Source: Kibdelosporangium persicum (lineage in GTDB: Bacteria; Actinomycetota; Actinomycetes; Mycobacteriales; Pseudonocardiaceae). From it: a DNA stretch of 64,000 nucleotides. Position numbers and translations under genes: made by a program. The stretch covers positions 749,987 through 813,986 of the forward strand of contig NZ_JAAATY010000001.1 in NCBI RefSeq assembly GCF_013280595.1, given 5' to 3'. The notes beneath the pieces were generated by a model, which saw only the letters and a program-made list of their open reading frames with translations, did not search any database and was not told the origin of the DNA. Below are positions 1 through 64,000 of the stretch, piece by piece (position 1 is the stretch's first letter; every line of letters begins with the position of its first letter).

Positions 1-61
1 GCACGCAACCCCCGGATTCACCGGAATCCCGGGTGTTCCCGCCTCCGCAAGGAAAGAACCG

Positions 62-2191
62 ATGTCCCGCGTCTCAACCGTGCTCAAACACGATCTGCCC
101 GCGTCCTTCGTCGTCTTCCTGATCAGCATCCCGTTGTCGCTCGGCATCGCCGCCGCCTCCGGCGCGCCGCTGATCGCCGGCCTGGTCGCCGCCGTCGTCG
201 GCGGTGTCGTGGTCGGATCGCTCGGCGGTTCGGCACTCCAGGTCAGCGGCCCGGCCGCGGGCATGATCGTCATCGTGGCGGGCTTGATCGACCAGTTCGG
301 CTGGGCGGCCACCGCCGCCATCACCGTCGCGGCCGGAGTCGTCCAGATCCTGTTGGGGATCACCAAGGTCGGCAGGCTCGCGCTGTCGCTGTCCCCCGCG
401 GTGGTGCACGGCATGCTGTCGGGCATCGGCGTGACCATCGTGGTCGGTCAACTGCACGTCGTCCTCGGCGGCACGGCCGACGGGAACATCCTGACCAATC
501 TCGTCCAGTTGCCGGCACGGGTTCCGGTGTGGGGTGCCCTGCTCATCGGCGTGATCACGATCCTGACGATGGTGCTGTGGCCCAAAATCCCGCGGAGCGG
601 CATGGTTCCCGCGCCCCTTGTCGCGGTGACGGTGGCGACCGGTGTGGCGATCGTGACGCAGCTGGACATCGCGACCGTGCATCTGCCCGACAACCCGTTG
701 GACGGCCTGGCCTTGCCGCAGATGCCGGGCGGCGGGGCGTTCGCGATCGGGCTCGCGGTCGTCACGGTCGCGCTCGTCGCCAGCGTGGAGTCGCTGCTTT
801 CCGCGGTCGCGGTGGACAAGATGCACAACGGCCCACGGGCTGATCTGGACCGGGAACTCGTCGGCCAGGGCGCCGCGAACGCCGTTTCCGGTGCGCTCGG
901 CGGTCTTCCGGTGACCGGGGTGATCGTGCGCAGCTCCACGAACGTCGCGGCGGGCGCACGCACCCGCGCGTCGGCCATCCTGCACGGCGTGTGGATCGCG
1001 CTGTTCGTGCTTTTCCTGGCTCAGGTCCTGCAACTCATCCCGATGGCCGCGTTGGCGGGTGTGCTGATCGTGATCGGCGCACGCCTCGTCCACGCCGGTC
1101 ACCTGAAGGATCTGCGGTTGCACGGCGAACTCGCGGTGTACGCGGTGACCGTGCTCGGCGTGATCGTGCTTGGCTTGCTGGAAGGCGTCGCCCTTGGCGT
1201 CGCGGTGGCCGTTGTCCGTGCGCTGTACCGGTTGGCGCACACGTCTGTGCGGGTCCGGGAAGGCGAGGACCACTGGTGCGTGGACGTCGGCGGTTCCCTC
1301 GTCTTCGTCGGAGTCGGCAAACTGGTCCGCGAACTGCGGCGGATCCCGGACGGCGGGAAAGTGGTCCTGCAACTGGACATCGACTTCATCGACCACGCCG
1401 CGTTCGAGGCGATCGACGGCTGGCGCGGCGGTTACGAGAGCCGCGGCGGCCACGTCGAGGTGCTGGAGAAGAACACCTGGTACGGCCGGGCACGGGACGG
1501 CAAACCGGGGCTGCGCAAGACGATCCCGTGGGTCGGTCGCTGGACCGACTGGGAGCGCAGGACTTTCCGGATGCCGGAGCCGCGGGAGCCGGTGCTCGAC
1601 GGCGCGCTGGAGTTCGAAAGGATGGCGTCACACCTGGTCCGCCCGTGCCTCGCCGAACTGGCGCGCCAGGGTCAACGTCCCGAGCAGTTGTTCATCACGT
1701 GCGCGGACTCGCGGGTGCTGCCGAACCTGATCATGTCGAGCGGCCCGGGTGAGCAGTTCTGCGTCCGGAACGTCGGCAACCTCGTCCCGGTCCACCTGGA
1801 GTCCGAAGAGGACAGTTCGGTCGGCGCCGCGATCGAGTTCGCGGTCGACGTGCTGAACGTGCCCACCATCGTCGTCTGTGGACACTCACACTGCGGCGCC
1901 ATGAAGGCGTTGCTGGGCAACACGGCCGAACCCGGAACCCGGCTGCGTTCGTGGCTGCGCAACGCCGCGTCCAGCCTGGCCCGGGTCGACGGGACGGACG
2001 ACGTGGACCTGCTGGCGGCGGCCAATGTCGCGCAGCAGCTGGACAACCTGCGCACGTACCCCACGGTCCGGAAGGCCGAGGACCAGGGCAGGCTGCGGCT
2101 GGTCGGGATGTACTTCGACCTGACCGAGGCCCGCGTCTACCTGGTCGACCCGGACGACTACCGCCTCGTCCAACTCGAATCCCAGCACTGA
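62..2191 (+). CDS. SulP-family anion/bicarbonate transporter fused to beta-carbonic anhydrase
   Basis: A 709-residue fusion. Residues 1 to about 390 are a SulP membrane domain with many hydrophobic segments. A STAS-like cytoplasmic domain follows at about 400-480. Residues about 510-709 are a beta-class carbonic anhydrase with the zinc motif CADSR and the HSHCGAM motif that supplies the His and second Cys ligands. By family knowledge the two halves couple bicarbonate or other anion transport to CO2/bicarbonate interconversion at the inner membrane face; Mycobacterium tuberculosis Rv3273 has the same architecture. The ATG follows an AAGGAAAG ribosome site 5 bases upstream. The gene ends 3 bases before palindrome copy 2195-2244 and faces gnd. 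Which anion is moved cannot be told from the sequence. Confidence 0.93.
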   Translation: MSRVSTVLKHDLPASFVVFLISIPLSLGIAAASGAPLIAGLVAAVVGGVVVGSLGGSALQVSGPAAGMIVIVAGLIDQFGWAATAAITVAAGVVQILLGITKVGRLALSLSPAVVHGMLSGIGVTIVVGQLHVVLGGTADGNILTNLVQLPARVPVWGALLIGVITILTMVLWPKIPRSGMVPAPLVAVTVATGVAIVTQLDIATVHLPDNPLDGLALPQMPGGGAFAIGLAVVTVALVASVESLLSAVAVDKMHNGPRADLDRELVGQGAANAVSGALGGLPVTGVIVRSSTNVAAGARTRASAILHGVWIALFVLFLAQVLQLIPMAALAGVLIVIGARLVHAGHLKDLRLHGELAVYAVTVLGVIVLGLLEGVALGVAVAVVRALYRLAHTSVRVREGEDHWCVDVGGSLVFVGVGKLVRELRRIPDGGKVVLQLDIDFIDHAAFEAIDGWRGGYESRGGHVEVLEKNTWYGRARDGKPGLRKTIPWVGRWTDWERRTFRMPEPREPVLDGALEFERMASHLVRPCLAELARQGQRPEQLFITCADSRVLPNLIMSSGPGEQFCVRNVGNLVPVHLESEEDSSVGAAIEFAVDVLNVPTIVVCGHSHCGAMKALLGNTAEPGTRLRSWLRNAASSLARVDGTDDVDLLAAANVAQQLDNLRTYPTVRKAEDQGRLRLVGMYFDLTEARVYLVDPDDYRLVQLESQH

Positions 2192-2194
2192 AAA

Positions 2195-2244
2195 CCCTCG
2201 TGAGTGGTTATCAGGGTTAGAACCCCGATAACCACTCACGAGGG
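2195..2244. repeat. Dispersed 50-bp palindrome, copy 1
   Basis: Arms 2195-2212 and 2227-2244 are perfect 18-bp reverse complements (CCCTCGTGAGTGGTTATC), with GGTT in place of the GTTT found in the other copies. The 14-base centre holds a second small dyad, GGGTT-AG-AACCC. It lies between the converging ends of the SulP gene and gnd. It could act as a two-way terminator, but there is no T-run, and the sequence conservation between copies goes beyond what a terminator needs. Confidence 0.9.
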
Positions 2245-2246
2245 GG

Positions 2247-3680
2247 TCAGGCGTCGATTTCGGTGCGGTCGGCGCCCCAGAGGGTGTGGAAGGCGCCGTC
2301 CTTGTCGACCCGGCGGTAGGTGTGCGCGCCGAAGAAGTCACGCAGGCCCTGGATGAGCGCGGCAGGCAGGCGCTCGGACCGCAGAGCGTCGTAGTACGCC
2401 AGGGCGCTGGAGAATCCAGGCACCGGAACACCAGCGGCCACGGCCGTGGTCACGACGCGACGCCACGCGTCGACGGCGTTCTCCACCGCGGACCGGAAGT
2501 AGTCGTCCGCGAGGAGGGACGGCAGATCCGGCGTCTTCTCGTACGCCTCACGGATGCGGTTGAGGAACACCGCGCGGATGATGCAGCCGCCGCGCCAGAT
2601 GGTCGCCATCGCACCGAGATCGATGTCCCAGTCGTACTGCTCGCTCGCGGCGCGGATCTGGTCGAAGCCCTGCGCGTACGCGACGACCTTCGACGCGTAC
2701 AGAGCCGCGCGCACGTCATCGACCAACGTGTCCGGCACCTGCACGGGAGCGTCCGAAGTGGACGTCAACGCGGAGCGCTGGTCGACACGGGCCGACAGCG
2801 ACCGCGCGAACACGGCCTCGGCGATGCCGGTGACAGGGATGCCGAGTTCGAGGGCCTCCTGCACGGTCCAGCGGCCGGTGCCCTTCTGCTCGGCCTGGTC
2901 GGCGATGACGTCCACGAACGGCTTGCCGGTCGCCGCGTCCACGTGCCCGAGCACCTCGGCGGTGATCTCGACCAGGTAGGACTCCAGGTCGCCGGAGTTC
3001 CACGTGCGGAACACGTCGGCGATCCGCGCGGGCTCCATGCCGCCCGCACGGCGCAGCAGGTCGTACGACTCCGCGATCAGCTGCATGTCGGCGTACTCGA
3101 TGCCGTTGTGCACCATCTTCACGAAGTGCCCGGCGCCGTCCGGTCCGACGTGCACGCAGCACGGCTCGCCGTCCACCTTCGCCGAGATCGCCTCGAGCAC
3201 CGGGCCGAGGTGCTTGTAGGACTCCGCGGACCCGCCCGGCATGATGCTCGGGCCGTTCAGCGCGCCTTCCTCACCGCCGGAGATACCGGTGCCGACGAAG
3301 TGCAGGCCACGCTCCTTCAGCGCCGCCTCCCGGCGGCGGGTGTCGGCGAAGTGCGCGTTGCCGCCGTCGATGATCATGTCGCCCGGTTCCATCAGGTCGG
3401 CGAGCTCGTCGATCACCGCGTCGGCCGGGCCGCCCGCCTTGACCATGATGATCACCTGACGGGGCCGCTGCAGGGACGCGACCAACTCGGCCGCGGTCTC
3501 GGCCGGGACGAACTCGCCCTCGTGGCCGTGCTGCTCGACGAGCGCCTTGGTGCGGGCATACGAGCGGTTGTGCACCGCCACCTTGAAGCCGTGCCTGGCG
3601 AGGTTCCGCGCCAGGTTGCTGCCCATCGTCGCGAGGCCGGTCACCGCGATGCGGGCCTTGCCTTCCGTGCTGTTCACCAT
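2247..3680 (-). CDS. gnd: 6-phosphogluconate dehydrogenase, decarboxylating (NADP)
   Basis: A 477-residue protein of full family length. It oxidises and decarboxylates 6-phosphogluconate to ribulose 5-phosphate and makes NADPH in the cytoplasmic pentose phosphate pathway. The N-terminal Rossmann motif is GLATMGSNLARNLARHG. The substrate region KMVHNGIEYADMQ and the C-terminal helical domain are intact. The ATG at 3680 is used. It is the last gene of a minus-strand run pyk-tesB-gnd, 60 bases after tesB, and stops 2 bases from palindrome copy 1. Confidence 0.97.
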   Translation of the reverse strand: MVNSTEGKARIAVTGLATMGSNLARNLARHGFKVAVHNRSYARTKALVEQHGHEGEFVPAETAAELVASLQRPRQVIIMVKAGGPADAVIDELADLMEPGDMIIDGGNAHFADTRRREAALKERGLHFVGTGISGGEEGALNGPSIMPGGSAESYKHLGPVLEAISAKVDGEPCCVHVGPDGAGHFVKMVHNGIEYADMQLIAESYDLLRRAGGMEPARIADVFRTWNSGDLESYLVEITAEVLGHVDAATGKPFVDVIADQAEQKGTGRWTVQEALELGIPVTGIAEAVFARSLSARVDQRSALTSTSDAPVQVPDTLVDDVRAALYASKVVAYAQGFDQIRAASEQYDWDIDLGAMATIWRGGCIIRAVFLNRIREAYEKTPDLPSLLADDYFRSAVENAVDAWRRVVTTAVAAGVPVPGFSSALAYYDALRSERLPAALIQGLRDFFGAHTYRRVDKDGAFHTLWGADRTEIDA

Positions 3681-3740
3681 GTCTACCAGCCTGCCGTATC
3701 AGCCCGTCCAGGGCTCGCGGGATATGTACTCTGCAAAAAA

Positions 3741-4649
3741 TCAGTCCCGGACGCGCAGCAGACCCTCCTGCACGACCGTCGCGATCAGCGTGCCGTCCTG
3801 GGCGAAGAACCGGCCGGTGGCCAGGCCGCGTCCGCCTGAGGCGCTCGGCGACTCGCAGTCGTAGAGGAACCACTCGTCCGCCCTGAATGGACGGTGGAAC
3901 CACATCGCGTGGTCGAGGCTCGCGCCGATCACGTTGTCCAGCCACCAGTACTTGCCGTGCCGCGCGAGCGGGGCGTCCAGCAACGTCATGTCCGACGCGT
4001 ACGCCAGCACGCAGACGTGCAGCAGCGGATCGTCGGCGAGTTTGCCGTCCGCCCGCATCCACACCTGGTTACGACCGATACGCGGACCCTTGTCGCGCGA
4101 CAGCCATGGAGGCTCGGTGACGTAACGGATGTCGATCGGCCGCGGGATCGACTTCATCGGGTCGAGCCTGCCCTTGGCCGCCTCGACCTGGTCGAAGTAC
4201 GTCGGCAGCTCGTCCGGTCCCGGCACCTCGGGCATCACGTCGGCGTGCTCGAGCCCTTTCTCGATCAGCTGGAACGAGGCGGACAGCGAGAAGATCGCCT
4301 TGCCACGCTGGACCGCGACCACCCGCCGGGTGGTGAACGACCGGCCGTCGCGGATCCTGTCCACTTCGTACACGATCGGAATGCTCGGGTCGCCGGGCCT
4401 GATGAAGTACGCGTGCAACGAATGCACGTGCCGCTCCGCCGGGACCGTACGGCCCGCGGCGATCAGCGCCTGCGCGGCGACCTGCCCGCCGAACACCCGG
4501 ATCGGGCGGTCGGCGGGACTGACGCCGCGAAAGATGTTCTCCTCGATGACTTCGAGGTCCAGCAGGGCGACCAGCCTGTTCAGGACAGGCTGACCCGCCG
4601 CGCCGGCCTGGCCTGGATCCGCCGCCGCGGCCCGCGCGACCTCTGTCAT
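3741..4649 (-). CDS. tesB: Acyl-CoA thioesterase II (TesB family)
   Basis: A 302-residue double hot-dog thioesterase that hydrolyses acyl-CoA to free acid and CoA. The first hot-dog domain shows FGGQVAAQALIAA and HSLHAYFIRPGD. The second, C-terminal one has LDHAMWFHRPFRADEW followed by ATGRFFAQDG, typical of TesB. The ATG at 4649 is 9 bases after the pyk stop, so the two genes are probably cotranscribed. The physiological chain-length preference is not visible. Confidence 0.95.
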   Translation of the reverse strand: MTEVARAAAADPGQAGAAGQPVLNRLVALLDLEVIEENIFRGVSPADRPIRVFGGQVAAQALIAAGRTVPAERHVHSLHAYFIRPGDPSIPIVYEVDRIRDGRSFTTRRVVAVQRGKAIFSLSASFQLIEKGLEHADVMPEVPGPDELPTYFDQVEAAKGRLDPMKSIPRPIDIRYVTEPPWLSRDKGPRIGRNQVWMRADGKLADDPLLHVCVLAYASDMTLLDAPLARHGKYWWLDNVIGASLDHAMWFHRPFRADEWFLYDCESPSASGGRGLATGRFFAQDGTLIATVVQEGLLRVRD

Positions 4650-4658
4650 CAGGACTCC

Positions 4659-6083
4659 CTACGCGTGGTCTTCTTCCCCCAACCGGTGTACCCGGATGAG
4701 GTTAGTGGACCCCACGGTCCCCGGCGGGGAACCTGCGACGATCACCACGAGATCGCCCGGCTGGTAGCGGCCGATCGACAGCATCGAGATGTCCACCTGG
4801 CGCACCATCTGGTCGGTCGAGTCCACCCGCGGCACCAGGAAGGTCTCGGTGCCCCACGTCAGCGCCAGCTGGCTACGCACTTCCTGCTCCGGCGTGAACG
4901 CCAGCAACGGCAGGTGCGTGTGCAGCCGGGCCAGGCGGCGCACGGTGTCGCCGGACTGCGTGAACGCGACCAGCGCCTTGGCGTTGAGGCGCTCACCGAT
5001 GTCGCGGGCCGCGTAGGACAGGACACCACGCTTGGTGCGCGGCACGTGCGTCAACGGCGGCACGGCCGTCGACTCGCTCTCCACGGCCTCGACGATGCGA
5101 CCCATCGTCTTGACGGACTCGATCGGGTAGCGGCCCACGCTCGTCTCACCGGACAGCATCACCGCGTCGGCGCCGTCCAGCACGGCGTTGGCGACGTCGG
5201 ACGCCTCCGCCCGGGTCGGCCGGGAGTTGCTGATCATCGAGTCGAGCATCTGGGTGGCGACGATGACCGGCTTGGCGTTCTCACGGGCGATCTGGATGGC
5301 ACGCTTCTGCACCAGCGGCACCTGCTCGAGCGGCAGCTCCACGCCCAGGTCACCGCGGGCGACCATGATCCCGTCGAAGGCGAGCACGATCGCCTCGAGG
5401 TTGTCGACCGCCTCCGGCTTCTCCAGCTTGGCGATCACCGGCAGCCTGCCCCGGCCGACCCGGTCCATCACCTGGTGCACCAGGTCGATGTCGGCGGGCG
5501 ACCGGACGAACGAGAGCGCCACGAAGTCCACGCCGAGCGACAGCGCGAACTCCAGGTCCTCGATGTCCTTCTGCGACATGGCCGGCACGGACACGTCCAT
5601 GCCCGGCAGGGAGATGCCCTTGTTGTTGCTGACCGGGCCGCCCTCGGTGACCTCGCAGACGACGTCCTGGTTCTCCACTTCCCTGACCACCAGTCCGACC
5701 TTGCCGTCGTCGACGAGCAGCCGGTCGCCGGCCTTGGCGTCCCGCGCCAGGCCGTCGTACGTGGTGGAGACGCGGTCATGGGTTCCGACGATGTCCTCAA
5801 CGGTGATCCGGACGATGTCCCCGGTCCGCCACTCGACCGGTCCGCTGGCGAACGTGCCCAGCCGGATCTTCGGTCCCTGCAGGTCAGCCATGATTCCGAC
5901 GGCGTGTCCCGTCTCGTCGGATGCGGCCCGGACCACGTCGTACACCTGCTTGTGGTCACTGTGGCTGCCGTGGCTGAAATTCATTCTCGCCACGTCCATA
6001 CCCGCCTCGACCAGTTCGAGGACTTTTTCCGGGGTCGAGGTGGCTGGCCCCAGGGTACAGACGATCTTCGCGCGTCGGCTCAC
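4659..6083 (-). CDS. pyk: Pyruvate kinase
   Basis: About 474 residues. It converts phosphoenolpyruvate and ADP to pyruvate and ATP, the last step of glycolysis. Visible motifs are RRAKIVCTLGPAT at the N-terminus, MDVARMNFSHGSH, the catalytic-lysine region IAKLEKPEAVDN and MVARGDLGVELP, followed by the C-terminal allosteric domain. The GTG at 6083 gives the start usual for actinomycete enzymes. An in-frame ATG at 6107 (MKGLGCTN...) would add 8 residues and cannot be excluded, because neither start has a strong ribosome site. It is first in the run pyk-tesB-gnd. Confidence 0.95.
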   Translation of the reverse strand: MSRRAKIVCTLGPATSTPEKVLELVEAGMDVARMNFSHGSHSDHKQVYDVVRAASDETGHAVGIMADLQGPKIRLGTFASGPVEWRTGDIVRITVEDIVGTHDRVSTTYDGLARDAKAGDRLLVDDGKVGLVVREVENQDVVCEVTEGGPVSNNKGISLPGMDVSVPAMSQKDIEDLEFALSLGVDFVALSFVRSPADIDLVHQVMDRVGRGRLPVIAKLEKPEAVDNLEAIVLAFDGIMVARGDLGVELPLEQVPLVQKRAIQIARENAKPVIVATQMLDSMISNSRPTRAEASDVANAVLDGADAVMLSGETSVGRYPIESVKTMGRIVEAVESESTAVPPLTHVPRTKRGVLSYAARDIGERLNAKALVAFTQSGDTVRRLARLHTHLPLLAFTPEQEVRSQLALTWGTETFLVPRVDSTDQMVRQVDISMLSIGRYQPGDLVVIVAGSPPGTVGSTNLIRVHRLGEEDHA

Positions 6084-6198
6084 GTTCGTGCAGCCTAGCC
6101 CCTTCATCTGAACCGATGCGGAACTACCACCGGGTAATTTGTGAACGCCCCGGCCAGAGCCGGTTTTTCCACGCACGGCCACGGGGATTTTCCGCATC

Positions 6199-6216
6199 GT
6201 GGCAGGATCGTGCCAC
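6199..6216 (-). terminator. Hairpin after the pentapeptide-repeat gene
   Basis: A perfect 6-bp inverted repeat (GTGGCA, 6 bases, TGCCAC) starts right after the stop codon of the minus-strand gene at 6218. No T-run follows, so it is only a possible terminator. It lies in the 134-base gap before pyk. Confidence 0.4.
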
Positions 6217-6217
6217 C

Positions 6218-7579
6218 TCAGGGCGCGTTCGGCGGGGCCCCGCGCTCGGCCGGGACCGGTGGCTTCTCCGGCGAGGTGACCCGGACGAGGTAGCCCCACG
6301 CGCCGTCGCGGTCGGCGAGGCGGGCCTCGGCGTCGTCCCGTGGTTCGCGGATCGCCCACCCGCGCGGCCAGATCGACAGGCTGCGGTCGACGTCCACCCG
6401 GACCCGGCCGCCGTCGAGCATCGCGGTGGTGGCGAACCAGGACTCGGTGAAGTCGACGTTCCCGCCGAACCGGGCGGCCCGCAGGTCGGCGTTGCGGGTG
6501 AAGTAGGCGCCCCGGAAGCTGCAGTGCGCCGCGAAGTACGCGCCGAGCGCCTCGACGTGCGCGCTGAAGCGGACGCCGTTGAAGGTCGCGTCCTTGGAGA
6601 AGGTCGACCCGCTGAAGTCCGCCTCGGCGGCGAACCAAGCACCGGCGAACTCGCAGCGCCCGACGAACATGACGGTGCGGAAACCGGCAGGCGCGCTGAA
6701 CGCGGCCTGCGAGAAGTCGGCCATGCCCGCGAAGACGGCCTTGGCGAACAGCGCCTCGCCGTTGACCTTCATGCCGCCGAAGTCGGTGTCACCGGCGAAC
6801 CCGGCGCCGCTGAAGTCGGCCCGGCCTGCGAACCAGGCGTTGCGGAACTCGGCGCGGCGGCTGACGAACCGGGCGTTGCCGAACCGGGCGTCCCCGGCGA
6901 CCTGGGTGCCGGCGAACGAGATCTCGCCGGCGAAGTGCGCGCGGTCGAACGTGGCCAGCCGCAGCCGGCAGTTCGCCAGCACGAAGTCGATCAGGGTCGC
7001 GCCGGACAGGTCGATGTCGACGTCCGGCCAGAACAGGTTCGGCTCGGACGGCCGCAGATGGGCGGCCAGGATTCGCTGCGCGGCCACACGGACGCCACGT
7101 TCGGCCACGTCACCGATGGTGTCCCCGGCCTGTTCAGGCGGCGCGTACGGCATCCGTAGGTACGAACAGATCACGTTCACGACGGTCTGGCGGTAGGCGG
7201 GATCGACCTGCGCGAGCCGTTCCAGCGCGTACAGGCCGGCCAGGCGGACCGGTGCCTTGTCAGAACCGAGCTGGTCGGCCGCACGGGCGTACGCGTCGGA
7301 GCCACGACGTTCGGTGACGTCGGATTCGTGAGCGGCCGCGGACCGCGCCAGCCGCCAGACGTGCCAGGCGGCGATCATGAGCGCGACCGCGAGCCCGGCC
7401 AACAGACCCAGGTACACCGCTGTGCGCACCGAATCCAATGACGGGCTGCCGGTCAGCAGGAAGATCACGACGGCTGTCGCGGTAACGCCGAACACCGGCG
7501 CAACGACGACCGCCGCCACACGCCACCAGGACCACGGGGTGCGTTCCATGCACGTGATGGTGTCGTAACTGGCCGTCAT
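6218..7579 (-). CDS. Membrane-anchored pentapeptide-repeat protein
   Basis: A 453-residue protein. Two hydrophobic segments at about residues 20-40 and 52-72 anchor it, with a short linker. A helical stretch follows (GSDKAPVRLAGLYALERLAQ). From about residue 190 to 400 there are A(D/N)LXX-type pentapeptides, mostly with F or A at the key positions (FAGEISFAG, FGNARFVS, FSGSTFSKDATF), predicted to form a right-handed beta-helix on the cytoplasmic side. The LaGLYALErLA stretch is common in bacterial pentapeptide proteins with this layout. An ATG at 7549 is an alternative start. Function unknown; gyrase protection is known only for different pentapeptide proteins and is not implied. Confidence 0.85.
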   Translation of the reverse strand: MTASYDTITCMERTPWSWWRVAAVVVAPVFGVTATAVVIFLLTGSPSLDSVRTAVYLGLLAGLAVALMIAAWHVWRLARSAAAHESDVTERRGSDAYARAADQLGSDKAPVRLAGLYALERLAQVDPAYRQTVVNVICSYLRMPYAPPEQAGDTIGDVAERGVRVAAQRILAAHLRPSEPNLFWPDVDIDLSGATLIDFVLANCRLRLATFDRAHFAGEISFAGTQVAGDARFGNARFVSRRAEFRNAWFAGRADFSGAGFAGDTDFGGMKVNGEALFAKAVFAGMADFSQAAFSAPAGFRTVMFVGRCEFAGAWFAAEADFSGSTFSKDATFNGVRFSAHVEALGAYFAAHCSFRGAYFTRNADLRAARFGGNVDFTESWFATTAMLDGGRVRVDVDRSLSIWPRGWAIREPRDDAEARLADRDGAWGYLVRVTSPEKPPVPAERGAPPNAP

Positions 7580-7600
7580 TCACCACATCGGGTGCACCCG

Positions 7601-8263
7601 TCAGGCCGAACGGGTGCTGACGCCGACGTGGTCGCGGGCCCATTCGTTGAGCCCCCGCACCTCGCGCCAGGCCTTGCGCACGCGGGTGAGGCACTCGCGT
7701 TCGTGCAGGAAATCGCCGGGTTCCCAGCTGCGGGCGGCGTACAGCGACTTGTGCTTGAGCAGTTCGATCCGCGGATGGCCGGCGTCGTAGCCCTTCGGTT
7801 TGGTCTTCAGCCGCTCGCCGAGGATCTCCCAGCCGGACCGGCGCAGCTTGGCGACCATCCGCTCGAACGCGGGCCCGTGCACCTCCTCGGCGACGGCCGC
7901 GCGGAACCGCGCGATCTGGTCGGCCTCGAGGTGGAAGCAGCCGCCGCCGACCCGCAGCCCGTCCGGGCCGATCTCGACGTAGTAGGCACCGCCGCCGCGC
8001 CCCTGCTCGATCACGCCGCCGCAGTGCGTCTTGTACGGCGTCTTGTCCTTGGCGAAGCGCACGTCCCGGTACGGGCGGAAGACCTTGGCCGAGCCGAAGT
8101 CCGTCCCGAACTCGGCCGAGAGCTCGGTGAGCAGGGCCTCCATCGGCGCCCGCACGTCGCCGTCGTAGATGTGGCGGTTGTCTTCCCAGTACGCCTTGGT
8201 GTTGTCGGCCACGAGACCGTCGTAGAAGTCGATGGCGTGCTCGCCGAAACCCGTGAACTTCAC
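7601..8263 (-). CDS. DUF2461-family protein
   Basis: A 220-residue protein that begins VKFTGFGEHAIDFYDGL, the usual start of the DUF2461/TIGR02453 family. It carries the family stretches AKVFRPYRDVRFAKDKTPYK and YYVEIGPDGLRVGGG. The GTG start at 8263 was chosen because conservation begins there; the reading frame stays open far upstream by chance. The molecular function of the family is not established. It lies 21 bases from the next gene on the same strand and diverges from the GPP34 gene. Confidence 0.85.
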   Translation of the reverse strand: MKFTGFGEHAIDFYDGLVADNTKAYWEDNRHIYDGDVRAPMEALLTELSAEFGTDFGSAKVFRPYRDVRFAKDKTPYKTHCGGVIEQGRGGGAYYVEIGPDGLRVGGGCFHLEADQIARFRAAVAEEVHGPAFERMVAKLRRSGWEILGERLKTKPKGYDAGHPRIELLKHKSLYAARSWEPGDFLHERECLTRVRKAWREVRGLNEWARDHVGVSTRSA

Positions 8264-8338
8264 CCGACGAAGGGTAGTTCGGCGGTGATCGGCGCAACGG
8301 CGCGGTGTCCGGAGCTGGTGCGGGGCCGCGCCCGCGGA

Positions 8339-8367
8339 TTGGACACAACGCCACGCGCGTATAGGAT
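8339..8367 (+). promoter_or_regulatory. Candidate sigma-70-type promoter for the GPP34 gene
   Basis: TTGGAC at 8339-8344 and TAGGAT at 8362-8367 are separated by 17 bases. The pair sits in the divergent region between the DUF2461 gene and the GPP34 gene and points to the latter. Found by eye only. Confidence 0.5.
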
Positions 8368-8426
8368 TCGGTGGTAACGGCCATCCATTGGTTCGACGTT
8401 CTTCCCGCGGACCTCCGGGAGTCCAG

Positions 8427-9050
8427 GTGCGGCTGAGCGGCCTGTCGTTGTCCGAATCCCTGTTCTTCCTGGGACACGACCCGTTCACCGGCAAGGCGAG
8501 AATCCGCGGGCACGTGCTGGACATCGGCCTCGCGGCCGCGGCGCTGGCGGATCTGCTGTGCGACGAAAGGCTCACGCTCGACCGCGGCACGGTGGTGCCG
8601 GTCAGTCGTTACGCCACCGGGGAACCGATCGCCGACCGGATGCTGGAACGGGTCATCGCCGAACCGGAGCGGTACGGTGTCCGCGACTGGGTGGAACACC
8701 TGGCCGAATCGATCTTCGACATCGTCGTCGAGAATCTCACTGTCCGGGAACTGGTGATCCCGCAGGAGAAGCGCGGGATGTTCCGGCATTCCCTGCACTA
8801 CCAGCCCGCTGATCTCCGGATCGCCTCCACGCCGCGCGCCGCGATCAGATCGGCCATGCTCGGCAGGACCGAGTGCGATCTTCCCGTGGCCACACTCGCG
8901 CTGATCGCGTGGACGATCGGACTGGACAAGGTGTGCGCGCCCGAATCGCTGACGGAATGGGTAGAACGGGCGAAAGAGGTGATCGTCGCGCCCTTCGACG
9001 GATTGATCGCAGGCACCGGCGCGGCGGTCCACGGCGGGAATCGCAGGTGA
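8427..9050 (+). CDS. GPP34 (GOLPH3/Vps74-like) family protein
   Basis: A 207-residue, mainly helical protein. The N-terminal LSLSESLFFLGHDPFTGK, the GLAAAALADLLCDERL helix and the lysine/arginine-rich GMFRHSLHYQPADLR segment match bacterial GPP34 proteins, common in actinomycetes and related to the eukaryotic phosphoinositide-binding GOLPH3. The bacterial role is not established; peripheral membrane binding is an inference. The GTG at 8427 has a GGGAG site 5 bases upstream; a TTG at 8388 is also in frame. It converges with the serine hydrolase gene, leaving a 4-base gap. Confidence 0.85.
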   Translation: MRLSGLSLSESLFFLGHDPFTGKARIRGHVLDIGLAAAALADLLCDERLTLDRGTVVPVSRYATGEPIADRMLERVIAEPERYGVRDWVEHLAESIFDIVVENLTVRELVIPQEKRGMFRHSLHYQPADLRIASTPRAAIRSAMLGRTECDLPVATLALIAWTIGLDKVCAPESLTEWVERAKEVIVAPFDGLIAGTGAAVHGGNRR

Positions 9051-9054
9051 GACC

Positions 9055-10077
9055 TCAGTCGCTCATGGCACGCAACGCCTCTGTTCGCAACACGCCGAGT
9101 CGTTGCCGGTCACGGGAAACGAAGACCGCGTTGGACAGCACGACGACGAACCTGCCCGTGGCAGGCGAGACGTACAGGCTGGTCCCGGTGAAGCCGTGGT
9201 GGTAGGCCACACCGGTCTCCGGCACGACGATCCACCCAAGGCCGCGTCGTGTCAGGCCGTCCGTCGCGTGCACGGTGAAGCTGTCCCGTACGTACGCGCC
9301 GAGCGGCGTCTGCGCACTGGACGTTTCCATGACACCACGGGCGAATCGGGCAAGGTCGTGCGCGGTGGAGAACACCCCGGCATGCCCGGCCACGCCGCCC
9401 ATCAGCGCGGCGCTTTCGTCGTGCACCACGCCCCACGCCGGTCTGGCGCCGACCAGCCTGCGTTCGGTCGGCGCGACGTCGGCGCCCGGGGCGAGCGGCC
9501 CGTACGTGGTGCGGTCCATGCCCCAGGGCAGCCAGAACCATTCCCGGGCAAGCACGTCCAACCCACGGCCGAGGACGCGTTCGAGGGCGAGGCCCAGCAG
9601 GATGAAGCCGCGGTTGATGTAACGGAGCCGCTCGCCGGGCTGGGCCTCCAGGTCCTCGCCGAGGATGAGTTCGGCGAGGTCGACGCCGCGGCCGAGGTAC
9701 TGGTCGAACCTCGTCGTCGAGCGCAACCCGGTGGTGTGGCTGAGGATCTGGCGGGCGGTGACGGCCGATCCCGGGCCGGTCAACGGACCCAGGTAACTGC
9801 TCACCGGCTTGTCGAGGTTCAGGTCACCGTCTTCGACCGCTCGCCCGGCCAGCACCCACGTGACCATGATCTTGGTCAACGAGGCCACGTCGTAGCGGGT
9901 GGAAACCGTCGGCGGCACCTCGGCGAAACCCGTCGCGACCATACCGGCCGACACCACGCGCATGTCCTCGGCGGTGCCTGACACCGCGATCGCGCCGGGA
10001 GCGGCCCCGTCGGCGACGAAGTGCGAGATGGCCCGGTCCAGGCGTTCCGCGCTCGTCGCCAGCCAGCCGCCGGTCAC
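9055..10077 (-). CDS. Serine hydrolase of the beta-lactamase class C / PBP-like fold
   Basis: About 340 residues. The catalytic SxxK motif is in DVASLTKIMVTW, the Tyr motif is probably RYINRGFILLGLAL, and the final HHGFTGTSLYVSP carries the HxG box. There is no signal peptide, so it is predicted to be cytoplasmic. Families like this include esterases and peptidases as well as beta-lactamases; the substrate is unknown. The GTG at 10077 was chosen because the open frame beyond it overlaps the divergent HAD gene and looks non-coding. Confidence 0.88.
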   Translation of the reverse strand: MTGGWLATSAERLDRAISHFVADGAAPGAIAVSGTAEDMRVVSAGMVATGFAEVPPTVSTRYDVASLTKIMVTWVLAGRAVEDGDLNLDKPVSSYLGPLTGPGSAVTARQILSHTTGLRSTTRFDQYLGRGVDLAELILGEDLEAQPGERLRYINRGFILLGLALERVLGRGLDVLAREWFWLPWGMDRTTYGPLAPGADVAPTERRLVGARPAWGVVHDESAALMGGVAGHAGVFSTAHDLARFARGVMETSSAQTPLGAYVRDSFTVHATDGLTRRGLGWIVVPETGVAYHHGFTGTSLYVSPATGRFVVVLSNAVFVSRDRQRLGVLRTEALRAMSD

Positions 10078-10155
10078 CTTCTGATGTCCACTTCGGACAC
10101 AACCAGCTCGATGGACACGCTCCGACTGTAGCGCGGATCGGGTAGCTTGGCCGGT

Positions 10156-10842
10156 ATGGGAGGGATTACCACGGTCCTGTTGGACGTCGGCGGCATCTTG
10201 CTGCTCCCGTCGGCCGACGTCATGCGGGCCGCGATAGGCCATTCGGGGATAGAGCCGACCGACGAGCAGTTACGCCGTGCGCACTACGCGGCGACCGCGG
10301 CGACGGACGCCAAAACCGGCACGGACGAGGACGTGTACCGGCGGGCATTCGCGGCCTCCTGCGGCGTTCCGGCCGAGTTCGAGGCGGCGGTGTGCGAACT
10401 GTTCACCCAGAGTTTCACCGGACACACCTGGCAACGTGTCGCGCCCGGCGCGAAGGCCGGGATCGAACGGCTGCTCGCCGAGGGATTCCGGGTCGGAATC
10501 GTGTCCAACTCGGTGGGCACAGTCGCGCGGATGCTTGCCACGGCGGGGGTCTGTCAGGTGGGCGCCGGGCCGTACGCCCCGGTGGAGGTGATCATCGACT
10601 CGGCGATCGTGGGTGCCCGCAAACCGGACCCCCGGATCTTCGGCTTCGCGCTGACCGAAATGGGCGTCGACGCCAGTGAGACGGCCTACCTCGGCGACAC
10701 CGCGCGAGCCGATGTGGACGGCGCACGGCTCGCCGGGCTGCGGCCGATCCATTTCGACCCGTACGGCGACTGCCCGGACCTGGCCGGCGACCACGAGCAC
10801 CTGGACCGGTTCGACCGGCTGGCCGACCTGCTCAGGAGCTGA
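10156..10842 (+). CDS. HAD-superfamily hydrolase
   Basis: A 228-residue haloacid-dehalogenase-like hydrolase. Motif I is LLDVGGILLLP, where the second Asp of the usual DxDGT is replaced by Gly-Gly. Motif II is VGIVSNSVG, the lysine region is VGARKPDPRIFGFAL, and motif III is YLGDTARADVDGARLAG. The missing second Asp suggests it is not a standard phosphatase, although DxGG variants are common. The ATG at 10156 lies 7 bases after TAGCTT, a -10-like box, which fits a leaderless message. The stop abuts the lyase gene on the other strand. Confidence 0.88.
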   Translation: MGGITTVLLDVGGILLLPSADVMRAAIGHSGIEPTDEQLRRAHYAATAATDAKTGTDEDVYRRAFAASCGVPAEFEAAVCELFTQSFTGHTWQRVAPGAKAGIERLLAEGFRVGIVSNSVGTVARMLATAGVCQVGAGPYAPVEVIIDSAIVGARKPDPRIFGFALTEMGVDASETAYLGDTARADVDGARLAGLRPIHFDPYGDCPDLAGDHEHLDRFDRLADLLRS

Positions 10843-12282
10843 TCACTCCCCGTCCGGCAGCTGGTTCAGGGCAGCCGCGGCCCGCTCGACGTCGGCGGTC
10901 AGTGACCGGTCCGCCATCCGCGGGTCGAGGATTCCGGCCATGTGCTCGTAGGCCTCACGAACCGGGACGTCGACCAGATCGGCCGCACGCATCCGCAACG
11001 CGCGCACCGCCGCCACCAGTTCGCAGCCGAGCACGATCCGGTAGGCGTCGGCGACCTGCCCGGCCTGGCGAGCGGCTTGCGTGGAGAACGACGCGTGGTC
11101 CTCCAGCCCACGGGAGACCACCGCACTGCCCAGCGTGACCGGCAGGGCCGCCTGCCGGAGCTGGGCGAGGGCGTCATGGGCGACGTACTCGAGGATCATC
11201 ACGCCGGAACTGCCCGGCGGGCCGTAGGCCAGGAACGCGGGCAGGCCGGTTTCGTCCGGCTCGACCAGATCTCCCAGCCGTGCCGCGGAAAGCTCGGCGA
11301 CGTGGTGGACCGTCGCCCGCGCGGTGTCGAGCGCGACCGCGACGTACGCCGTGTGGAAATGAGCGTTGTGGTAGACGTCGTTGTCCTGCACCGAGATCAT
11401 CGGGTTCTCGGTGGACGCGTTGATCTCGGTCGTCAGCACCTTTTCCAAGTACCGCACCGCTTCCAGCGCGGGACCCTGCACCTGCGGGAAGGCCCGCAAC
11501 CCGTAGGGGTCCTGGACCCGCCTGCCGGGTTTCGGGACCTCGGTCATGCCCAGCAGCCGCCGCATCTCGGCGGCGCACTCGACCTGTCCCGGATGCGGTT
11601 TGGCTTCGTGCACAGTGGACGCGTAGGGCTCAGGCGAGCCACCTAAAGCGATGTACGACAAGGCAGCCACGACATGGCTGGCACGCAACAACTGTCGCAG
11701 CTCGACAGTGACCATGACGGCCTCAGCCAGGGTCGCGGCGTTGCTGCTGAGGAAACCCAGCGCCTCGCCGACGCCGAACTCGACCGGAGCCAGTCCGCCT
11801 GTGGCCCAGGGCTTCTCGCCGACCAACGTGAGCGCGGTCTCGGCCAGCGCCGTCAGGTCACCGGTGCCGATCGCGCCGATCCGGTGGACGCCCGGCAGAC
11901 TGTTGCTGTTCAACGCGTCCACGACCGCGAGCAACAACCGCGGATGCACACCCGATCGGCCGGCCGCCAACTGGTTGAGCCGGATCAGCAGCATGGCCCG
12001 GACCAGTCCCGGCGGCATCAGCTCGCCGACTCCGCCCGCGTGGCTGCGTATCAGCCGGAGACTGTCGTCGGCTGTTCCCTCGGTGATCACCGATTTGTTG
12101 GCGCCGACCCCGGTTGTCCTGCCGTAGACGGCACGCCGGGCGACCGCTTCGCGTTGCAGCTTCCACGCCGCTTCGGCGTCGTCCAGCGACGCGGGGTCCA
12201 CACTGACCCGCGCGTCACCGGACGTGAACCGGACAACGTCGTCCAGCGACAAGGAAGCACCCGTGAGGACAATCTGAGCCAT
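10843..12282 (-). CDS. Aromatic amino acid / histidine ammonia-lyase family protein with altered MIO motif
   Basis: A 479-residue member of the HAL/PAL/TAL family, which eliminates ammonia from an amino acid. The catalytic Tyr loop YGRTTGVGANK and a STENPMISVQDNDVYHNAHFH segment are present. The Ala-Ser-Gly that normally cyclises to the MIO cofactor reads Gly-Thr-Gly here (IGAIGTGDLTALAE), confirmed in the DNA near 11850-11880. Assigning it to hutH is therefore unsafe. It starts 21 bases after gltD on the same strand, so released ammonia could feed the GOGAT cycle, but that link is only inferred from position. Confidence 0.8.
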   Translation of the reverse strand: MAQIVLTGASLSLDDVVRFTSGDARVSVDPASLDDAEAAWKLQREAVARRAVYGRTTGVGANKSVITEGTADDSLRLIRSHAGGVGELMPPGLVRAMLLIRLNQLAAGRSGVHPRLLLAVVDALNSNSLPGVHRIGAIGTGDLTALAETALTLVGEKPWATGGLAPVEFGVGEALGFLSSNAATLAEAVMVTVELRQLLRASHVVAALSYIALGGSPEPYASTVHEAKPHPGQVECAAEMRRLLGMTEVPKPGRRVQDPYGLRAFPQVQGPALEAVRYLEKVLTTEINASTENPMISVQDNDVYHNAHFHTAYVAVALDTARATVHHVAELSAARLGDLVEPDETGLPAFLAYGPPGSSGVMILEYVAHDALAQLRQAALPVTLGSAVVSRGLEDHASFSTQAARQAGQVADAYRIVLGCELVAAVRALRMRAADLVDVPVREAYEHMAGILDPRMADRSLTADVERAAAALNQLPDGE

Positions 12283-12303
12283 GCCCAGATTGTGCGCCTC
12301 ACG

Positions 12304-13815
12304 TCAAACGACGGCCAGCGGCAAGGCAGTCGGGTGCACAGGGGCGGGCAGGTCCGAGGCTCCGGTGAGGTACGCGTCGACGGCGTTGGCCACCGACCGG
12401 CCCTCGGCGATCGCCCAGACCACAAGGGACGCACCGCGGTGCGCGTCACCGCAGACGAACACCCCGGGCGCGGTGGTCTGCCAGTCCGGACCACACGACA
12501 ACGTGCCGCGCTTGGTCAGTCGCAGGCCGAGACCGTCGAGCAACGGCATGTGCTCGACACCTTCGAACCCGATCGCCAGCAGCACCAGGTCCGCCGGGAT
12601 GGTCTCCACCTCGTCCGACACCGGCGTCACCTGGCGCAGGCCGGTCTCCGGGTCCTTCTCGACCCGGACGGTGCGCAGTTCCACCGAGCGGACGTTGCCC
12701 TCGTCGTCGCCGACAAAACGCTCGACGGCGACGGCGAACCGGCGCTCGCCCGCCTCCTCGTGCGCCGGGTAGGTCCGGAGCACGACAGGCCACGTCGGCC
12801 ACGGCGAACGCTCGTCGTCACGCACGTCCGGCGGCTTCGGGTACTGGTCGAGCTGCGTCACGCTCAGCGCGCCCTGCCGGGTCGCTGTGCCGTAGCAGTC
12901 CGCCCCGGTGTCACCGCCACCGATCACGAGGACGTGCTTGCCTTCGGCGCTGATCGACGACGGCCCGTCGCCCTCGCACTGCCGGTTGGCCGGAACCAGG
13001 TGCTCCATGGCCAGGTGCACGCCCTTGAGCTCACGCCCGGGGATGTCCGGTGCGTCGCGGCCACGCAAGGCGCCGACGGCAAGGACCACGGCGTCGAACG
13101 AGGCGCGAAGCTCCTCAACGGACAGTCCGCTGCCGCCGACCTCGCAGCCGGTGACGAACTTCGTGCCCTCGGCACGCAGCTGCGCGAGCCGACGGTCGAG
13201 GACCTTCTTCTCCATCTTGAACTCGGGGATGCCGTAGCGCAGCAGGCCACCGAGCCGGTCGTCGCGCTCGAACACCGTGACCTCATGGCCCGCACGGGTC
13301 AGCTGTTGTGCCGCGGCCAGGCCCGCGGGACCGGAGCCGACCACCGCGACCTTCCTGCCGCTGGACACAGTGGACACCCGAGCGGCCACGGTGTTGTTGT
13401 CCCACGCGACTTCCGAGATCGTCTCCTCGATGCGCTTGATGGTGACCGCGCCGCCGGAGTCCGGCGAGATGGCCAGCACGCACGCGGTCTCGCACGGCGC
13501 CGGGCACAGCTTCCCCGTGAACTCCGGGAAGTTGTTGGTCGCGTGCAGCCGCTCGCTGGCCAGTTCCCAGTCACCGCGGCGAACCAGGTCGTTCCACTCC
13601 GGGATCAGGTTGCCCAGCGGGCAGCCCGCCGTGCCGGAGTGGCAGAACGGGATGCCGCAGTCCATGCAACGGGTGGCCTGCTTGCGCACCTGGGTGTCGC
13701 GTTCGGACGGTGTGAGGGCCTGGTAGACCTCACGCCAGTCGCCGAGCCGCTCGTCGATCGGGCGCTTCGGCGCGTCCTTGCGCGGGAAGGAAAGGAAACC
13801 GTTCGGGTCAGCCAC
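12304..13815 (-). CDS. gltD: Glutamate synthase (NADPH) small subunit
   Basis: A 503-residue protein. An N-terminal cysteine-rich domain binds 4Fe-4S clusters ([12 protein letters not shown] and [13 protein letters not shown]). The FAD motif [15 protein letters not shown] and the NADPH motif [15 protein letters not shown] follow. It passes electrons from NADPH to GltB for making two glutamates from glutamine and 2-oxoglutarate. The GTG start at 13815 overlaps the gltB stop by 8 bases, so translation is probably coupled. Confidence 0.96.
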
Positions 13816-16800
13816 GGGACGCCTCCATCACTGCCTCGTCGACGTCACGCCCTTCGGCGCGGGCCAGTCGCATTGCCTCCAGGACTCGTTGGTAGTCACG
13901 CGGCATCACCTTGGTGAACGACACCGAACGCCGTGTCCAGTCGCCCAGCAGCGACGCCGCCACGGCCGAACCGGTGAGTTTGTGGTGCCGTGCCACGGTT
14001 TCCCGAAGCCAGTCCAGGTCCTCCGCGGTGAGCCGCTGCAACTCGACCATCTCGGTGTTCACCAGGGCCGGTTGCAGGTCGAGCACGTACGCCACACCGC
14101 CGGACATGCCGGCGGCCAGGTTGCGGCCGGTCGGGCCGAGCACCACGGCACGGCCGCCGGTCATGTACTCGAACGCGTGATCGCCGACGCCTTCGGCGAC
14201 GATCACCGCGCCCGAGTTGCGCACACCGAACCGTTCACCGACCCGGCCGCGCAGGTAGATCTCGCCTGATGTGGCGCCGTAGCCGATCACGTTGCCCGCG
14301 ATCACCTGCGCCTCGGCGGCGAAGGGCGCGTCCGCGTGCGGACGGACGATGATCCGCCCGCCGGACAGGCCCTTGCCGACGTAGTCGTTCGCGTCGCCGA
14401 CGAGATCGAGGGTGATCCCGCGCGGCAGGAACGCACCGAGCGACTGACCGGCCGACCCGGTCAGCGTCACGTTGATCGTGTCCTCCGGCAGGCCGTCGCC
14501 GCCGTAGCGCCGGGTGACCTCCGAGCCGAGCAGCGTGCCGACCGTGCGGTTCACGTTCCGCACCGGCAGTTCCAGCTTCAGCGGGTGCGCGTCTTCCAAC
14601 GCCGCCTCGGAAAGCTGGATCAGCGTGCGGTCGAGCGCGTGCGCCAGGCCGTGGTCCTGTTCCCGGACCTTGCGCGGAGCGTTGTTGTACGTGTTCTCGA
14701 CCACCTCGAACACCGGCGTGAGGTCCAGGCCACCGGCCTTCCAGTGGTCGACGGCGTCGTCGACGTCCAGCAGCTCGGCGTGCCCGACGGCCTCGTCGAT
14801 GGTCCGGAAACCCAGTTCCGCCAACATCTCGCGGACCTCGTGCGCGATGAAGTGGAAGTAGTTCACCACGTGCTCGGCCTTGCCGGTGTACCGCCTGCGC
14901 AGCACCGGGTTCTGCGTGGCGATGCCCACCGGGCAGGTGTCCAGGTGGCACACCCGCATCATCACGCAGCCCTCGACGATGAGGGGCGCGGTGGCGAAGC
15001 CGAACTCCTCGGCACCGAGCAGCGCGGCGATCACCACGTCCCGCCCGGTCTTCATCGCGCCGTCCACCTGCACGGTGATCCGGTCGCGCAGGCCGTTGAG
15101 CATCAACGTCTGGTGGGTCTCGGCCAGGCCGATCTCCCACGGCGTTCCGGCGTGCTTCAACGAGTTCAGCGGCGAGGCACCGGTTCCGCCGTCGTGGCCG
15201 GAGATCAGCACCACGTCCGCGTGCGCCTTGGCGACACCGGCCGCGACCGTGCCGACGCCCAGCTCGCTGACCAGCTTCACGTGGATGCGGGCCCGCTCGT
15301 TGGCGTTCTTCAGGTCGTGGATCAGCTGCGCCAGGTCCTCGATGGAGTAGATGTCGTGGTGCGGCGGCGGGGAGATCAGCCCGACGCCCGCGGTGGAGTG
15401 CCGCGTGCGGGCGATCCACGGGTAGACCTTGTTCGGCGGCAGCTGGCCGCCCTCACCCGGCTTCGCGCCCTGCGCCATCTTGATCTGGATGTCGTCCGCG
15501 TTCACCAGGTACTCGCTGGTCACGCCGAACCGTCCACTCGCGACCTGTTTGATCGCCGACCGGCGCTCCGGGTCGTAGAGGCGCTGCGCGTCCTCGCCGC
15601 CCTCGCCGGTGTTGGACCGGCCGCCGATCCGGTTCATCGCGATCGCCAGCGTCTCGTGCGCCTCAACGGAGATCGAGCCGTACGACATCGCGCCGGTGTT
15701 GAACCGCTTGAGGATCGACTCGATCGGCTCGACCTCGTTCAACGGCACCGGCGGGCGTTCGCCCGTGCGGAGCTTGAACAGGCCGCGCAGCGCGCCGCCC
15801 TCCCGGTTGAGCCGCTCGACTTCGGCGACGTACTGGCGGTACACGTCCTCGCGGCCGGTCTTCGTCGCGTGCTGCAACAGGAACACAGTCTCGGGCGTGA
15901 ACAGGTGCAGCTCACCCTCGCGGCGGTAGGCGTACTCGCCGCCGCTCTCCAGCCGCCGGTGCACCCGGTCGGTCGGGTTCTCCGGGTGGGCACGGCGGTG
16001 CCGCTGCGCCGCCTCCTCGGCGAGCACGTCCAGCCCGACCCCGCCGAGCTTGGAGGACGTGCCGGTGAAATATTCGGCCAGGACGTCGTTGGCCAGGCCG
16101 AAAGCCTCGAAGACCTGGGCGGCGGTGTACGCGCCCACGGTCGAGATGCCCATCTTGGACATGATCTTCAGCACGCCCTTGACGAGCGCGTTGACGTAGT
16201 TGCGGACCGCCTTGCGCGGCTCGATGCCGGTGATCGCCCCGCCGCTGATCAAGTCCTCGATGGACTCGAACGCCAGGTACGGGTTCACCGCGGCGGCACC
16301 GTAACCCAGCAGCAGTGCGATGTGATGCACCTCGCGGGCGTCACCGCTCTCCACCACCAGCGCGACCCGCAGGCGCTCCTTGGTGCGCACCAGGTGGTGG
16401 TGCACCGCGGAGACCAGGAGCAGGGACGGGATCGGCGCCATCCGGTGATCGGAGTCACGGTCGGACAACACGAGCGTGCGGGCACCCGCGGCGATCGCCT
16501 CGGACGCCTCCCGGCGCACCCGCTCGATCGCGTCCGCCAGCGCCTTGCCGCCACCGTCCACCTCGTACAGTCCGGAAAGGACCGTGCAGGCGAACCCAGG
16601 CAGATCCCCATCGTCGTTGATGTGGATCAGCTTGGCCAGTTCGTCGTTGTCGATGACCGGGTACTGCAACTGGATGTGCCGGCAGGTGCGCGGGCCGGGA
16701 TCGAGCAGGTTCTGCTCCGGGCCCATGATCCGGGCCATCGAGGTGACCAGCTCTTCCCGGATCGCGTCCAGCGGCGGGTTGGTGACCTGGGCGAAGTTCT

Positions 16801-18361
16801 GCTTGAAGTAGTCGTAGAGCAGCCGTGGCCGCTTCGACATCGCGGCAGGCGGCGTGTCGGTGCCCATCGACCCGATCGGCTCGGCGCCCTTCACGGCCAT
16901 CGGGGTGAGCAGGATCTTCAGCTCTTCCTCGGTGTAGCCGAAGGTCAGCTGGCGGCGCAGCACCGACTCGTGCGTCTGCACCACGTGCTCACGGTTGGGC
17001 AGGTCCGACAGCTGCAGCAGACCGGCGTGCAGCCACTCGTCGTACGGCAACTGGTTGGCCAGCTCGGACTTGATCTCGTCGTCACCGACGATCCGGCCGG
17101 CCTCGGTGTCCACGAGGAACATCCGGCCCGGCTGCAAACGCCCCTTGGCCACGACCTGACTCGGCGGCACGTCAAGCACACCGGTCTCGCTGGCCAGCAC
17201 GACGCGGTCGTCGGCGGTCCGCCACCAGCGCGCGGGCCGCAGACCGTTGCGGTCGAGCACGGCGCCGACAAGCGAGCCGTCGGTGAACGTCACACAGGCG
17301 GGGCCGTCCCACGGCTCCATCACACTGGCGTGGAACTGGTAGAAGGCACGCCGGGCAGCGTCCATTGTGGCGTGGTTCTCCCACGCCTCGGGGATCATCA
17401 TCAGCACCGCGTGCGGCAGGCTGCGGCCACCCAGGTGCAGCAGTTCGAGGACCTCGTCGAACGACGCCGAGTCCGAGCCGTCCGGGTCGACGATCGGGTA
17501 CAACCGGCTCAGGTCACCCGGGATCAGGTCGCTCTCGAGCAGTGCCTCACGGGCCCGCATCCGGTTGCGGTTGCCGCGAACCGTGTTGATCTCACCGTTG
17601 TGCGCGACGAACCGGAACGGGTGCGCCAGCGGCCACGACGGGAACGTGTTGGTGGAGAACCGGCTGTGCACCAACGCGATCGCGCTTTCCAGCCGCTCGT
17701 CACGCAGGTCGGTGAAGAACTTCGGCAGCTGCTCGGTGGTGAGCATTCCCTTGTACACCAGGGTGCGTGCCGACAGTGACGGGAAGTACACGCCGTGCCC
17801 GGCGGTCCGGCTCTCGTGCTCCGCGCGCTTGCGCAGGCAGAACGCCAGCCGGTCCAGGTCGATGCCAGTGGGCACGCGCCCGCCGTCATCCTCTTGCCCG
17901 GCAACGAAGAGCATGGCGAAGTGCGGCATCACCGACCGCGCCGTCGGGCCCACCTCCGCCGCGTCCGGCGCGACCGGCACGTCGCGCCAGCCCAGCACCG
18001 TCAGGTGCTCCTCGGCCGCGATCCGGCCGATCAGCTCGACCGCCGCGGCCCGTCGCTCCGGGTCCGCGGGCAGGAAAGCGATGCCGGCGGCGTATTCACC
18101 CGCCTCGGGCAACTCGATGCCCGCTACCGCCCGCAGCAGCCGGTCGGGCAGCTGGACCAGGATGCCGGCGCCGTCGCCGCTGGTCGGTTCCGCCCCGGCC
18201 GCGCCGCGGTGCTCCAGGTTCGCCAGTGCTGTCAGCCCGTCCGACACGATGCCGTGCGATCGGCGGCCGAGAATGTCGGCGACCATCGCGACACCACAGG
18301 AATCCACCTCGGTGGTGGGGTCGTACAGGCCCTGGGGACCTGGGATGGCGGAGAAGATCAT
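13808..18361 (-). CDS. gltB: Glutamate synthase (NADPH) large subunit
   Basis: About 1517 residues, the usual length. The N-terminal glutamine amidotransferase domain would start at the Cys in [13 protein letters not shown] after removal of a propeptide of about 21 residues. The central and FMN-binding synthase domains follow, with the 3Fe-4S cysteines in [15 protein letters not shown]. The C-terminal beta-helix domain ([19 protein letters not shown]) is complete. The ATG at 18361 has a GGGAGG site 7 bases upstream, which settles the start although the frame stays open to 18601. The region 18362-18625 upstream is the shared divergent control region with the importer; I found no convincing operator in it. 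Confidence 0.97.
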
Positions 18362-18625
18362 GAGCAGACCTCCCTCGTCGTCCTCGCGCTCAGGTGTTTC
18401 CTTCTTCTGGGCGCGGGACGCCGATGGCCCGCTTAGTTGACGTGACCTTAACAGCCGCGAAACGCAAAAAACACTCTTGCGGAGTGAAATCAGTCGGCTG
18501 AGGTAACGATTTGACTGATCGGAACGATACTGCGCCGGTAAGGCTGGACTTCGTTCGTCAGACTCAGCATAACTGACGTCCGGGTTACCGCGAAATGGCA
18601 CAAACTACCTGGTAGCGTGCCTGCA

Positions 18626-19561
18626 ATGAGCTTGGGACGCCGCGCGTCGACGCTGATGCTGTCGTTACTGACCGTGTTCACCTTGGTCTCCTGCGCCACC
18701 AGAGAGCAACCAGCCGGTTCGGCGCCACCGTCCCAGTCCGCCTTTCCGGTGACGCTGACCGCACCGGACGGTAAGCAAGTCGTAATCGAACGACAACCGG
18801 CCCGGATCGTGTCACTGAGCCCGACAGCCACCGAAGTGTTGTTCACCATCGGCGCGGGCAAGCAGGTGGTCGCCGTGGACGACCAGTCGAACCACCCGGC
18901 CGAGGCACCGCGGACCCAGTTGTCCGGTTTCAAACCGAACGTCGAGGCGATCACTCGGCAAAACCCGGACCTGGTCGTGGTCGCGGCCGACCTGAACGAC
19001 GTGGTCGGCGGCCTGACCGCGGTGAAGATCCCCGTGCTGCTGTTGCCGACAGCCAGGACGCTGGACGACGCGTATGCACAGTGGACACTGCTGGGCCAGG
19101 CGACCGGGCAGGTGCCCGCGGCCGACGACCTGGTCCGAAGGACCCGGGACGGGATCAAGCAGATCGTCGACGGAACGCCGAAAAAGCCGCTGAAGTACTA
19201 CCACGAACTGGGGCCGGACCTGTACACCGCGACCTCCGGCACGTTCGTCGGCCGGGTGTACGGGCTGTTCGGGCTGGTGAACGTGGCCGACCCGGCGGAC
19301 ACCCCGGCGACCGGCGGCTACCCGCAACTCGGGCAGCAGGCCCTGTTCCAGGCCAACCCCGACCTGATCTTCCTCGCGGACACCAAATGCTGCGCCCAGA
19401 CCGTCGAGACCGTCCGTGCCAGGCCACAGTGGTCGACCCTGACCGCGGTGCAGCGCAACAACATCGTGGCCCTGGACGACGACATCGCCTCGCGGTGGGG
19501 GCCGCGGATTCTCGACCTGGTCACGCAGGTGTCCGGCGCGGTGAAGCGAGCGGCAGGCTGA
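18626..19561 (+). CDS. ABC transporter substrate-binding lipoprotein, BtuF/FecB type
   Basis: A 311-residue lipoprotein with a signal peptide ending in LVSC, so lipid-anchored outside the membrane. The mature part starts with the class III binding-protein pattern RIVSLSPTATEVLFTIGAG and contains AVDDQSNHPAEAP and LSGFKPNVEAI, shared by cobalamin, haem and siderophore binders. It feeds the permease and ATPase genes downstream. No B12 riboswitch or clear iron box was seen upstream, so the ligand is open. The ATG follows TAGCGT by 7 bases, suggesting a leaderless start; a GTG at 18617 is also in frame. Confidence 0.9.
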   Translation: MSLGRRASTLMLSLLTVFTLVSCATREQPAGSAPPSQSAFPVTLTAPDGKQVVIERQPARIVSLSPTATEVLFTIGAGKQVVAVDDQSNHPAEAPRTQLSGFKPNVEAITRQNPDLVVVAADLNDVVGGLTAVKIPVLLLPTARTLDDAYAQWTLLGQATGQVPAADDLVRRTRDGIKQIVDGTPKKPLKYYHELGPDLYTATSGTFVGRVYGLFGLVNVADPADTPATGGYPQLGQQALFQANPDLIFLADTKCCAQTVETVRARPQWSTLTAVQRNNIVALDDDIASRWGPRILDLVTQVSGAVKRAAG

Positions 19562-19593
19562 ACCGACAGGGCCTGTCCGGCCGTGCACTGACG

Positions 19594-20565
19594 GTGGCGC
19601 TGATCCTGTTGGTGCTCGCCGCTTTCTCGTCGCTGCTGCTCGGCGTGTCCGACCTGGGGTATGCACGGGTGCTGCAAGAGATCTGGGCGCAGCTGACCGG
19701 TGGCGTGTCGCCGTTGTCGTCCCGGGAAGCCGCGATCCTGTGGTATCTCAGGGCTCCCCGGGTCGTGCTGGCGGCGTTGGTCGGTGGCGCGCTGGCCATC
19801 TCGGGTGCCGCGTTCCAGGGTGTGTTCCGCAATCCCTTGGCGGACCCGTACTTGCTGGGCGCGGCGGCCGGGGCCGGGCTGGGCGCGACCATCATCGTGG
19901 TGACCGCTCCGACGTGGAGCATCGCGTTGCCACTGGCGGCCTTCGCCGGCGCGCTCGGCGGTGTCGGGCTTTCGTGGGCGTTGAGCCAGTCGGCGGGGCG
20001 CAGCACGGCGACGCTGCTGCTCGCCGGGGTGGCGGTGGCGTCGTTCCTGACGGCCGTGCAGACCTTCGTGCAGCAGGCGAACATCGACACGATCCAGCGG
20101 GTGTACTCGTGGATGCTCGGCGGGCTCAACACCACCGGGTGGCGTGAGGTTCTGCTGACATTGCCGTACATCACCGTGACGAGTGTCGTGTTGTGGTTGT
20201 GCGCAAGGCTTCTGGACGTGTTGGCCGTCGGTGACGAGGAGGCGGCTTCGTTGGGCATCCGGCCCGCGCGGGTCCGGTTCCTCGTGCTGGGCGCTGCTTC
20301 GCTGGCGACCGCCGCGGCCGTGTCCGTCGGTGGCCTCATCGGGTTCGTCGGAATCGTGGTGCCGCACATCGTCCGGCTGCTCGCGGGGGCGAGTTACCGG
20401 GTCGTGCTGCCGTTGTCCCTGCTGGGCGGTGCGACGTTCCTGATCGTCGCGGACGAGATCGCGCGGACCGTGCTGGCACCGGCGGAACTGCCGATCGGCG
20501 TGATCACGGCGTTCACCGGGGCGCCGTTCTTCCTGTTGGTGCTGCGGATGAACAGGACCCGATGA
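19594..20565 (+). CDS. FecCD-family ABC transporter permease
   Basis: About 323 residues with roughly ten hydrophobic segments. Family landmarks are LWYLRAPRVVLAALVGGALAISG, FQGVFRNPLADPYLLG and the C-terminal GGLIGFVGIVVPHIVRLL. It forms the channel for the metal chelate delivered by the lipoprotein. The start is uncertain: GTG 19594 is the first ordinary codon, while a CTG at 19558 overlapping the previous stop would add 12 residues. It overlaps the ATPase gene by 4 bases (ATGA). Confidence 0.92.
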   Translation: MALILLVLAAFSSLLLGVSDLGYARVLQEIWAQLTGGVSPLSSREAAILWYLRAPRVVLAALVGGALAISGAAFQGVFRNPLADPYLLGAAAGAGLGATIIVVTAPTWSIALPLAAFAGALGGVGLSWALSQSAGRSTATLLLAGVAVASFLTAVQTFVQQANIDTIQRVYSWMLGGLNTTGWREVLLTLPYITVTSVVLWLCARLLDVLAVGDEEAASLGIRPARVRFLVLGAASLATAAAVSVGGLIGFVGIVVPHIVRLLAGASYRVVLPLSLLGGATFLIVADEIARTVLAPAELPIGVITAFTGAPFFLLVLRMNRTR

Positions 20566-21341
20566 TGCTGGAACTGGTCGGCGTGACGGCCGGATACCGT
20601 GGCAGACCCGTGGTGTCCGAGGTGTCGGTGGCGGTCCCGCGCGGCAGCTGGCTGGCGATCATCGGCCCGAACGGCGCGGGCAAGTCGACCCTGTTGAAGT
20701 CCATCGCCGGGCTGGTCCCGCACTCGGGTTCCGTCCTGCTGGACGGACGGCCCGTCCAGCAGCTGAGCGCCCGGGAACGTGCCCAGGTGATGGGGTATTC
20801 ACCGCAGACGCCATTGTTGCCTGAAGGATTGTCGGTCACCGCTTACGCTTTGCTCGGGCGTACGCCGCATTTGGGGACCCTGGCTCGGGAAGGCCCGCGG
20901 GATCTCGCCGTGGTCGAGCAGGTTCTGGCCAGGCTGGACCTTTCCTCGATGGCCCGGCGGTTGCTGCGGACCCTGTCGGGCGGTGAGCGGCAACGGGCCG
21001 TGCTCGCCCGGGTTCTGGCGCAGCAGACCGGAATCCTCCTGCTGGACGAGCCGACCACGGGCTTGGACATCGGGCACGCGCAGGCCTTGCTGGAGTTGGT
21101 GGACCGGTTGCGGACCGAGGATGGGACGACCGTGGTCACCACCTTGCACGACTTGACCCTGGCGGGCCAGTACGCCGACCGGCTGCTGTTGCTGGATCGC
21201 GGAAGCGTTGTGGCTTCAGGAGATTCAGCCTCCGTGCTGAACGCTTCCGTCCTGGCGCAGCACTACGACGCCCGGCTGAGTGTCATCGAAGGACCCGACG
21301 GAAGCCCGGTCGTAGTCCCCCAACGCCACCCGCCCAAGTAA
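20562..21341 (+). CDS. ABC transporter ATP-binding protein, FepC/BtuD type
   Basis: A 259-residue ATPase with Walker A GPNGAGKST, signature LSGGERQRAVLARVL, Walker B GILLLDEPTTGLD and the switch His in TTLHDLTLA. It energises the neighbouring permease. The start overlaps the permease stop, so the three genes form one operon, closed by palindrome copy 2. Confidence 0.95.
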   Translation: MMLELVGVTAGYRGRPVVSEVSVAVPRGSWLAIIGPNGAGKSTLLKSIAGLVPHSGSVLLDGRPVQQLSARERAQVMGYSPQTPLLPEGLSVTAYALLGRTPHLGTLAREGPRDLAVVEQVLARLDLSSMARRLLRTLSGGERQRAVLARVLAQQTGILLLDEPTTGLDIGHAQALLELVDRLRTEDGTTVVTTLHDLTLAGQYADRLLLLDRGSVVASGDSASVLNASVLAQHYDARLSVIEGPDGSPVVVPQRHPPK

Positions 21342-21353
21342 CACCCCTGGTCA

Positions 21354-21405
21354 CCCCTCGTGAGTGTTTATCCGTGTTCTAACCCGGATAAACACTCACG
21401 AGGGG
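21354..21405. repeat. Dispersed palindrome, copy 2
   Basis: Arms 21354-21373 and 21386-21405 are perfect 20-bp reverse complements built on CCTCGTGAGTGTTTATCC. The 12-base centre is GTGTTCTAACCC. It lies 12 bases after the ABC ATPase stop and 12 bases before a KstR-like operator, between two genes on the same strand. Its core is the same as copy 5. Confidence 0.92.
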
Positions 21406-21417
21406 AGATCGGGGTAC

Positions 21418-21431
21418 TAGAACGTGTTACA
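21418..21431 (+). promoter_or_regulatory. KstR-like operator overlapping a leaderless promoter
   Basis: The 14 bases TAGAACGTGTTACA fit the published KstR consensus TNNAACNNGTTNNA exactly. The box overlaps TACAGT (21428-21433), a -10-like hexamer 6 bases before the ATG at 21440. KstR regulates sterol and related lipid catabolism in mycobacteria and rhodococci. That the regulator acting here is KstR is an inference. Confidence 0.6.
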
Positions 21432-21439
21432 GTTTTTGC

Positions 21440-22228
21440 ATGATCCTTGATCGGTTTCGGGTTGACGGGCTGGTCGGCGTGGTGACCGGGGCCGGGCGGG
21501 GAATCGGGGCCGCGACAGCGGTCGCCCTCGCCGAGGCCGGGGCTGACGTGGTCATCTCGTCGCGAACCGGTGACCAGCTCAAGGACGTCGCGCGACGGAT
21601 CGAGGCGGCCGGGCGACGGGCCAGGATCGTCGAGGCGGACCTCAGTGACCTTGATGCCGTGCCGCAGTTGGCCGAGGCCGCGCGGGCGGAGTTCGGACGG
21701 CTGGACATCGTCGTCAACAACGTCGGCGGGTCGATGCCCGCGCCGTTCATGCACACCAGCCCGCAGACGCTGCTGGACGCGTTGAGCTTCAACGTGGCCA
21801 CCGCGCACGCGCTGAACCTCGCCGCGGTGCCGATCATGCTGGAGAACGGCGGCGGGTCGATCGTCAACATCTCGTCGGCCATGGCCCGCCTGACCGGACG
21901 GGGATTCCTGGCGTACGGCACGGCGAAGGCCGCGCTCTCGCACTACACCAGGCTCGCCGCCACCGACCTGGCGCCGAAGATCCGGGTGAACGCCATCTGC
22001 GTCGGGTCGGTCGCCACGTCGGCGCTGGACATCGTCCTGCGCGACGAGGAGATCAAGACCAAGATGGAGCAGGCCACCCCGCTCAGGGTGATCGGGGAAC
22101 CGGAGGACATCGCCGCGACGGTCCTGTACCTCACCAGCACCGCCGGGAAGTTCGTGACCGGCAAGGTCCTCGAGGTGGACGGCGGCACCGAACGACCCAC
22201 TCTCGAACTGGGTTTGGAGGACCTGTGA
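21440..22228 (+). CDS. Short-chain dehydrogenase/reductase
   Basis: A 262-residue classical SDR. The cofactor motif is TGAGRGIG, with NNVGG after strand 4, catalytic Ser in NISSAMARL and YGTAK as the YxxxK pair. The cofactor is NAD(H) or NADP(H); the substrate is unknown. The control site upstream suggests a lipid or sterol-related alcohol or ketone. There is no ribosome site and the ATG is 6 bases after a -10-like TACAGT, so the message is probably leaderless. It overlaps the next gene by 4 bases. Confidence 0.93.
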
Positions 22229-23292
22229 CGTATCGCGTCGTGCAGTGGAGCACCGGGAACGTCGGGCGGCACGCGATCGCGGGCATCGACGCGCGACCGG
22301 ACCTGGAGCTCGTCGGGGTGTGGGTGTCCGCCGCGGACAAGGTGGGCCGGGACGCGGGCGAGCTCGCGGGCCTCGGCCGTGAACTCGGGGTCAAGGCCAC
22401 CCATGACGCGGATGCGTTGCTGGCGTTGAAACCCGACTGCGTCGTGTACACCGCGATGGCCGACGACCGGTTGACCGAGGCGCTGGACGACCTCGCCAAA
22501 ATCCTGCGGGCCGGCGTGAACGTGGTGTCCAGTTCGCCGGTGTTCCTCCAGTTCCCCGACGGCGTCGTGCCCGAGGAGGTCTCCGGCCCGGTCAGGACGG
22601 CCGCGGCGGAAGGCCAGGCTTCCCTGTGGGTCAACGGGATCGACCCCGGGTTCGCCAACGACGCGCTCCCGCTGGTCCTCACCGGCATCAGCGAACGCAT
22701 CGACGAGGTCCGCTGTCAGGAGATCCTGGACTACTCCACGTACGACAACCGCAAGGTCCTGTTCGACATCATGGGTTTCGGCGCCCAGCCGGGCGACACC
22801 CCGCTGCTGCTGCAGCCCGGTGTGCTCGAACTGGCGTGGGGCAGCGTGGTCCGGCAGATCGCCGCGGGCCTGGACGTCCGGCTCGACGAGGTCACCGCCG
22901 TGTTCGAGACCGTGCCCGCGCCGGAGACGTTCGAGATCAAGTCCGGCACGATCGAAGCCGGAACCGCCGCGGCACTCCGGTTCGAGGTGATCGGGAAGGC
23001 CGACGGCAGGGCCGTGTGCGTGCTTGAGCACGTGACGCGACTGCGGGCCGACCTCGCGCCGGACTGGCCACAGCCGGTCGGTCACGGCAGCTACCGCGTG
23101 ATCGTCACCGGCGAGCCGACCATGACGATCGACCTTCAGCTCATGGCATCCGACGGCGACCACAACACCGCGGGCCTGAAAACGACCGCGATGCGCCTGG
23201 TGAACGCGATCCCGGCCGTCGTCCAGGCACCGTCAGGCCTGCTCACCGCGCTCGATCTGCCGCTGATCACCGGCCGGGGACTGGTCGCCTGA
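22225..23292 (+). CDS. DapB-like NAD(P)H-dependent dehydrogenase (amine dehydrogenase family)
   Basis: A 355-residue protein that begins [21 protein letters not shown], a Rossmann fold like dihydrodipicolinate reductase. The family is widespread in mycobacteria and often annotated as DHDP reductase or 2,4-diaminopentanoate dehydrogenase-like; it is too long and too different to be the lysine-pathway DapB. The GTG start overlaps the SDR stop (GTGA) and has a TTTGGAGG site, so the two enzymes are translated together and probably act in one pathway. The 3' end overlaps the oppositely oriented EACC1-like gene by 60 bases. Confidence 0.85.
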
Positions 23293-23643
23293 CCCGCTGA
23301 GGAACCTGCGGGCCGCGTCGATGGCGGCTTCGGCCTCATCGGCTGAACCGCAGGTGAGTTCGAGTTTCCGGCCGTCCCCGACGGTCAGCTTGAGCGTGAC
23401 CTTCTTGGCGTTGCCGCGTGCGATCGCCCAGTCCCTGACCGCACGGATCAACGCCGTCGCCGTCGTACTGGTCAGCACGACGACGATCGCGTCGAGGACA
23501 GGCCCCATGTGGCCTTCCTCGATGGGCAGCGAGGACAGCTTCACCCGGCCACGCAGGTCGTCCTCGTCGCGCAGCCAGTTCGCCAGCGCCCGCAGGTCGT
23601 CTTCGGTTCCGTCGACAGAGATCGAAGCACTACCAGCCGTCAC
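23233..23643 (-). CDS. Orphan EACC1-like (effector-associated constant component) protein
   Basis: A 136-residue protein with the layout of EACC1 domains: DDLRALANWLRDEDDLRGRV, a proline/glycine-containing link (PIEEGHMG), a hydrophobic helix (LDAIVVVLTSTTATALIRAVRDW) and a beta strand pair KKVTLKLTVGDGRKLEL. EACC1 is known from predicted conflict systems, where it accompanies caspase-like or other effectors. No effector gene lies next to it here. The GTG start is at 23643. The last 60 bases overlap the end of the DapB-like gene on the other strand. The family call is from pattern recall and needs a profile search. Confidence 0.65.
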   Translation of the reverse strand: MTAGSASISVDGTEDDLRALANWLRDEDDLRGRVKLSSLPIEEGHMGPVLDAIVVVLTSTTATALIRAVRDWAIARGNAKKVTLKLTVGDGRKLELTCGSADEAEAAIDAARRFLSGSGDQSPAGDQRQIERGEQA

Positions 23644-23672
23644 ACCCGACCACAGTAGTGCCCCGGGAAAAC

Positions 23673-23701
23673 GACAAGCCCGGCACGCGACCGGGCTTGT
23701 C
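23673..23701 (-). terminator. Rho-independent-type terminator of the trp-lgt operon
   Basis: An 11-bp perfect GC-rich stem (GACAAGCCCGG / CCGGGCTTGTC) with a 7-base loop. On the minus strand it is followed by GTTTTCCC. It sits 15 bases after the lgt stop. Confidence 0.85.
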
Positions 23702-23716
23702 CACTTCGTTGCCTGT

Positions 23717-24802
23717 TCAGTCCTTCTTCGGCTCCGCCTCGGGCTCGGGTTTCCGCTCGTCGTCCTTGGCTTCCGGGGCAGCCGGGACCTTCGCGGTCTC
23801 GTCCTCGTCGGCCTTCTTCGCCGAGCCGGCGTCGGGATCGGAGCCGGAGGCCGCCGTGGTGTCCTCGTCGGCCTTGTCCTCGGCGTCCTCGGACACCTCG
23901 ATCGGGGTCGGGTCCTGTGGTGTGCCGTCGCCGCGCAGCAGCGCCAGGTCTTCGCGTTCGCCCTTGCCGCGAGCCATGATGAAGTACACGACCGCGCCGA
24001 TGAACACCAGGATCGAGACCCAGACGTTGACCCGGACGCCGAACACGAGCGTGGCGTCGTCGGTGCGCATCAGCTCGATCCACGTGCGGCCGAGGGTGTA
24101 ACCGGCGACGTACAGCGCGAACGCGCGGCCGTGGCCGAGGCGCACCTTCTTGTCGACGTACACGACCAGCAGCGCGACCGCGAGGTTCCACAGCAGTTCG
24201 TAGAGGAACGTCGGGTGCACGACCGCGATCGGCGTGTGGTCCACGGCCACGCCGGACAACTGGTCGGCGATCCCCGTCTCCGGGTTCACGCGCTGGTAGA
24301 TCTCCAGGCCCCACGGCAGGGTCGTCGGACCGCCGTACAGCTCCTGGTTGAAGTAGTTGCCGATCCGGCCGATCGCCTGGGCCACCACGATGCCCGGCGC
24401 GACCGCGTCGGCGAAGACCGGCAGCGGGATGCCCTTGCGCTTGCAGCCCAGCCAGGCGCCCACGGCGCCGAGCGCGATCGCGCCCCAGATGCCCAGGCCG
24501 CCGTTCCAGATGTACAGCGCCTCGACCGGGTTCTTGCCCTCGCCGAAGTACCGGTGGTAGTCGGTGATCACGTGGTACAGCCGGCCACCGATCAGGCCGA
24601 ACGGCACCGCGTACACCGCGATGTCCACCACTTCACCGGGCCGCCCGCCCCTGGCCTGCAGGCGTTTCTCGCCCCACCAGATCGCCACGATGATCCCGAG
24701 GATGATGAAGATCGCGTAGGCGCGGATCGGGATCGGGCCGATTTCCCAGACGCCCCTGTCCGGGCTCGGGATGTTAGCCAGGAAGACGTTCGCTCCGGTC
24801 AC
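23717..24802 (-). CDS. lgt: Prolipoprotein diacylglyceryl transferase
   Basis: A 361-residue membrane enzyme that moves diacylglycerol from phosphatidylglycerol to the lipobox Cys of lipoprotein precursors. The family signature is GRIGNYFNQELYGG, and FGLIGGRLYHVITDYH is also typical. Seven hydrophobic segments fill residues 1-275. The last 80 or so residues are a charged, Glu/Asp/Lys-rich tail, frequent in actinomycetes. The start is GTG at 24802. It follows trpA by 60 bases, the classic actinomycete order, and serves lipoproteins such as those at 18626 and 55120. Confidence 0.95.
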   Translation of the reverse strand: MTGANVFLANIPSPDRGVWEIGPIPIRAYAIFIILGIIVAIWWGEKRLQARGGRPGEVVDIAVYAVPFGLIGGRLYHVITDYHRYFGEGKNPVEALYIWNGGLGIWGAIALGAVGAWLGCKRKGIPLPVFADAVAPGIVVAQAIGRIGNYFNQELYGGPTTLPWGLEIYQRVNPETGIADQLSGVAVDHTPIAVVHPTFLYELLWNLAVALLVVYVDKKVRLGHGRAFALYVAGYTLGRTWIELMRTDDATLVFGVRVNVWVSILVFIGAVVYFIMARGKGEREDLALLRGDGTPQDPTPIEVSEDAEDKADEDTTAASGSDPDAGSAKKADEDETAKVPAAPEAKDDERKPEPEAEPKKD

Positions 24803-24862
24803 GAGGGCACACGGTAACGCCTCGCCCCGGCGGCCCGCATACCACCCTGCTGAGTGGCCGGC

Positions 24863-25663
24863 TCAGGAGGCCTGACCTGCGGCGACACGGGACCGGACAC
24901 CTTCGGCCAGTTCGCCCGCGAGCGTACGGACCCCGTCGATGCCTTCGCCTGCCTGGGACACGAACGCCGAGCCGACGATCACCGCGTCCGCGTAGGCGGC
25001 GATCTCCGCCGCCTGCGCACCGGACCGCACGCCCAGACCCACGCCGATCGGCATGTCCGTGTGCGCGCGCACACGCCGCACGAGGTCAGGGGCCGCGTTG
25101 CTGATCGCGTCCCGTGCGCCCGTGACGCCCATGACCGACGCGGCGTACAGGAATCCGCTGCTCCTGGCGACGGTGGTGACGATCCGCTCCTCCGTGGACG
25201 CGGGCGCGACCAGGAAGATGCGGTCCAGGCCGTGTGTCTCGGACGCCGCGACCCACTCGTCGGCCTCGTCGACGATCAGGTCCGGGGTGATGATGCCCAG
25301 TCCGCCCGCGGCGGCGAGGTCACGCGCGAAGGCGTCCACGCCGTAGCGGTACACCGGGTTCCAGTACGTCATCACGACCGCGTGGCCACCGGTGGACGCC
25401 ACCCGCTCGACCACGCGGAAGACGTCCTTCACCCGGAATCCGCCGCGCAGGGCCTGCTCGGCGGCGAGCTGGATCGTCGGGCCGTCCATCACCGGGTCGG
25501 AGAACGGCAGGCCGACCTCGACGATGTCGCAGCCGGACTCGACCATCGCGGTGAGCACCTCGGCGGAGCCGTCCACCGTCGGGTACCCGGCGGGCAGGTA
25601 GCCGACAAGTGCGGCCCGGTTCTCCGCCCTGGTGGCCTCGAACACCGTCGCCAGCCTGCTCAT
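24863..25663 (-). CDS. trpA: Tryptophan synthase alpha chain
   Basis: A 266-residue TIM barrel that splits indole-3-glycerol phosphate and passes indole to TrpB. Visible motifs are VGYLPAGYPTVDGS, the catalytic Glu in DIVEVGLPFSDPVMDGP and GVGLGVRSGAQAAEI. The ATG shares one base with the trpB stop (TGATG), as expected for subunits made together. Confidence 0.97.
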   Translation of the reverse strand: MSRLATVFEATRAENRAALVGYLPAGYPTVDGSAEVLTAMVESGCDIVEVGLPFSDPVMDGPTIQLAAEQALRGGFRVKDVFRVVERVASTGGHAVVMTYWNPVYRYGVDAFARDLAAAGGLGIITPDLIVDEADEWVAASETHGLDRIFLVAPASTEERIVTTVARSSGFLYAASVMGVTGARDAISNAAPDLVRRVRAHTDMPIGVGLGVRSGAQAAEIAAYADAVIVGSAFVSQAGEGIDGVRTLAGELAEGVRSRVAAGQAS

Positions 25664-26910
25664 CAGGCGTCCTCCCCTACCAGGCCGAAGAACTTGGCCG
25701 CCGTGTCCATGTCCTTGTCGCCCCGGCCGGAGAGGCTGACCAGGATCACGCCGTCCGGGCCGAGTTCCTTGCCGAGCCTGATGGCTCCGGCGAGCGCGTG
25801 GGACGACTCGATGGCCGGGATGATGCCCTCGGTCCGGGACAGCAGCTGGAACGCCTCCATGGCCTCGTCATCGGTCACGGAGTAGTACTCGGCGCGGCCG
25901 GAGTCCTTGAGGTACGAGTGCTCCGGGCCGACGCCCGGGTAGTCCAGGCCGGCCGAGATCGAGTACGCCTCGGTGATCTGGCCGTCTTCGTCCTGCAGGA
26001 GGTACGAGCGGGAGCCGTGCAGCAGGCCCGGGCTGCCCTCGGACAGCGTGGCGCCGTGCTCACCGGACTCGATGCCGTGCCCGGCGGGCTCGTAGCCGAC
26101 CAGGCGGACGTCCTTGTCGTCGATGAAGCCGTGGAAGATGCCGATCGCGTTGGAGCCACCGCCGACACACGCGGCGACGGCGTCCGGCAGCCGTCCGGCC
26201 TTCGCCAGCATCTGCCGCCGGGCCTCGATCCCGATGATCCGGTGGAAGTTGCGGACCATCAGCGGGAACGGGTGCGAGGCGGCCGCGGTGCCGAGCAGGT
26301 AGTGGGTGGTCTCCACATTGGTCACCCAGTCGCGCAGTGCCTCGTTGATCGCGTCCTTGAGGGTCCGTGACCCGGTCTTGACCGGCACGACCTCGGCGCC
26401 GAGCAGGCGCATCCGCGCCACGTTCAGCGCCTGGCGCTCGGTGTCGACCTCGCCCATGTAGATCACGCAGTCGAGGTCCAGCAGCGCGCACGCGGTCGCG
26501 GTGGCCACGCCGTGCTGGCCGGCGCCGGTCTCCGCGATGACCCGCTTCTTGCCCATCCGCTTGGTCAGCAGCGCCTGGCCCAGCACGTTGTTGATCTTGT
26601 GCGAGCCGGTGTGGTTGAGGTCCTCGCGCTTCAGCCAGATCTGCGCGCCACCGGCGTGCCTGGCGAACCGGGGCGCCTCGGTCAGCAGCGACGGGCGGCC
26701 CGCGTAGTCACTGAGCAGGCGCAGCAGCTCGTTGACGAAGTCGGGGTCCAGCCGGGCCTTGTCGTACTCGGCCGACAGCTCCTCCAGCGCCGGGATCAGC
26801 GCCTCCGGGATGAACCGGCCGCCGAACTCGCCGAAGTACCCGCGCTCGTCCGGGTCGTGCGAGTCGTGCTCGTGCCCGGTCCTGTCGTCGCTTCCGTTGT
26901 GCTCTGTCAT
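25663..26910 (-). CDS. trpB: Tryptophan synthase beta chain
   Basis: About 415 residues. PLP enzyme that joins indole and serine. The lysine motif is [14 protein letters not shown], followed by [15 protein letters not shown] and [10 protein letters not shown]. The ATG at 26910 overlaps the trpC stop (ATGA), which makes it preferable to the in-frame ATG at 26928. The N-terminal 25 residues are rich in Asp, His and Glu. Confidence 0.97.
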
Positions 26911-27716
26911 CGCGAGGGCCTCGGGCATGCTGGGTGGGAACCGGCGGTGACCAGCTTGGTCAGCGCCGCCTTGGGATCGCCGCTGGCCACCAGGCCCTCG
27001 CCGACCAGCACCGCGTCGGCGCCTGCACCGGCGTACGCCATCAGGTCGCCGGGGCCGCGGACACCGGACTCGGCGATCTTGACCGTGTCGAACGGCAGTC
27101 CCGGGGCGATCCGGGTGAAGACCTCGCGGTCGACTTCGAGCGTGTGCAGGTCACGGGCGTTCACGCCGATCACCGACGCGCCCGCCTCCAGCGCGCGGTC
27201 GGCCTCCTCCGCGGTGTGCACCTCGACCAGCGCCGTCATGCCGAGCGACTCGACCCGATCGAGCAGGCCCACCAACGCGTTCTGCTCCAACGCCGCCACT
27301 ATCAGCAGCACCAGATCCGCGCCGTGCAGCCGTGCCTCGTGCACCTGGTACGGGCTGACGACGAAGTCCTTGCGCAGCAACGGAACGTCCACCGCCGCAC
27401 GGACGGCGTCGAAGTCCGCCAACGATCCGCCGAAGCGCCGCTGCTCGGTCAGCACGCTGATCACCCGCGCGCCGGCCTCCTCGTAGTCCTTGGCCAGCTC
27501 GGCCGGATTCGAGATGTCGGCCAGCTCGCCCTTGGACGGACTGCGGCGCTTGACCTCCGCGATCACGCCCACGTCCGTGGAGCGGAGCGCGCTGAGCGCG
27601 TCCCTCGGCGGCGCCACCTTCGCCGCCTTCTCCTTGAGGACCTCGAACGGAAGCCTCGCTTCGCGGGCCGCGAGATCCTCGCGCACACCGTCGATTATCG
27701 ACTCGAGAACGCTCAC
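26907..27716 (-). CDS. trpC: Indole-3-glycerol phosphate synthase
   Basis: A 269-residue TIM barrel that closes the indole ring. Motifs are [28 protein letters not shown]-like ([20 protein letters not shown]) and [14 protein letters not shown]. The GTG at 27716 has a GAAGGGG site 8 bases upstream. It is monofunctional, with no TrpF part; the isomerase step is likely supplied by the PriA-type HisA at 39586. The 170-base leader before it holds an unusual 13-bp repeat array. Confidence 0.97.
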
Positions 27717-27812
27717 CGCGTTTGCCCCTTCCCGCCGCACTGATGCTAACCCTGCGGCAGTTCTCGGCAGGACGCCGGGTCCGTCCGTGCACACATAGCA
27801 TGCGCCTGGCGA

Positions 27813-27825
27813 CGCAACGGTTGCG
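27813..27825. repeat. Small dyad in the trpC leader
   Basis: CGCAAC-G-GTTGCG is a perfect inverted repeat next to the 13-bp direct repeats. It could be an operator or RNA hairpin. No Trp-rich leader peptide was recognised. Confidence 0.4.
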
Positions 27826-27834
27826 CGACGGGGG

Positions 27835-27899
27835 TCACATCCGGGGTTCACATCGTGAGTTCACACACCGGAATCACACGGCCGAATCACACAGTCGGG
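27835..27899. repeat. Five 13-bp direct repeats with TGTGA core before trpC
   Basis: TCAC recurs at 27835, 27848, 27861, 27874 and 27887, exactly every 13 bases. Read in the direction of trp transcription, each unit begins TGTGA, followed by 8 less conserved bases. The last unit covers the stop of the Trp membrane protein gene. Confidence 0.8.
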
Positions 27900-28369
27900 T
27901 CCTCGCCGCGTTCGAGCGCGCGCCACATCTCCTTCTCCTGTGACGGTTCCTTCGCGTCCTTCGCCGCGCCGGGCGCCTGGTATCTCGCGCCCAGCCTCGG
28001 CATCCTGTGGCCGGCACGGACAAGCATCACGGCTGCCACGACGACGGCCACGCCCGCGAACAACGCCAGGACACGCGGTGGCAGCGCCTGCCCGTCGCCG
28101 AAGGCGCCGTTGACGGCCAGCCAACAAGCCGCGAAACCGGTCAGTGCCAACAACACCCCGACGATCCGGCGCGGCCAGCCACTGGTGGCCAGCACCCCGG
28201 CGATCCCCGCCAGGTAGATCAACGCCAGCGGGACCAACGCGCCGGCCTGCTCCGCCCCGGTCAGGTCCGACCACTTCAGCCGCGACGAGCCCCACAGCGC
28301 GGCCGAAGCCGCCAGCAGCAGGACCGTCACGATCCATAGTGGACGACGGTCCGGCGCCTGCTCAGCCAT
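27887..28369 (-). CDS. Trp-operon-associated integral membrane protein (TIGR02234 type)
   Basis: A 160-residue protein with four hydrophobic segments (about residues 12-28, 42-62, 70-90, 106-126) and a charged cytoplasmic tail ending [13 protein letters not shown]. Proteins of this kind are found between trpE and trpC across actinomycetes; their function is unknown. The ATG at 28369 lies inside the end of trpE (8-base overlap), so it is coupled to it. Confidence 0.88.
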
Positions 28370-29906
28370 CGGCGGCCGGCCTGATCGTCTCGGCCATCGC
28401 GATCGCCGACAGCACCGCGCCCGCCTTGTTCTGGCACTCGTCGTCCTCGGCCGCCGGGTTGGAGTCGGCCACGATCCCCGCGCCTGCCTGCACGTACGCG
28501 ACACCGTCCTGGACAAGCGCGGTACGGATGGCGATCGCGGTGTCGGCGTTGCCCGCGAAGTCGAGGTACCCGACCACACCGCCGTACAGGCCCCGCCTGG
28601 TCGGTTCGAGCTCCTCGATCAGCTCCATCGCCCGCGGCTTCGGCGCCCCGGACAACGTCCCGGCCGGGAAACAGGCCGTGACGGCGTCGAAGGCCGTCAT
28701 GCCCGGCGCGAGCCTGCCGGTGACCGTCGAGACGATGTGCATCACGTGGCTGTAGCGCTCGACCCGGAAGAAGTCCACGACGTGCACGGACCCGGGCGCG
28801 CACACCCGGCCGAGGTCGTTGCGGCCCAGGTCGACGAGCATCACGTGCTCGGCGCGTTCCTTCTCGTCGGCCAGCAGGTCCTTCTCCAGGATCGCGTCCT
28901 CGTCCGCGTCCACGCCGCGCCAGCGGGTGCCCGCGATCGGGTGCGTGGTCGCCACCCCGTCCCGGACCGTGACCAGGGATTCCGGGCTGGAACCGACGAT
29001 GTCGAAGCCGTCGAGCCGCAGCAGGTACATGTACGGGCTGGGGTTGGTGGTCCGCAGGATCCGGTACACGTCCAGCGGGTCGGCCTGGGTGTGCATCTCG
29101 AACCGTTGCGACACCACGATCTGGAAGGCCTCGCCTGCGCGGATCGCCTCCTTGGCCGTCTCGACGGCCTGGCCGAACTCCTCGCGGGTGCGGCGGCGGG
29201 TGAACCGCGGCCTGGGGCGTTCGAACACCATCGCCGTCGGCTCGGCGGTGGTGTAGAGGTCGGCGGACATCCTGTTCAGCCGGGCGACCGCGTCGTCGTA
29301 CGCCTCGTCGACCCGCTGGGGCGAGTTGTCCCAGTTCACCGCGTTGGCGATGAGGGTGATCGTGCCTTCGTGGTGGTCGAGGGCGGCCAGGTCGGTCGCC
29401 ATCATCATCACCAGCTCGGGGATGCGCAGGTCGTCCTCGGCCAGCTCGGGCAGCCGCTCCAGGCGGCGCACGGTGTCGTAGCCAATGTAACCGACCATCC
29501 CGCCGGTCAGCGGCGGCAGGCCCGGCAGCGGTTCGGTGTGCAGCAGCCGGAACGTCTCCCGCAGCGCTTCCAGGGGGTCACCGTCGCCGTTGAGGCCGTC
29601 GGGGACCTTGCCGGACCAGGTGGCCCGGCCGTCCTGGGACGTCAGCCAGGCGGCGCAGCTGGCCCCCACGAAGGACCATCGCGACCATGAGCGGCCGTTC
29701 TCGGCGGATTCGAGCAGGAACGTCCCGACGCGGTCGCCCGCGAGCTTGCGGTACACCCCGACCGGGGTCTCGGCGTCCGCCAGCAGCTTGCGGGTGACCG
29801 GGATCACCCTGCGGTCGCGGGCGAGGGCGTGGAACTCCTCGCGGGTGGGGCTGATCGTGCCCATCCCGGTGTGCACGGGCAGGTCCGATCCGATCACGCT
29901 GGCCAT
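28362..29906 (-). CDS. trpE: Anthranilate synthase component I
   Basis: A 514-residue chorismate-using enzyme that makes anthranilate with a separate TrpG. The N-terminal FLLESAENG contains the LLES element used for tryptophan feedback. The C-terminal catalytic stretch includes [15 protein letters not shown] and [16 protein letters not shown]. No glutaminase domain is fused. An internal ATG at 29864 is a possible alternative start. It heads the operon and diverges from a TetR gene across a 95-base region. Confidence 0.95.
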
Positions 29907-29955
29907 GCGGCCATTGTGCCGGGAAGGGGAAGGCGGGCACGACCGGGCCCATTAA

Positions 29956-29971
29956 TTCATCACGTGTTGAA
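29956..29971. promoter_or_regulatory. Candidate TetR operator between trpE and the TetR gene
   Basis: TTCATCACGTGTTGAA is a 16-base palindrome with one mismatched pair, 31 bases before the TetR GTG. Position and form suit autoregulation. Whether it also affects trpE is unknown. Confidence 0.55.
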
Positions 29972-30001
29972 AAGTTTGCCCCGGCGGGTGATGATGGCCG
30001 G

Positions 30002-30637
30002 GTGACAACGGGCGCGGAACAAGAGGGTAAGCGGCGCGGGCGCCGTCCCGCCGGGGCGGACACCAAGACCGCGCTGATCGAAGCCGCTCGGGCGGTGTTC
30101 ACCGAGCAGGGCTACGAGGGCGCCACGGTCCGCACGATCGCGAGACGGGCCGGGGTGGACCCCGCCATGGTCAACCACTGGTTCGGCGGCAAGGAAGGCC
30201 TGTTCGCCAAGTCCGTGCTGCAACTGCCGATCGACCCGTCGACGATCGTGAGCCAGCTGCTGGAAGGCGACCTGGACACGATCGGGGAACGGGTGGTCCG
30301 GACGTTCCTGACGGTGTGGGACAGCACCGGCGGCGGTCACTTCGCCGCACTCGTGCGCAGTGTCGCCTCGCACCAGCTGGCCGTGGAAGGCCTGCGGGAC
30401 CTGTTCCTGAAACAGATCTTCGGCCGGATCGTCGCCAAGGTGGGCGTCGACAACGGCCTGTTCCGCGCCAACCTGGTCGCGTCCCAGCTGATCGGGATGG
30501 GCATGGTCCGGTACGTGACCCAGTTCGAACCGTTGAAGAACACCGACATCGAGACGGTCGTGGCAGCGGTCGGCCCGACGATCCAGCGCTACTTCACCGG
30601 CGAGATAACCGCTCCTCAGCCGCATGGGTCAGCGTGA
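30002..30637 (+). CDS. TetR-family transcriptional regulator
   Basis: A 211-residue regulator. The N-terminal helix-turn-helix covers about residues 22-68 (ALIEAARAVFTEQGYEGATV, TIARRAGVDPAMVNHWFGGKEGLF). The C-terminal ligand and dimer domain ends in LKNTDIETVVAAVGPTIQRYF, a pattern of the TetR_C_17-like group. The ligand is unknown. The only divergent neighbour is trpE. A palindrome at 29956 is the likely operator. Confidence 0.9.
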   Translation: MTTGAEQEGKRRGRRPAGADTKTALIEAARAVFTEQGYEGATVRTIARRAGVDPAMVNHWFGGKEGLFAKSVLQLPIDPSTIVSQLLEGDLDTIGERVVRTFLTVWDSTGGGHFAALVRSVASHQLAVEGLRDLFLKQIFGRIVAKVGVDNGLFRANLVASQLIGMGMVRYVTQFEPLKNTDIETVVAAVGPTIQRYFTGEITAPQPHGSA

Positions 30638-30688
30638 CGTCGCAGCGGCGCGGAAATCGCCGTCGCGCGTGGGGCGCCATCCTCCACG

Positions 30689-30778
30689 GGGAATTTCACG
30701 GTGCCGCAAAGGTCGACACGGGGTGCCGCAAAGGTGGACACGGGGTGCAGCAAAGGTGGACACGGCGTGCAGGAAGGG
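30689..30778 (+). repeat. 22-bp tandem repeat array, locus A
   Basis: After the head GGGGAATTTC at 30689, 22-bp units starting GTGC and containing AAAGGTSGACACGG run at 30701-30722, 30723-30744 and 30745-30766, with a partial fourth unit to 30778. Units differ at one to three positions. The array fills the gap between the converging TetR and zinc-finger genes. A related array is at 52938-53098. Confidence 0.88.
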
Positions 30779-30807
30779 CCAGCCGCCGCGAGTGCCCTTG
30801 GGGTCTG

Positions 30808-31002
30808 CTAGTTCAGGTGAGCCGCTCTGGCCGCGGTCCTGAGCGGTGCCAGCATCCGAGCCACCGGGGACAGTTCGACGACCTCGCGGCTGCACTGCGC
30901 GCAGACCTCGATGTGCTCGTGGAACTCCTTGCTCTCCCGGACGTTCAGCACTCCGAGCACGTAGCCGCCCACCGTGACGGTGTACGAACACGCGGACGTC
31001 AT
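30808..31002 (-). CDS. Short zinc-finger anti-sigma-like protein
   Basis: Only 64 residues. It starts MTSACSYTVTVGGYVLGVL and holds HEHIEVCAQC, the HxxxCxxC zinc motif of anti-sigma (ZAS) domains, but lacks the transmembrane and extracellular parts these regulators usually carry. The ATG at 31002 has a near-perfect AAAGGAGG site 4 bases upstream, so the small size looks real. It lies one gene downstream of the membrane protein and ECF sigma factor and may bind that sigma factor or another; this is inferred. Confidence 0.8.
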   Translation of the reverse strand: MTSACSYTVTVGGYVLGVLNVRESKEFHEHIEVCAQCSREVVELSPVARMLAPLRTAARAAHLN

Positions 31003-31020
31003 GGTGCCTCCTTTGTAGAC

Positions 31021-31059
31021 GGGCGAGTGGTGGCCCGGGGGTGTAGCCACCACTCGCCC
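31021..31059. terminator. Strong hairpin between the two anti-sigma-like genes
   Basis: A perfect 14-bp stem, GGGCGAGTGGTGGC and its complement, with an 11-base loop. It lies after the gene ending at 31107 and 19 bases before the zinc-finger start. There is no T-run. It may end transcription of the sigma factor operon or partly uncouple the zinc-finger gene from it. Confidence 0.7.
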
Positions 31060-31106
31060 TCGGCGTGGCGACTGCTGGGAGGCAAAGTCACCACTCGTCG
31101 CCGCGG

Positions 31107-32054
31107 TCAGTTCTTGGGGCGCACTGACGGCGGCGGGCCGGTATCGGGTTTCCCTGTCGGCAGGTCGTCCGCACGACCTTGGGTGGGAGCGGGCCGGTCC
31201 GGTCTCGGCTCCCCTTGTCTTGGCTCGTCCTGGTTCTGCTCGCCCGGTTTCGGAGCGTTCGACTGCTGCGGTTCGATCGGCTTCTGTTGTTCGGCAGGTT
31301 TCGGTTGCCCAGTCGGCAGCTGCGGTTGCACAGGCAGCTGCTGTTCGGCGGACTTCCCCGGTTCGCCGAACAGGTTCCCGCAGTACGCCGGAACGTTGTC
31401 CTTGCCGCCCGCGGCGGAGACCAGGTCGCCGAACACGGGACTGTCGAGCCGCTTGCCCTGCTCGCCGACCGGTCCCGAACCGGACAGCTCGCACAGTTCC
31501 CTGAGGGAGGGCGCCGGAGTGGCACCGTGGTCGCTGGTTCCGTTGCCCGGCTTCGGGTTGACGGTCGATTCACCTTGCGCGGGTTGCTCGCTCCGCGCGG
31601 CCGTGGACATCGTCGCACCGGTCGTCGAATGGTCGGTCGTCGAATAGCCGGTCGCAGCAGGGCCGGTCGGCACACCGGTCACCGCGGGGCCGGTCGTCGT
31701 ACTGGTCGTCGCAGGGCCGGTCGAACCGCCCTGCGACGGCAGGTTTCCGGTCGCCGCGGCGAAAGCGACGCCACCGACAGCCATCGCGCCAATGGCCGCG
31801 GCCGCCACCTTCACGGTGGCGAGCTTTGTCAAGCCGTGCATCGAAGATCTCCGCGGCCGACCGGTTTCGGCGAGACGAGCCGTCCGAAACGCGGCCACTG
31901 CGGCTTCCTCACCCGCGAGTTCGCCGGGACGGGCCGGCGCGGACGCGTCCGCGAGCAGCTCACCCAGCGCACCCCGCGCCCGGTCCGGCACACCGTCGAG
32001 CCCCTGCTGCCCGGCGGTGTGCCGGTCCACCCGGCGGAAACGTTTCGCGCTCAT
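31107..32054 (-). CDS. Single-pass membrane protein, probable partner of the ECF sigma factor
   Basis: A 315-residue protein. Residues 1-75 are cytoplasmic and charged. One transmembrane segment is at about 80-98 (LATVKVAAAAIGAMAVGGVAFAA). The outer part is a Thr/Ser/Gly-rich stretch, a small domain with two Cys (LRELCELSGSG, VPAYCGNLFG) and a Pro/Gln/Lys tail. The position 34 bases after the sigma gene suggests an anti-sigma or sigma-linked role, but no zinc motif is present in the inner domain. The ATG at 32054 follows a GAGG site. Confidence 0.75.
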   Translation of the reverse strand: MSAKRFRRVDRHTAGQQGLDGVPDRARGALGELLADASAPARPGELAGEEAAVAAFRTARLAETGRPRRSSMHGLTKLATVKVAAAAIGAMAVGGVAFAAATGNLPSQGGSTGPATTSTTTGPAVTGVPTGPAATGYSTTDHSTTGATMSTAARSEQPAQGESTVNPKPGNGTSDHGATPAPSLRELCELSGSGPVGEQGKRLDSPVFGDLVSAAGGKDNVPAYCGNLFGEPGKSAEQQLPVQPQLPTGQPKPAEQQKPIEPQQSNAPKPGEQNQDEPRQGEPRPDRPAPTQGRADDLPTGKPDTGPPPSVRPKN

Positions 32055-32088
32055 CTCACGTACCTCAGCGTCACCGGCGGCAAAAGTG

Positions 32089-32730
32089 TCACACTGCCTG
32101 GTCAGGGCCCTTTTCCAGCAACTCGGCGAGGGCCCGCAGACCACGGTGGGCGGACGTGCGCACGGCCCCGGGCCGCTTGCCGAGCACCTTGCCCGCGGCC
32201 TTCGCGTCGAGCCCGACGACGACCCGCAACAGCACCGCCTCGGCCTGGTCGCGCGGCAGCTTCGCGATCATCGCGAGCGCGGCGTCGGTGGCCAGTGAGT
32301 CCACCGCGGACGCCGCGGTGTCACCGGGACCGGGCCGTTCGGCCAGTTCCTCGATCTGTCCCGCTTGGACCGGCCGCCGCTGCTGGCCGCGGAGGTGGTC
32401 CATCGCCCGGTTGCGCGCGACCGTGGTCGCCCAGCCACGGAAACCGTCCGCGTCACCACGGAAAGCGGGCAGGTCCCTGGCGATCTGCAGCCATGCCTCG
32501 GAAGCGACGTCCTCGGCGTCCTGCCCGACGAGCACCCGCAGGTAGCGCAACAGCGCGGGCTGGACGGACCGGTAGAGGACCCGGAAGGCGTTCTCGTTGC
32601 CACGCCGGGCCTGTGCGATGGCACTGGCCAGCTCCGATTCCGAACCTGAGTCTGTTGTGGACCTGGCGCGCCACGAGGGTCGCACGTTCCCACTGTCACC
32701 GAACACGGCGGCACTCTGCACGCGCGACAT
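32089..32730 (-). CDS. ECF-type RNA polymerase sigma factor
   Basis: A 213-residue sigma factor. Region 2 (about residues 45-110) includes FRVLYRSVQPALLRYLRVLVGQDAEDVASEAWLQ and the promoter-melting WATTVARNRAMDHLR. Region 4 (about 150-210) has LPRDQAEAVLLRVVVGLDAKAAGKVLGKRPGAVRTSAHRGLR-type helices ending in the DNA-binding turn. It comes just before its membrane partner. Its regulon cannot be told from this window. The long N-terminal stretch before region 2 (about 40 residues) is low in conserved features. Confidence 0.93.
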   Translation of the reverse strand: MSRVQSAAVFGDSGNVRPSWRARSTTDSGSESELASAIAQARRGNENAFRVLYRSVQPALLRYLRVLVGQDAEDVASEAWLQIARDLPAFRGDADGFRGWATTVARNRAMDHLRGQQRRPVQAGQIEELAERPGPGDTAASAVDSLATDAALAMIAKLPRDQAEAVLLRVVVGLDAKAAGKVLGKRPGAVRTSAHRGLRALAELLEKGPDQAV

Positions 32731-32777
32731 CCTTAGTCATCGTGCGACTGAAAGGAAAGCCCTGTCGCCGAATGAGA

Positions 32778-33119
32778 TCAGCCCGGCAACAGAACGTCCG
32801 CGTCGAAGCACGTACGGTCACCGGTGTGGCACGCCGCGCCCTCCTGGTCCACGATCACCAGGATCGTGTCGCCATCGCAGTCGAGCCGGACTTCCCGGAC
32901 GTGCTGCACGTGTCCCGAGGTCTCGCCCTTGACCCAGAGCTTCTGGCGGCTGCGGGAGAAGTACGTGCCCTTGCGGGTGGTCAGCGTCAGGTCGAGGGCC
33001 TCGTCGTTCATCCACGCCACCATCAGCACTTCGCCCGTGCCGTGTTGCTGCGCCACCGCGCACACCAGGCCGTCGGCGTTGCGCTTCAGGCGTGCGGCGA
33101 TCTTCGGGTCGAGGCTCAT
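32778..33119 (-). CDS. hisI: Phosphoribosyl-AMP cyclohydrolase
   Basis: A 113-residue cytoplasmic zinc enzyme of the third histidine step. Visible are [35 protein letters not shown] and the metal ligands in [10 protein letters not shown] and GAACHTG. There is no HisE domain. The ATG overlaps the previous stop (ATGA). Confidence 0.96.
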
Positions 33120-33466
33120 TTCGGCTGCTCCAGGTAGTCCCGTGCCGGTTCGGTGTTCACCAGCACGGCCGTGTAGAGGTATCCGGCGGTGAGCAGGCCG
33201 GAGGCCGCGCGAACCCACCAGGGCGCGCCGTCGGACAACGCGATCAGCAGGTGCGCGAGGGCGAACAGGCCGGCCACGGCGATCGTGACGACCCGGACGA
33301 ATCTCAACCGGACGAACAGGCCGACGCACACGGCCACCGCCACGATGCCGGTGCCGATCGGGAAACGCAGGTTCTGCGCGTCCCACAGCAGCGCGACCAC
33401 CACGAACAGCACCGCGCCGACGCCGAAGACCCCGAGGGAGACCTTGACCTCGGTCGGGGCGTTCAC
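33116..33466 (-). CDS. Small integral membrane protein coupled to hisF and hisI
   Basis: A 116-residue protein with four hydrophobic segments covering most of its length and a short tail ending RDYLEQPK. The GTG start overlaps the hisF stop and the stop overlaps the hisI start, each by 4 bases, so it is translated with both. Its function is unknown; similar membrane proteins sit between hisF and hisI in relatives, as far as I recall. Confidence 0.8.
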
Positions 33467-34215
33467 CGGACCTCGATCCCGCCGGCCCGCATGGCGTCCT
33501 TCACCTCGCCGATCCGCAACTGTCCGAAGTGGAACACGCTGGCGGCGAGCACGGCGTCCGCGCCGGCCCGCACCGCCGGGGCGAAGTGCGAGACGTCGCC
33601 CGCGCCGCCGCTGGCGATCAACGGGATGTCCACGACCGCGCGGACGCGTTCGATCAGCTCGATGTCGAACCCGGCCTTGGTGCCGTCCGCGTCCATCGAG
33701 TTGAGCAGGATCTCGCCGACGCCGAGCTCCTGGCCACGTGCGGCCCACTCGATCGCGTCGATGCCGGTCCCCCGCTTGCCGCCGTGCGTGGTGACCTCGA
33801 AGCCGTCGCCGGTCCGCCGGGCGTCCACGGACAGCACGACGCACTGGGCGCCGAACCGCTGGGACGCCTCCCGCAGCAGCTCCGGCCGCAGGATTCCGGC
33901 GGTGTTGATGCTGACCTTGTCCGCGCCCGCGCGCAGCAGCCGGTCGATGTCGTCGACCGTGCGCACGCCGCCGCCGACGGTCAGCGGGATGAAGACCTGC
34001 TCGGCGGTGCGCCGGACCACGTCGAAGGTGGTCTCCCGGTCCGAAGAGGACGCCGTGACGTCCAGGAAGGTCAGTTCGTCCGCGCCCTCGGCGTCGTAGG
34101 CGGCGGCCAGTTCGACCGGGTCGCCTGCGTCGACCAGGTCGGCGAAGTTCACGCCCTTGACCACCCGCCCGGCGTCGACGTCCAGACAGGGGATCACACG
34201 TACCGCGACAGCCAT
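33463..34215 (-). CDS. hisF: Imidazole glycerol phosphate synthase cyclase subunit
   Basis: A 250-residue TIM barrel that works with HisH. Motifs are [20 protein letters not shown], with the first catalytic Asp, [13 protein letters not shown] and [15 protein letters not shown], with the second. The ATG at 34215 is preferred over a TTG 6 bases upstream. It is 9 bases after the PPOX gene, so it now lies in a run with non-histidine genes; its partner hisH is 7 kb away. Confidence 0.97.
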
Positions 34216-34224
34216 GGCCAAAGC

Positions 34225-34605
34225 CTACGTGGACGAGACCGCGTAGCAGACTGTCCCCTTGGCGCCGCGGAACAGTCTGCTGCTGTAGATCACCAGCCAG
34301 CCGCCCGGGCCGTACTTGCGGGCCATCACCCGCCGGATCCGGTCGGTCCCGGCCGCGTCCAGCGCACGCGCGACGCCGGTGATCGGCTCGCTCTTCGGGT
34401 TGCCGCGCACGTCACACTCGGCCAGTTCGACGTTCTGGTTCCGGCGCAGACGTTTCACCTTGCCGGACTCCGACCGGGTCCAGAACACCAGGTCCTCGCC
34501 GTCCCGCGCGCACCAGACCGGGGTCGGCACCTTTGTCCCGTCCTTGCGGTACGTGGTGACCAGCACGTATTTGCTCTCGGCCAACCTGGCCAGCTCGGCG
34601 TCCAC
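34225..34605 (-). CDS. PPOX-class (probably F420-dependent) oxidoreductase
   Basis: A 126-residue split-barrel flavin/deazaflavin protein. It shows ESKYVLVTTYRKDGTKVPTPVW and LVFWTRSESGKVKRLRRN, the pattern of actinomycete F420-binding PPOX enzymes. The cofactor preference is inferred from the family. The start is GTG at 34605, 11 bases after the MOSC gene. Confidence 0.85.
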   Translation of the reverse strand: MDAELARLAESKYVLVTTYRKDGTKVPTPVWCARDGEDLVFWTRSESGKVKRLRRNQNVELAECDVRGNPKSEPITGVARALDAAGTDRIRRVMARKYGPGGWLVIYSSRLFRGAKGTVCYAVSST

Positions 34606-34616
34606 GCGGTGGGAGA

Positions 34617-35159
34617 TTAGACCGGTTCGAGTGGTCGGTGTGGTTCGGCGGGCAGCTCGACGCGGATCTCGTCGCCCGGCCGGACGACACCTCCGGTGAG
34701 CACCACCGACATGATCCCCGCCTTGCGGACCACGGTGCCGTCCTCGTCACGGTCGACCACCTGCTTGAGCAGGCCCTGCTGGAACAGGTCGATCTGGATG
34801 CACGGGTTGCGCAGCCCGGTCACCTCGACCACGGCCTCGGAGCCGAGGTGCAGGCGGGTCCCGGTCGGCAGGCCGAGCAGGTCGATGCCACGCGTGGTCA
34901 CGTTCTCGCCGATCTGCCCGGGCCGCACGGTGAACCCGGCGTCCCGCATCTCGTCGAACAGTTCCGCGTGGATCAGGTGCACCTGCCGGAGGTTGGGCTG
35001 GCTCGGGTCACGGGCGACCCTCGACCGGTGCTTCACCGTCACACCCTGGTGGACGTCGCCGTCGACGCCGAGCCCTTCGAGCAGCGTGATGCTGTCCGTG
35101 TTCGGTTTGGTGAACGTGTACTCCGCGCTTCGGCTCACGGCCGTGACCACCCCAGACAT
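34617..35159 (-). CDS. MOSC-domain protein
   Basis: A 180-residue single MOSC domain. It includes GDVHQGVTVKHRSRVARDP, LRQVHLIHAELFDEM, GQIGENVTTRGIDLLGLPTG and RNPCIQIDLF with the conserved Cys. MOSC domains handle sulfur bound to Mo cofactor or similar targets; the target of stand-alone ones is mostly unknown. The ATG at 35159 starts where the family begins. Confidence 0.9.
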   Translation of the reverse strand: MSGVVTAVSRSAEYTFTKPNTDSITLLEGLGVDGDVHQGVTVKHRSRVARDPSQPNLRQVHLIHAELFDEMRDAGFTVRPGQIGENVTTRGIDLLGLPTGTRLHLGSEAVVEVTGLRNPCIQIDLFQQGLLKQVVDRDEDGTVVRKAGIMSVVLTGGVVRPGDEIRVELPAEPHRPLEPV

Positions 35160-35185
35160 GACACCCACGATACTCAAGGGCCGCG

Positions 35186-36310
35186 TCAACCCTGTGTCTG
35201 CGGAACCTTCGCGTCGACCTTGGCGAGCGCGACCACGAGCACCGGCGCCAGCAACGCGACGGCGACCCACGGGAACGACGCGGGACCGAAGGCGTCGAGG
35301 AAGATCCCGCCGACCAGGCCACCGGCCGCCATCGACCCGTTCCACGCCGTCACGAGCATCGACTGGGCCGTGTCGCCGCCGTGCCCGATCGCGGTCTGCA
35401 GCAGAGTCGGCACGCCTCCCCAGCCCAAGCCCCACAGCACGGCCGCGACGTAAGGACTGCCTGTCAGCCCGACGGCCGCCACGGCGACCAGCACCGTGCT
35501 CGCGATCAGGAGGAGCCGTAGCCTGCGGTCGATGTACACGCCGACGATCCAGATGCCCGCCATCGACGCGGCGCCCAGCAACAGCAACACCAGGTCCACG
35601 TCTCCACCGGCGTAGGCGAGGAACGGCGCGATGTACGTGTAGAGCACGTTGTGCGCCAACACGAATGCCACGACGACGAACAGAATCGCCGCCACGCCCG
35701 GGATCGTGAGCGTCCGCCGGAACGAGACCCGCTCCCCGGCCCGCTGGCCGGGATAGTCCGGCACCAGCATGGCGATCCACACGATCAGCACCGCCGCGAT
35801 GCCGGACACGACCGCGAACGTCACCCGCCAGCCGACGAGCCCGCCGAGGAACGTCCCCGCGGGCACACCCAGCGACAACGCGATCGGGATACCGGCCATC
35901 ACCACGGCCATCGCCTTGCCCTGCAAGCCTTCCGGCGCCATCCGGCGGGCGTAGCCGGCCAGCAGCGACCACACCACGCCCGCCGCGACGCCGGCGACGA
36001 ACCGGGCGGTCATCGTGAGCGCATAGCTCGTCGAGATGACGGTGACGGTGTTGGCCACCGCGAATCCGACGATGGCCGACAACAACAGGTGCTTACGCCG
36101 CCACTTCGCTGTCACGGCCGACAACGGGATCGCGGCGAGGGCGGTGGCGAGCGCGTAGACGGTCACCGACTGGCCCATCGCGGACTCGCTGACGGCCAGG
36201 TCGGTACTCATCCCGGGGAGTAGTCCGGCGGGCAGGGCCTCGGTCAGAATGGTGACAAAAGCGGCTGTGGCCAACGCGATCAGCGCTCGTAGCGGCAGTT
36301 TCCGATCCAT
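35186..36310 (-). CDS. MFS transporter, AraJ/Cml drug-efflux type
   Basis: A 374-residue protein with about twelve hydrophobic segments. Family marks are ALATAAFVTILTEALPAGLL, the motif A-like loop AVTAKWRRKHLL and motif C-like GVPAGTFLGGLVGWR. It is a probable proton-driven exporter of unknown substrate. The ATG at 36310 was chosen over a TTG at 36325. It diverges from a MerR gene, which probably controls it. Confidence 0.92.
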   Translation of the reverse strand: MDRKLPLRALIALATAAFVTILTEALPAGLLPGMSTDLAVSESAMGQSVTVYALATALAAIPLSAVTAKWRRKHLLLSAIVGFAVANTVTVISTSYALTMTARFVAGVAAGVVWSLLAGYARRMAPEGLQGKAMAVVMAGIPIALSLGVPAGTFLGGLVGWRVTFAVVSGIAAVLIVWIAMLVPDYPGQRAGERVSFRRTLTIPGVAAILFVVVAFVLAHNVLYTYIAPFLAYAGGDVDLVLLLLGAASMAGIWIVGVYIDRRLRLLLIASTVLVAVAAVGLTGSPYVAAVLWGLGWGGVPTLLQTAIGHGGDTAQSMLVTAWNGSMAAGGLVGGIFLDAFGPASFPWVAVALLAPVLVVALAKVDAKVPQTQG

Positions 36311-36328
36311 GCCGGGTATGCTCAAACC

Positions 36329-36350
36329 TTGACATCGGTGTGAAGGTCAA
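36329..36350. promoter_or_regulatory. Candidate MerR operator between MFS and MerR genes
   Basis: TTGAC-N12-GTCAA forms a dyad in the 62-base divergent region. MerR regulators usually bind within a long promoter spacer. The left arm reads TTGACA and could also be a -35 box. Found by eye. Confidence 0.45.
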
Positions 36351-36372
36351 CGTGGCGTGAGGGGGACCACAG

Positions 36373-36732
36373 ATGCGGATCGGTGAGCTGTCGGAACGCA
36401 CCGGCACGCCCCGCAGGCTGCTGCGTTACTACGAGGAACAAGGCCTGATCAAGGCCGACCGGCTCGCCAACGGCTACCGCGACTACGACGAGGCCTATGT
36501 GGACCGGGTGCTGCAGATCCGCGGCCTGCTCGACACGGGCCTGTCGACCCGGATCATCAAGCAGATCCTGCCGTGTCTCAACAAACCCCGTGAGATCCAC
36601 TTCGACGAGGCGACCCCGGAAACGCTCGCGTTGCTGGCGTCGGAGCGCGACAGGATGACGGCGCGGATCAGGTGCCTGACCCGCAACCGGGACGCCATCG
36701 CGGAATACCTGGAGATGGTCAGCCGAGCGTGA
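36373..36732 (+). CDS. MerR-family transcriptional regulator
   Basis: A 119-residue regulator with the typical start MRIGELSERTGTPRRLLRYYEEQGL and NGYRDYDEAYVDRVLQIRGLLDTGLS, followed by a dimer helix. The C-terminus is short and has no cysteine cluster for metals. It probably controls the divergent MFS exporter. Its end overlaps the next minus-strand gene by 14 bases. Confidence 0.93.
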   Translation: MRIGELSERTGTPRRLLRYYEEQGLIKADRLANGYRDYDEAYVDRVLQIRGLLDTGLSTRIIKQILPCLNKPREIHFDEATPETLALLASERDRMTARIRCLTRNRDAIAEYLEMVSRA

Positions 36733-37720
36733 GCTCGTCCAGCGGCAGGGACCGCAGGAAGTCCTTCGCGTCGAAGATCTCCCCAGCGGTCACGACACCG
36801 GAGGCGTCGCCTTCGAGGATTCTCCCGACGGCCTCCACCACGATCGGCGCGGTGAAGGCGTAGATGTCACGGCCACGCGCCGACGCCCGCCGTTCCTCGT
36901 CGCCACGCCGGACCGCGACTTCGACGAGGAAGACCTGGTCGGATCGGCCGCTGTCGTCGGCGGCCCGCGGCCCCTTGGTGTCCGGGTCGCTGAGGTCCCT
37001 GAGCGGGGCGGTGTTCAGGAAGGCGTTGACGCGCGGCGTTTCCAGGTGCCGGGAGATGGTGATCACGTCGGTGGTGGAGAACTCGCCGACGACCTCCTGC
37101 CGCCCGAACGGTTCGGGGAACGTCCACGTCCCGGTCGGCGACGCCACGTCGGGCGCGAGCACGCGCAGGTGGCCGTCGGTGAAGACCACCCGCCGCCCGG
37201 CCCTGCGCTTGCCCGCGAGCAGCGTTCCCTTGGTCGGGTGCCAGCTGTCGAGCGCCACGGCGATGGAGATCTCGTCGGCCGACGGCCAGTCACCGATCGC
37301 CGCGGTGGCGAGGAGGTCGCCCAGCGCGCCGTAGAACGCCATCACCGGCGCCACCACGATGCCCGCCTCCTTCACCCGGGGATCGTCCTGGTAGGTGTCG
37401 AAGGTGTTGATCGCGACGAGCGTCTCACCGGTGACGTCCAGGTAGTGGATTCCGGCGCGCAACGCGGCCTCGACCAGCGGCGGTGTGGTCTCGGCGAACG
37501 GCCCGGCGCAGTTGATCACCGCGGCCGTCCCGGCGATCGCCTGGTCGAGCGATGCCGGGTCGTCGACCGAGGCGACCCTCGTGTCCATGCCGGGGTACGC
37601 GGCCGCCAGCTTCGCCGCGTCCCGCCCGGACAACACCGGCGTGAAGCCGCGCTCCAGCAGCTCGGCGGCCACGAACCGGGCGGTGTGCCCGTACGCGCCG
37701 AACAGCGCGATCTTCGTCAT
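36719..37720 (-). CDS. Saccharopine-dehydrogenase-like NAD(P)-binding protein
   Basis: A 333-residue protein with the Rossmann start KIALFGAYGHTARFVAAELLERG and INCAGPFAETTPPLVEAALRAGIHYLDVTGE, typical of trans-acting enoyl-reductase-like/saccharopine dehydrogenase-like proteins. The substrate is unknown. It converges with the MerR gene and diverges from the GlxA-type regulator. The gap 37721-37820 is their shared control region. Confidence 0.85.
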   Translation of the reverse strand: MTKIALFGAYGHTARFVAAELLERGFTPVLSGRDAAKLAAAYPGMDTRVASVDDPASLDQAIAGTAAVINCAGPFAETTPPLVEAALRAGIHYLDVTGETLVAINTFDTYQDDPRVKEAGIVVAPVMAFYGALGDLLATAAIGDWPSADEISIAVALDSWHPTKGTLLAGKRRAGRRVVFTDGHLRVLAPDVASPTGTWTFPEPFGRQEVVGEFSTTDVITISRHLETPRVNAFLNTAPLRDLSDPDTKGPRAADDSGRSDQVFLVEVAVRRGDEERRASARGRDIYAFTAPIVVEAVGRILEGDASGVVTAGEIFDAKDFLRSLPLDELTLG

Positions 37721-37820
37721 CAGTCTTTCCTCCAGTACTCGTCGGACGCGCTGTCGATCCTGCTCACCAGGACGTCGCGGGAACAGCGGGATTGACGTCA
37801 GCCTCCGCTAGGTTCGCGTC

Positions 37821-38903
37821 ATGCGTGCGCATTCCGTCGTCATGGCCGTCACCGAGGACATGCCGGTCTTCGAAGCGGCCGTCCCGTGCCAGGTCTTCGG
37901 TGTCGACCGGCCGCACCTGGCCGATCCCTGGTACTCGTTCACCGTGGTCCCGGTCGGGAACAGGCCGGTCCGGCTGAGCCCTGGCTTCACCGTCGCGCCG
38001 GTCAGCGGCGGGTGGGATCTCGGCACGACGGACACCTTGGTGGTCCCGGCGTGCACGAACGTCCACGACGCCCCGCCCGCCGAGCTGGTCGCCGTGGTCC
38101 GGGAGGCGTACGAGCGCGGAATCCGAATCCTGTCCATCTGCTCGGGCGCTTTCATCCTGGCCGCCGCGGGCGTGCTCGACGGGCGCCGCGCGACCACCCA
38201 CTGGCTGCACGCGGACGAGCTGAGCCGCCGCTATCCCGCCGTCCGCGTCGATCCGTCCGTTCTGTACGTGGAGGACGCCAACGTGATCACGTCCGCGGGG
38301 ACCGTGGCGGGGATCGACGCGTGCTTGCACGTGGTGCGTATCGACCACGGCGCCGCCGTGGCCGCCGAGCTGGCCCGGCGGCTCGTCACCCCGCCGCATC
38401 GGGACGGCGGACAGGCCCAGTACCGCCCGGCCGCGCCCGTGGTCCGCGACGACTGGCTGGCCCCGCTGCTGGACTGGGCCGACGAACACCTGCATCTGCC
38501 GCTGACCACCGCCGACCTGGCCGCGCGGGCGAACGTCAGCGTGCGCACGGTGGAGCGCCGGTTCGCCGAGGCGCTCGGGATGTCGCCGCTGCGCTGGCTG
38601 CTTCAGCAGCGGGTGCGCCGGGCTCAGCAGCTGCTGGAGACCAGCGACCGGCCGGTCAGCTGGATCGCCGACACGTGCGGGTTCGGGGGCGCGGCCGGTC
38701 TGCGGGCGCATTTCGCGCGGATCGTCGGGATGTCGCCGACGACGTACCGGCGCACGTTTGTCCTAGATCGTCAACCCGAGGTTGACGCTACGCGGGTCGT
38801 CAACCTACAGTTGACGGATGACGGACGCACCCCGCCTCGGCGAACTCATCGACGCAGTGGAGAAGCTGCACCCGGCCGGCGACCCGTTGAAGCGGCTCAC
38901 TGA
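37821..38903 (+). CDS. GlxA-type (DJ-1/PfpI domain plus AraC HTH) transcriptional regulator
   Basis: A 360-residue protein. Residues 1-185 are a DJ-1/PfpI-like domain with the nucleophile region LSICSGAFILAAAGVLDGRRATTHW. Residues about 215-318 are an AraC double helix-turn-helix (TTADLAARANVSVRTVERRF, WIADTCGFGGAAGLRAHFARIVGMSP). The AraC part ends at YRRTF; about 45 further basic residues have no family match and run 86 bases into the next gene, so that gene's promoter lies inside this coding region. TAGGTT is 6 bases before the ATG, suggesting a leaderless start. Confidence 0.88.
   Translation: MRAHSVVMAVTEDMPVFEAAVPCQVFGVDRPHLADPWYSFTVVPVGNRPVRLSPGFTVAPVSGGWDLGTTDTLVVPACTNVHDAPPAELVAVVREAYERGIRILSICSGAFILAAAGVLDGRRATTHWLHADELSRRYPAVRVDPSVLYVEDANVITSAGTVAGIDACLHVVRIDHGAAVAAELARRLVTPPHRDGGQAQYRPAAPVVRDDWLAPLLDWADEHLHLPLTTADLAARANVSVRTVERRFAEALGMSPLRWLLQQRVRRAQQLLETSDRPVSWIADTCGFGGAAGLRAHFARIVGMSPTTYRRTFVLDRQPEVDATRVVNLQLTDDGRTPPRRTHRRSGEAAPGRRPVEAAH
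38769..38816 (+). promoter_or_regulatory. Twin palindromic operators fused to a leaderless promoter
   Basis: Two palindromes with the same arms, CGTCAACC-CGA-GGTTGACG (38769-38787) and CGTCAAC-CTACA-GTTGACG (38798-38816), have centres 29 bases apart. The right arm of the first contains TTGACG (38782-38787) and the second contains TACAGT (38806-38811), an 18-base-spaced -35/-10 pair. The ATG follows the -10 box by 6 bases and there is no ribosome site. Confidence 0.8.
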
Positions 38904-39531
38904 CGCCATGCTGATCGCCCAGCACCTCGGCGAGCTGGCCGACCACCTGATCGGTCACTTCGTGGACCGCGCAAGGCATTCCGGCGCGTCGTGGACCGAG
39001 ATCGGGCAGAGCATGGGCGTGACCAAGCAGGCCGCGCAGAAGCGGTTCACGTCCAACGCGCCCGAACAGCTGGACGTCTCGCAGTTCGCCCGCTTCACCG
39101 ACATGGCCCGGGTGGCCACGGTGGCGGCGCAGAAGGAAGCCGAGCGGCTCAAGCACGCCGAGATCGCCCCGGGCCACATCTTGCTCGGCCTGCTGACAGT
39201 GCCGGACGGCTTGGCCGCCAAGGCGATCAAGACACTCGGCGGCGAGGTCGAGACCGTCCGTGCCGCGGTGATGGCCAAGCTGGGCCCGGCCGTGGACGCT
39301 CCGCCGAGCGTGCACATCCCGTTCTCCGGTCAGTCCAAAAAGGTCCTGGAGCTGACGGTGCGGGAAGCGTTGCGGCTGGGGCACAACTACATCGGCACCG
39401 AGCACATCCTGCTGGGACTGCTCGCCCTCGGCGACAGCACGGTCAACGACACCCTGACCGAATCACGTGTCCCCGCCGACCGGATCGAGACCACCATCCT
39501 CAACGCACTCCCCCAAGATCCCCCCTCGTGA
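38818..39531 (+). CDS. HTH plus Clp N-terminal-repeat protein
   Basis: A 237-residue protein with two parts. Residues about 1-80 are helical and contain a helix-turn-helix (SWTEIGQSMGVTKQAAQKRF). Residues about 85-235 are two Clp-N repeats (AEIAPGHILLGLLTVPDGLAAKAI and NYIGTEHILLGLLALGD). It has no ATPase domain, so it is not a chaperone. It may link recognition of Clp substrates or signals to transcription, and it probably controls itself through the palindromes that touch its start codon. The stop TGA lies inside palindrome copy 3. Confidence 0.85.
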   Translation: MTDAPRLGELIDAVEKLHPAGDPLKRLTDAMLIAQHLGELADHLIGHFVDRARHSGASWTEIGQSMGVTKQAAQKRFTSNAPEQLDVSQFARFTDMARVATVAAQKEAERLKHAEIAPGHILLGLLTVPDGLAAKAIKTLGGEVETVRAAVMAKLGPAVDAPPSVHIPFSGQSKKVLELTVREALRLGHNYIGTEHILLGLLALGDSTVNDTLTESRVPADRIETTILNALPQDPPS

Positions 39532-39570
39532 GTGTTTATCAGGGTTAGAACACGCATAAACACTCACGAG
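39525..39570. repeat. Dispersed palindrome, copy 3
   Basis: Arms CTCGTGAGTGTTTAT (39525-39539) and its complement (39556-39570), 15 bp each, with a centre containing GGGTTAGAACACG. The last two codons of the ClpN-like gene and its stop are formed by the left arm. Its centre is in the opposite orientation to copy 4, and the two flank hisA and the Uma2 gene. Confidence 0.92.
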
Positions 39571-39585
39571 CAGTAGAGTCGTCGC

Positions 39586-40317
39586 GTGACTCTGACGCTG
39601 CTTCCCGCCGTCGATGTGGCTGACGGCAAGGCCGTCCGCCTCGTGCAGGGCGAGGCCGGTACCGAGACCGCGTACGGCGACCCGCGCGATGCCGCGCTGG
39701 CCTGGCAGCGTGACGGCGCGGAGTGGATCCACCTGGTCGACCTCGACGCCGCCTTCGGCCGTGGGTCCAACCGGGACCTGATCGCCCGCGTGGTCGGCGA
39801 ACTGGACGTGCAGGTCGAGTTGTCCGGCGGGATCAGGGACGACGAGTCGCTGAAGGCGGCGCTGTCCACCGGCTGCCGCCGGGTGAACCTGGGCACGGCG
39901 GCCCTGGAGAACCCGGAGTGGTGCGCCAAGGCGATCGCCGAGCACGGCGACAAGATCGCGGTGGGCCTGGACGTGCGGATCACCGACGAAGGTCACCGGG
40001 TCAAGACCCGCGGCTGGACCAAGGACGGCGGCGACCTGTGGGACGTGCTCGACCGGCTGGACCGTGACGGCTGCTGCCGTTACGTGGTCACCGACGTCAG
40101 CAAGGACGGCACGCTGAAGGGCCCAAACCTCGACCTGCTGACCGAGATCTGCGCGCGGACGGACGCCGCGATCATCGCCTCAGGTGGTGTGTCCAGTGTG
40201 GATGACCTGATCGCGATCGCTCGTCTGGAGTCCGACGGCGTCGAAGGCGCGATCATCGGAAAAGCCTTGTACACCGGCGCGTTCACCTTGCCGGAGGCGC
40301 TCGCGGCAACACGCTGA
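39586..40317 (+). CDS. priA: PriA-type phosphoribosyl isomerase (HisA, with probable TrpF activity)
   Basis: A 243-residue TIM barrel: [21 protein letters not shown] with the first catalytic Asp, [26 protein letters not shown] with the second Asp and [13 protein letters not shown]. Actinomycete enzymes of this type isomerise both ProFAR (histidine) and PRA (tryptophan), and the trp operon here has no trpF. The start is GTG at 39586, 6 bases after a -10-like TAGAGT. It is the only his gene on the plus strand, and palindrome copy 3 ends 15 bases before it. Confidence 0.95.
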
Positions 40318-40325
40318 GAGGTGAG

Positions 40326-40901
40326 CTAGACCAGCTCGCCCAGGTCTATGGTGACGGTGACGGGATGGTCAACGACCATCGTGCCGGTGCTGACACCTGC
40401 TGATGCATAGCTCCCGGTTGTCGGGTCGAGCCGGTAGCGGAACACAGCCAGCTTTGCGGCGTCCTCGTGCACGTTCTCGACCCGCCAGAAGTGCTCGATT
40501 CCCGCAGTCGCGTACTCAGCTGGTTTGTCGGTCTGGTCCGTGGTGACCGAGCCAGGCGACATGACCTCGACTACGAGGTGGCAGTGTTGCGGACGCAACA
40601 ACGCGTCGTCCGGCAACGTCGAGTCGTACACGACGATGTCGGGTCGCCGGTTGAGCAACGGTATGTCCCGCAGACGAAGATCCACATCCGTGGCCACAGC
40701 GAGACCGGTTCCGCAGCTCTCCTCCAGGACGTTCGCGAGCCTCCGCGCGATGAGCTGGTGCAGGCGGCGCGGAGCGGCATTCACGACGATGGCCCCATCA
40801 ACGATCTCGACTCGGCGGCACACGTCCTCTGGAAGGGCTTCATAGCGTTCGGCGGTCAAACCTTCCGGAGGTAGCACCATCCAGTCGGGTAGCGCAGTCA
40901 T
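40326..40901 (-). CDS. Uma2-family PD-(D/E)XK nuclease-like protein
   Basis: A 191-residue protein with the Uma2/DUF820 pattern: GLTAERYEALPEDVCRRVEIVDGAIVV, the metal-binding Asp in NRRPDIVVYD, and the ELK-like core HLVVEVMSPGS followed by a Lys and AEYATAGIEHFWRV. Restriction-like folds of this family are common in cyanobacteria and actinomycetes, with no firm role. The ATG at 40901 has a GAGGAGG site 5 bases upstream. It converges with hisA (8-base gap) and both lie between palindrome copies 3 and 4. Confidence 0.9.
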   Translation of the reverse strand: MTALPDWMVLPPEGLTAERYEALPEDVCRRVEIVDGAIVVNAAPRRLHQLIARRLANVLEESCGTGLAVATDVDLRLRDIPLLNRRPDIVVYDSTLPDDALLRPQHCHLVVEVMSPGSVTTDQTDKPAEYATAGIEHFWRVENVHEDAAKLAVFRYRLDPTTGSYASAGVSTGTMVVDHPVTVTIDLGELV

Positions 40902-41001
40902 GGCGACCTCCTCTTCGGTGCTTGCCACAGAATACCAATGACTCCGTCAGCGCACCTGGAGACGCTGAACCAGCTCCCCAGCCCGAAACTCCCAGCGTAA
41001 G

Positions 41002-41049
41002 CCTCGTGAGTGTTTATCCGTGTTCTAACCCCGATAAACACTCACGAGG
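41002..41049. repeat. Dispersed palindrome, copy 4
   Basis: Arms CCTCGTGAGTGTTTATC (41002-41018) and its complement (41033-41049), with centre CGTGTTCTAACCCC. It lies 11 bases after the hisH stop. The centre is the reverse complement of that in copy 3, so copies 3 and 4 are inverted repeats. Confidence 0.92.
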
Positions 41050-41060
41050 GGGACGAGGGG

Positions 41061-41687
41061 CTAGAGGGATTTGAGCCAGTTTTTCAGCAGGTGTGCGCCG
41101 GCGTCGCCGGACTTCTCGGGGTGGAACTGCGTCGCGGACAGGGCGCCGTTCTCCACCGCGGCGACGAAGTCACAGCCGTGGTTGGCCCACGTGACCAGCG
41201 GCGCCGCGATCGTGCCGCCCGACTCGAGCTCCCACTTGCGCACGCCGTACGAGTGTACGAAGTAGAACCGCGTGTCCTCGTCCATGCCGTCGAACAGCGT
41301 GGTGCCCTCCGGGGCACGGACGGTGTTCCAGCCCATGTGCGGGACGACATCGGCCTCAAGGCGTTCGACCGTGCCAGGCCACTCGTTGCAGCCCTCGGTC
41401 TCCTCGCCGTGTTCGATGCCACGCTCGAACAGGATCTGCATGCCGACGCAGATGCCGAGCACCGGACGCCCGCCGGCGAGCCGCGTGCCGACCGTACGGT
41501 GGCCGTGCACGGACTTCAGGCCCTTCATGCACGCCGCGAACGCCCCCACGCCGGGGACGACCAGCCCGTCCGCGTTGAGCGCCGCATGGCGGTCGGCGGT
41601 CACCTCGACGTCGGCGCCGACGCGCTGAAGAGCACGTTCGACGGAACGAAGGTTCCCCGACCCGTAGTCCAAGACGACAACTCGCAC
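41061..41687 (-). CDS. hisH: Imidazole glycerol phosphate synthase glutaminase subunit
   Basis: A 208-residue class I amidotransferase that supplies ammonia to HisF. It starts [20 protein letters not shown], with the nucleophile in [13 protein letters not shown] and the His-Glu pair in [11 protein letters not shown]. The GTG at 41687 starts it; the frame stays open far upstream but overlaps the divergent Roco gene. It is isolated from both hisB and hisF by accessory genes. Confidence 0.96.
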
Positions 41688-41771
41688 GGCTCCCAGAGTA
41701 CCCGCTGCTCCGAACCGGTCATCGCGCCCGATTCGGCCACCGGCCGGTCGAGCGCATGGAACCCTGGTGAC

Positions 41772-44700
41772 ATGGTTCACGAGGCACTCCGCCGGATCGA
41801 CGAAGCACGCCAGACCCACGCCAGGACCCTCGACCTGAGCCATCTGCGGCTGCGCGAACTGCCGCCCGAACTGGCCAAGCTGACCCATCTGACCGAGTTG
41901 CGGCTGAACGACAACCGGCTCACCGAGCTGCCGGACTGGTTCGCCGACCTGGGCGGGCTCGAGGCCCTGGACCTCGGCGTGAACCACTTCGCCACGGTGC
42001 CCGAGCCGATCGCCGCGTTGACCGGCCTGACGGCGCTGGACATCGGCTACAACACCTACTCGGCGATCCCCGCCTGGCTCGGTGACCTGAAGAACCTGGA
42101 GAAGCTGTACCTGGGCAACGCCAACGCGACGGAAGTCCCGGCATGGCTGGCCGAGATGCCGCATCTGTCCAGGCTGTCCCTCGGCGGCGGCAGGGTGGCC
42201 ACGTTGCCGACGTGGATGAAGGACATGCCCGAGCTGCGCATGCTCAACGTCAGCAACAACCCCCTCGGCCAGTTGCCCGACTGGCTCGGCGAGCTCACCG
42301 GGCTGGACGGGCTGTACGCGGAGAACGTGCAGCTCACCAGTGTGCCGGAAGCGCTGGCCGGGCTTCGAGGCCTGACCCGGCTGATGCTCGGTTACAACAA
42401 CCTGACCCGGCTGCCGGACTGGCTGCCGGGGCTCCCGCTGCGCAAGCTCGGTGTCCACGCCAACCGGCTGACCGACCTGCCCGCCTTCCCGCGGCTCACC
42501 AAACTCCTTGTCGACGGGAACAAGCTGACCCGCGTTCCCGAGTGGCTCTCCGGGCTGACGGAGATGACCAACCTCTGGCTCGGCCGCAACGAGATCACCG
42601 AACTGCCCGGCTGGCTCGCCGGGCTCAGCGCGCTGGAACTGCTTGACATCGGCGACTTCCGGCTGATCGCACTGCCGGACTGGTTACGCACTCTGACCAG
42701 GCTGACCTACCTGAACGTCAGCGGCAACGGCCTGGTCGAGATCCCGGACTGGATCGGTGAGCTGCGGGCGCTGGGGAACCTGACGCTGAGCGAGAACCGG
42801 TTGCAGACCCTGCCGGACAGCTTCAGCCAGCTGACCAACCTGACCCGGTTGAACATCCGCACCAACCGGTTCGCCACCCTGCCGGACTGCCTGGCTTCGC
42901 TGCGCAACCTTGAGGCCCTGTACGCCTCGGACAACTACCTGACCTCACTTCCGCCCTGGCTCACCGAACTGCCCGCACTGAAGCACCTCCGGCTGTCGGA
43001 GAACCAGCTGACCGATCTGCCGGCGGGCATCGGCCGGCTGACTGAGCTGGAATACCTGGCGCTCAACCGGAACACCCTGCGCACGCTGCCCAGCACCATC
43101 GGCGAGCTGTCCAATCTCGACGAACTGCACCTGGCAGGCAACGAACTGCGTGGCCTGCCCGAGAGCATCGTCGGGTTGTCCGGGCTGCGCCTGCTCGACG
43201 TCTCCGGCAACCGGCTCGCCGCCGTGCCCGACGCCCTGACCCGGCTCTCCCAGCTGCAGACGTTGGACCTGCACAACAACCGGCTCACCACACTGCCCGC
43301 CGGTCTGACGAACCTGAAGCGCCTGACCGGTCTGACCCTCAGCGGCAACCGGTTCATCAGCCCGCCGCCGGAGATCGTCGCGGGCGGCACGGCTTCGGTG
43401 ATGGCCTTCCTGCGCGCCCGCCGCCAGGGCGTGCTGGCGCAGTGGGTGTCCAAACTGCTCGTCGTGGGCGAAGGCGGCGTCGGCAAGACCTCGTTGGTCA
43501 AGGCCCTGACTGGCCATGAGTACGACATAGACGAACCGTCCACCCACGGCATCCGCATCGAGCACCTCGACCTGCCGCATCCCGACCAGCACGACGTCCG
43601 GATGCGGCTCAAGACATGGGACTTCGGCGGGCAGGAGATCTACCACGCCACGCACCAGTTCTTCCTGACCAACCGGTCGTTGTTCCTGCTGGTCTGGAAC
43701 GCCCGGCACGGCTGGGAACAGGGCAGGCTGCGGTACTGGCTCGACATCATCTCCGCACGGGCGCCGGAATCCCCGATCGTCCTGGTGGTCACCCATGTCG
43801 CGGACCGGCCGGTGGACTTCCCGCTCGACGAACTGAGGCACGAGTACCCGCGGATCGTGGCGAGCAAGGCCGTGGACAACCGGACCAGGCAAGGGATCGA
43901 CGAACTGCACGACCTCATCGCGGCCGAGTCGGCGAAGCTGCCGTTGATGGGCTCGGAGTGGCCACGCAAGTGGGTCAGTGCGGCACAGGCACTGTGGGAT
44001 TCGTCGGCGAACCGGGTCACGCCCGAAGAGATGTGGCAGATGATGGCCGCGGCGGGCGTCGAGGACGCCACGCAGCAGCGCTACCTCGCGGTCGCCCTGC
44101 ACGAGCTCGGCGACATCCTCTACTACAGCGATGATCCCGAGCTGTGCGACACCGTTGTGCTGCAACCGGAATGGGTGAACGAGTACATCAGCAAAGTGCT
44201 CGACAGCCGCGAGGTCGAAGCGGCACACGGCCTGTTGACCCGTCAGCACCTGCGGGAGCTGTGGCGTGGGCTTGATCGCGGCACCAGCGATCACTTCCTT
44301 GGCATGATGGACAAGTACGACCTGTCCTACCGGGTCGACGGCCGGCCGGACGACGTCAGCCTGGTCGTCGAGCGCCTGTCCTGGAACCCGCCGCCGTACC
44401 AGGACCGCTGGGACGGCATGGCGGGCGCACAGGAGATCAAGGTCCTGTACCGGCTCAACACCATGCCGCCCGGGATTCCGACGTGGTTCATCGCCCGCTC
44501 CCATCGCTTCAGCACGAACACCCATTGGCGGACAGGCGCTGTGCTCAAGCACGGTGAGCAGTTGGCGTTGGTTCGGGCCGACGCGCACCGCAAGACCGTG
44601 GAACTCACCGTGCGGGGACCGTCGCCCGCGGCCTTTTTCTCGATCCTGGACGACGGTCTCAACAGGACACTGGAACGGTTTCCCGGGCTGGAGATCCGCC

Positions 44701-45506
44701 GTGAGGTGCCGTGCCGCTGCCAGGAGGGCTGCACTCAGCTTTTCGACTACGACGATCTCGGCAAACGCCTGACGAAGGTGCCGCCGAAGTACACCATCGA
44801 GTGCCATCGTTCGGGCGAGGACGTCGACATTCGCGGTCTGCTGCTCGGCTTGGCTCCGTCCAACCGGGACGTCACCGCGATGAGCATCGACCAGATCGAC
44901 CAGCGACTCATCCGGATCGAGGACAAGGTCACCGAGAACACCGAGTACAACCAACGGATGTTCATGCGGCTGCAGCACATCGCGCAGACGCAACAGGAGA
45001 CCCGGTGCCCGAGTGTGTTCGCCTTGGTGCCGGTCAAGGGAAAGCGCCGCTACGAACTGAGGCTGTACTGCGAGGAACCCGGCGCGTGGCACCGTCTTCC
45101 CGAGCCGCACGGGTGTTACCCGATCAGCCAGCCGTCGGAGTGGTTCCGCAAACTCGGCCCTTACCTCCAGGGAATGCTGAAAGTGCTCAAGCACGCGGCT
45201 CCGCTCGCGGGTCCGATCCTGGGAATCACAGTGGATCAGCTCAGCCAGCAACTGAAGGCCGACTGCGACCTGATGAAGGAACTACTCAACCAGGCGCCGG
45301 CGAAACTGCGGACCGACGACGAGGTCCGCGGACTGACCGACGTGCCCGCGGTCAGGGCGGAGAACGACGCGGATTTCCGTGTGCTGGAAGCGATGCTGCT
45401 CGAACTCGACCCGGACAGGATCTGGGGCGGCCTGTCCCGCACCACCACACCTGAAGGCCTGACCCTGTATCTCTGCGGGGAGCACCGGAAGGCGTATCTA
45501 CCGTAG
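41772..45506 (+). CDS. LRR-Roc-COR (Roco-family) GTPase
   Basis: A 1244-residue protein. About residues 14-540 are 23 leucine-rich repeats of 23 residues each, except one shorter repeat near the middle. The Roc GTPase has P-loop GEGGVGKTS at 566-574, switch II DFGGQE at 617-622 and THVAD (G4 position) at 674-678. A COR domain follows at about 690-950 ([27 protein letters not shown]). The C-terminal 290 residues hold a CRCQEGC cluster near 979, a predicted coiled coil at about 1037-1075 and a hydrophobic helical end. Bacterial Roco proteins are dimer-dependent GTPases of mostly unknown role. It is transcribed away from hisH, in the middle of the split his locus, with no partner on its strand. 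Confidence 0.93.
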
Positions 45507-46550
45507 CGACACCGGAAGTTCCCGCAGCCGTGTCCCGCCGATGCCGCCGACGCCGATCTGGACGAGCTCGTCGAACGGGACCGCCAGGCGAGCCTCGGGG
45601 AAGTCGCGGCGCAGCACGGTCACCAGGGCACGCATCTCGGCCTGCGCCAACTGGGCGCCGATGCAGAAGTGCGGTCCCGAACCGAACGTCAGGCCGAGAC
45701 CCACCAAGTCCACGAGCACCGGAGCCCGGGCGGGCAGCGACACGCCGTTGATCTCCAACGGTTCCGAGGTGAACCGCCACAGGCTGAAGGGCGCGGGCGT
45801 GTACCGCCGCAACGCGTCTTCGACAGGGTCACCGTCCGGGGCACCGAGCGCGTGCGCGATCACGAAACCGAGGGCCGCGTCCGTGGTCACCTGACCTGCG
45901 AAGATCAACCCGAACAGGTGGTAGCGCACCTCTTGCTCAGGTGTGCCTTCCGGCAGGCGCCCCCGGAGCTCAGCGGCCAGGCCGTCGTCTCCGGCCGTCC
46001 CGGCGATCTCCATCAACGCCGGGATCGCCCCGCTCTGGTCGCCTTCGACCAGCCGACGGCACGCGACGACGGTGGCGTCCAGCTTGTCCAGCGGGATGCC
46101 GAGCAGGTCCAGCAGGACGGTGAGCGGGTAGCGGATGGTGAAGTGCACCATCAGGTCGACCACGCCGTTGGGCTGCGCGGCAAGCATGTCCCGCGCGATC
46201 TGCTCGATCCGCCCGGTCTGTTCCCGGATGCGCTTGCCGGTGAGCAACGGTGTGTGTGCCCGCCGTAGTTCGGTGTGCCGTGGACCATCCACTGTGGTCA
46301 GCGACGGGAACGCCGACGCGGGTGGTTCGAGCCCGGCGACGAGCGGATCCCAGTCCGCCGGCGCCATCGCCGGGTCCTTGACGATCCGCGGATCGGACAG
46401 CACCTGTTTGGCCAGTTCCTCGTCGGTCACGATCCACACCGGTCCACCGGCGGGCGCGTCCGCCACGACGACCGGCCCAGCCTCTCGTAACCGGTCAGAC
46501 AACCGGTTGGGCTCGGTCAGGCCGCGCGTGACGGCTGCAAAAGGATTCAT
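45498..46550 (-). CDS. Shortened cytochrome P450-like protein
   Basis: A 350-residue protein, about 50 shorter than normal bacterial P450s. The I-helix LIFAGQVTTDAAL and the haem loop FGSGPHFCIGAQLAQAE with the Cys ligand are intact. The K-helix reads DALR, with Asp in place of Glu of ExxR. The meander that normally carries ANRDP and the following 30 or so residues is missing between PVLVDLVG and LTFGSG. It may be inactive or a special subfamily. The ATG at 46550 has a GAAGGAAGG site. It overlaps the Roco stop by 9 bases and diverges from a MarR gene. Confidence 0.85.
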   Translation of the reverse strand: MNPFAAVTRGLTEPNRLSDRLREAGPVVVADAPAGGPVWIVTDEELAKQVLSDPRIVKDPAMAPADWDPLVAGLEPPASAFPSLTTVDGPRHTELRRAHTPLLTGKRIREQTGRIEQIARDMLAAQPNGVVDLMVHFTIRYPLTVLLDLLGIPLDKLDATVVACRRLVEGDQSGAIPALMEIAGTAGDDGLAAELRGRLPEGTPEQEVRYHLFGLIFAGQVTTDAALGFVIAHALGAPDGDPVEDALRRYTPAPFSLWRFTSEPLEINGVSLPARAPVLVDLVGLGLTFGSGPHFCIGAQLAQAEMRALVTVLRRDFPEARLAVPFDELVQIGVGGIGGTRLRELPVSLR

Positions 46551-46574
46551 AGTCAACCTTCCTTCTCCAGAAAG

Positions 46575-46593
46575 TAACTTCACCATGAAGCTA
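46575..46593. promoter_or_regulatory. Candidate MarR operator between P450 and MarR genes
   Basis: TAACTTCA-CCA-TGAAGCTA is a 19-base dyad with 7 of 8 paired positions matching. It lies 25 bases before the P450 start codon in the 104-base divergent region, which suits control of both genes. Confidence 0.55.
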
Positions 46594-46654
46594 TCACTGA
46601 AGGGAGGTAGATTGTCAACGACAGCTTGGTTGATGGTGGAGGTAGGGCAGCCAA

Positions 46655-47158
46655 GTGGCGATGACGCACGCCGAAAACGGCAAACCGCTGCGCCCGCACA
46701 CGGCGGCGCCCAGTGAGCCGACCGACCACGCATCCCGGATCCTCGACGGGCTGCGTACCTTCGGCGCGGACTACACCGACATCACGAACAAGTTCGCCGC
46801 ATACCTCGGCCTGCATTCGACCGACGCCGCCGCGCTCGTCGAGATCCTCTACGCCGAGGACCATGGCCGGCCGCTGTCACCGACGCAGCTGAGCACACGG
46901 CTCTCACTCACGACGGGCGCGACGACGAACCTGCTGAACCGTCTTGAGCGCCTCGGCCACATCGTGCGGACACGTGAGCACGCCGACAGGCGCAAGGTGA
47001 CCGTTCGAACGAGCCAGCAGATCGAGGAACCGGCCCGCGAGTTCTTCGGTGAGTTCAGCGCTCAACTGGCCGAGCTGGTCAGCCGATACACGCCGGAGCA
47101 ACTAGCGCAGTTCGAGGAGTTCCTCGGCGGCCTGCACAAGATCCTGCGCGGGCTCTAG
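46655..47158 (+). CDS. MarR-family transcriptional regulator
   Basis: A 167-residue regulator with a winged helix at about residues 60-120: LSPTQLSTRLSLTTGATTNLLNRLERLGHIVRTREHADRRKVTVR-like segments include the wing DRRKV. It probably represses itself and the divergent P450 gene. The GTG at 46655 is used; an ATG at 46661 is nearly as good. The stop overlaps the following minus-strand gene at CTAG. Confidence 0.9.
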   Translation: MAMTHAENGKPLRPHTAAPSEPTDHASRILDGLRTFGADYTDITNKFAAYLGLHSTDAAALVEILYAEDHGRPLSPTQLSTRLSLTTGATTNLLNRLERLGHIVRTREHADRRKVTVRTSQQIEEPAREFFGEFSAQLAELVSRYTPEQLAQFEEFLGGLHKILRGL

Positions 47159-47409
47159 ACGAGCCACACGAGGCGTGGTGTGCGGTCGAGCGCGCCGTGG
47201 ACGTAGTTGAGGGCGTTCTCGGCATCCCCGAGGGCGTAGTAGTTCCGGCCGTTGGCCGAGACCATGTGCGCTTCCTCGGTGAACGCCATGCCCCAGCTGA
47301 CCACTTCGGGGGCGCTGTCATCCTCGGCCTCAAGCACGACAGCGAACAGGCGAGGCGCCTGAGTCGCGACAGCGGCAACGGTCCGGTCACTGATTTCCTC
47401 GTTGAACAC
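47155..47409 (-). CDS. Small conserved-looking hypothetical protein
   Basis: 84 residues, mixed alpha/beta, including AHMVSANGRNYYALGDAENALNYV. No family was recognised. The GTG at 47409 has a GGAG site 7 bases upstream and lies inside the end of the preceding small gene (23-base overlap), so the two are probably coupled. Confidence 0.6.
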   Translation of the reverse strand: MFNEEISDRTVAAVATQAPRLFAVVLEAEDDSAPEVVSWGMAFTEEAHMVSANGRNYYALGDAENALNYVHGALDRTPRLVWLV

Positions 47410-47674
47410 GACGGAACTCCTTCACTGGTCGAGCGGGAGTGAGCAGGTGGCGGTGCGCGATCAACCAGACGCGACAAGGAAACTTGTGGTGCTGACGCCG
47501 CCATCGATGCGAACAGCCGCGACATCGGCCGTGACTGTCGGGCTGGTGCAGGGCAAGGATTTCCCGGATGGCCGCACTCAGCTCCTGAATATTGGCCTTG
47601 TGGGCCAACGCATCCAGTGTCGCCAAGCGGTTGATCATCGCGTCGCGGAGAACGGCACCCAGAACGTAGGTCAT
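47387..47674 (-). CDS. Small Cys/His-rich protein of the actinomycete XRE/DUF397 neighbourhood
   Basis: 95 residues. The N-terminal half is helical; the second half has LALHQPDSHGRCRGCSHRW and PCRVWLIAHRHLL. Three Cys and several His suggest a metal site. Small proteins with the HxPDxxGRCxGC...PCRxW pattern are familiar in actinomycetes near XRE/DUF397 genes, from memory; their role is unknown. The ATG at 47674 has a GAGG site 6 bases upstream. Confidence 0.65.
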   Translation of the reverse strand: MTYVLGAVLRDAMINRLATLDALAHKANIQELSAAIREILALHQPDSHGRCRGCSHRWRRQHHKFPCRVWLIAHRHLLTPARPVKEFRRVQRGNQ

Positions 47675-47803
47675 GGTCTGCCTCGCCATCTCTCGACAGG
47701 ACGACCATAGGGCGTGCATTGCACTCGCACAATTCCCCAGATCGAGTGGTGTCCATTGTGACTCAGAGCGATAAGCTTCGGCGATCGCGAGCAGGAGGGG
47801 TCG

Positions 47804-48664
47804 ATGCCGAGCATCCAGACGCGCCGGAAGCGCGCATTGGGACAGTTCCTGGCTGAGCTGCGGGAACAGGCCAACCTGAAGCCGGACGACGTGGCCCAGC
47901 TGCTGCGCAAGAGCACCTCGACCGTGTCGAGGATCGAGACCGGCCACATCATGTGTGACTACTCTCGGTTGACCGCGATGCTGGGCTTCTACCGCGCGTC
48001 GGCGAGCCAGCGCAAGCAGGCCGAGGACCTGTGGGAGGAAGCGCGGCAGGATGCCACATCGATCGAGCACTCGACCGCTATGCCGCCGAAGTACCGCGCC
48101 TTCCTCAAGGCCTGGGACGAAGCCAATGCGGCCAGCGTTCTCGAACAGACAATGGTCCCTGGTCCGCTGCAGACAGCGGCCTACCGCACGAGGATGTACC
48201 AAGCGGCCGCCCGGTTCGTGGAGTCTTCCGATGTGCCGCGCGATGAAGCTTCGATGGACCATCGAAGACAACGCCTGCGTGCGCCAAATGCCCTCGAATA
48301 CTCAGTCCTGCTCGATGAGGCCGTTCTCCGCAGGCAAGTGGGCGGCCCAGCGGTGATGGCCGAGCAGCTTCGCCATCTGCTCGAATTCGCTTCGTTGCCT
48401 AACGTCACGATCCGGGTCATCCCGTTCAGCGCAGGCGAGTACGAGATCATGACAGGTGCGGTCAACTGGCTTGGTTTCGCTGAACCTGACTCCCCCGATG
48501 CGGTGTACCTGGAGTACCCCGGCGGGGGAGAATGGATCGAGAAGGCGAGCGACATCGCGAAGTTCGCCGGGGCGGTCGACGATGCCTGGGCCCGGGCTCT
48601 GACGGCGAAGCAGTCGGCAGCCCTCATCAGGGAGCAAGCGGAGACTCTGGAGCAGGGGCGATGA
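47804..48664 (+). CDS. XRE-family regulator with DUF5753 (Scr1-like)
   Basis: A 286-residue protein. Residues about 8-65 are an XRE helix-turn-helix (LGQFLAELREQANLKPDDVA, STSTVSRIETGH). Residues about 95-280 are the DUF5753 ligand-like domain (EQTMVPGPLQTAAYRTRM, VTIRVIPFSAGEY). Such proteins pair with a DUF397 partner and are described as toxin-antitoxin-like or developmental switches in Streptomyces. The ATG follows a GGAGGGG site. The stop overlaps the DUF397 start (ATGA). Confidence 0.93.
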   Translation: MPSIQTRRKRALGQFLAELREQANLKPDDVAQLLRKSTSTVSRIETGHIMCDYSRLTAMLGFYRASASQRKQAEDLWEEARQDATSIEHSTAMPPKYRAFLKAWDEANAASVLEQTMVPGPLQTAAYRTRMYQAAARFVESSDVPRDEASMDHRRQRLRAPNALEYSVLLDEAVLRRQVGGPAVMAEQLRHLLEFASLPNVTIRVIPFSAGEYEIMTGAVNWLGFAEPDSPDAVYLEYPGGGEWIEKASDIAKFAGAVDDAWARALTAKQSAALIREQAETLEQGR

Positions 48665-48831
48665 ACAAGAACCTGACCTGGCGCAAGAGCAGCTACAGTG
48701 CGCCAAACAACGCATGTGTCGAGGTGGCGGTCGGCCGCGAGGTGGTCCGGGTCCGGGACAGCAAGACCCCTGACTCCGGCGAATTAGTGTTCAGCCACGA
48801 CCGGTTCGCGGCCTTCCGCACTTTCCTCTAG
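48661..48831 (+). CDS. DUF397 protein
   Basis: 56 residues covering one complete DUF397 domain: LTWRKSSYSAPNNACVEVAV, VRVRDSKTPDSGEL and FSHDRFAAFRTFL. It is the small partner of the XRE/DUF5753 protein upstream, with overlapping start. The stop shares bases with that of the minus-strand membrane gene. Confidence 0.93.
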   Translation: MNKNLTWRKSSYSAPNNACVEVAVGREVVRVRDSKTPDSGELVFSHDRFAAFRTFL

Positions 48832-48982
48832 AGCATCCAGGCGATCGCACCGCCGACCGCCAGCGCGGCCAGCAGGCCCAGCACCACCGCGAAGACCTTC
48901 GCCGTCTTCCAGGCCGCGTAGACACCACCGATCAGGAACCCGGCCACGATCATCAGGCCGATGACCGCCACTTCCTTCGGCA

Positions 48983-48983
<1 letters not shown>
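48828..48983 (-). CDS. 51-residue double-pass membrane protein coupled to hisB
   Basis: Reading GTG at 48983 to TAG at 48828 gives 51 residues with two hydrophobic segments (VAVIGLMIVAGFLIGGVYAA and VFAVVLGLLAALAVGGAIAW) joined by a short WKTAK loop. The GTG shares a base with the hisB stop (TAGTG). Its place right after hisB suggests it belongs to the his operon. Function unknown. Confidence 0.75.
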
Positions 48984-51980
<2,997 letters not shown>

Positions 51981-51983
51981 GAC

Positions 51984-52895
51984 TCAAGGGTAAGGGTCGG
52001 CTCGTCGCGGGCCGAACCTGGCGTGCATCAGGTCCAGGCCGAGGCCGCCGGTCAGCAACCGCTCCTTGGCGTTGCCGAGCAGCTGCCGTGTCCACGTGGT
52101 GAAACCACCGTCGCCCAGCGACACGTCACCCGCTCGCAGTTCGAAGCAGGCGTCCACATAGTAGCCCCTGCCCTGCTCACGGGTGTCGTCGAAATCCACC
52201 TTGACGTGCGGAAACTCAGTCCTCAGCCGATCAAGGACCCGCTCTTGCACCGCCGTCCGGCGCGTCTCGTCGAGGACCGTGACCAGGACCTGCACGTCGT
52301 CCAGGTGGTCGAGCAGCGTGACCATGGCCGTGAGCTGCGTCAACAGGCTGTCGGTCTCGAACCGGAACGACCCTTCGTCCCGGCCCGCGATGGTCAGCGC
52401 GAGCAGCCGGAAATGTGACGACCATCCCTCGGGAAACGGCTGCGCGCGGACCAACCTGTGGGACGCGCACAGCCGTACCTGGTCGCGCCCCGACCTGCGG
52501 ACGGCGGACTCCAAGGCGAGGGCGTTGGTCGAATCGGCCATCACTTCGGTACCCCGCGCGGTCGTGATGACGCGGTTCTGGTCCGTCCCGGACAGCACAC
52601 TCACCGTGCCCAGTGGACTCACCGGGGACAGCTCGACCGGGGTGTACCCCTTGTCTCTCAGGGTTCTGAAGGCGTACGCGTCGTAGTCGGCGTGCGTGGC
52701 GGGGTCCACAGTAGCCACACCGGTGAAGCGGTCCTGCTTGTACTGCTTGAGAACCTGCGCCGGGGTGAGTTTCGCGGCCTGCCGCCGATGGACTTCGAGC
52801 AGCAAGGACCTCAGGTCGGCCGGTGCCAGGTCGGCAAGCAGACCGGCGAGGCCGGGAACCCCAGATGTCCGTTCGATCCGGTCGATCAGTGTCAC
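51984..52895 (-). CDS. Conserved hypothetical protein with a HisRS/class II synthetase-like look
   Basis: A 303-residue protein. The stretch VRLCASHRLVRAQPF...HFRLLALTIAGRDEGSFRFETDSL resembles motif 2 of HisRS-like class II cores, and TEVMADSTNALALE precedes it. Motif 3 and an anticodon domain were not found, so it is not a working HisRS. It could be a HisZ-like or other catalytic-core paralogue. Similar proteins are known to me in other actinomycetes only as hypotheticals. The GTG is at 52895 and the stop is 3 bases before hisD. Confidence 0.65.
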   Translation of the reverse strand: MTLIDRIERTSGVPGLAGLLADLAPADLRSLLLEVHRRQAAKLTPAQVLKQYKQDRFTGVATVDPATHADYDAYAFRTLRDKGYTPVELSPVSPLGTVSVLSGTDQNRVITTARGTEVMADSTNALALESAVRRSGRDQVRLCASHRLVRAQPFPEGWSSHFRLLALTIAGRDEGSFRFETDSLLTQLTAMVTLLDHLDDVQVLVTVLDETRRTAVQERVLDRLRTEFPHVKVDFDDTREQGRGYYVDACFELRAGDVSLGDGGFTTWTRQLLGNAKERLLTGGLGLDLMHARFGPRRADPYP

Positions 52896-52937
52896 CGCAC
52901 CGACGGTGCCACATCAACGCCGAGGTCGCCCCCCATT

Positions 52938-53098
52938 TTCGTGTCCACCATTGCAGCACCCCGTGTCCACCACTGCGACACCACGAAATACACATTCCGG
53001 CACACTGAAATCTCCGCAAGCCCCAGTCGTTCACCGCGTGAGGGGAATTTCGGGGTGCCGGAAAGGTGGACACGGGGTGCCGGAAAGGTGGACACGCC
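52938..53098. repeat. 22-bp repeat array in inverted pairs, locus B
   Basis: Right half: head GGGGAATTTC (53042-53051) and two 22-bp units at 53055-53076 and 53077-53098, both with AAAGGTGGACACG. Left half: two degenerate units of the same family on the other strand at 52938-52959 and 52960-52981. The 73-base middle contains a further degenerate head near 53004. The arrays point toward each other's outer ends, making a large imperfect palindrome between two minus-strand genes. Confidence 0.85.
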
Positions 53099-53100
53099 GG

Positions 53101-53601
53101 TCAGCGGGTGGCGACCAGGGTGGTGTAGTACTCCTCCTGGGCCGGGTAGTAGTCGTCGAAGCTCGGCAGCGGCTTGCCTTCGCGTGCGGCGATCAGCATG
53201 TCCAGGTAGTACTCCCAGCCGGGGCCCGAACTGCCGACCGCGTCCGTGCGTTCGATGTGCTGGACCAACCGGAGTTCCGTGGTCCCGGCGGTTTCCGCCA
53301 GTTGTACTTCCATCCGCCAGACGCCGTTGTCGTCCGTGGTCGAGACGGCCAGCCGGGTCGGCGCCTCGCAGGCGTCGATGTGCAGGTCCATCCACGGCTG
53401 GCCTTCCTCGTGGACCATCTGGAGCTTGATCGTGCTCCCCGTGCCGCCTTCGCCTTCCCACGGGCCGAACCACCTGGCGGTCCGCGACGATTCGGTCACG
53501 CTGGCCCAGACGTCCTCGATGGGCGCACGGACCGTCCTGGTCAGGACCAGGTCGTATCCCTTATCCGTCGGAACCAGTCTTCCGGTCGGGATGGGCTTCA
53601 T
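53101..53601 (-). CDS. SRPBCC (AHSA1-like) domain protein
   Basis: A 166-residue START-like fold: VLTRTVRAPIEDVWASVTESSRTARWFGPWEG at the front, and the C-terminal helix GWEYYLDMLIAAREGKPLP. Such proteins bind hydrophobic ligands; this one is unassigned. The ATG at 53601 lies 41 bases inside the ArsR gene, a common paired arrangement in actinomycetes. Confidence 0.92.
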   Translation of the reverse strand: MKPIPTGRLVPTDKGYDLVLTRTVRAPIEDVWASVTESSRTARWFGPWEGEGGTGSTIKLQMVHEEGQPWMDLHIDACEAPTRLAVSTTDDNGVWRMEVQLAETAGTTELRLVQHIERTDAVGSSGPGWEYYLDMLIAAREGKPLPSFDDYYPAQEEYYTTLVATR

Positions 53602-53935
53602 GCTCGGTTCTCCGTTCGCGTCGGGTCCGGTAGACCTCGGTCTCCAGCGCGTCGAGACGGTGCTCCCAGGCGGCCACGGGCGCGACCATCGAGGCGACCC
53701 ACTCCGACAGCTCGGTGAGCCGGTCCGGGTCGAGCGCGTACACCCGTTGGCGGCCAACGGTTTCGTCTCGAACAAGGCCACTCTCCCGCAGCACTCGCAG
53801 GTGACGGCTGATCGCGGGGCGGGTGATCGAAAAGCGGTTCGCGATCTCCCCGGCCGGCAGCGGCCCGGTCCGCAGCATCTCCAGGATCTGTCTGCGTACC
53901 GGGTCGGCGACCGCACCGGCGACGAGGTCCAACAC
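53561..53935 (-). CDS. ArsR-family transcriptional regulator
   Basis: About 124 residues, with winged helix ADPVRRQILEMLRTGPLPAGEIANRFSITRPAISRHLRVLRESGLV-like segments at residues 8-55. There are no metal cysteines, so it is the kind that pairs with SRPBCC proteins. The GTG at 53935 is chosen because the in-frame TTG at 53953 lies inside a perfect palindrome that looks like the operator. Confidence 0.88.
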   Translation of the reverse strand: MLDLVAGAVADPVRRQILEMLRTGPLPAGEIANRFSITRPAISRHLRVLRESGLVRDETVGRQRVYALDPDRLTELSEWVASMVAPVAAWEHRLDALETEVYRTRRERRTEHEAHPDRKTGSDG

Positions 53936-53945
53936 GAGCGGAAGC

Positions 53946-53961
53946 GTAACCAATGGGTTAC
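53946..53961. promoter_or_regulatory. Candidate ArsR operator
   Basis: GTAACC-AATG-GGTTAC is a perfect 16-base palindrome, 10 bases before the ArsR GTG. It overlaps the stop codon of the upstream gene. Confidence 0.65.
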
Positions 53962-55109
53962 ACGTCCGTCAACGCCCGCGCGAAGGCCGCGATCTGCGCG
54001 GGCGACACGAAATAGTGCGGCGAGGCCCGGACCAACGCCTCGATGCCCCGATGGGTCATGTCGTACTGGGTAGACGTCGCGTACGTCACCGAGACAGCGA
54101 TTCCCTTGTCCCACAACCGGTCTCGAACCTCCTCGGCGGACCGGCCCGCCTTGGCGAAGCTCACGATCCCGCACTGCTCACGGCCGAGGTCGTGCACGGT
54201 CACGCCCGGCACATCGGCCAGCGCGGACCGGGTCAACGCCGCGTTCTCGGAGACCGTCGCGGCGATCTCCGGCATTCCCAGGCCCAGCGCATACCGGGCC
54301 GCCGCGATGAGACCGAGCCGTTCCGCGACGCCGTACTCCCACAACTCGAACCCCCGCGCGCCGGGCGCCAACGAGAACCGGTCGGGGTACTCCCACACCG
54401 CCGCCTTGCCGTCGATCAGCCGTGGCCGCAGTCCGGACTGGTCACGGACCACGAGCACGCCCGTGCCACGCGGGCCACGCAGCCACTTGCGGCCGGTCCC
54501 GGTGATCACGTCCACGCCCAGCTCGACCGCGTCGATCGGCAACTGGCCGATGGACTGGCACGCGTCCAGCAACACCAGCGCGCCCACCGCGTGCGCGGCC
54601 TCGACCACGGGTTTGACCGGATTCACCAGGCCGCCGTTGGTGGGCACGTGCACCAGCGACACCAGTCGGACGTCGGAGTCGAGCATGTCCCGCAACGCCG
54701 CCACGTCGACCGCGCCCGACGCGTCCGACGGGATCGGTTCGATCTTGACGCCGAGGTTCAGCAGGCCCAACGCGTTGCTGTGGTACTCGACCTCGGTGAC
54801 CAGAACACGGTCACCGGGCGACAAGGACATCGCGTCGACAGCGGCCAGCCACGACCGTGTCGCGCTGTCGGTGAACGCCACCTCATGCGGTTCGCAGCCG
54901 AGTAACGAGGCGAAGACGGAGTAGCCCTCTTCGAGGTCGTCGGCACGTTCCGCGGCGGCTCGGTAGCCGCCTATCCCGGCCTCCCGCCGCAGGTGCGACT
55001 GGATCTCGTCGAGCACCGGCGCCGGCGGCAGGGACGAACCGGCACTGTCCAGGAAGATCAGGTCATGGCAGCCAGGGGTGTCCGCGCGTACCGCGCCCAG
55101 ATCGATCAC
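53958..55109 (-). CDS. Class V PLP-dependent aminotransferase/lyase (EgtE/cysteine-desulfurase-like)
   Basis: A 383-residue fold-type I PLP enzyme: FLDSAGSSLPP, TEVEYHSNALGLL, VLLDACQSIGQLPID and the PLP lysine in GRKWLRGPRGTGVLVV. The likeness is to EgtE, isopenicillin-N epimerase and NifS-type enzymes. A role like NadS (sulfur supply for NadA) is possible since it lies downstream of nadABC, but one unrelated gene is between. The GTG at 55109 starts it. Confidence 0.82.
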   Translation of the reverse strand: MIDLGAVRADTPGCHDLIFLDSAGSSLPPAPVLDEIQSHLRREAGIGGYRAAAERADDLEEGYSVFASLLGCEPHEVAFTDSATRSWLAAVDAMSLSPGDRVLVTEVEYHSNALGLLNLGVKIEPIPSDASGAVDVAALRDMLDSDVRLVSLVHVPTNGGLVNPVKPVVEAAHAVGALVLLDACQSIGQLPIDAVELGVDVITGTGRKWLRGPRGTGVLVVRDQSGLRPRLIDGKAAVWEYPDRFSLAPGARGFELWEYGVAERLGLIAAARYALGLGMPEIAATVSENAALTRSALADVPGVTVHDLGREQCGIVSFAKAGRSAEEVRDRLWDKGIAVSVTYATSTQYDMTHRGIEALVRASPHYFVSPAQIAAFARALTDV

Positions 55110-55119
55110 ATACCTCAAG

Positions 55120-56724
55120 CTACCTGGGTTGCCACCGCGACAGGTTCCACCAAGCGCCCCAAGTGGCGTCCTGGCTGTCCGCGTCCACCACGGCCTGGTA
55201 GCCAGTCCAGTTACGGCGCAGCACGTACGTGTGCTCAAGGCCGACGAGCACGACCATGCTCGGCGCCTCGATGTACGTGCGCTGAAGCTTGCGGTACTCC
55301 GCGACGCGCTGAGCCGGATCGGCCATCGCCCTGGCCGCCTCCAGCGACGCGGTGATCTTCGCGTCTCCGGTGCGCATCAGCGGGTACAAGGCCAGATCCG
55401 GGTCGAACGGGTTACCCGCCCCGATCACAGCGGCCTCACCAGCCCCGGCCACCCCAATACGCGTCTGGACTTGCACGCCGACCGCGTCCGCGTCGGCCGC
55501 GAACGCCGTCGCCAAGTCACGGGCGACCGTGTCACCAGCCGGATACGTCAGGATGAACCGCGCGGGAACGCCGTTCTTGGTACGGATTCCGTCCGAACCC
55601 GGGATCCACCCGCCTGTGTCGAGGAACGACTTGGCGGTCGGTACGTCGTGCGAGAACTTCGCGGTCGGTTCGTAGAACTCGGCCAGCACAGGCGACACGG
55701 GTGTGGACGCCTCGATGCCGTGGCCCGCGAGCGGACCGTCGATCATCTTTCGCCTGTTCACCGCGTAGTTCAACGCCAGCCGGATGTGCGGATCGGCCGT
55801 CACCGGGTTGTCCGCGGGCATCTGGATCGCGCGTACGGCCGCGCTGCGCTGGCGCAGGACCGCGAAAACGTCGGACTGCTCGAACGACTTCGCCTGCGCG
55901 GGCGGCAACGCCGCGCTGTCCAGCTTGCCGTCACGGATCCGCTGCACCCGGGCGTCGTCGTCGGGCATGAACTCGACGGTCACCTTCGCGACCGTCGGCA
56001 CGCCACCGAAGTAGGAAGTGTTGGCCCGCAACGTCATGCTGGCGCCGTGCTGCCAGGACTCCAGCTGGTACGGCCCGGTGCCGACGGACTTCAACCCGGT
56101 GACCGGCCCCGGCTCGGCCACGGTCTCGCTCGGCACGATCCCGAGCACCAGCAGGTCAAGGAACGGCGCGTACGGCCGGGCCAGGTCGAATCGCACGATG
56201 CTGCCGACCGGCGCCGTCCTCGGTGGCGGCGCGGGACGGCTGGACGTCGTGGGCGGCGCCGTGGTCGTCGTGGTCACCGGAGGCGGCGTGACGTCGGTAA
56301 CGCCGGTGATCATGCTGTAGCGGTCGCGCACTGGCGAGCCGAACGCGGGATTGAGCAGCGCTTGGTACGTCGCCACGACGTCCTTGCCGTCGAACGCGCT
56401 GCCGTCGTGGAAGCGCACGTCACCGCGCAGCTTCACGGTCCACGACTTGCCGTCTGCCGACGGCGTCGGCATCTCGGTGGCCAACGCCGGGCGCAGTCCC
56501 GAGTCCGCCTGGTGCTCCAGCAGCCCGTCGAAGACCTGCGCGGCGCCGTGGATGCCGTAGCCCGCCAACGGGTGCACGTTGGCGGGCTCGGACGGCACAG
56601 CGAGCACGAGCGCGGTGCTGTCGGTGCTGCCTGAAGCGGTCGGTGTCGGCGCAGCCGTGCAACCGACCAGGCCGAGAACGGCACAGAGCGCGCCAGAGCT
56701 CAACAGGATTCGACGACTGGGCAC
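55120..56724 (-). CDS. Family 5 (peptide/nickel-type) ABC substrate-binding lipoprotein
   Basis: A 534-residue lipoprotein with signal peptide and lipobox LVGC. The mature protein has the SBP_bac_5 pattern: GYGIHGAAQVFDGLLEHQADSGLRPALAT, WTVKLRGDVRFHDGSAFDGKDVVATY and VRLALNYAVNRRKM-like (IRLALNYAVNRRKMIDGPL). A Pro/Thr-rich insert occurs near residue 155-175. No permease or ATPase genes are nearby, so it must share others. It is 9 bases from nadC and 10 from the class V gene, so it is probably in the nad operon. Confidence 0.92.
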   Translation of the reverse strand: MPSRRILLSSGALCAVLGLVGCTAAPTPTASGSTDSTALVLAVPSEPANVHPLAGYGIHGAAQVFDGLLEHQADSGLRPALATEMPTPSADGKSWTVKLRGDVRFHDGSAFDGKDVVATYQALLNPAFGSPVRDRYSMITGVTDVTPPPVTTTTTAPPTTSSRPAPPPRTAPVGSIVRFDLARPYAPFLDLLVLGIVPSETVAEPGPVTGLKSVGTGPYQLESWQHGASMTLRANTSYFGGVPTVAKVTVEFMPDDDARVQRIRDGKLDSAALPPAQAKSFEQSDVFAVLRQRSAAVRAIQMPADNPVTADPHIRLALNYAVNRRKMIDGPLAGHGIEASTPVSPVLAEFYEPTAKFSHDVPTAKSFLDTGGWIPGSDGIRTKNGVPARFILTYPAGDTVARDLATAFAADADAVGVQVQTRIGVAGAGEAAVIGAGNPFDPDLALYPLMRTGDAKITASLEAARAMADPAQRVAEYRKLQRTYIEAPSMVVLVGLEHTYVLRRNWTGYQAVVDADSQDATWGAWWNLSRWQPR

Positions 56725-56733
56725 ATCCGCACC

Positions 56734-57612
56734 CTAGCGGGCCGCGTTGGCCCCTGCCGTGGTTTTGACCGGGGCAAGATCCATCCCGATGTCCACGATC
56801 GGCGCCGAATGCGTGAGACCACCCACAGCGAGGTAATGCACACCGGTTTCGGCGTATGCCCGCGCGACAGCCAACGTCAACCCGCCGGACGCCTCCAGCT
56901 CGGTACGGCCGCCCGCGGCCATCCGGACCGCTTCGGCGCACTGCGCGGGCGTGAAGTTGTCCAGCAGGACCAGTTCCACACCGAGCCCGAGGGCCTCTTC
57001 GAGCTGCTCCAGCGTGTCCACCTCGACCTCGCACGGCAGGTTCGGCGCGTGCTGTTTCGCCGCGGTGAACGCGGCCGTGATCGAACCGGCGGCCAGCACG
57101 TGGTTGTCCTTGATCAGAACGGCGTCACCCAGGCCGAGCCGGTGGTTCTGGCCGCCGCCCATCCGGACCGCGTGCTTCTCCAGCAGCCGCAGGCCGGGCA
57201 TGGTCTTGCGGGTGTCCCGGATCACGCAGCCGGTGCCCGCGATCGCGTCCACCCACGCCTTGGTGAGGCTCGCCACCCCGGACAGGTGCGAGACCAGGTT
57301 CAACGCCGTGCGCTCGGCGGTCAGCAGGCCGCGCAACGAGCCACGGACCACCAGGACGGGTTCACCGGGCGTCATGGCGATGCCGTCCGGCGCGTGCGTC
57401 AGGACGTCGAGGTCTTCCACGCGGCGGCGGAAAACCGCCAGCGCGACCTCGTTACCGGCGAGCACACCGGTCTTGCGGGGCGTGATCGCCGCGGTCCCGA
57501 TCGCGTCGGCCGGGACCGTGGCCTCGGTGGTGACGTCCGGGCCGTACCGCAGGTCCTCGGCCAGTGCGCGGTCCGCCACGGCCACTGCCTCGGCCATCTC
57601 GTCCTTGTTCAC
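56734..57612 (-). CDS. nadC: Quinolinate phosphoribosyltransferase
   Basis: A 292-residue enzyme that makes nicotinate mononucleotide from quinolinate and PRPP. Seen are AEDLRYGPDVTTEATVP, TALNLVSHLSGVAS, RDTRKTMPGLRLLEKHAVRMGGGQNHR-type substrate residues and VELVLLDNFTP. The GTG at 57612 overlaps the nadB stop (GTGA) and has a GAGGAG site. Confidence 0.97.
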   Translation of the reverse strand: MNKDEMAEAVAVADRALAEDLRYGPDVTTEATVPADAIGTAAITPRKTGVLAGNEVALAVFRRRVEDLDVLTHAPDGIAMTPGEPVLVVRGSLRGLLTAERTALNLVSHLSGVASLTKAWVDAIAGTGCVIRDTRKTMPGLRLLEKHAVRMGGGQNHRLGLGDAVLIKDNHVLAAGSITAAFTAAKQHAPNLPCEVEVDTLEQLEEALGLGVELVLLDNFTPAQCAEAVRMAAGGRTELEASGGLTLAVARAYAETGVHYLAVGGLTHSAPIVDIGMDLAPVKTTAGANAAR

Positions 57613-59227
57613 GCAGCACTCCTCACCAACGTGTTGGCCGCCAGCACCGGTTGGCCGGACGGGTTGAGCCGGACCGCGAGGCTGTGCCGCCACGCGGGGC
57701 TGGTGTCGGGGAAATCAGTCCGCACGTGGCAGCCACGGCTTTCCGTACGGGCCGCGGCGGCCGCGATGAGGGCTCGCGCGGCCAGCGTCAGCGCCGCGTC
57801 CTCGACGCGTTGCCTGGTCTTCAGCACAGTGTCCACAGCGGACACATCGAGCACCGAGCCGACCACCGCCAGCCCCTCGGCGTCCCGGCCGATCCCGGCG
57901 TAACGGCTCATCACACGCTGCAGCACGTCCCGGTCGGCGACCGGAGCCGCCGGAAGGGGAGCCTTCACCGCGGCCTTGGGGTCGGCGAGCACACCCGCGG
58001 CCAGGTCCGCCGCGATCGCCTTCGCCGCACGGGCACCGACCACGAGTCCTTCGAGCAAGCTGTTGGACGCCAGCCGGTTGGCGCCGTGCAACCCGGTTCG
58101 CGCGACCTCGCCGACGGCGTAGAGCCCGGTCACGCCGGTCCGGCCGTCCACTGTGGACGTCACACCGCCGCACGCGAAGTGCGCCGCCGGGGACACCGGG
58201 ATCGGGTCGGTGGACGGATCCACCCCGACCGACCGGCAGGCCGCGAGCACGGTCGGGAACCGCCGCCGGAACAGCTTCGCGTCCAGATGGGTCGCGTCCA
58301 GGTACACGTGGTCGCCGACACCACCCGGTTCCAGCGCCATCCTGCGCGTGATCGCGGCGGACACCACGTCCCGTGGCGCCAGATCCTCAAGCGGGTGCAC
58401 GCCTTTCATCACCCGCTCGCCCAGCGCGTCGACGAGTACCGCGCCTTCACCCCGGACCGCCTCGGTCACCAGCGGGCAGCGTCCACGCGCGCCCGGGCCG
58501 GTGTACAGGACGGTCGGGTGGAACTGCACGAACTCGACGTCCGCCACGGGCGCACCGGCTCGCAGGGCCAGCGCCAGCCCGTCCGCGGTCGCCACCTCGG
58601 GATTCGAGGTCGCCTGGAACAACTGGCCCAGTCCGCCGGTCGCCAGCAACACGGCCGGCGCGCTCACCACACCAGGCACACCGTTCGGGTCCAGCACGAG
58701 CAACCCGACAACCGAGCCGGTGGGGGTACGAACCGTGTCGACCGCGATGTGGTTCTCCAGCAACGGAACCCGCCCGTCCTGAGTCGCCGACAGCAACGCC
58801 CGCTCGATCTCGGCGCCGGTCGCGTCACCGCCCGCGTGCACGACACGGAACGCGCTGTGGCCGCCTTCCCGCGTCCTGGCCAGCTGTCCGTTCGAACCGG
58901 GGTCGAAGACCGCGCCGAGCTTGCGCAGCCGCGTCACCGCTGTCGCGCCGTCCGCCAGGATCGCCGCGACCGCGTCGTCGTCACCGAGGCCAACGCCCGC
59001 CACCAGCGTGTCCTCCACGTGCGCCGCGACCGAATCGCCTTCGTCGTGCTCGTCGGGCAGGACGACCGCGACACCGCCCTGCGCCCAGCGCGTGTTCCCG
59101 GCACCCGCCGACGCCTTGGTGATGACCAGGACCCGCAGGCCCCGTTCACGGGCCTCCAGCGCCGCGGTCAGCCCGGCCACGCCGGTACCGACCACGATCA
59201 CGTCCGCGCGAGCCTCCCAGCGCGGGC

Positions 59228-59231
<4 letters not shown>
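57609..59231 (-). CDS. nadB: L-aspartate oxidase
   Basis: A 540-residue FAD enzyme that oxidises aspartate to iminoaspartate for NadA. The FAD motif [17 protein letters not shown] is at the start. The covalent-fumarate-reductase-like region [11 protein letters not shown] and [26 protein letters not shown] follow. The GTG at 59231 overlaps the nadA stop. Confidence 0.97.
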
Positions 59232-60226
<995 letters not shown>

Positions 60227-60260
60227 CTGGTCCTCCTAGCTCCGGGTTTCCGCTCCCGAG

Positions 60261-60283
60261 GTTTTCGACTAAGGATCGAAAAC
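60261..60283. promoter_or_regulatory. NrtR operator
   Basis: GTTTTCGA, 7 bases, TCGAAAAC is a perfect 23-base palindrome. It ends at the base just before the ATG of the NrtR gene and is 34 bases before nadA, as expected for control of both. Its spacer carries AAGGA, which may be the ribosome site of the regulator. Confidence 0.85.
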
Positions 60284-60988
60284 ATGGCTGATGCTACCAC
60301 CGAGCCCCCCTTGCTCGGCCATGAGGTTTTGGCCGCGGTGCTGCAAGTGAGAGAGGGATCACTCCAGGTCCTGCTCTGGCAGAGGGCCAGGGAACCCCAT
60401 GTGCACCGCTGGTCACTGCCCGGCGGCAGGCTCCGGCTGGACGAGGACGTCGAGCACTCGATCCGCCGTCAGCTCAAGGAGAAGGTCGACGTCCGGCAGC
60501 TCGCGCACGTCGAGCAGCTGGCCGTGTTCAGCGCCCCCGGCCGCGTCCCCGGGCCACGGCTGGTCGCGTCGGCGTTCGTCGGGCTGGTGCCGTCCGACAA
60601 CGATCCCGAGGTCCCGCCGGACACCCGGTGGCACCCGGTGGACGCGCTGCCCACCACCGCCTTCGACCACGAGTCGATCGTGCTGCGGGCCCGGCACCGG
60701 CTGCGGTCGAAGCTGTCGTACACCAACATCGGCTTCGCACTGGCGCCGCCGACGTTCACGATGTCCGAACTGCGGGAGATCTATTCGGCGGCACTCGGTT
60801 ACAGCGTGTCGTCCACCAACCTGCAACGAGTGCTGTCCAGGCGCGGGCTTCTCGAACCGACCGGCGAAACCACCAAGCCGGGACGGTCCGGCGGCCGCCC
60901 GGCCGCGCTGTTCCGGTTCACCGTGCGGGGCATGCAGGTCACCGACGAGTTCGCGGTGTTGCGCCCGCCCGCTGCGAAAACCCGGTGA
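60284..60988 (+). CDS. nrtR: NrtR-type Nudix-domain transcriptional regulator of NAD synthesis
   Basis: A 234-residue protein. Residues about 10-145 are a Nudix-like domain, in which the Nudix box is eroded (GGRLRLDEDVEHSIRRQLKEKV lacks the full GX5EX7REUXEEXGU), as expected for a sensor instead of a hydrolase. Residues about 150-230 are a winged helix (FTMSELREIYSAALGYSVSSTNLQRVLSRRGLL). It probably senses an ADP-ribose-like or NAD-related signal and represses nadABC. Confidence 0.9.
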   Translation: MADATTEPPLLGHEVLAAVLQVREGSLQVLLWQRAREPHVHRWSLPGGRLRLDEDVEHSIRRQLKEKVDVRQLAHVEQLAVFSAPGRVPGPRLVASAFVGLVPSDNDPEVPPDTRWHPVDALPTTAFDHESIVLRARHRLRSKLSYTNIGFALAPPTFTMSELREIYSAALGYSVSSTNLQRVLSRRGLLEPTGETTKPGRSGGRPAALFRFTVRGMQVTDEFAVLRPPAAKTR

Positions 60989-61007
60989 TGCACGTACTTT
61001 GAGTGGT

Positions 61008-61688
61008 GTGCCCGAGACACTTCCGCTGTTTCCCCTGCAGACAGTGCTGCTGCCGGGCGCGAACCTGCCGCTGCACATCTTCGAGCCGCGCTACCGGCAG
61101 CTGACCGTCGACCTGGTCACCGGGACCGTGCCGGAGAAGCGCTTCGGCGTGGTCGGGATCAAGGCCCCGGTCACCGAGGAGGTCGACAAGGTCGACCAAC
61201 TGCTGGCCGTCGGCTGCTCGGCCGTGCTGCGTCAGGCGACGCGGCTGCCGGACGGCCGTTACGACATCATCACCACCGGTGAGCGCAGGTTCCGCCTGCT
61301 CGACCTCGACGCGACCAGCGCGCCGTACCTGATGGGCACGGTCGACTGGATCCGGGACGCCGAGATCCCGCCCGGCGGGGCCGAACGCATCGGATCGCTG
61401 GCCCAGTCGGCACGGGCGGCGTACCGCCGTTACTGCGAAACCGCCTGGGAACGCGAGGACTGGGACGAGCCGGCGGCGGAGACCGACCCGGCCGACCTCG
61501 CGCACCTGCTGGCGGCCGACGCCCTGCTGCCGATGGAGGACCGGCAGGCCGTGCTGGAGGAGATCCGTCCGATGCACCGGTTGCGAATGGTCTACTCGCT
61601 GCTCACGCGAGAAGCAGGGATCATCGCGGCCCTGCACGCGGTCCCCGCTCCCGCCTCGGCCTTCGCAGCCCCCATAACCCTCAACTAA
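61008..61688 (+). CDS. Lon-substrate-binding-domain (LON/PUA-like) protein
   Basis: A 226-residue stand-alone N-terminal Lon domain: LPLFPLQTVLLPGANLPLHIFEPRYRQL, RFGVVGIK, GCSAVLRQATRLPDGRYDIITTGERRFRLL. It lacks the ATPase and protease parts. Function unknown, perhaps an adaptor. The GTG at 61008 is 7 bases after TACTTT, so it may be leaderless. It ends one base before palindrome copy 5. Confidence 0.92.
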   Translation: MPETLPLFPLQTVLLPGANLPLHIFEPRYRQLTVDLVTGTVPEKRFGVVGIKAPVTEEVDKVDQLLAVGCSAVLRQATRLPDGRYDIITTGERRFRLLDLDATSAPYLMGTVDWIRDAEIPPGGAERIGSLAQSARAAYRRYCETAWEREDWDEPAAETDPADLAHLLAADALLPMEDRQAVLEEIRPMHRLRMVYSLLTREAGIIAALHAVPAPASAFAAPITLN

Positions 61689-61689
61689 C

Positions 61690-61737
61690 CCTCGTGAGTG
61701 TTTATCCGTGTTCTAACCCGGATAAACACTCACGAGG
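61690..61737. repeat. Dispersed palindrome, copy 5
   Basis: Arms CCTCGTGAGTGTTTATCC (61690-61707) and its complement (61720-61737), with centre GTGTTCTAACCC as in copy 2. It lies between converging genes. Confidence 0.92.
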
Positions 61738-61758
61738 CGGAGCTGGGGTGGCTGGGGC

Positions 61759-62367
61759 CTAACCGAGGCGGCGGCCCAGGTCGTCCATGCCGTTCCAGGC
61801 CGCCAGCACGCCGTAGGCCAGGGCCGTGGCCAGCGGCTGCGCGAGGATCACCCAGACCGACTCCAGCGTCGGGGCCACCGTGACGGTGTCACCGACGTTG
61901 GTCGTCGCCGGGACCTCGTAGATCCAGCCGGTGAACATGCCGACCATCAACGTGGCCAGGTACGCCGAACCCAGCGAACCCAGCACCGCGGCGACCATCG
62001 TGACCGGGCCACGGCGTTCCCGCAGGAACCACGTGCCCACCCCGACGATGAGCCCGGCGCCCAGGCCGAGCAGGACGAACAGCGCCATCGAGTCGAACCG
62101 GTGGTAACTCTCGGCGGTCAACGGGATCAGGCCGCGCGTCGTGACCTGCTTGAGCTGGTCAGGCGCCAGCAGCGCCCACAACCACGCCAGCGGGATACCG
62201 AGCAGGCTGATCGACGACAGGATGCTGACCGCGGGCAACAGATCCGCTTTGATCACCACGCGTGACCGGGGCGGCTGCGGGAGGTGGTACGGCAGGCCGT
62301 ACACCGCGTAGGGCGGAACCTCCGCTGGCGCATCCCGTTGCCGCGCCTCGACGGGCTGTTCCGCCAC
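61759..62367 (-). CDS. DUF2567-like integral membrane protein
   Basis: A 202-residue protein with four hydrophobic segments (about residues 45-68, 95-115, 123-145, 168-190) and a Pro-rich N-terminus. The outer loop includes IYEVPATTNVGDTVTVAPTLES. The place next to bioB and the topology suit DUF2567, found in this position in actinomycetes. The GTG at 62367 has a GGGAGG site. Function unknown. Confidence 0.78.
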   Translation of the reverse strand: MAEQPVEARQRDAPAEVPPYAVYGLPYHLPQPPRSRVVIKADLLPAVSILSSISLLGIPLAWLWALLAPDQLKQVTTRGLIPLTAESYHRFDSMALFVLLGLGAGLIVGVGTWFLRERRGPVTMVAAVLGSLGSAYLATLMVGMFTGWIYEVPATTNVGDTVTVAPTLESVWVILAQPLATALAYGVLAAWNGMDDLGRRLG

Positions 62368-62406
62368 AGCCGTACCTCCCCTGGTCGACTTCCCAGGGAG
62401 CCGAGC

Positions 62407-62616
62407 TTAGTTGGTTGCCGGTGCGGATGTTGACTCGCCGTGCCGGCTGCAGCGCGCAGTCCACCCGGCCGGGGTCACCTGAACGACCATCCGTCGCGCG
62501 CACCGCGGACAGAACCTCGGCGGGTCGACCAGTGCCAGTCGCCTACGGCACAGTTCGTGACCGGTTTCCCCGTCGGGTTTCCCGCACCAGCCGCAGTAGC
62601 TCACAGCTTCGGTCAC
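62407..62616 (-). CDS. bsaP: BsaP-like biotin synthase auxiliary protein
   Basis: A 69-residue protein with cysteines in YCGWCG, HELC, FCPRC and ARC and the stretch [18 protein letters not shown], which I recall as nearly the same in mycobacterial Rv1590. That protein has been reported as an Fe-S partner needed by the actinomycete type of BioB. The GTG overlaps the bioB stop (GTGA), supporting a joint role. Confidence 0.85.
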
Positions 62617-63629
62617 AGGGTCTCGTTCAGTGCTTTGATCGGCATCTTCAGGTCGGCCAGCATCTCCAGGTCCTGGCTGGCCGGACGGCCGAGGTTGGTC
62701 AGGTAGTTGCCGACGATGATCGCGTTGATGCCGCCGAGCATGCCCTGCTCCGCGCCCAGGTCACCGAGCGTGAGCTCACGGCCGCCGGCGAACCGCAACA
62801 TCGTGCGCGGCATGGCCAGCCGGAACGCGGCGACCGTACGCAGCGCCTCGGCGCCTTCCACGATCGGGTAGTTCTCGTACGGCGTGCCGGGGTTCGGGAT
62901 GAGGAAGTTCATCGGCACCTCGTCCGGCTCCAGCTCGGCGAGCTGCACCGCGAACTCGGCGCGCTGCTCGATCGACTCGCCCATGCCGATGATGCCGCCG
63001 GAGCACACCTCCATGCCCGCCGCGCGGACCATCCGCAAGGTCTCCCAGCGCTCGTCCCACGAGTGCGTGGTGACCACGTTCGGGAAGTGCGAACGCGCGG
63101 TCTCCAGGTTGTGGTTGTAGCGGTGGCAGCCCATGTCGACCAGCTCGTCGACCTGCTCCTGTGTGAGCATGCCCAGCGAACAGGCGATCTGGATGTCGTT
63201 GCCGTCGTCCCTGATCGCCTGGATACCGGCCCTGACCTGGTCCAGCAAACGCTTGTCCGGGCCGCGGACGGCGGCGACGATGCAGAACTCGGTGGCGCCA
63301 GTGGCCTTGGTCTGCCGGGCGGCCTTCACCAGACCCGGGATGTCCAGCCACGCGGAGCGCACCGGCGTGGGGAACCGGCCGGACTGCGAGCAGAAGTGGC
63401 AGTCCTCCGGGCAGCCGCCGGTCTTCAGGCTGACGATGCCCTCCACCTCGACCTCGGGGCCACACCAGCGCATCCGGACCTCGTGCGCGAGGCCAAGCAG
63501 TTCCTCGAGGCGGTCGTCGTCCAGCGTGAGCACCTGGACGAGCTGCTCCTGGGACAGTCCGGCCCCACGCTCGAGCACCTGCTCGCGCGCGACCTTCAGG
63601 ATGCCGGTCTTCTCAGCTGCGGCCGTCAA
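62613..63629 (-). CDS. bioB: Biotin synthase
   Basis: A 338-residue radical SAM enzyme that puts sulfur into dethiobiotin. The SAM cluster motif is [12 protein letters not shown]. Further marks are [21 protein letters not shown] and [29 protein letters not shown]-type C-terminal residues. The start is TTG at 63629, with an AAGGAGG site 4 bases upstream, which makes this rare start convincing. Confidence 0.97.
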
Positions 63630-63718
63630 TGGTCCTCCTTGAGCCCCGGTGCTGCGTTCGGTCGATCAGTCTGCCCGAAGAACAGGCTGACGGAGAGGGA
63701 CGTAGCTCACGCGGAGGG

Positions 63719-64000
63719 TCACGAGGACTTGTAGGTCATCGCGAACTGCTCCGGGTCGAAGTCGCCGCCGAACCAGGGCGACAACCCGGCACGCGCGATC
63801 TGGCGGAACCGCTGGGGATCCAGCCCGCCGGCGTCCTGCGGCAGGGCACCGAGCAACGGCGCGCCGGCGGCGACCGGCAGGTCCTCGAGGTTGCAGCGGG
63901 TGGCCAGATCGGGCTCGGCCGGCCAACTGCCGACCACGACACCCAGGGACTCGATACCCCGGCGCAGGAGCGCCTCGGCGGTCAACGCGGTCGCGTTCAG
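63719..64000 (-). CDS. bioD: Dethiobiotin synthetase, C-terminal part (runs off the window)
   Basis: The last 93 residues of an open frame that continues past the right edge: LNATALTAEALLRRGI, GVVVGSWPAEPDLATRCNLEDLP and GAPLLGALP fit the C-terminal half of BioD, which closes the ureido ring of dethiobiotin using ATP and CO2. The active-site P-loop would be outside the window. It precedes bioB by 89 bases in the same direction. Confidence 0.85.
   Translation of the reverse strand: MNATALTAEALLRRGIESLGVVVGSWPAEPDLATRCNLEDLPVAAGAPLLGALPQDAGGLDPQRFRQIARAGLSPWFGGDFDPEQFAMTYKSS

Follow-up and report, generated by a model that had tools for sequence, protein, structure and literature searches.

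Palindromes of about 46 bp at gene ends in Kibdelosporangium and a candidate AbiEi-type partner protein

The 64,000-nt stretch of Kibdelosporangium persicum DNA analysed here (the window) carries five palindromes of a dispersed, hairpin-forming family. They are best read as bidirectional terminators making up a REPIN-like population that an unrelated protein would maintain. On balance it is considered probable that these hairpins of about 46 bp are one population of bidirectional intrinsic terminators, kept uniform and probably also spread by an AbiEi-type partner protein. The hairpins lie mostly at gene ends and accompany the gene for this protein, and the protein is inferred to act on them as an enzyme.

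Sequence, folding and placement of the palindromes

The five copies picked out by a sequence-only reading were all found in place and are listed with the genes ending at them.

2195..2244, no strand: palindrome copy 1, between convergent genes for SulP/carbonic anhydrase and 6-phosphogluconate dehydrogenase; 3 bp past the stop at 2191 and 2 bp ahead of the convergent stop at 2247
21354..21405, no strand: palindrome copy 2, with an ABC-transporter gene upstream and a codirectional SDR gene downstream; 12 bp past the stop at 21341
39525..39570, no strand: palindrome copy 3, overlapping the end of a Clp_N-domain gene (38818-39531), whose stop codon it includes, and preceding a His_biosynth gene
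41002..41049, no strand: palindrome copy 4; the minus-strand GATase ORF has its stop (41061) 11 bp away
61690..61737, no strand: palindrome copy 5, between convergent genes, one with a LON substrate-binding domain and the other at 61759-62367; 1 bp past the stop at 61688 and 21 bp ahead of the convergent stop at 61759
62..2191, plus strand: Sulfate_transp and Pro_CA gene, ends at copy 1
2247..3680, minus strand: 6PGD gene, convergent, ends at copy 1
20562..21341, plus strand: ABC_tran gene, ends at copy 2
38818..39531, plus strand: Clp_N gene, stop inside copy 3
41061..42458, minus strand: GATase ORF, ends beside copy 4; GATase domain in its 3' part
61008..61688, plus strand: LON_substr_bdg gene, ends at copy 5

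The true start of the GATase ORF probably makes it shorter than listed. An LRR-Roc-COR ORF lies antisense to it.

Each element is a single palindrome of about 46 bp with the formula TCGTGAGTG-N9-GTTAGAAC-N9'-CACTCACGA, fixed in length and with an asymmetric, conserved centre. When the stem CTCGTGAGTGTTTATC was searched in the window with up to 3 mismatches, 10 matches (5 pairs) were found against 0.20 expected, and none of 100 shuffles reached 10. That the palindrome might be absent elsewhere in the genome is refuted by 326 exact copies in the 10.35-Mb Kibdelosporangium-type genome (G000), with 0 control matches. Against the density of one copy per 13 kb claimed from the window, the 978-kb contig C1 has 63 copies of at most 2 mismatches (one per 15.5 kb), and the whole genome one exact copy per 32 kb. 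Over 24 fixed positions, 50, 11 and 2 of the C1 copies have 0, 1 and 2 mismatches, respectively, none has 3 to 6, and sites with 7-8 mismatches occur at chance level. In stretches not chosen by centre, GTTAGAAC or GTTCTAAC stands in the middle of all 79 outer pairs that are 26 bp apart.

Per position, the N9 arms are paired in 73-95% of elements compared with 32-61% expected (128 of 131 elements from 112 named loci, three being dropped for more than 2 mismatches), a covariation that supports a hairpin. The window copies are predicted to form RNA hairpins of -22.9 to -51.8 kcal/mol on both strands when folded with 8-nt flanks. No Rfam match was found within the 64-kb window. Free shuffling of the two arms was considered when G000 arm positions 15 and 17 looked unpaired and independent, and it was rejected, as left and right types are associated once the elements are oriented by their centre. 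Among codirectional copies, the centre has the orientation of the gene in 14 and the opposite one in 9, with no clear bias.

The 63 copies on C1 were called as 27 convergent, 22 codirectional, 13 divergent, and one inside a gene. On inspection, the inside copy and a 'divergent' one at 790989 (window copy 4) both proved to be at gene ends, leaving 51 copies 3' of a gene and 12 between divergent genes. Thus, the restriction to gene ends claimed earlier holds for the five window copies but not genome-wide, while equal frequency inside genes is refuted over the 978 kb. As called, the copies are at 27 of the 154 convergent junctions, 22 of the 520 codirectional ones, and 13 of the 154 divergent ones. 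When distances to stop codons were tabulated for the 49 convergent and codirectional copies, 42 were within 20 bp of the stop and three more than 60 bp away. Mismatches occur in 6 of 12 divergent copies versus 7 of 51 others (p=0.012, a value that ignores shared ancestry). The 131 elements of the named loci comprise 62 convergent, 45 codirectional, 6 divergent, 3 inside, and 15 edge cases. T-runs past the hairpin were found at 13 of 76 copies versus 11 of 294 control sites, and at 11 of 37 in G003; most copies are without a T-run.

The AbiEi-type gene and its association with the palindromes

The partner gene is located outside the window at C1:623881-624861 and is flanked by two palindrome copies. 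It occurs once per genome within the genus, is flanked by two copies in G000, G003, and G004, and adjoins copies in all five places where it was found in the sequence examined. By one fixed rule applied to 30 gene loci, palindromes are on both sides in 22, on one side in 6, and on neither in 2 (28/30 with at least one); by reading, they are on both sides in 24 and on one side in 6 (30/30). A narrower regular expression gave at least one side in 28 of the same 30 loci and both in 11. The palindromes adjoin the gene across genera, even where their centre or arms differ, and in most loci one lies about 35-160 bp upstream of it. Around the gene ends of the 30 loci, 50 family-type hairpins were counted in 20.4 kb, versus 2 in 59.3 kb of outer parts. 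A profile search for relatives of the partner in the sequence examined gave 35 matches, none of them outside gene-holding loci.

AbiEi models of PADLOC match 27/27 members (best 1.2e-18) and Pfam AbiEi_4 matches 9/27 (best 3.4e-6); the partner is an AbiEi-type protein with a weakly DUF559/Vsr-like C-terminus. The DUF559 match, found in 8/27 C-termini, has a best E of 0.0033, which is below the Pfam cut-off and comparable to an implausible Peptidase_C27 match at 0.0043, and the putative nuclease assignment of this region is weak. None of the 27 members combines a DUF559/Vsr-like nuclease profile above cut-off with an intact acidic motif. The acid of 'EVDG', as seen in a distant relative, is replaced by Arg in 27/27, and catalysis is therefore doubtful. 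No convincing PDB relative was found (none in one search, and one protein with E 0.28 in another). The four neighbours of the gene in G000 encode a P450, a thiolase, and two short-chain dehydrogenases.

Exact copies within the genus number 374, 326, 105, and 104 in the four gene-bearing genomes and 26, 2, 1, and 0 in the four without it. Close relatives that lack the gene have few hairpins or decayed ones. G001, a near relative of G005 (flanks 90-97% identical), is without the entire element-gene-element unit at the orthologous place, and 0 of its 19 outer-arm hairpins keep the GTTAGAAC centre. Among 259 genomes of the family, 21 have both a strong homologue (E 1e-70, a line chosen by the analyst) and copies, 14 the strong gene only, 15 copies only, and 209 neither. 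Variant palindromes stand beside the gene in 10 of the 14 genomes with a strong homologue and no exact motif, these ten being among the 30 loci. Weaker homologues (E 1e-10 to 1e-66) were found in 35 further genomes, most of them without the motif. No strong homologue was detected in 5 of 20 genomes with at least 20 exact copies, namely G143 (177), G090 (97), G584 (73), G006 (26), and G613 (23), where 8 first-look candidates per genome were scored (8 of 35 in G006). This is counter-evidence to a partner role. Because of the number scored, a homologue may have been missed in these five, but independence from the gene is possible too.

Turnover of the elements and its possible explanations

In the spacer orthologous to that of copy 1, the same family is present in four of seven relatives, i.e., G001 (with altered centre), G003, G004, and G005; unrelated hairpins occupy it in G002 and G006, and it is rearranged in one. 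Of 45 comparisons with a gap of at most 400 bp, 21 showed the family at the orthologous place. Orthologous copies of G000 and G004 (n=4) are alike at 7.5 of 18 N9 positions, compared with 7.4 for random cross pairs and 14.7 for G000 paralogues, which indicates that the N9 arms evolve in concert. Against the preferred reading, G003-G004 orthologues (n=6) are alike at 7.7 positions versus 8.7 for random pairs. The 12 copies between divergent genes and the lack of a T-run at most copies also count against it. No clear clean empty site for ordinary copies was found among seven aligned sites of G000, G003, and G004. Horizontal spread to Rhodococcus was rejected; the record in question (L034, 'Rhodococcus rhodnii NRRL B-16535') matches G005, of the window's genus, at 100% identity along 8 kb, and its label therefore looks wrong. 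The element had no match in plasmid records, and a match on a viral contig (L016) was dismissed as chance and is not a palindrome.

In the proposed mechanism, the partner protein would bind to the centre and outer arms of the palindrome, in the way that AbiEi proteins occupy inverted repeats in their promoters. This binding, or a nick or cut, would then provoke copying from element to element or into new sites, which would account for the uniformity and the reversed centres. The hairpins that persist would mostly be those at sites where termination does no harm or is of use. The scheme would be that of a REPIN population with its RAYT, an unrelated protein standing in for the latter. About an even chance is given to the fuller picture of a self-maintaining hairpin population, in which the AbiEi-type protein recognises the palindromes that belong to it and causes them to be copied or converted, repeat and protein drift together into species dialects, and the host uses the copies as bidirectional terminators. 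Dialect centres include GTTAGAAC, GTTCGAAC, GTTATAAC, GCTATAGC, and GCCAGGGC, with others.

The placement at 3' ends, the T-runs, the exchange of one hairpin for another at the site of copy 1, the recurrence at orthologous places in 21/45 comparisons, and the five genomes that hold many copies but yielded no strong homologue would also suit ordinary terminators of the host whose similarity is upheld by normal gene conversion, with the AbiEi-type gene lying between two of them by chance. This is nevertheless unlikely, as termination requires no invariant centre or outer arms across genera, palindromes stand beside the gene in 28/30 loci by the fixed rule, both upstream and downstream, copy number tracks the gene within the genus, and the centre is lost in the gene-less G001. 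A regulon under the AbiEi-type protein, with the palindromes as its operators, would fit the copy upstream of the partner gene, where AbiEi operators lie according to the available part of PMC7319586, and autoregulation may occur at the gene itself; with most copies at gene 3' ends and not at promoters, such a regulon is very unlikely.

In the toxin-antitoxin kind of phage defence represented in the PADLOC models, AbiEi serves as the antitoxin; the partner gene is patchy, and its product has a possibly nuclease-like C-terminus. The protein could take the palindromes as a sign of its own chromosome, or be restrained by binding them, and attack DNA without them. Such a role in defence or self-recognition is quite unlikely. 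There is no AbiEii toxin gene among the four G000 neighbours, the acid of the C-terminal motif is replaced, the element had 0 matches in phage records at the sensitivity used, and the protein is on no viral contig among those searched; 3'-end placement and terminator features would also stay unexplained. Classical REP elements moved by a RAYT (Y1/HUH) transposase show similar population behaviour, namely a flanked single gene, dispersed hairpins, and fewer copies without the gene (cf. the available part of PMC8049555), and the earlier suggestion of a REP/BIME-like family or mobilised terminator is close to right for how the elements behave (they are dispersed and homogeneous, form hairpins, and lie mostly at gene ends, and copies flank a gene). 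The RAYT proposed with it as the mover is extremely improbable and was discarded; Pfam Y1_Tnp (PF01797) has 0 matches in the own genome, being positive in 5 of 14 control genomes, and the gene found is of AbiEi type. Neither is there a GTAG or CGTC tag, which occurs in the 8-nt flanks of 5 of the 63 own copies versus 16.6% of random intergenic pairs.

The persistence of short palindromic repeats that have no evident transposase is an open question, and the AbiEi-type protein, as preferred above, is a candidate non-transposase partner. With the gene naturally present or absent within one genus, cause and effect are directly testable. If the reading is true, actinomycete engineering would gain a set of terminators that work in both directions, and the widespread AbiEi fold would have a new role. 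Among the literature matches listed, none names these palindromes or connects an AbiEi/DUF559 protein with palindromic or dispersed repeats.

Comparison with known systems

Inverted DNA uptake sequences acting as terminators are genome-wide conserved words set as inverted pairs at gene ends. The Kibdelosporangium palindromes are alike in this placement, but no link to uptake is known for them. The AbiE type IV toxin-antitoxin system resembles the family in the AbiEi profile match and in a precedent for inverted-repeat binding, as AbiEi binds inverted repeats in its promoter (PMC7319586, in the part available); the partner differs in having no AbiEii toxin among its G000 neighbours, an extra C-terminal domain, and dispersed palindromes. 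CGTC-tagged REPs are dispersed palindromes without a known dedicated transposase, as far as the available part of PMC3733652 describes them; they have another tag and are from other taxa, whereas the Kibdelosporangium family has a candidate dedicated gene.

According to the available parts of PMC8049555 and PMC3733652, REPs and REPINs with their RAYT are short, dispersed, mostly intergenic palindromes with a single-copy, long-inherited gene that is often flanked by copies, and E. coli genomes without the RAYT gene hold fewer REP copies. As in such a REPtron, short palindromes are here dispersed and mostly intergenic, and a dedicated gene, in this case of AbiEi type, is flanked by copies of the repeat. 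The element itself differs from REP in having no GTAG tag and in being one 46-bp palindrome of fixed length with the asymmetric conserved centre GTTAGAAC. As far as those sources go, dispersed palindromes, a copy-flanked single gene, and fewer copies without that gene are common to both, while the partner is a Y1/HUH transposase in the REPtron and an AbiEi-type protein in Kibdelosporangium.

Sequence and geometry of the palindrome family

All five palindromes reported by the sequence-only reading are present in the window (C1:749987-813986 of the 10.35-Mb genome G000) at the coordinates claimed, from copy 1 at 2195-2244 to copy 5 at 61690-61737. Their stem has 10 occurrences (5 pairs) where 0.2 would be expected, and the proposed gene-end placement was confirmed, each copy lying at a gene 3' end or overlapping the stop codon. 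In the whole genome, the strict motif with both arms has 213 occurrences and the general motif GAGTG-N9-GTTNNAAC-N9-CACTC has 326, as does TCGTGAGTG-N9-GTTNNAAC-N9-CACTCACGA. Over 24 fixed positions, the 63 copies on the 978-kb contig C1 have no mismatch in 50 cases, one in 11, and two in 2; copies with 3 to 6 mismatches were not found on C1, and at 7 and 8 mismatches the numbers resemble those of shuffled or reversed sequence. At a minimum score of 14, this contig has 74 strong hairpins, 54 of which belong to the family. The spacing of outer blocks sought within 120 bp is 26 bp in 202 of 209 pairs, 201 of these 202 having GTTAGAAC or GTTCTAAC in the middle; this set was partly selected via the centre, and in stretches selected otherwise 79 of 79 pairs with this spacing have one of the two middles. 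Every one of the 63 C1 copies has GTTAGAAC when read in one orientation, and the element therefore has polarity.

Pairing was counted in 131 elements from 112 loci, with three elements of more than two mismatches left out. In the remaining 128, the fraction of copies with a base pair is 73-95% at each N9 position, versus 32-61% expected from column composition, and the outer TCGT..ACGA is nearly invariant although it lies outside the search pattern. Thus, the sequence is fixed in the outer arms and the centre, and the nine pairs in between need only be complementary. An exception is G000: in its C1 copies, arm positions 15 and 17 vary strongly and do not pair, although elsewhere 88% and 84% of copies, respectively, have a pair there.

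Gene-end placement and terminator-like features

As called, 27 copies on C1 are in convergent, 22 in codirectional, and 13 in divergent context, and one is inside a gene, while all gene junctions on the contig number 154 convergent, 520 codirectional, and 154 divergent. Inspection reassigns one divergent call and the inside call to gene ends. A stop codon is at most 20 bp away for 42 of 49 convergent or codirectional copies, and mismatches are borne by 6 of 12 copies in divergent spacers versus 7 of 51 others (Fisher p = 0.012). The 131 elements from the 112 named loci comprise 62 convergent, 45 codirectional, 6 divergent, 3 inside genes, and 15 at locus edges, with a median stop-to-element distance of 9 bp for the 107 gene-end copies. 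Of the gene-side tails in G000, 13 of 76 have a run of at least three T after the hairpin, compared with 11 of 294 control sites; in the congeneric genome G003 the figure is 11 of 37. The hairpins look like bidirectional terminators.

The spacer of the convergent gene pair at the copy 1 site has a member of the family in G001 (with altered centre), G003, G004, and G005, all of the same genus. Between the same convergent genes there is an unrelated palindrome in G006 and an unrelated GC-rich hairpin in G002; in G007 the site is rearranged. Such swaps are the appearance that interchangeable terminators would be expected to give. In G006 and G002 (L133-L136, L149-L152), gene ends close to the sites of copies 1 and 5 hold unrelated palindromes containing CCAATGTGGC or GCCACATTGG, one of which, in G006, is at the exact site of copy 1. 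Window positions 41253-45506 code for a 1417-aa LRR-Roc-COR (ROCO-type) ORF, whose 5' part is overlapped on the opposite strand by a GATase ORF (41061-42458, minus strand); both have Pfam matches.

Distribution and turnover among genomes

The motif was found in one of 394 genomes of a class sample containing just two other members of the family Pseudonocardiaceae, and this is the own genome. Among 259 family genomes it occurs in 36, from 9 of 46 genera, with 1 to 403 copies. Exact copies per genome in the genus Kibdelosporangium are 374, 326, 105, 104, 26, 2, 1, and 0. Counted by outer arms alone, there are 135 hairpins in G005, 83 in G006, 19 in G001, 5 in G007, and 4 in G002. Judged by the exact copies, the share of these hairpins with the whole motif thus declines from G005 (about four fifths) through G006 (a third) to G001 (a tenth). 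The canonical centre is in none of the 19 hairpins of G001, which is close to G005 (flanks 90-97% alike). Changed centres were also seen in the low-copy family genomes G549 (3 of 3) and G562 (3 of 8 among the places listed).

G005 also has a BIME-like composite repeat of about 128 bp, consisting of two palindromes with crossed arms (a..b', b..a') and a linker with a CCAGC..GGCTGG-like core. Record L034, titled Rhodococcus rhodnii, is 100% identical to G005 across 8 kb, so the organism label on the JOAA01 records looks wrong.

Composite repeat copies seen in G005 and records with the Rhodococcus label
L256:8740-8867, composite repeat
L257:3303-3431, composite repeat
L258:3377-3504, composite repeat
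L259:2934-3061, composite repeat
L249:7165-7291, composite repeat
L034, L042, L055, L058, L088, records titled Rhodococcus rhodnii NRRL B-16535 (JOAA01)

With both flanks located within 400 bp, the family was present at the orthologous place in 21 of 45 comparisons. Orthologous copies of G000 and G004 are alike at 7.5 of 18 N9 positions (n = 4) versus 7.4 for random cross-species pairs, those of G003 and G004 at 7.7 (n = 6, one matched poorly) versus 8.7, and those of G000 and G003 at 14.5 (n = 8) versus 12.5; paralogues within G000 are alike at 14.7. Among 20 scorable orthologous pairs, not all of them independent loci, 8 have their centres in opposite orientations. On the simplest reading, copies would be overwritten by others from the same genome, in either orientation.

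The candidate partner gene and its protein

Two C1 copies 1.06 kb apart (623799 and 624859) enclose one gene.

C1:623881-624861, partner gene, coding for an AbiEi-type protein

The gene is likewise between two copies in G003 and G004. In tblastn of the collected sequence, it was found at five places (G000, G003, G004, G005, and Haloechinothrix halophila L026, the last picked by DNA motif alone), each adjoining an element. Homologues match at 1e-10 in 70 of 259 family genomes and strongly (E up to 1e-70, a line chosen by us) in 35. Within the genus the gene occurs once each in G000, G003, G004, and G005; a homologue search with eight first-look candidates scored per genome did not detect it in G001, G002, G006, and G007. 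In some other family genomes there are two or three matches, and several of these are strong. Strong gene and motif occur together in 21 genomes, the gene alone in 14, the motif alone in 15, and neither in 209 (Fisher 1.3e-12, ignoring shared ancestry). Of the 20 genomes that have 20 or more copies, 15 carry the gene; it was not detected in G143, G090, G584, G006, and G613 among the eight first-look candidates scored for each. In G646 (C88:99160-100109), a genome with just two exact copies, it matches as two separate pieces, possibly a broken copy.

Thirty loci were taken as the best matches of 30 genomes among the 35 with a strong homologue; they include near-duplicates (e.g., L291/L292, L300/L301). 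By one rule, family-type hairpins flank the gene on both sides in 22 loci, on a single side in 6, and on neither in 2, with 50 hairpins in 20.4 kb around gene ends versus 2 in 59.3 kb of outer parts. Read by eye, the hairpin list gives 24 and 6, as L290 and L298, missed by the rule, have a palindrome too, that of L298 with different outer arms. One palindrome precedes the gene start by about 35-160 bp, and the second is located at the stop or close to it. Of the 30 loci, ten are from genomes without the exact motif; the centres there are GTTATAAC, GCTATAGC, GCTATGAC, GCCAGGGC, GCTAGGAC, and GCTCTGGC, and the outer arms sometimes differ too.

At the orthologous place in G001, the stop of the thiolase gene (named after its G000 counterpart) is followed by CTCC and the downstream flank, and the element-gene-element unit of G005 is entirely absent (flank identity 92-94%). 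This could be excision or an unoccupied site; the unit is at the same place in G000, G003, G004, and G005, which favours loss over a site never occupied.

The 27 aligned homologues have a mean column identity of 63%. PADLOC AbiEi models match all 27 (best 1.2e-18, residues about 20-180) and Pfam AbiEi_4 matches nine. Invariant in the C-terminal 100 residues are E245, D246, Y249, R259, L260, D261, H266, F273, R274, D275, R278, D279, and N280. The commonest match there is DUF559 (8 of 27, best 0.0033), below the cut-off and no better than an implausible viral peptidase family match. One distant relative, encoded in a phage-labelled record that lacks annotation, has EVDG; since R replaces this E in all 27 homologues, catalysis seems uncertain. 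The PDB search gave no convincing relative, and the protein was not found in the plasmids or viral contigs searched. In G000 the gene is neighboured by those for a P450, a thiolase, and two short-chain dehydrogenases, with no AbiEii toxin gene among them. Binding of AbiEi proteins to inverted repeats in their own promoters has been reported (PMC7319586).

Termination leaves the invariant sequence, uniformity, and patchy fate of the hairpins unexplained. The partner gene accounts for these better, because the palindromes accompany it and copy numbers in the genus are high where it is present; we infer a biochemical step by which its protein would act on the hairpins. The arrangement mirrors that of REPINs and RAYTs, in which a single-copy, vertically inherited gene is reported to be tied to dispersed hairpins, with fewer copies in genomes without the gene (PMC8049555). 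The partner protein here is, however, unrelated to RAYT, which the sequence-only reading had suggested as a possibility.
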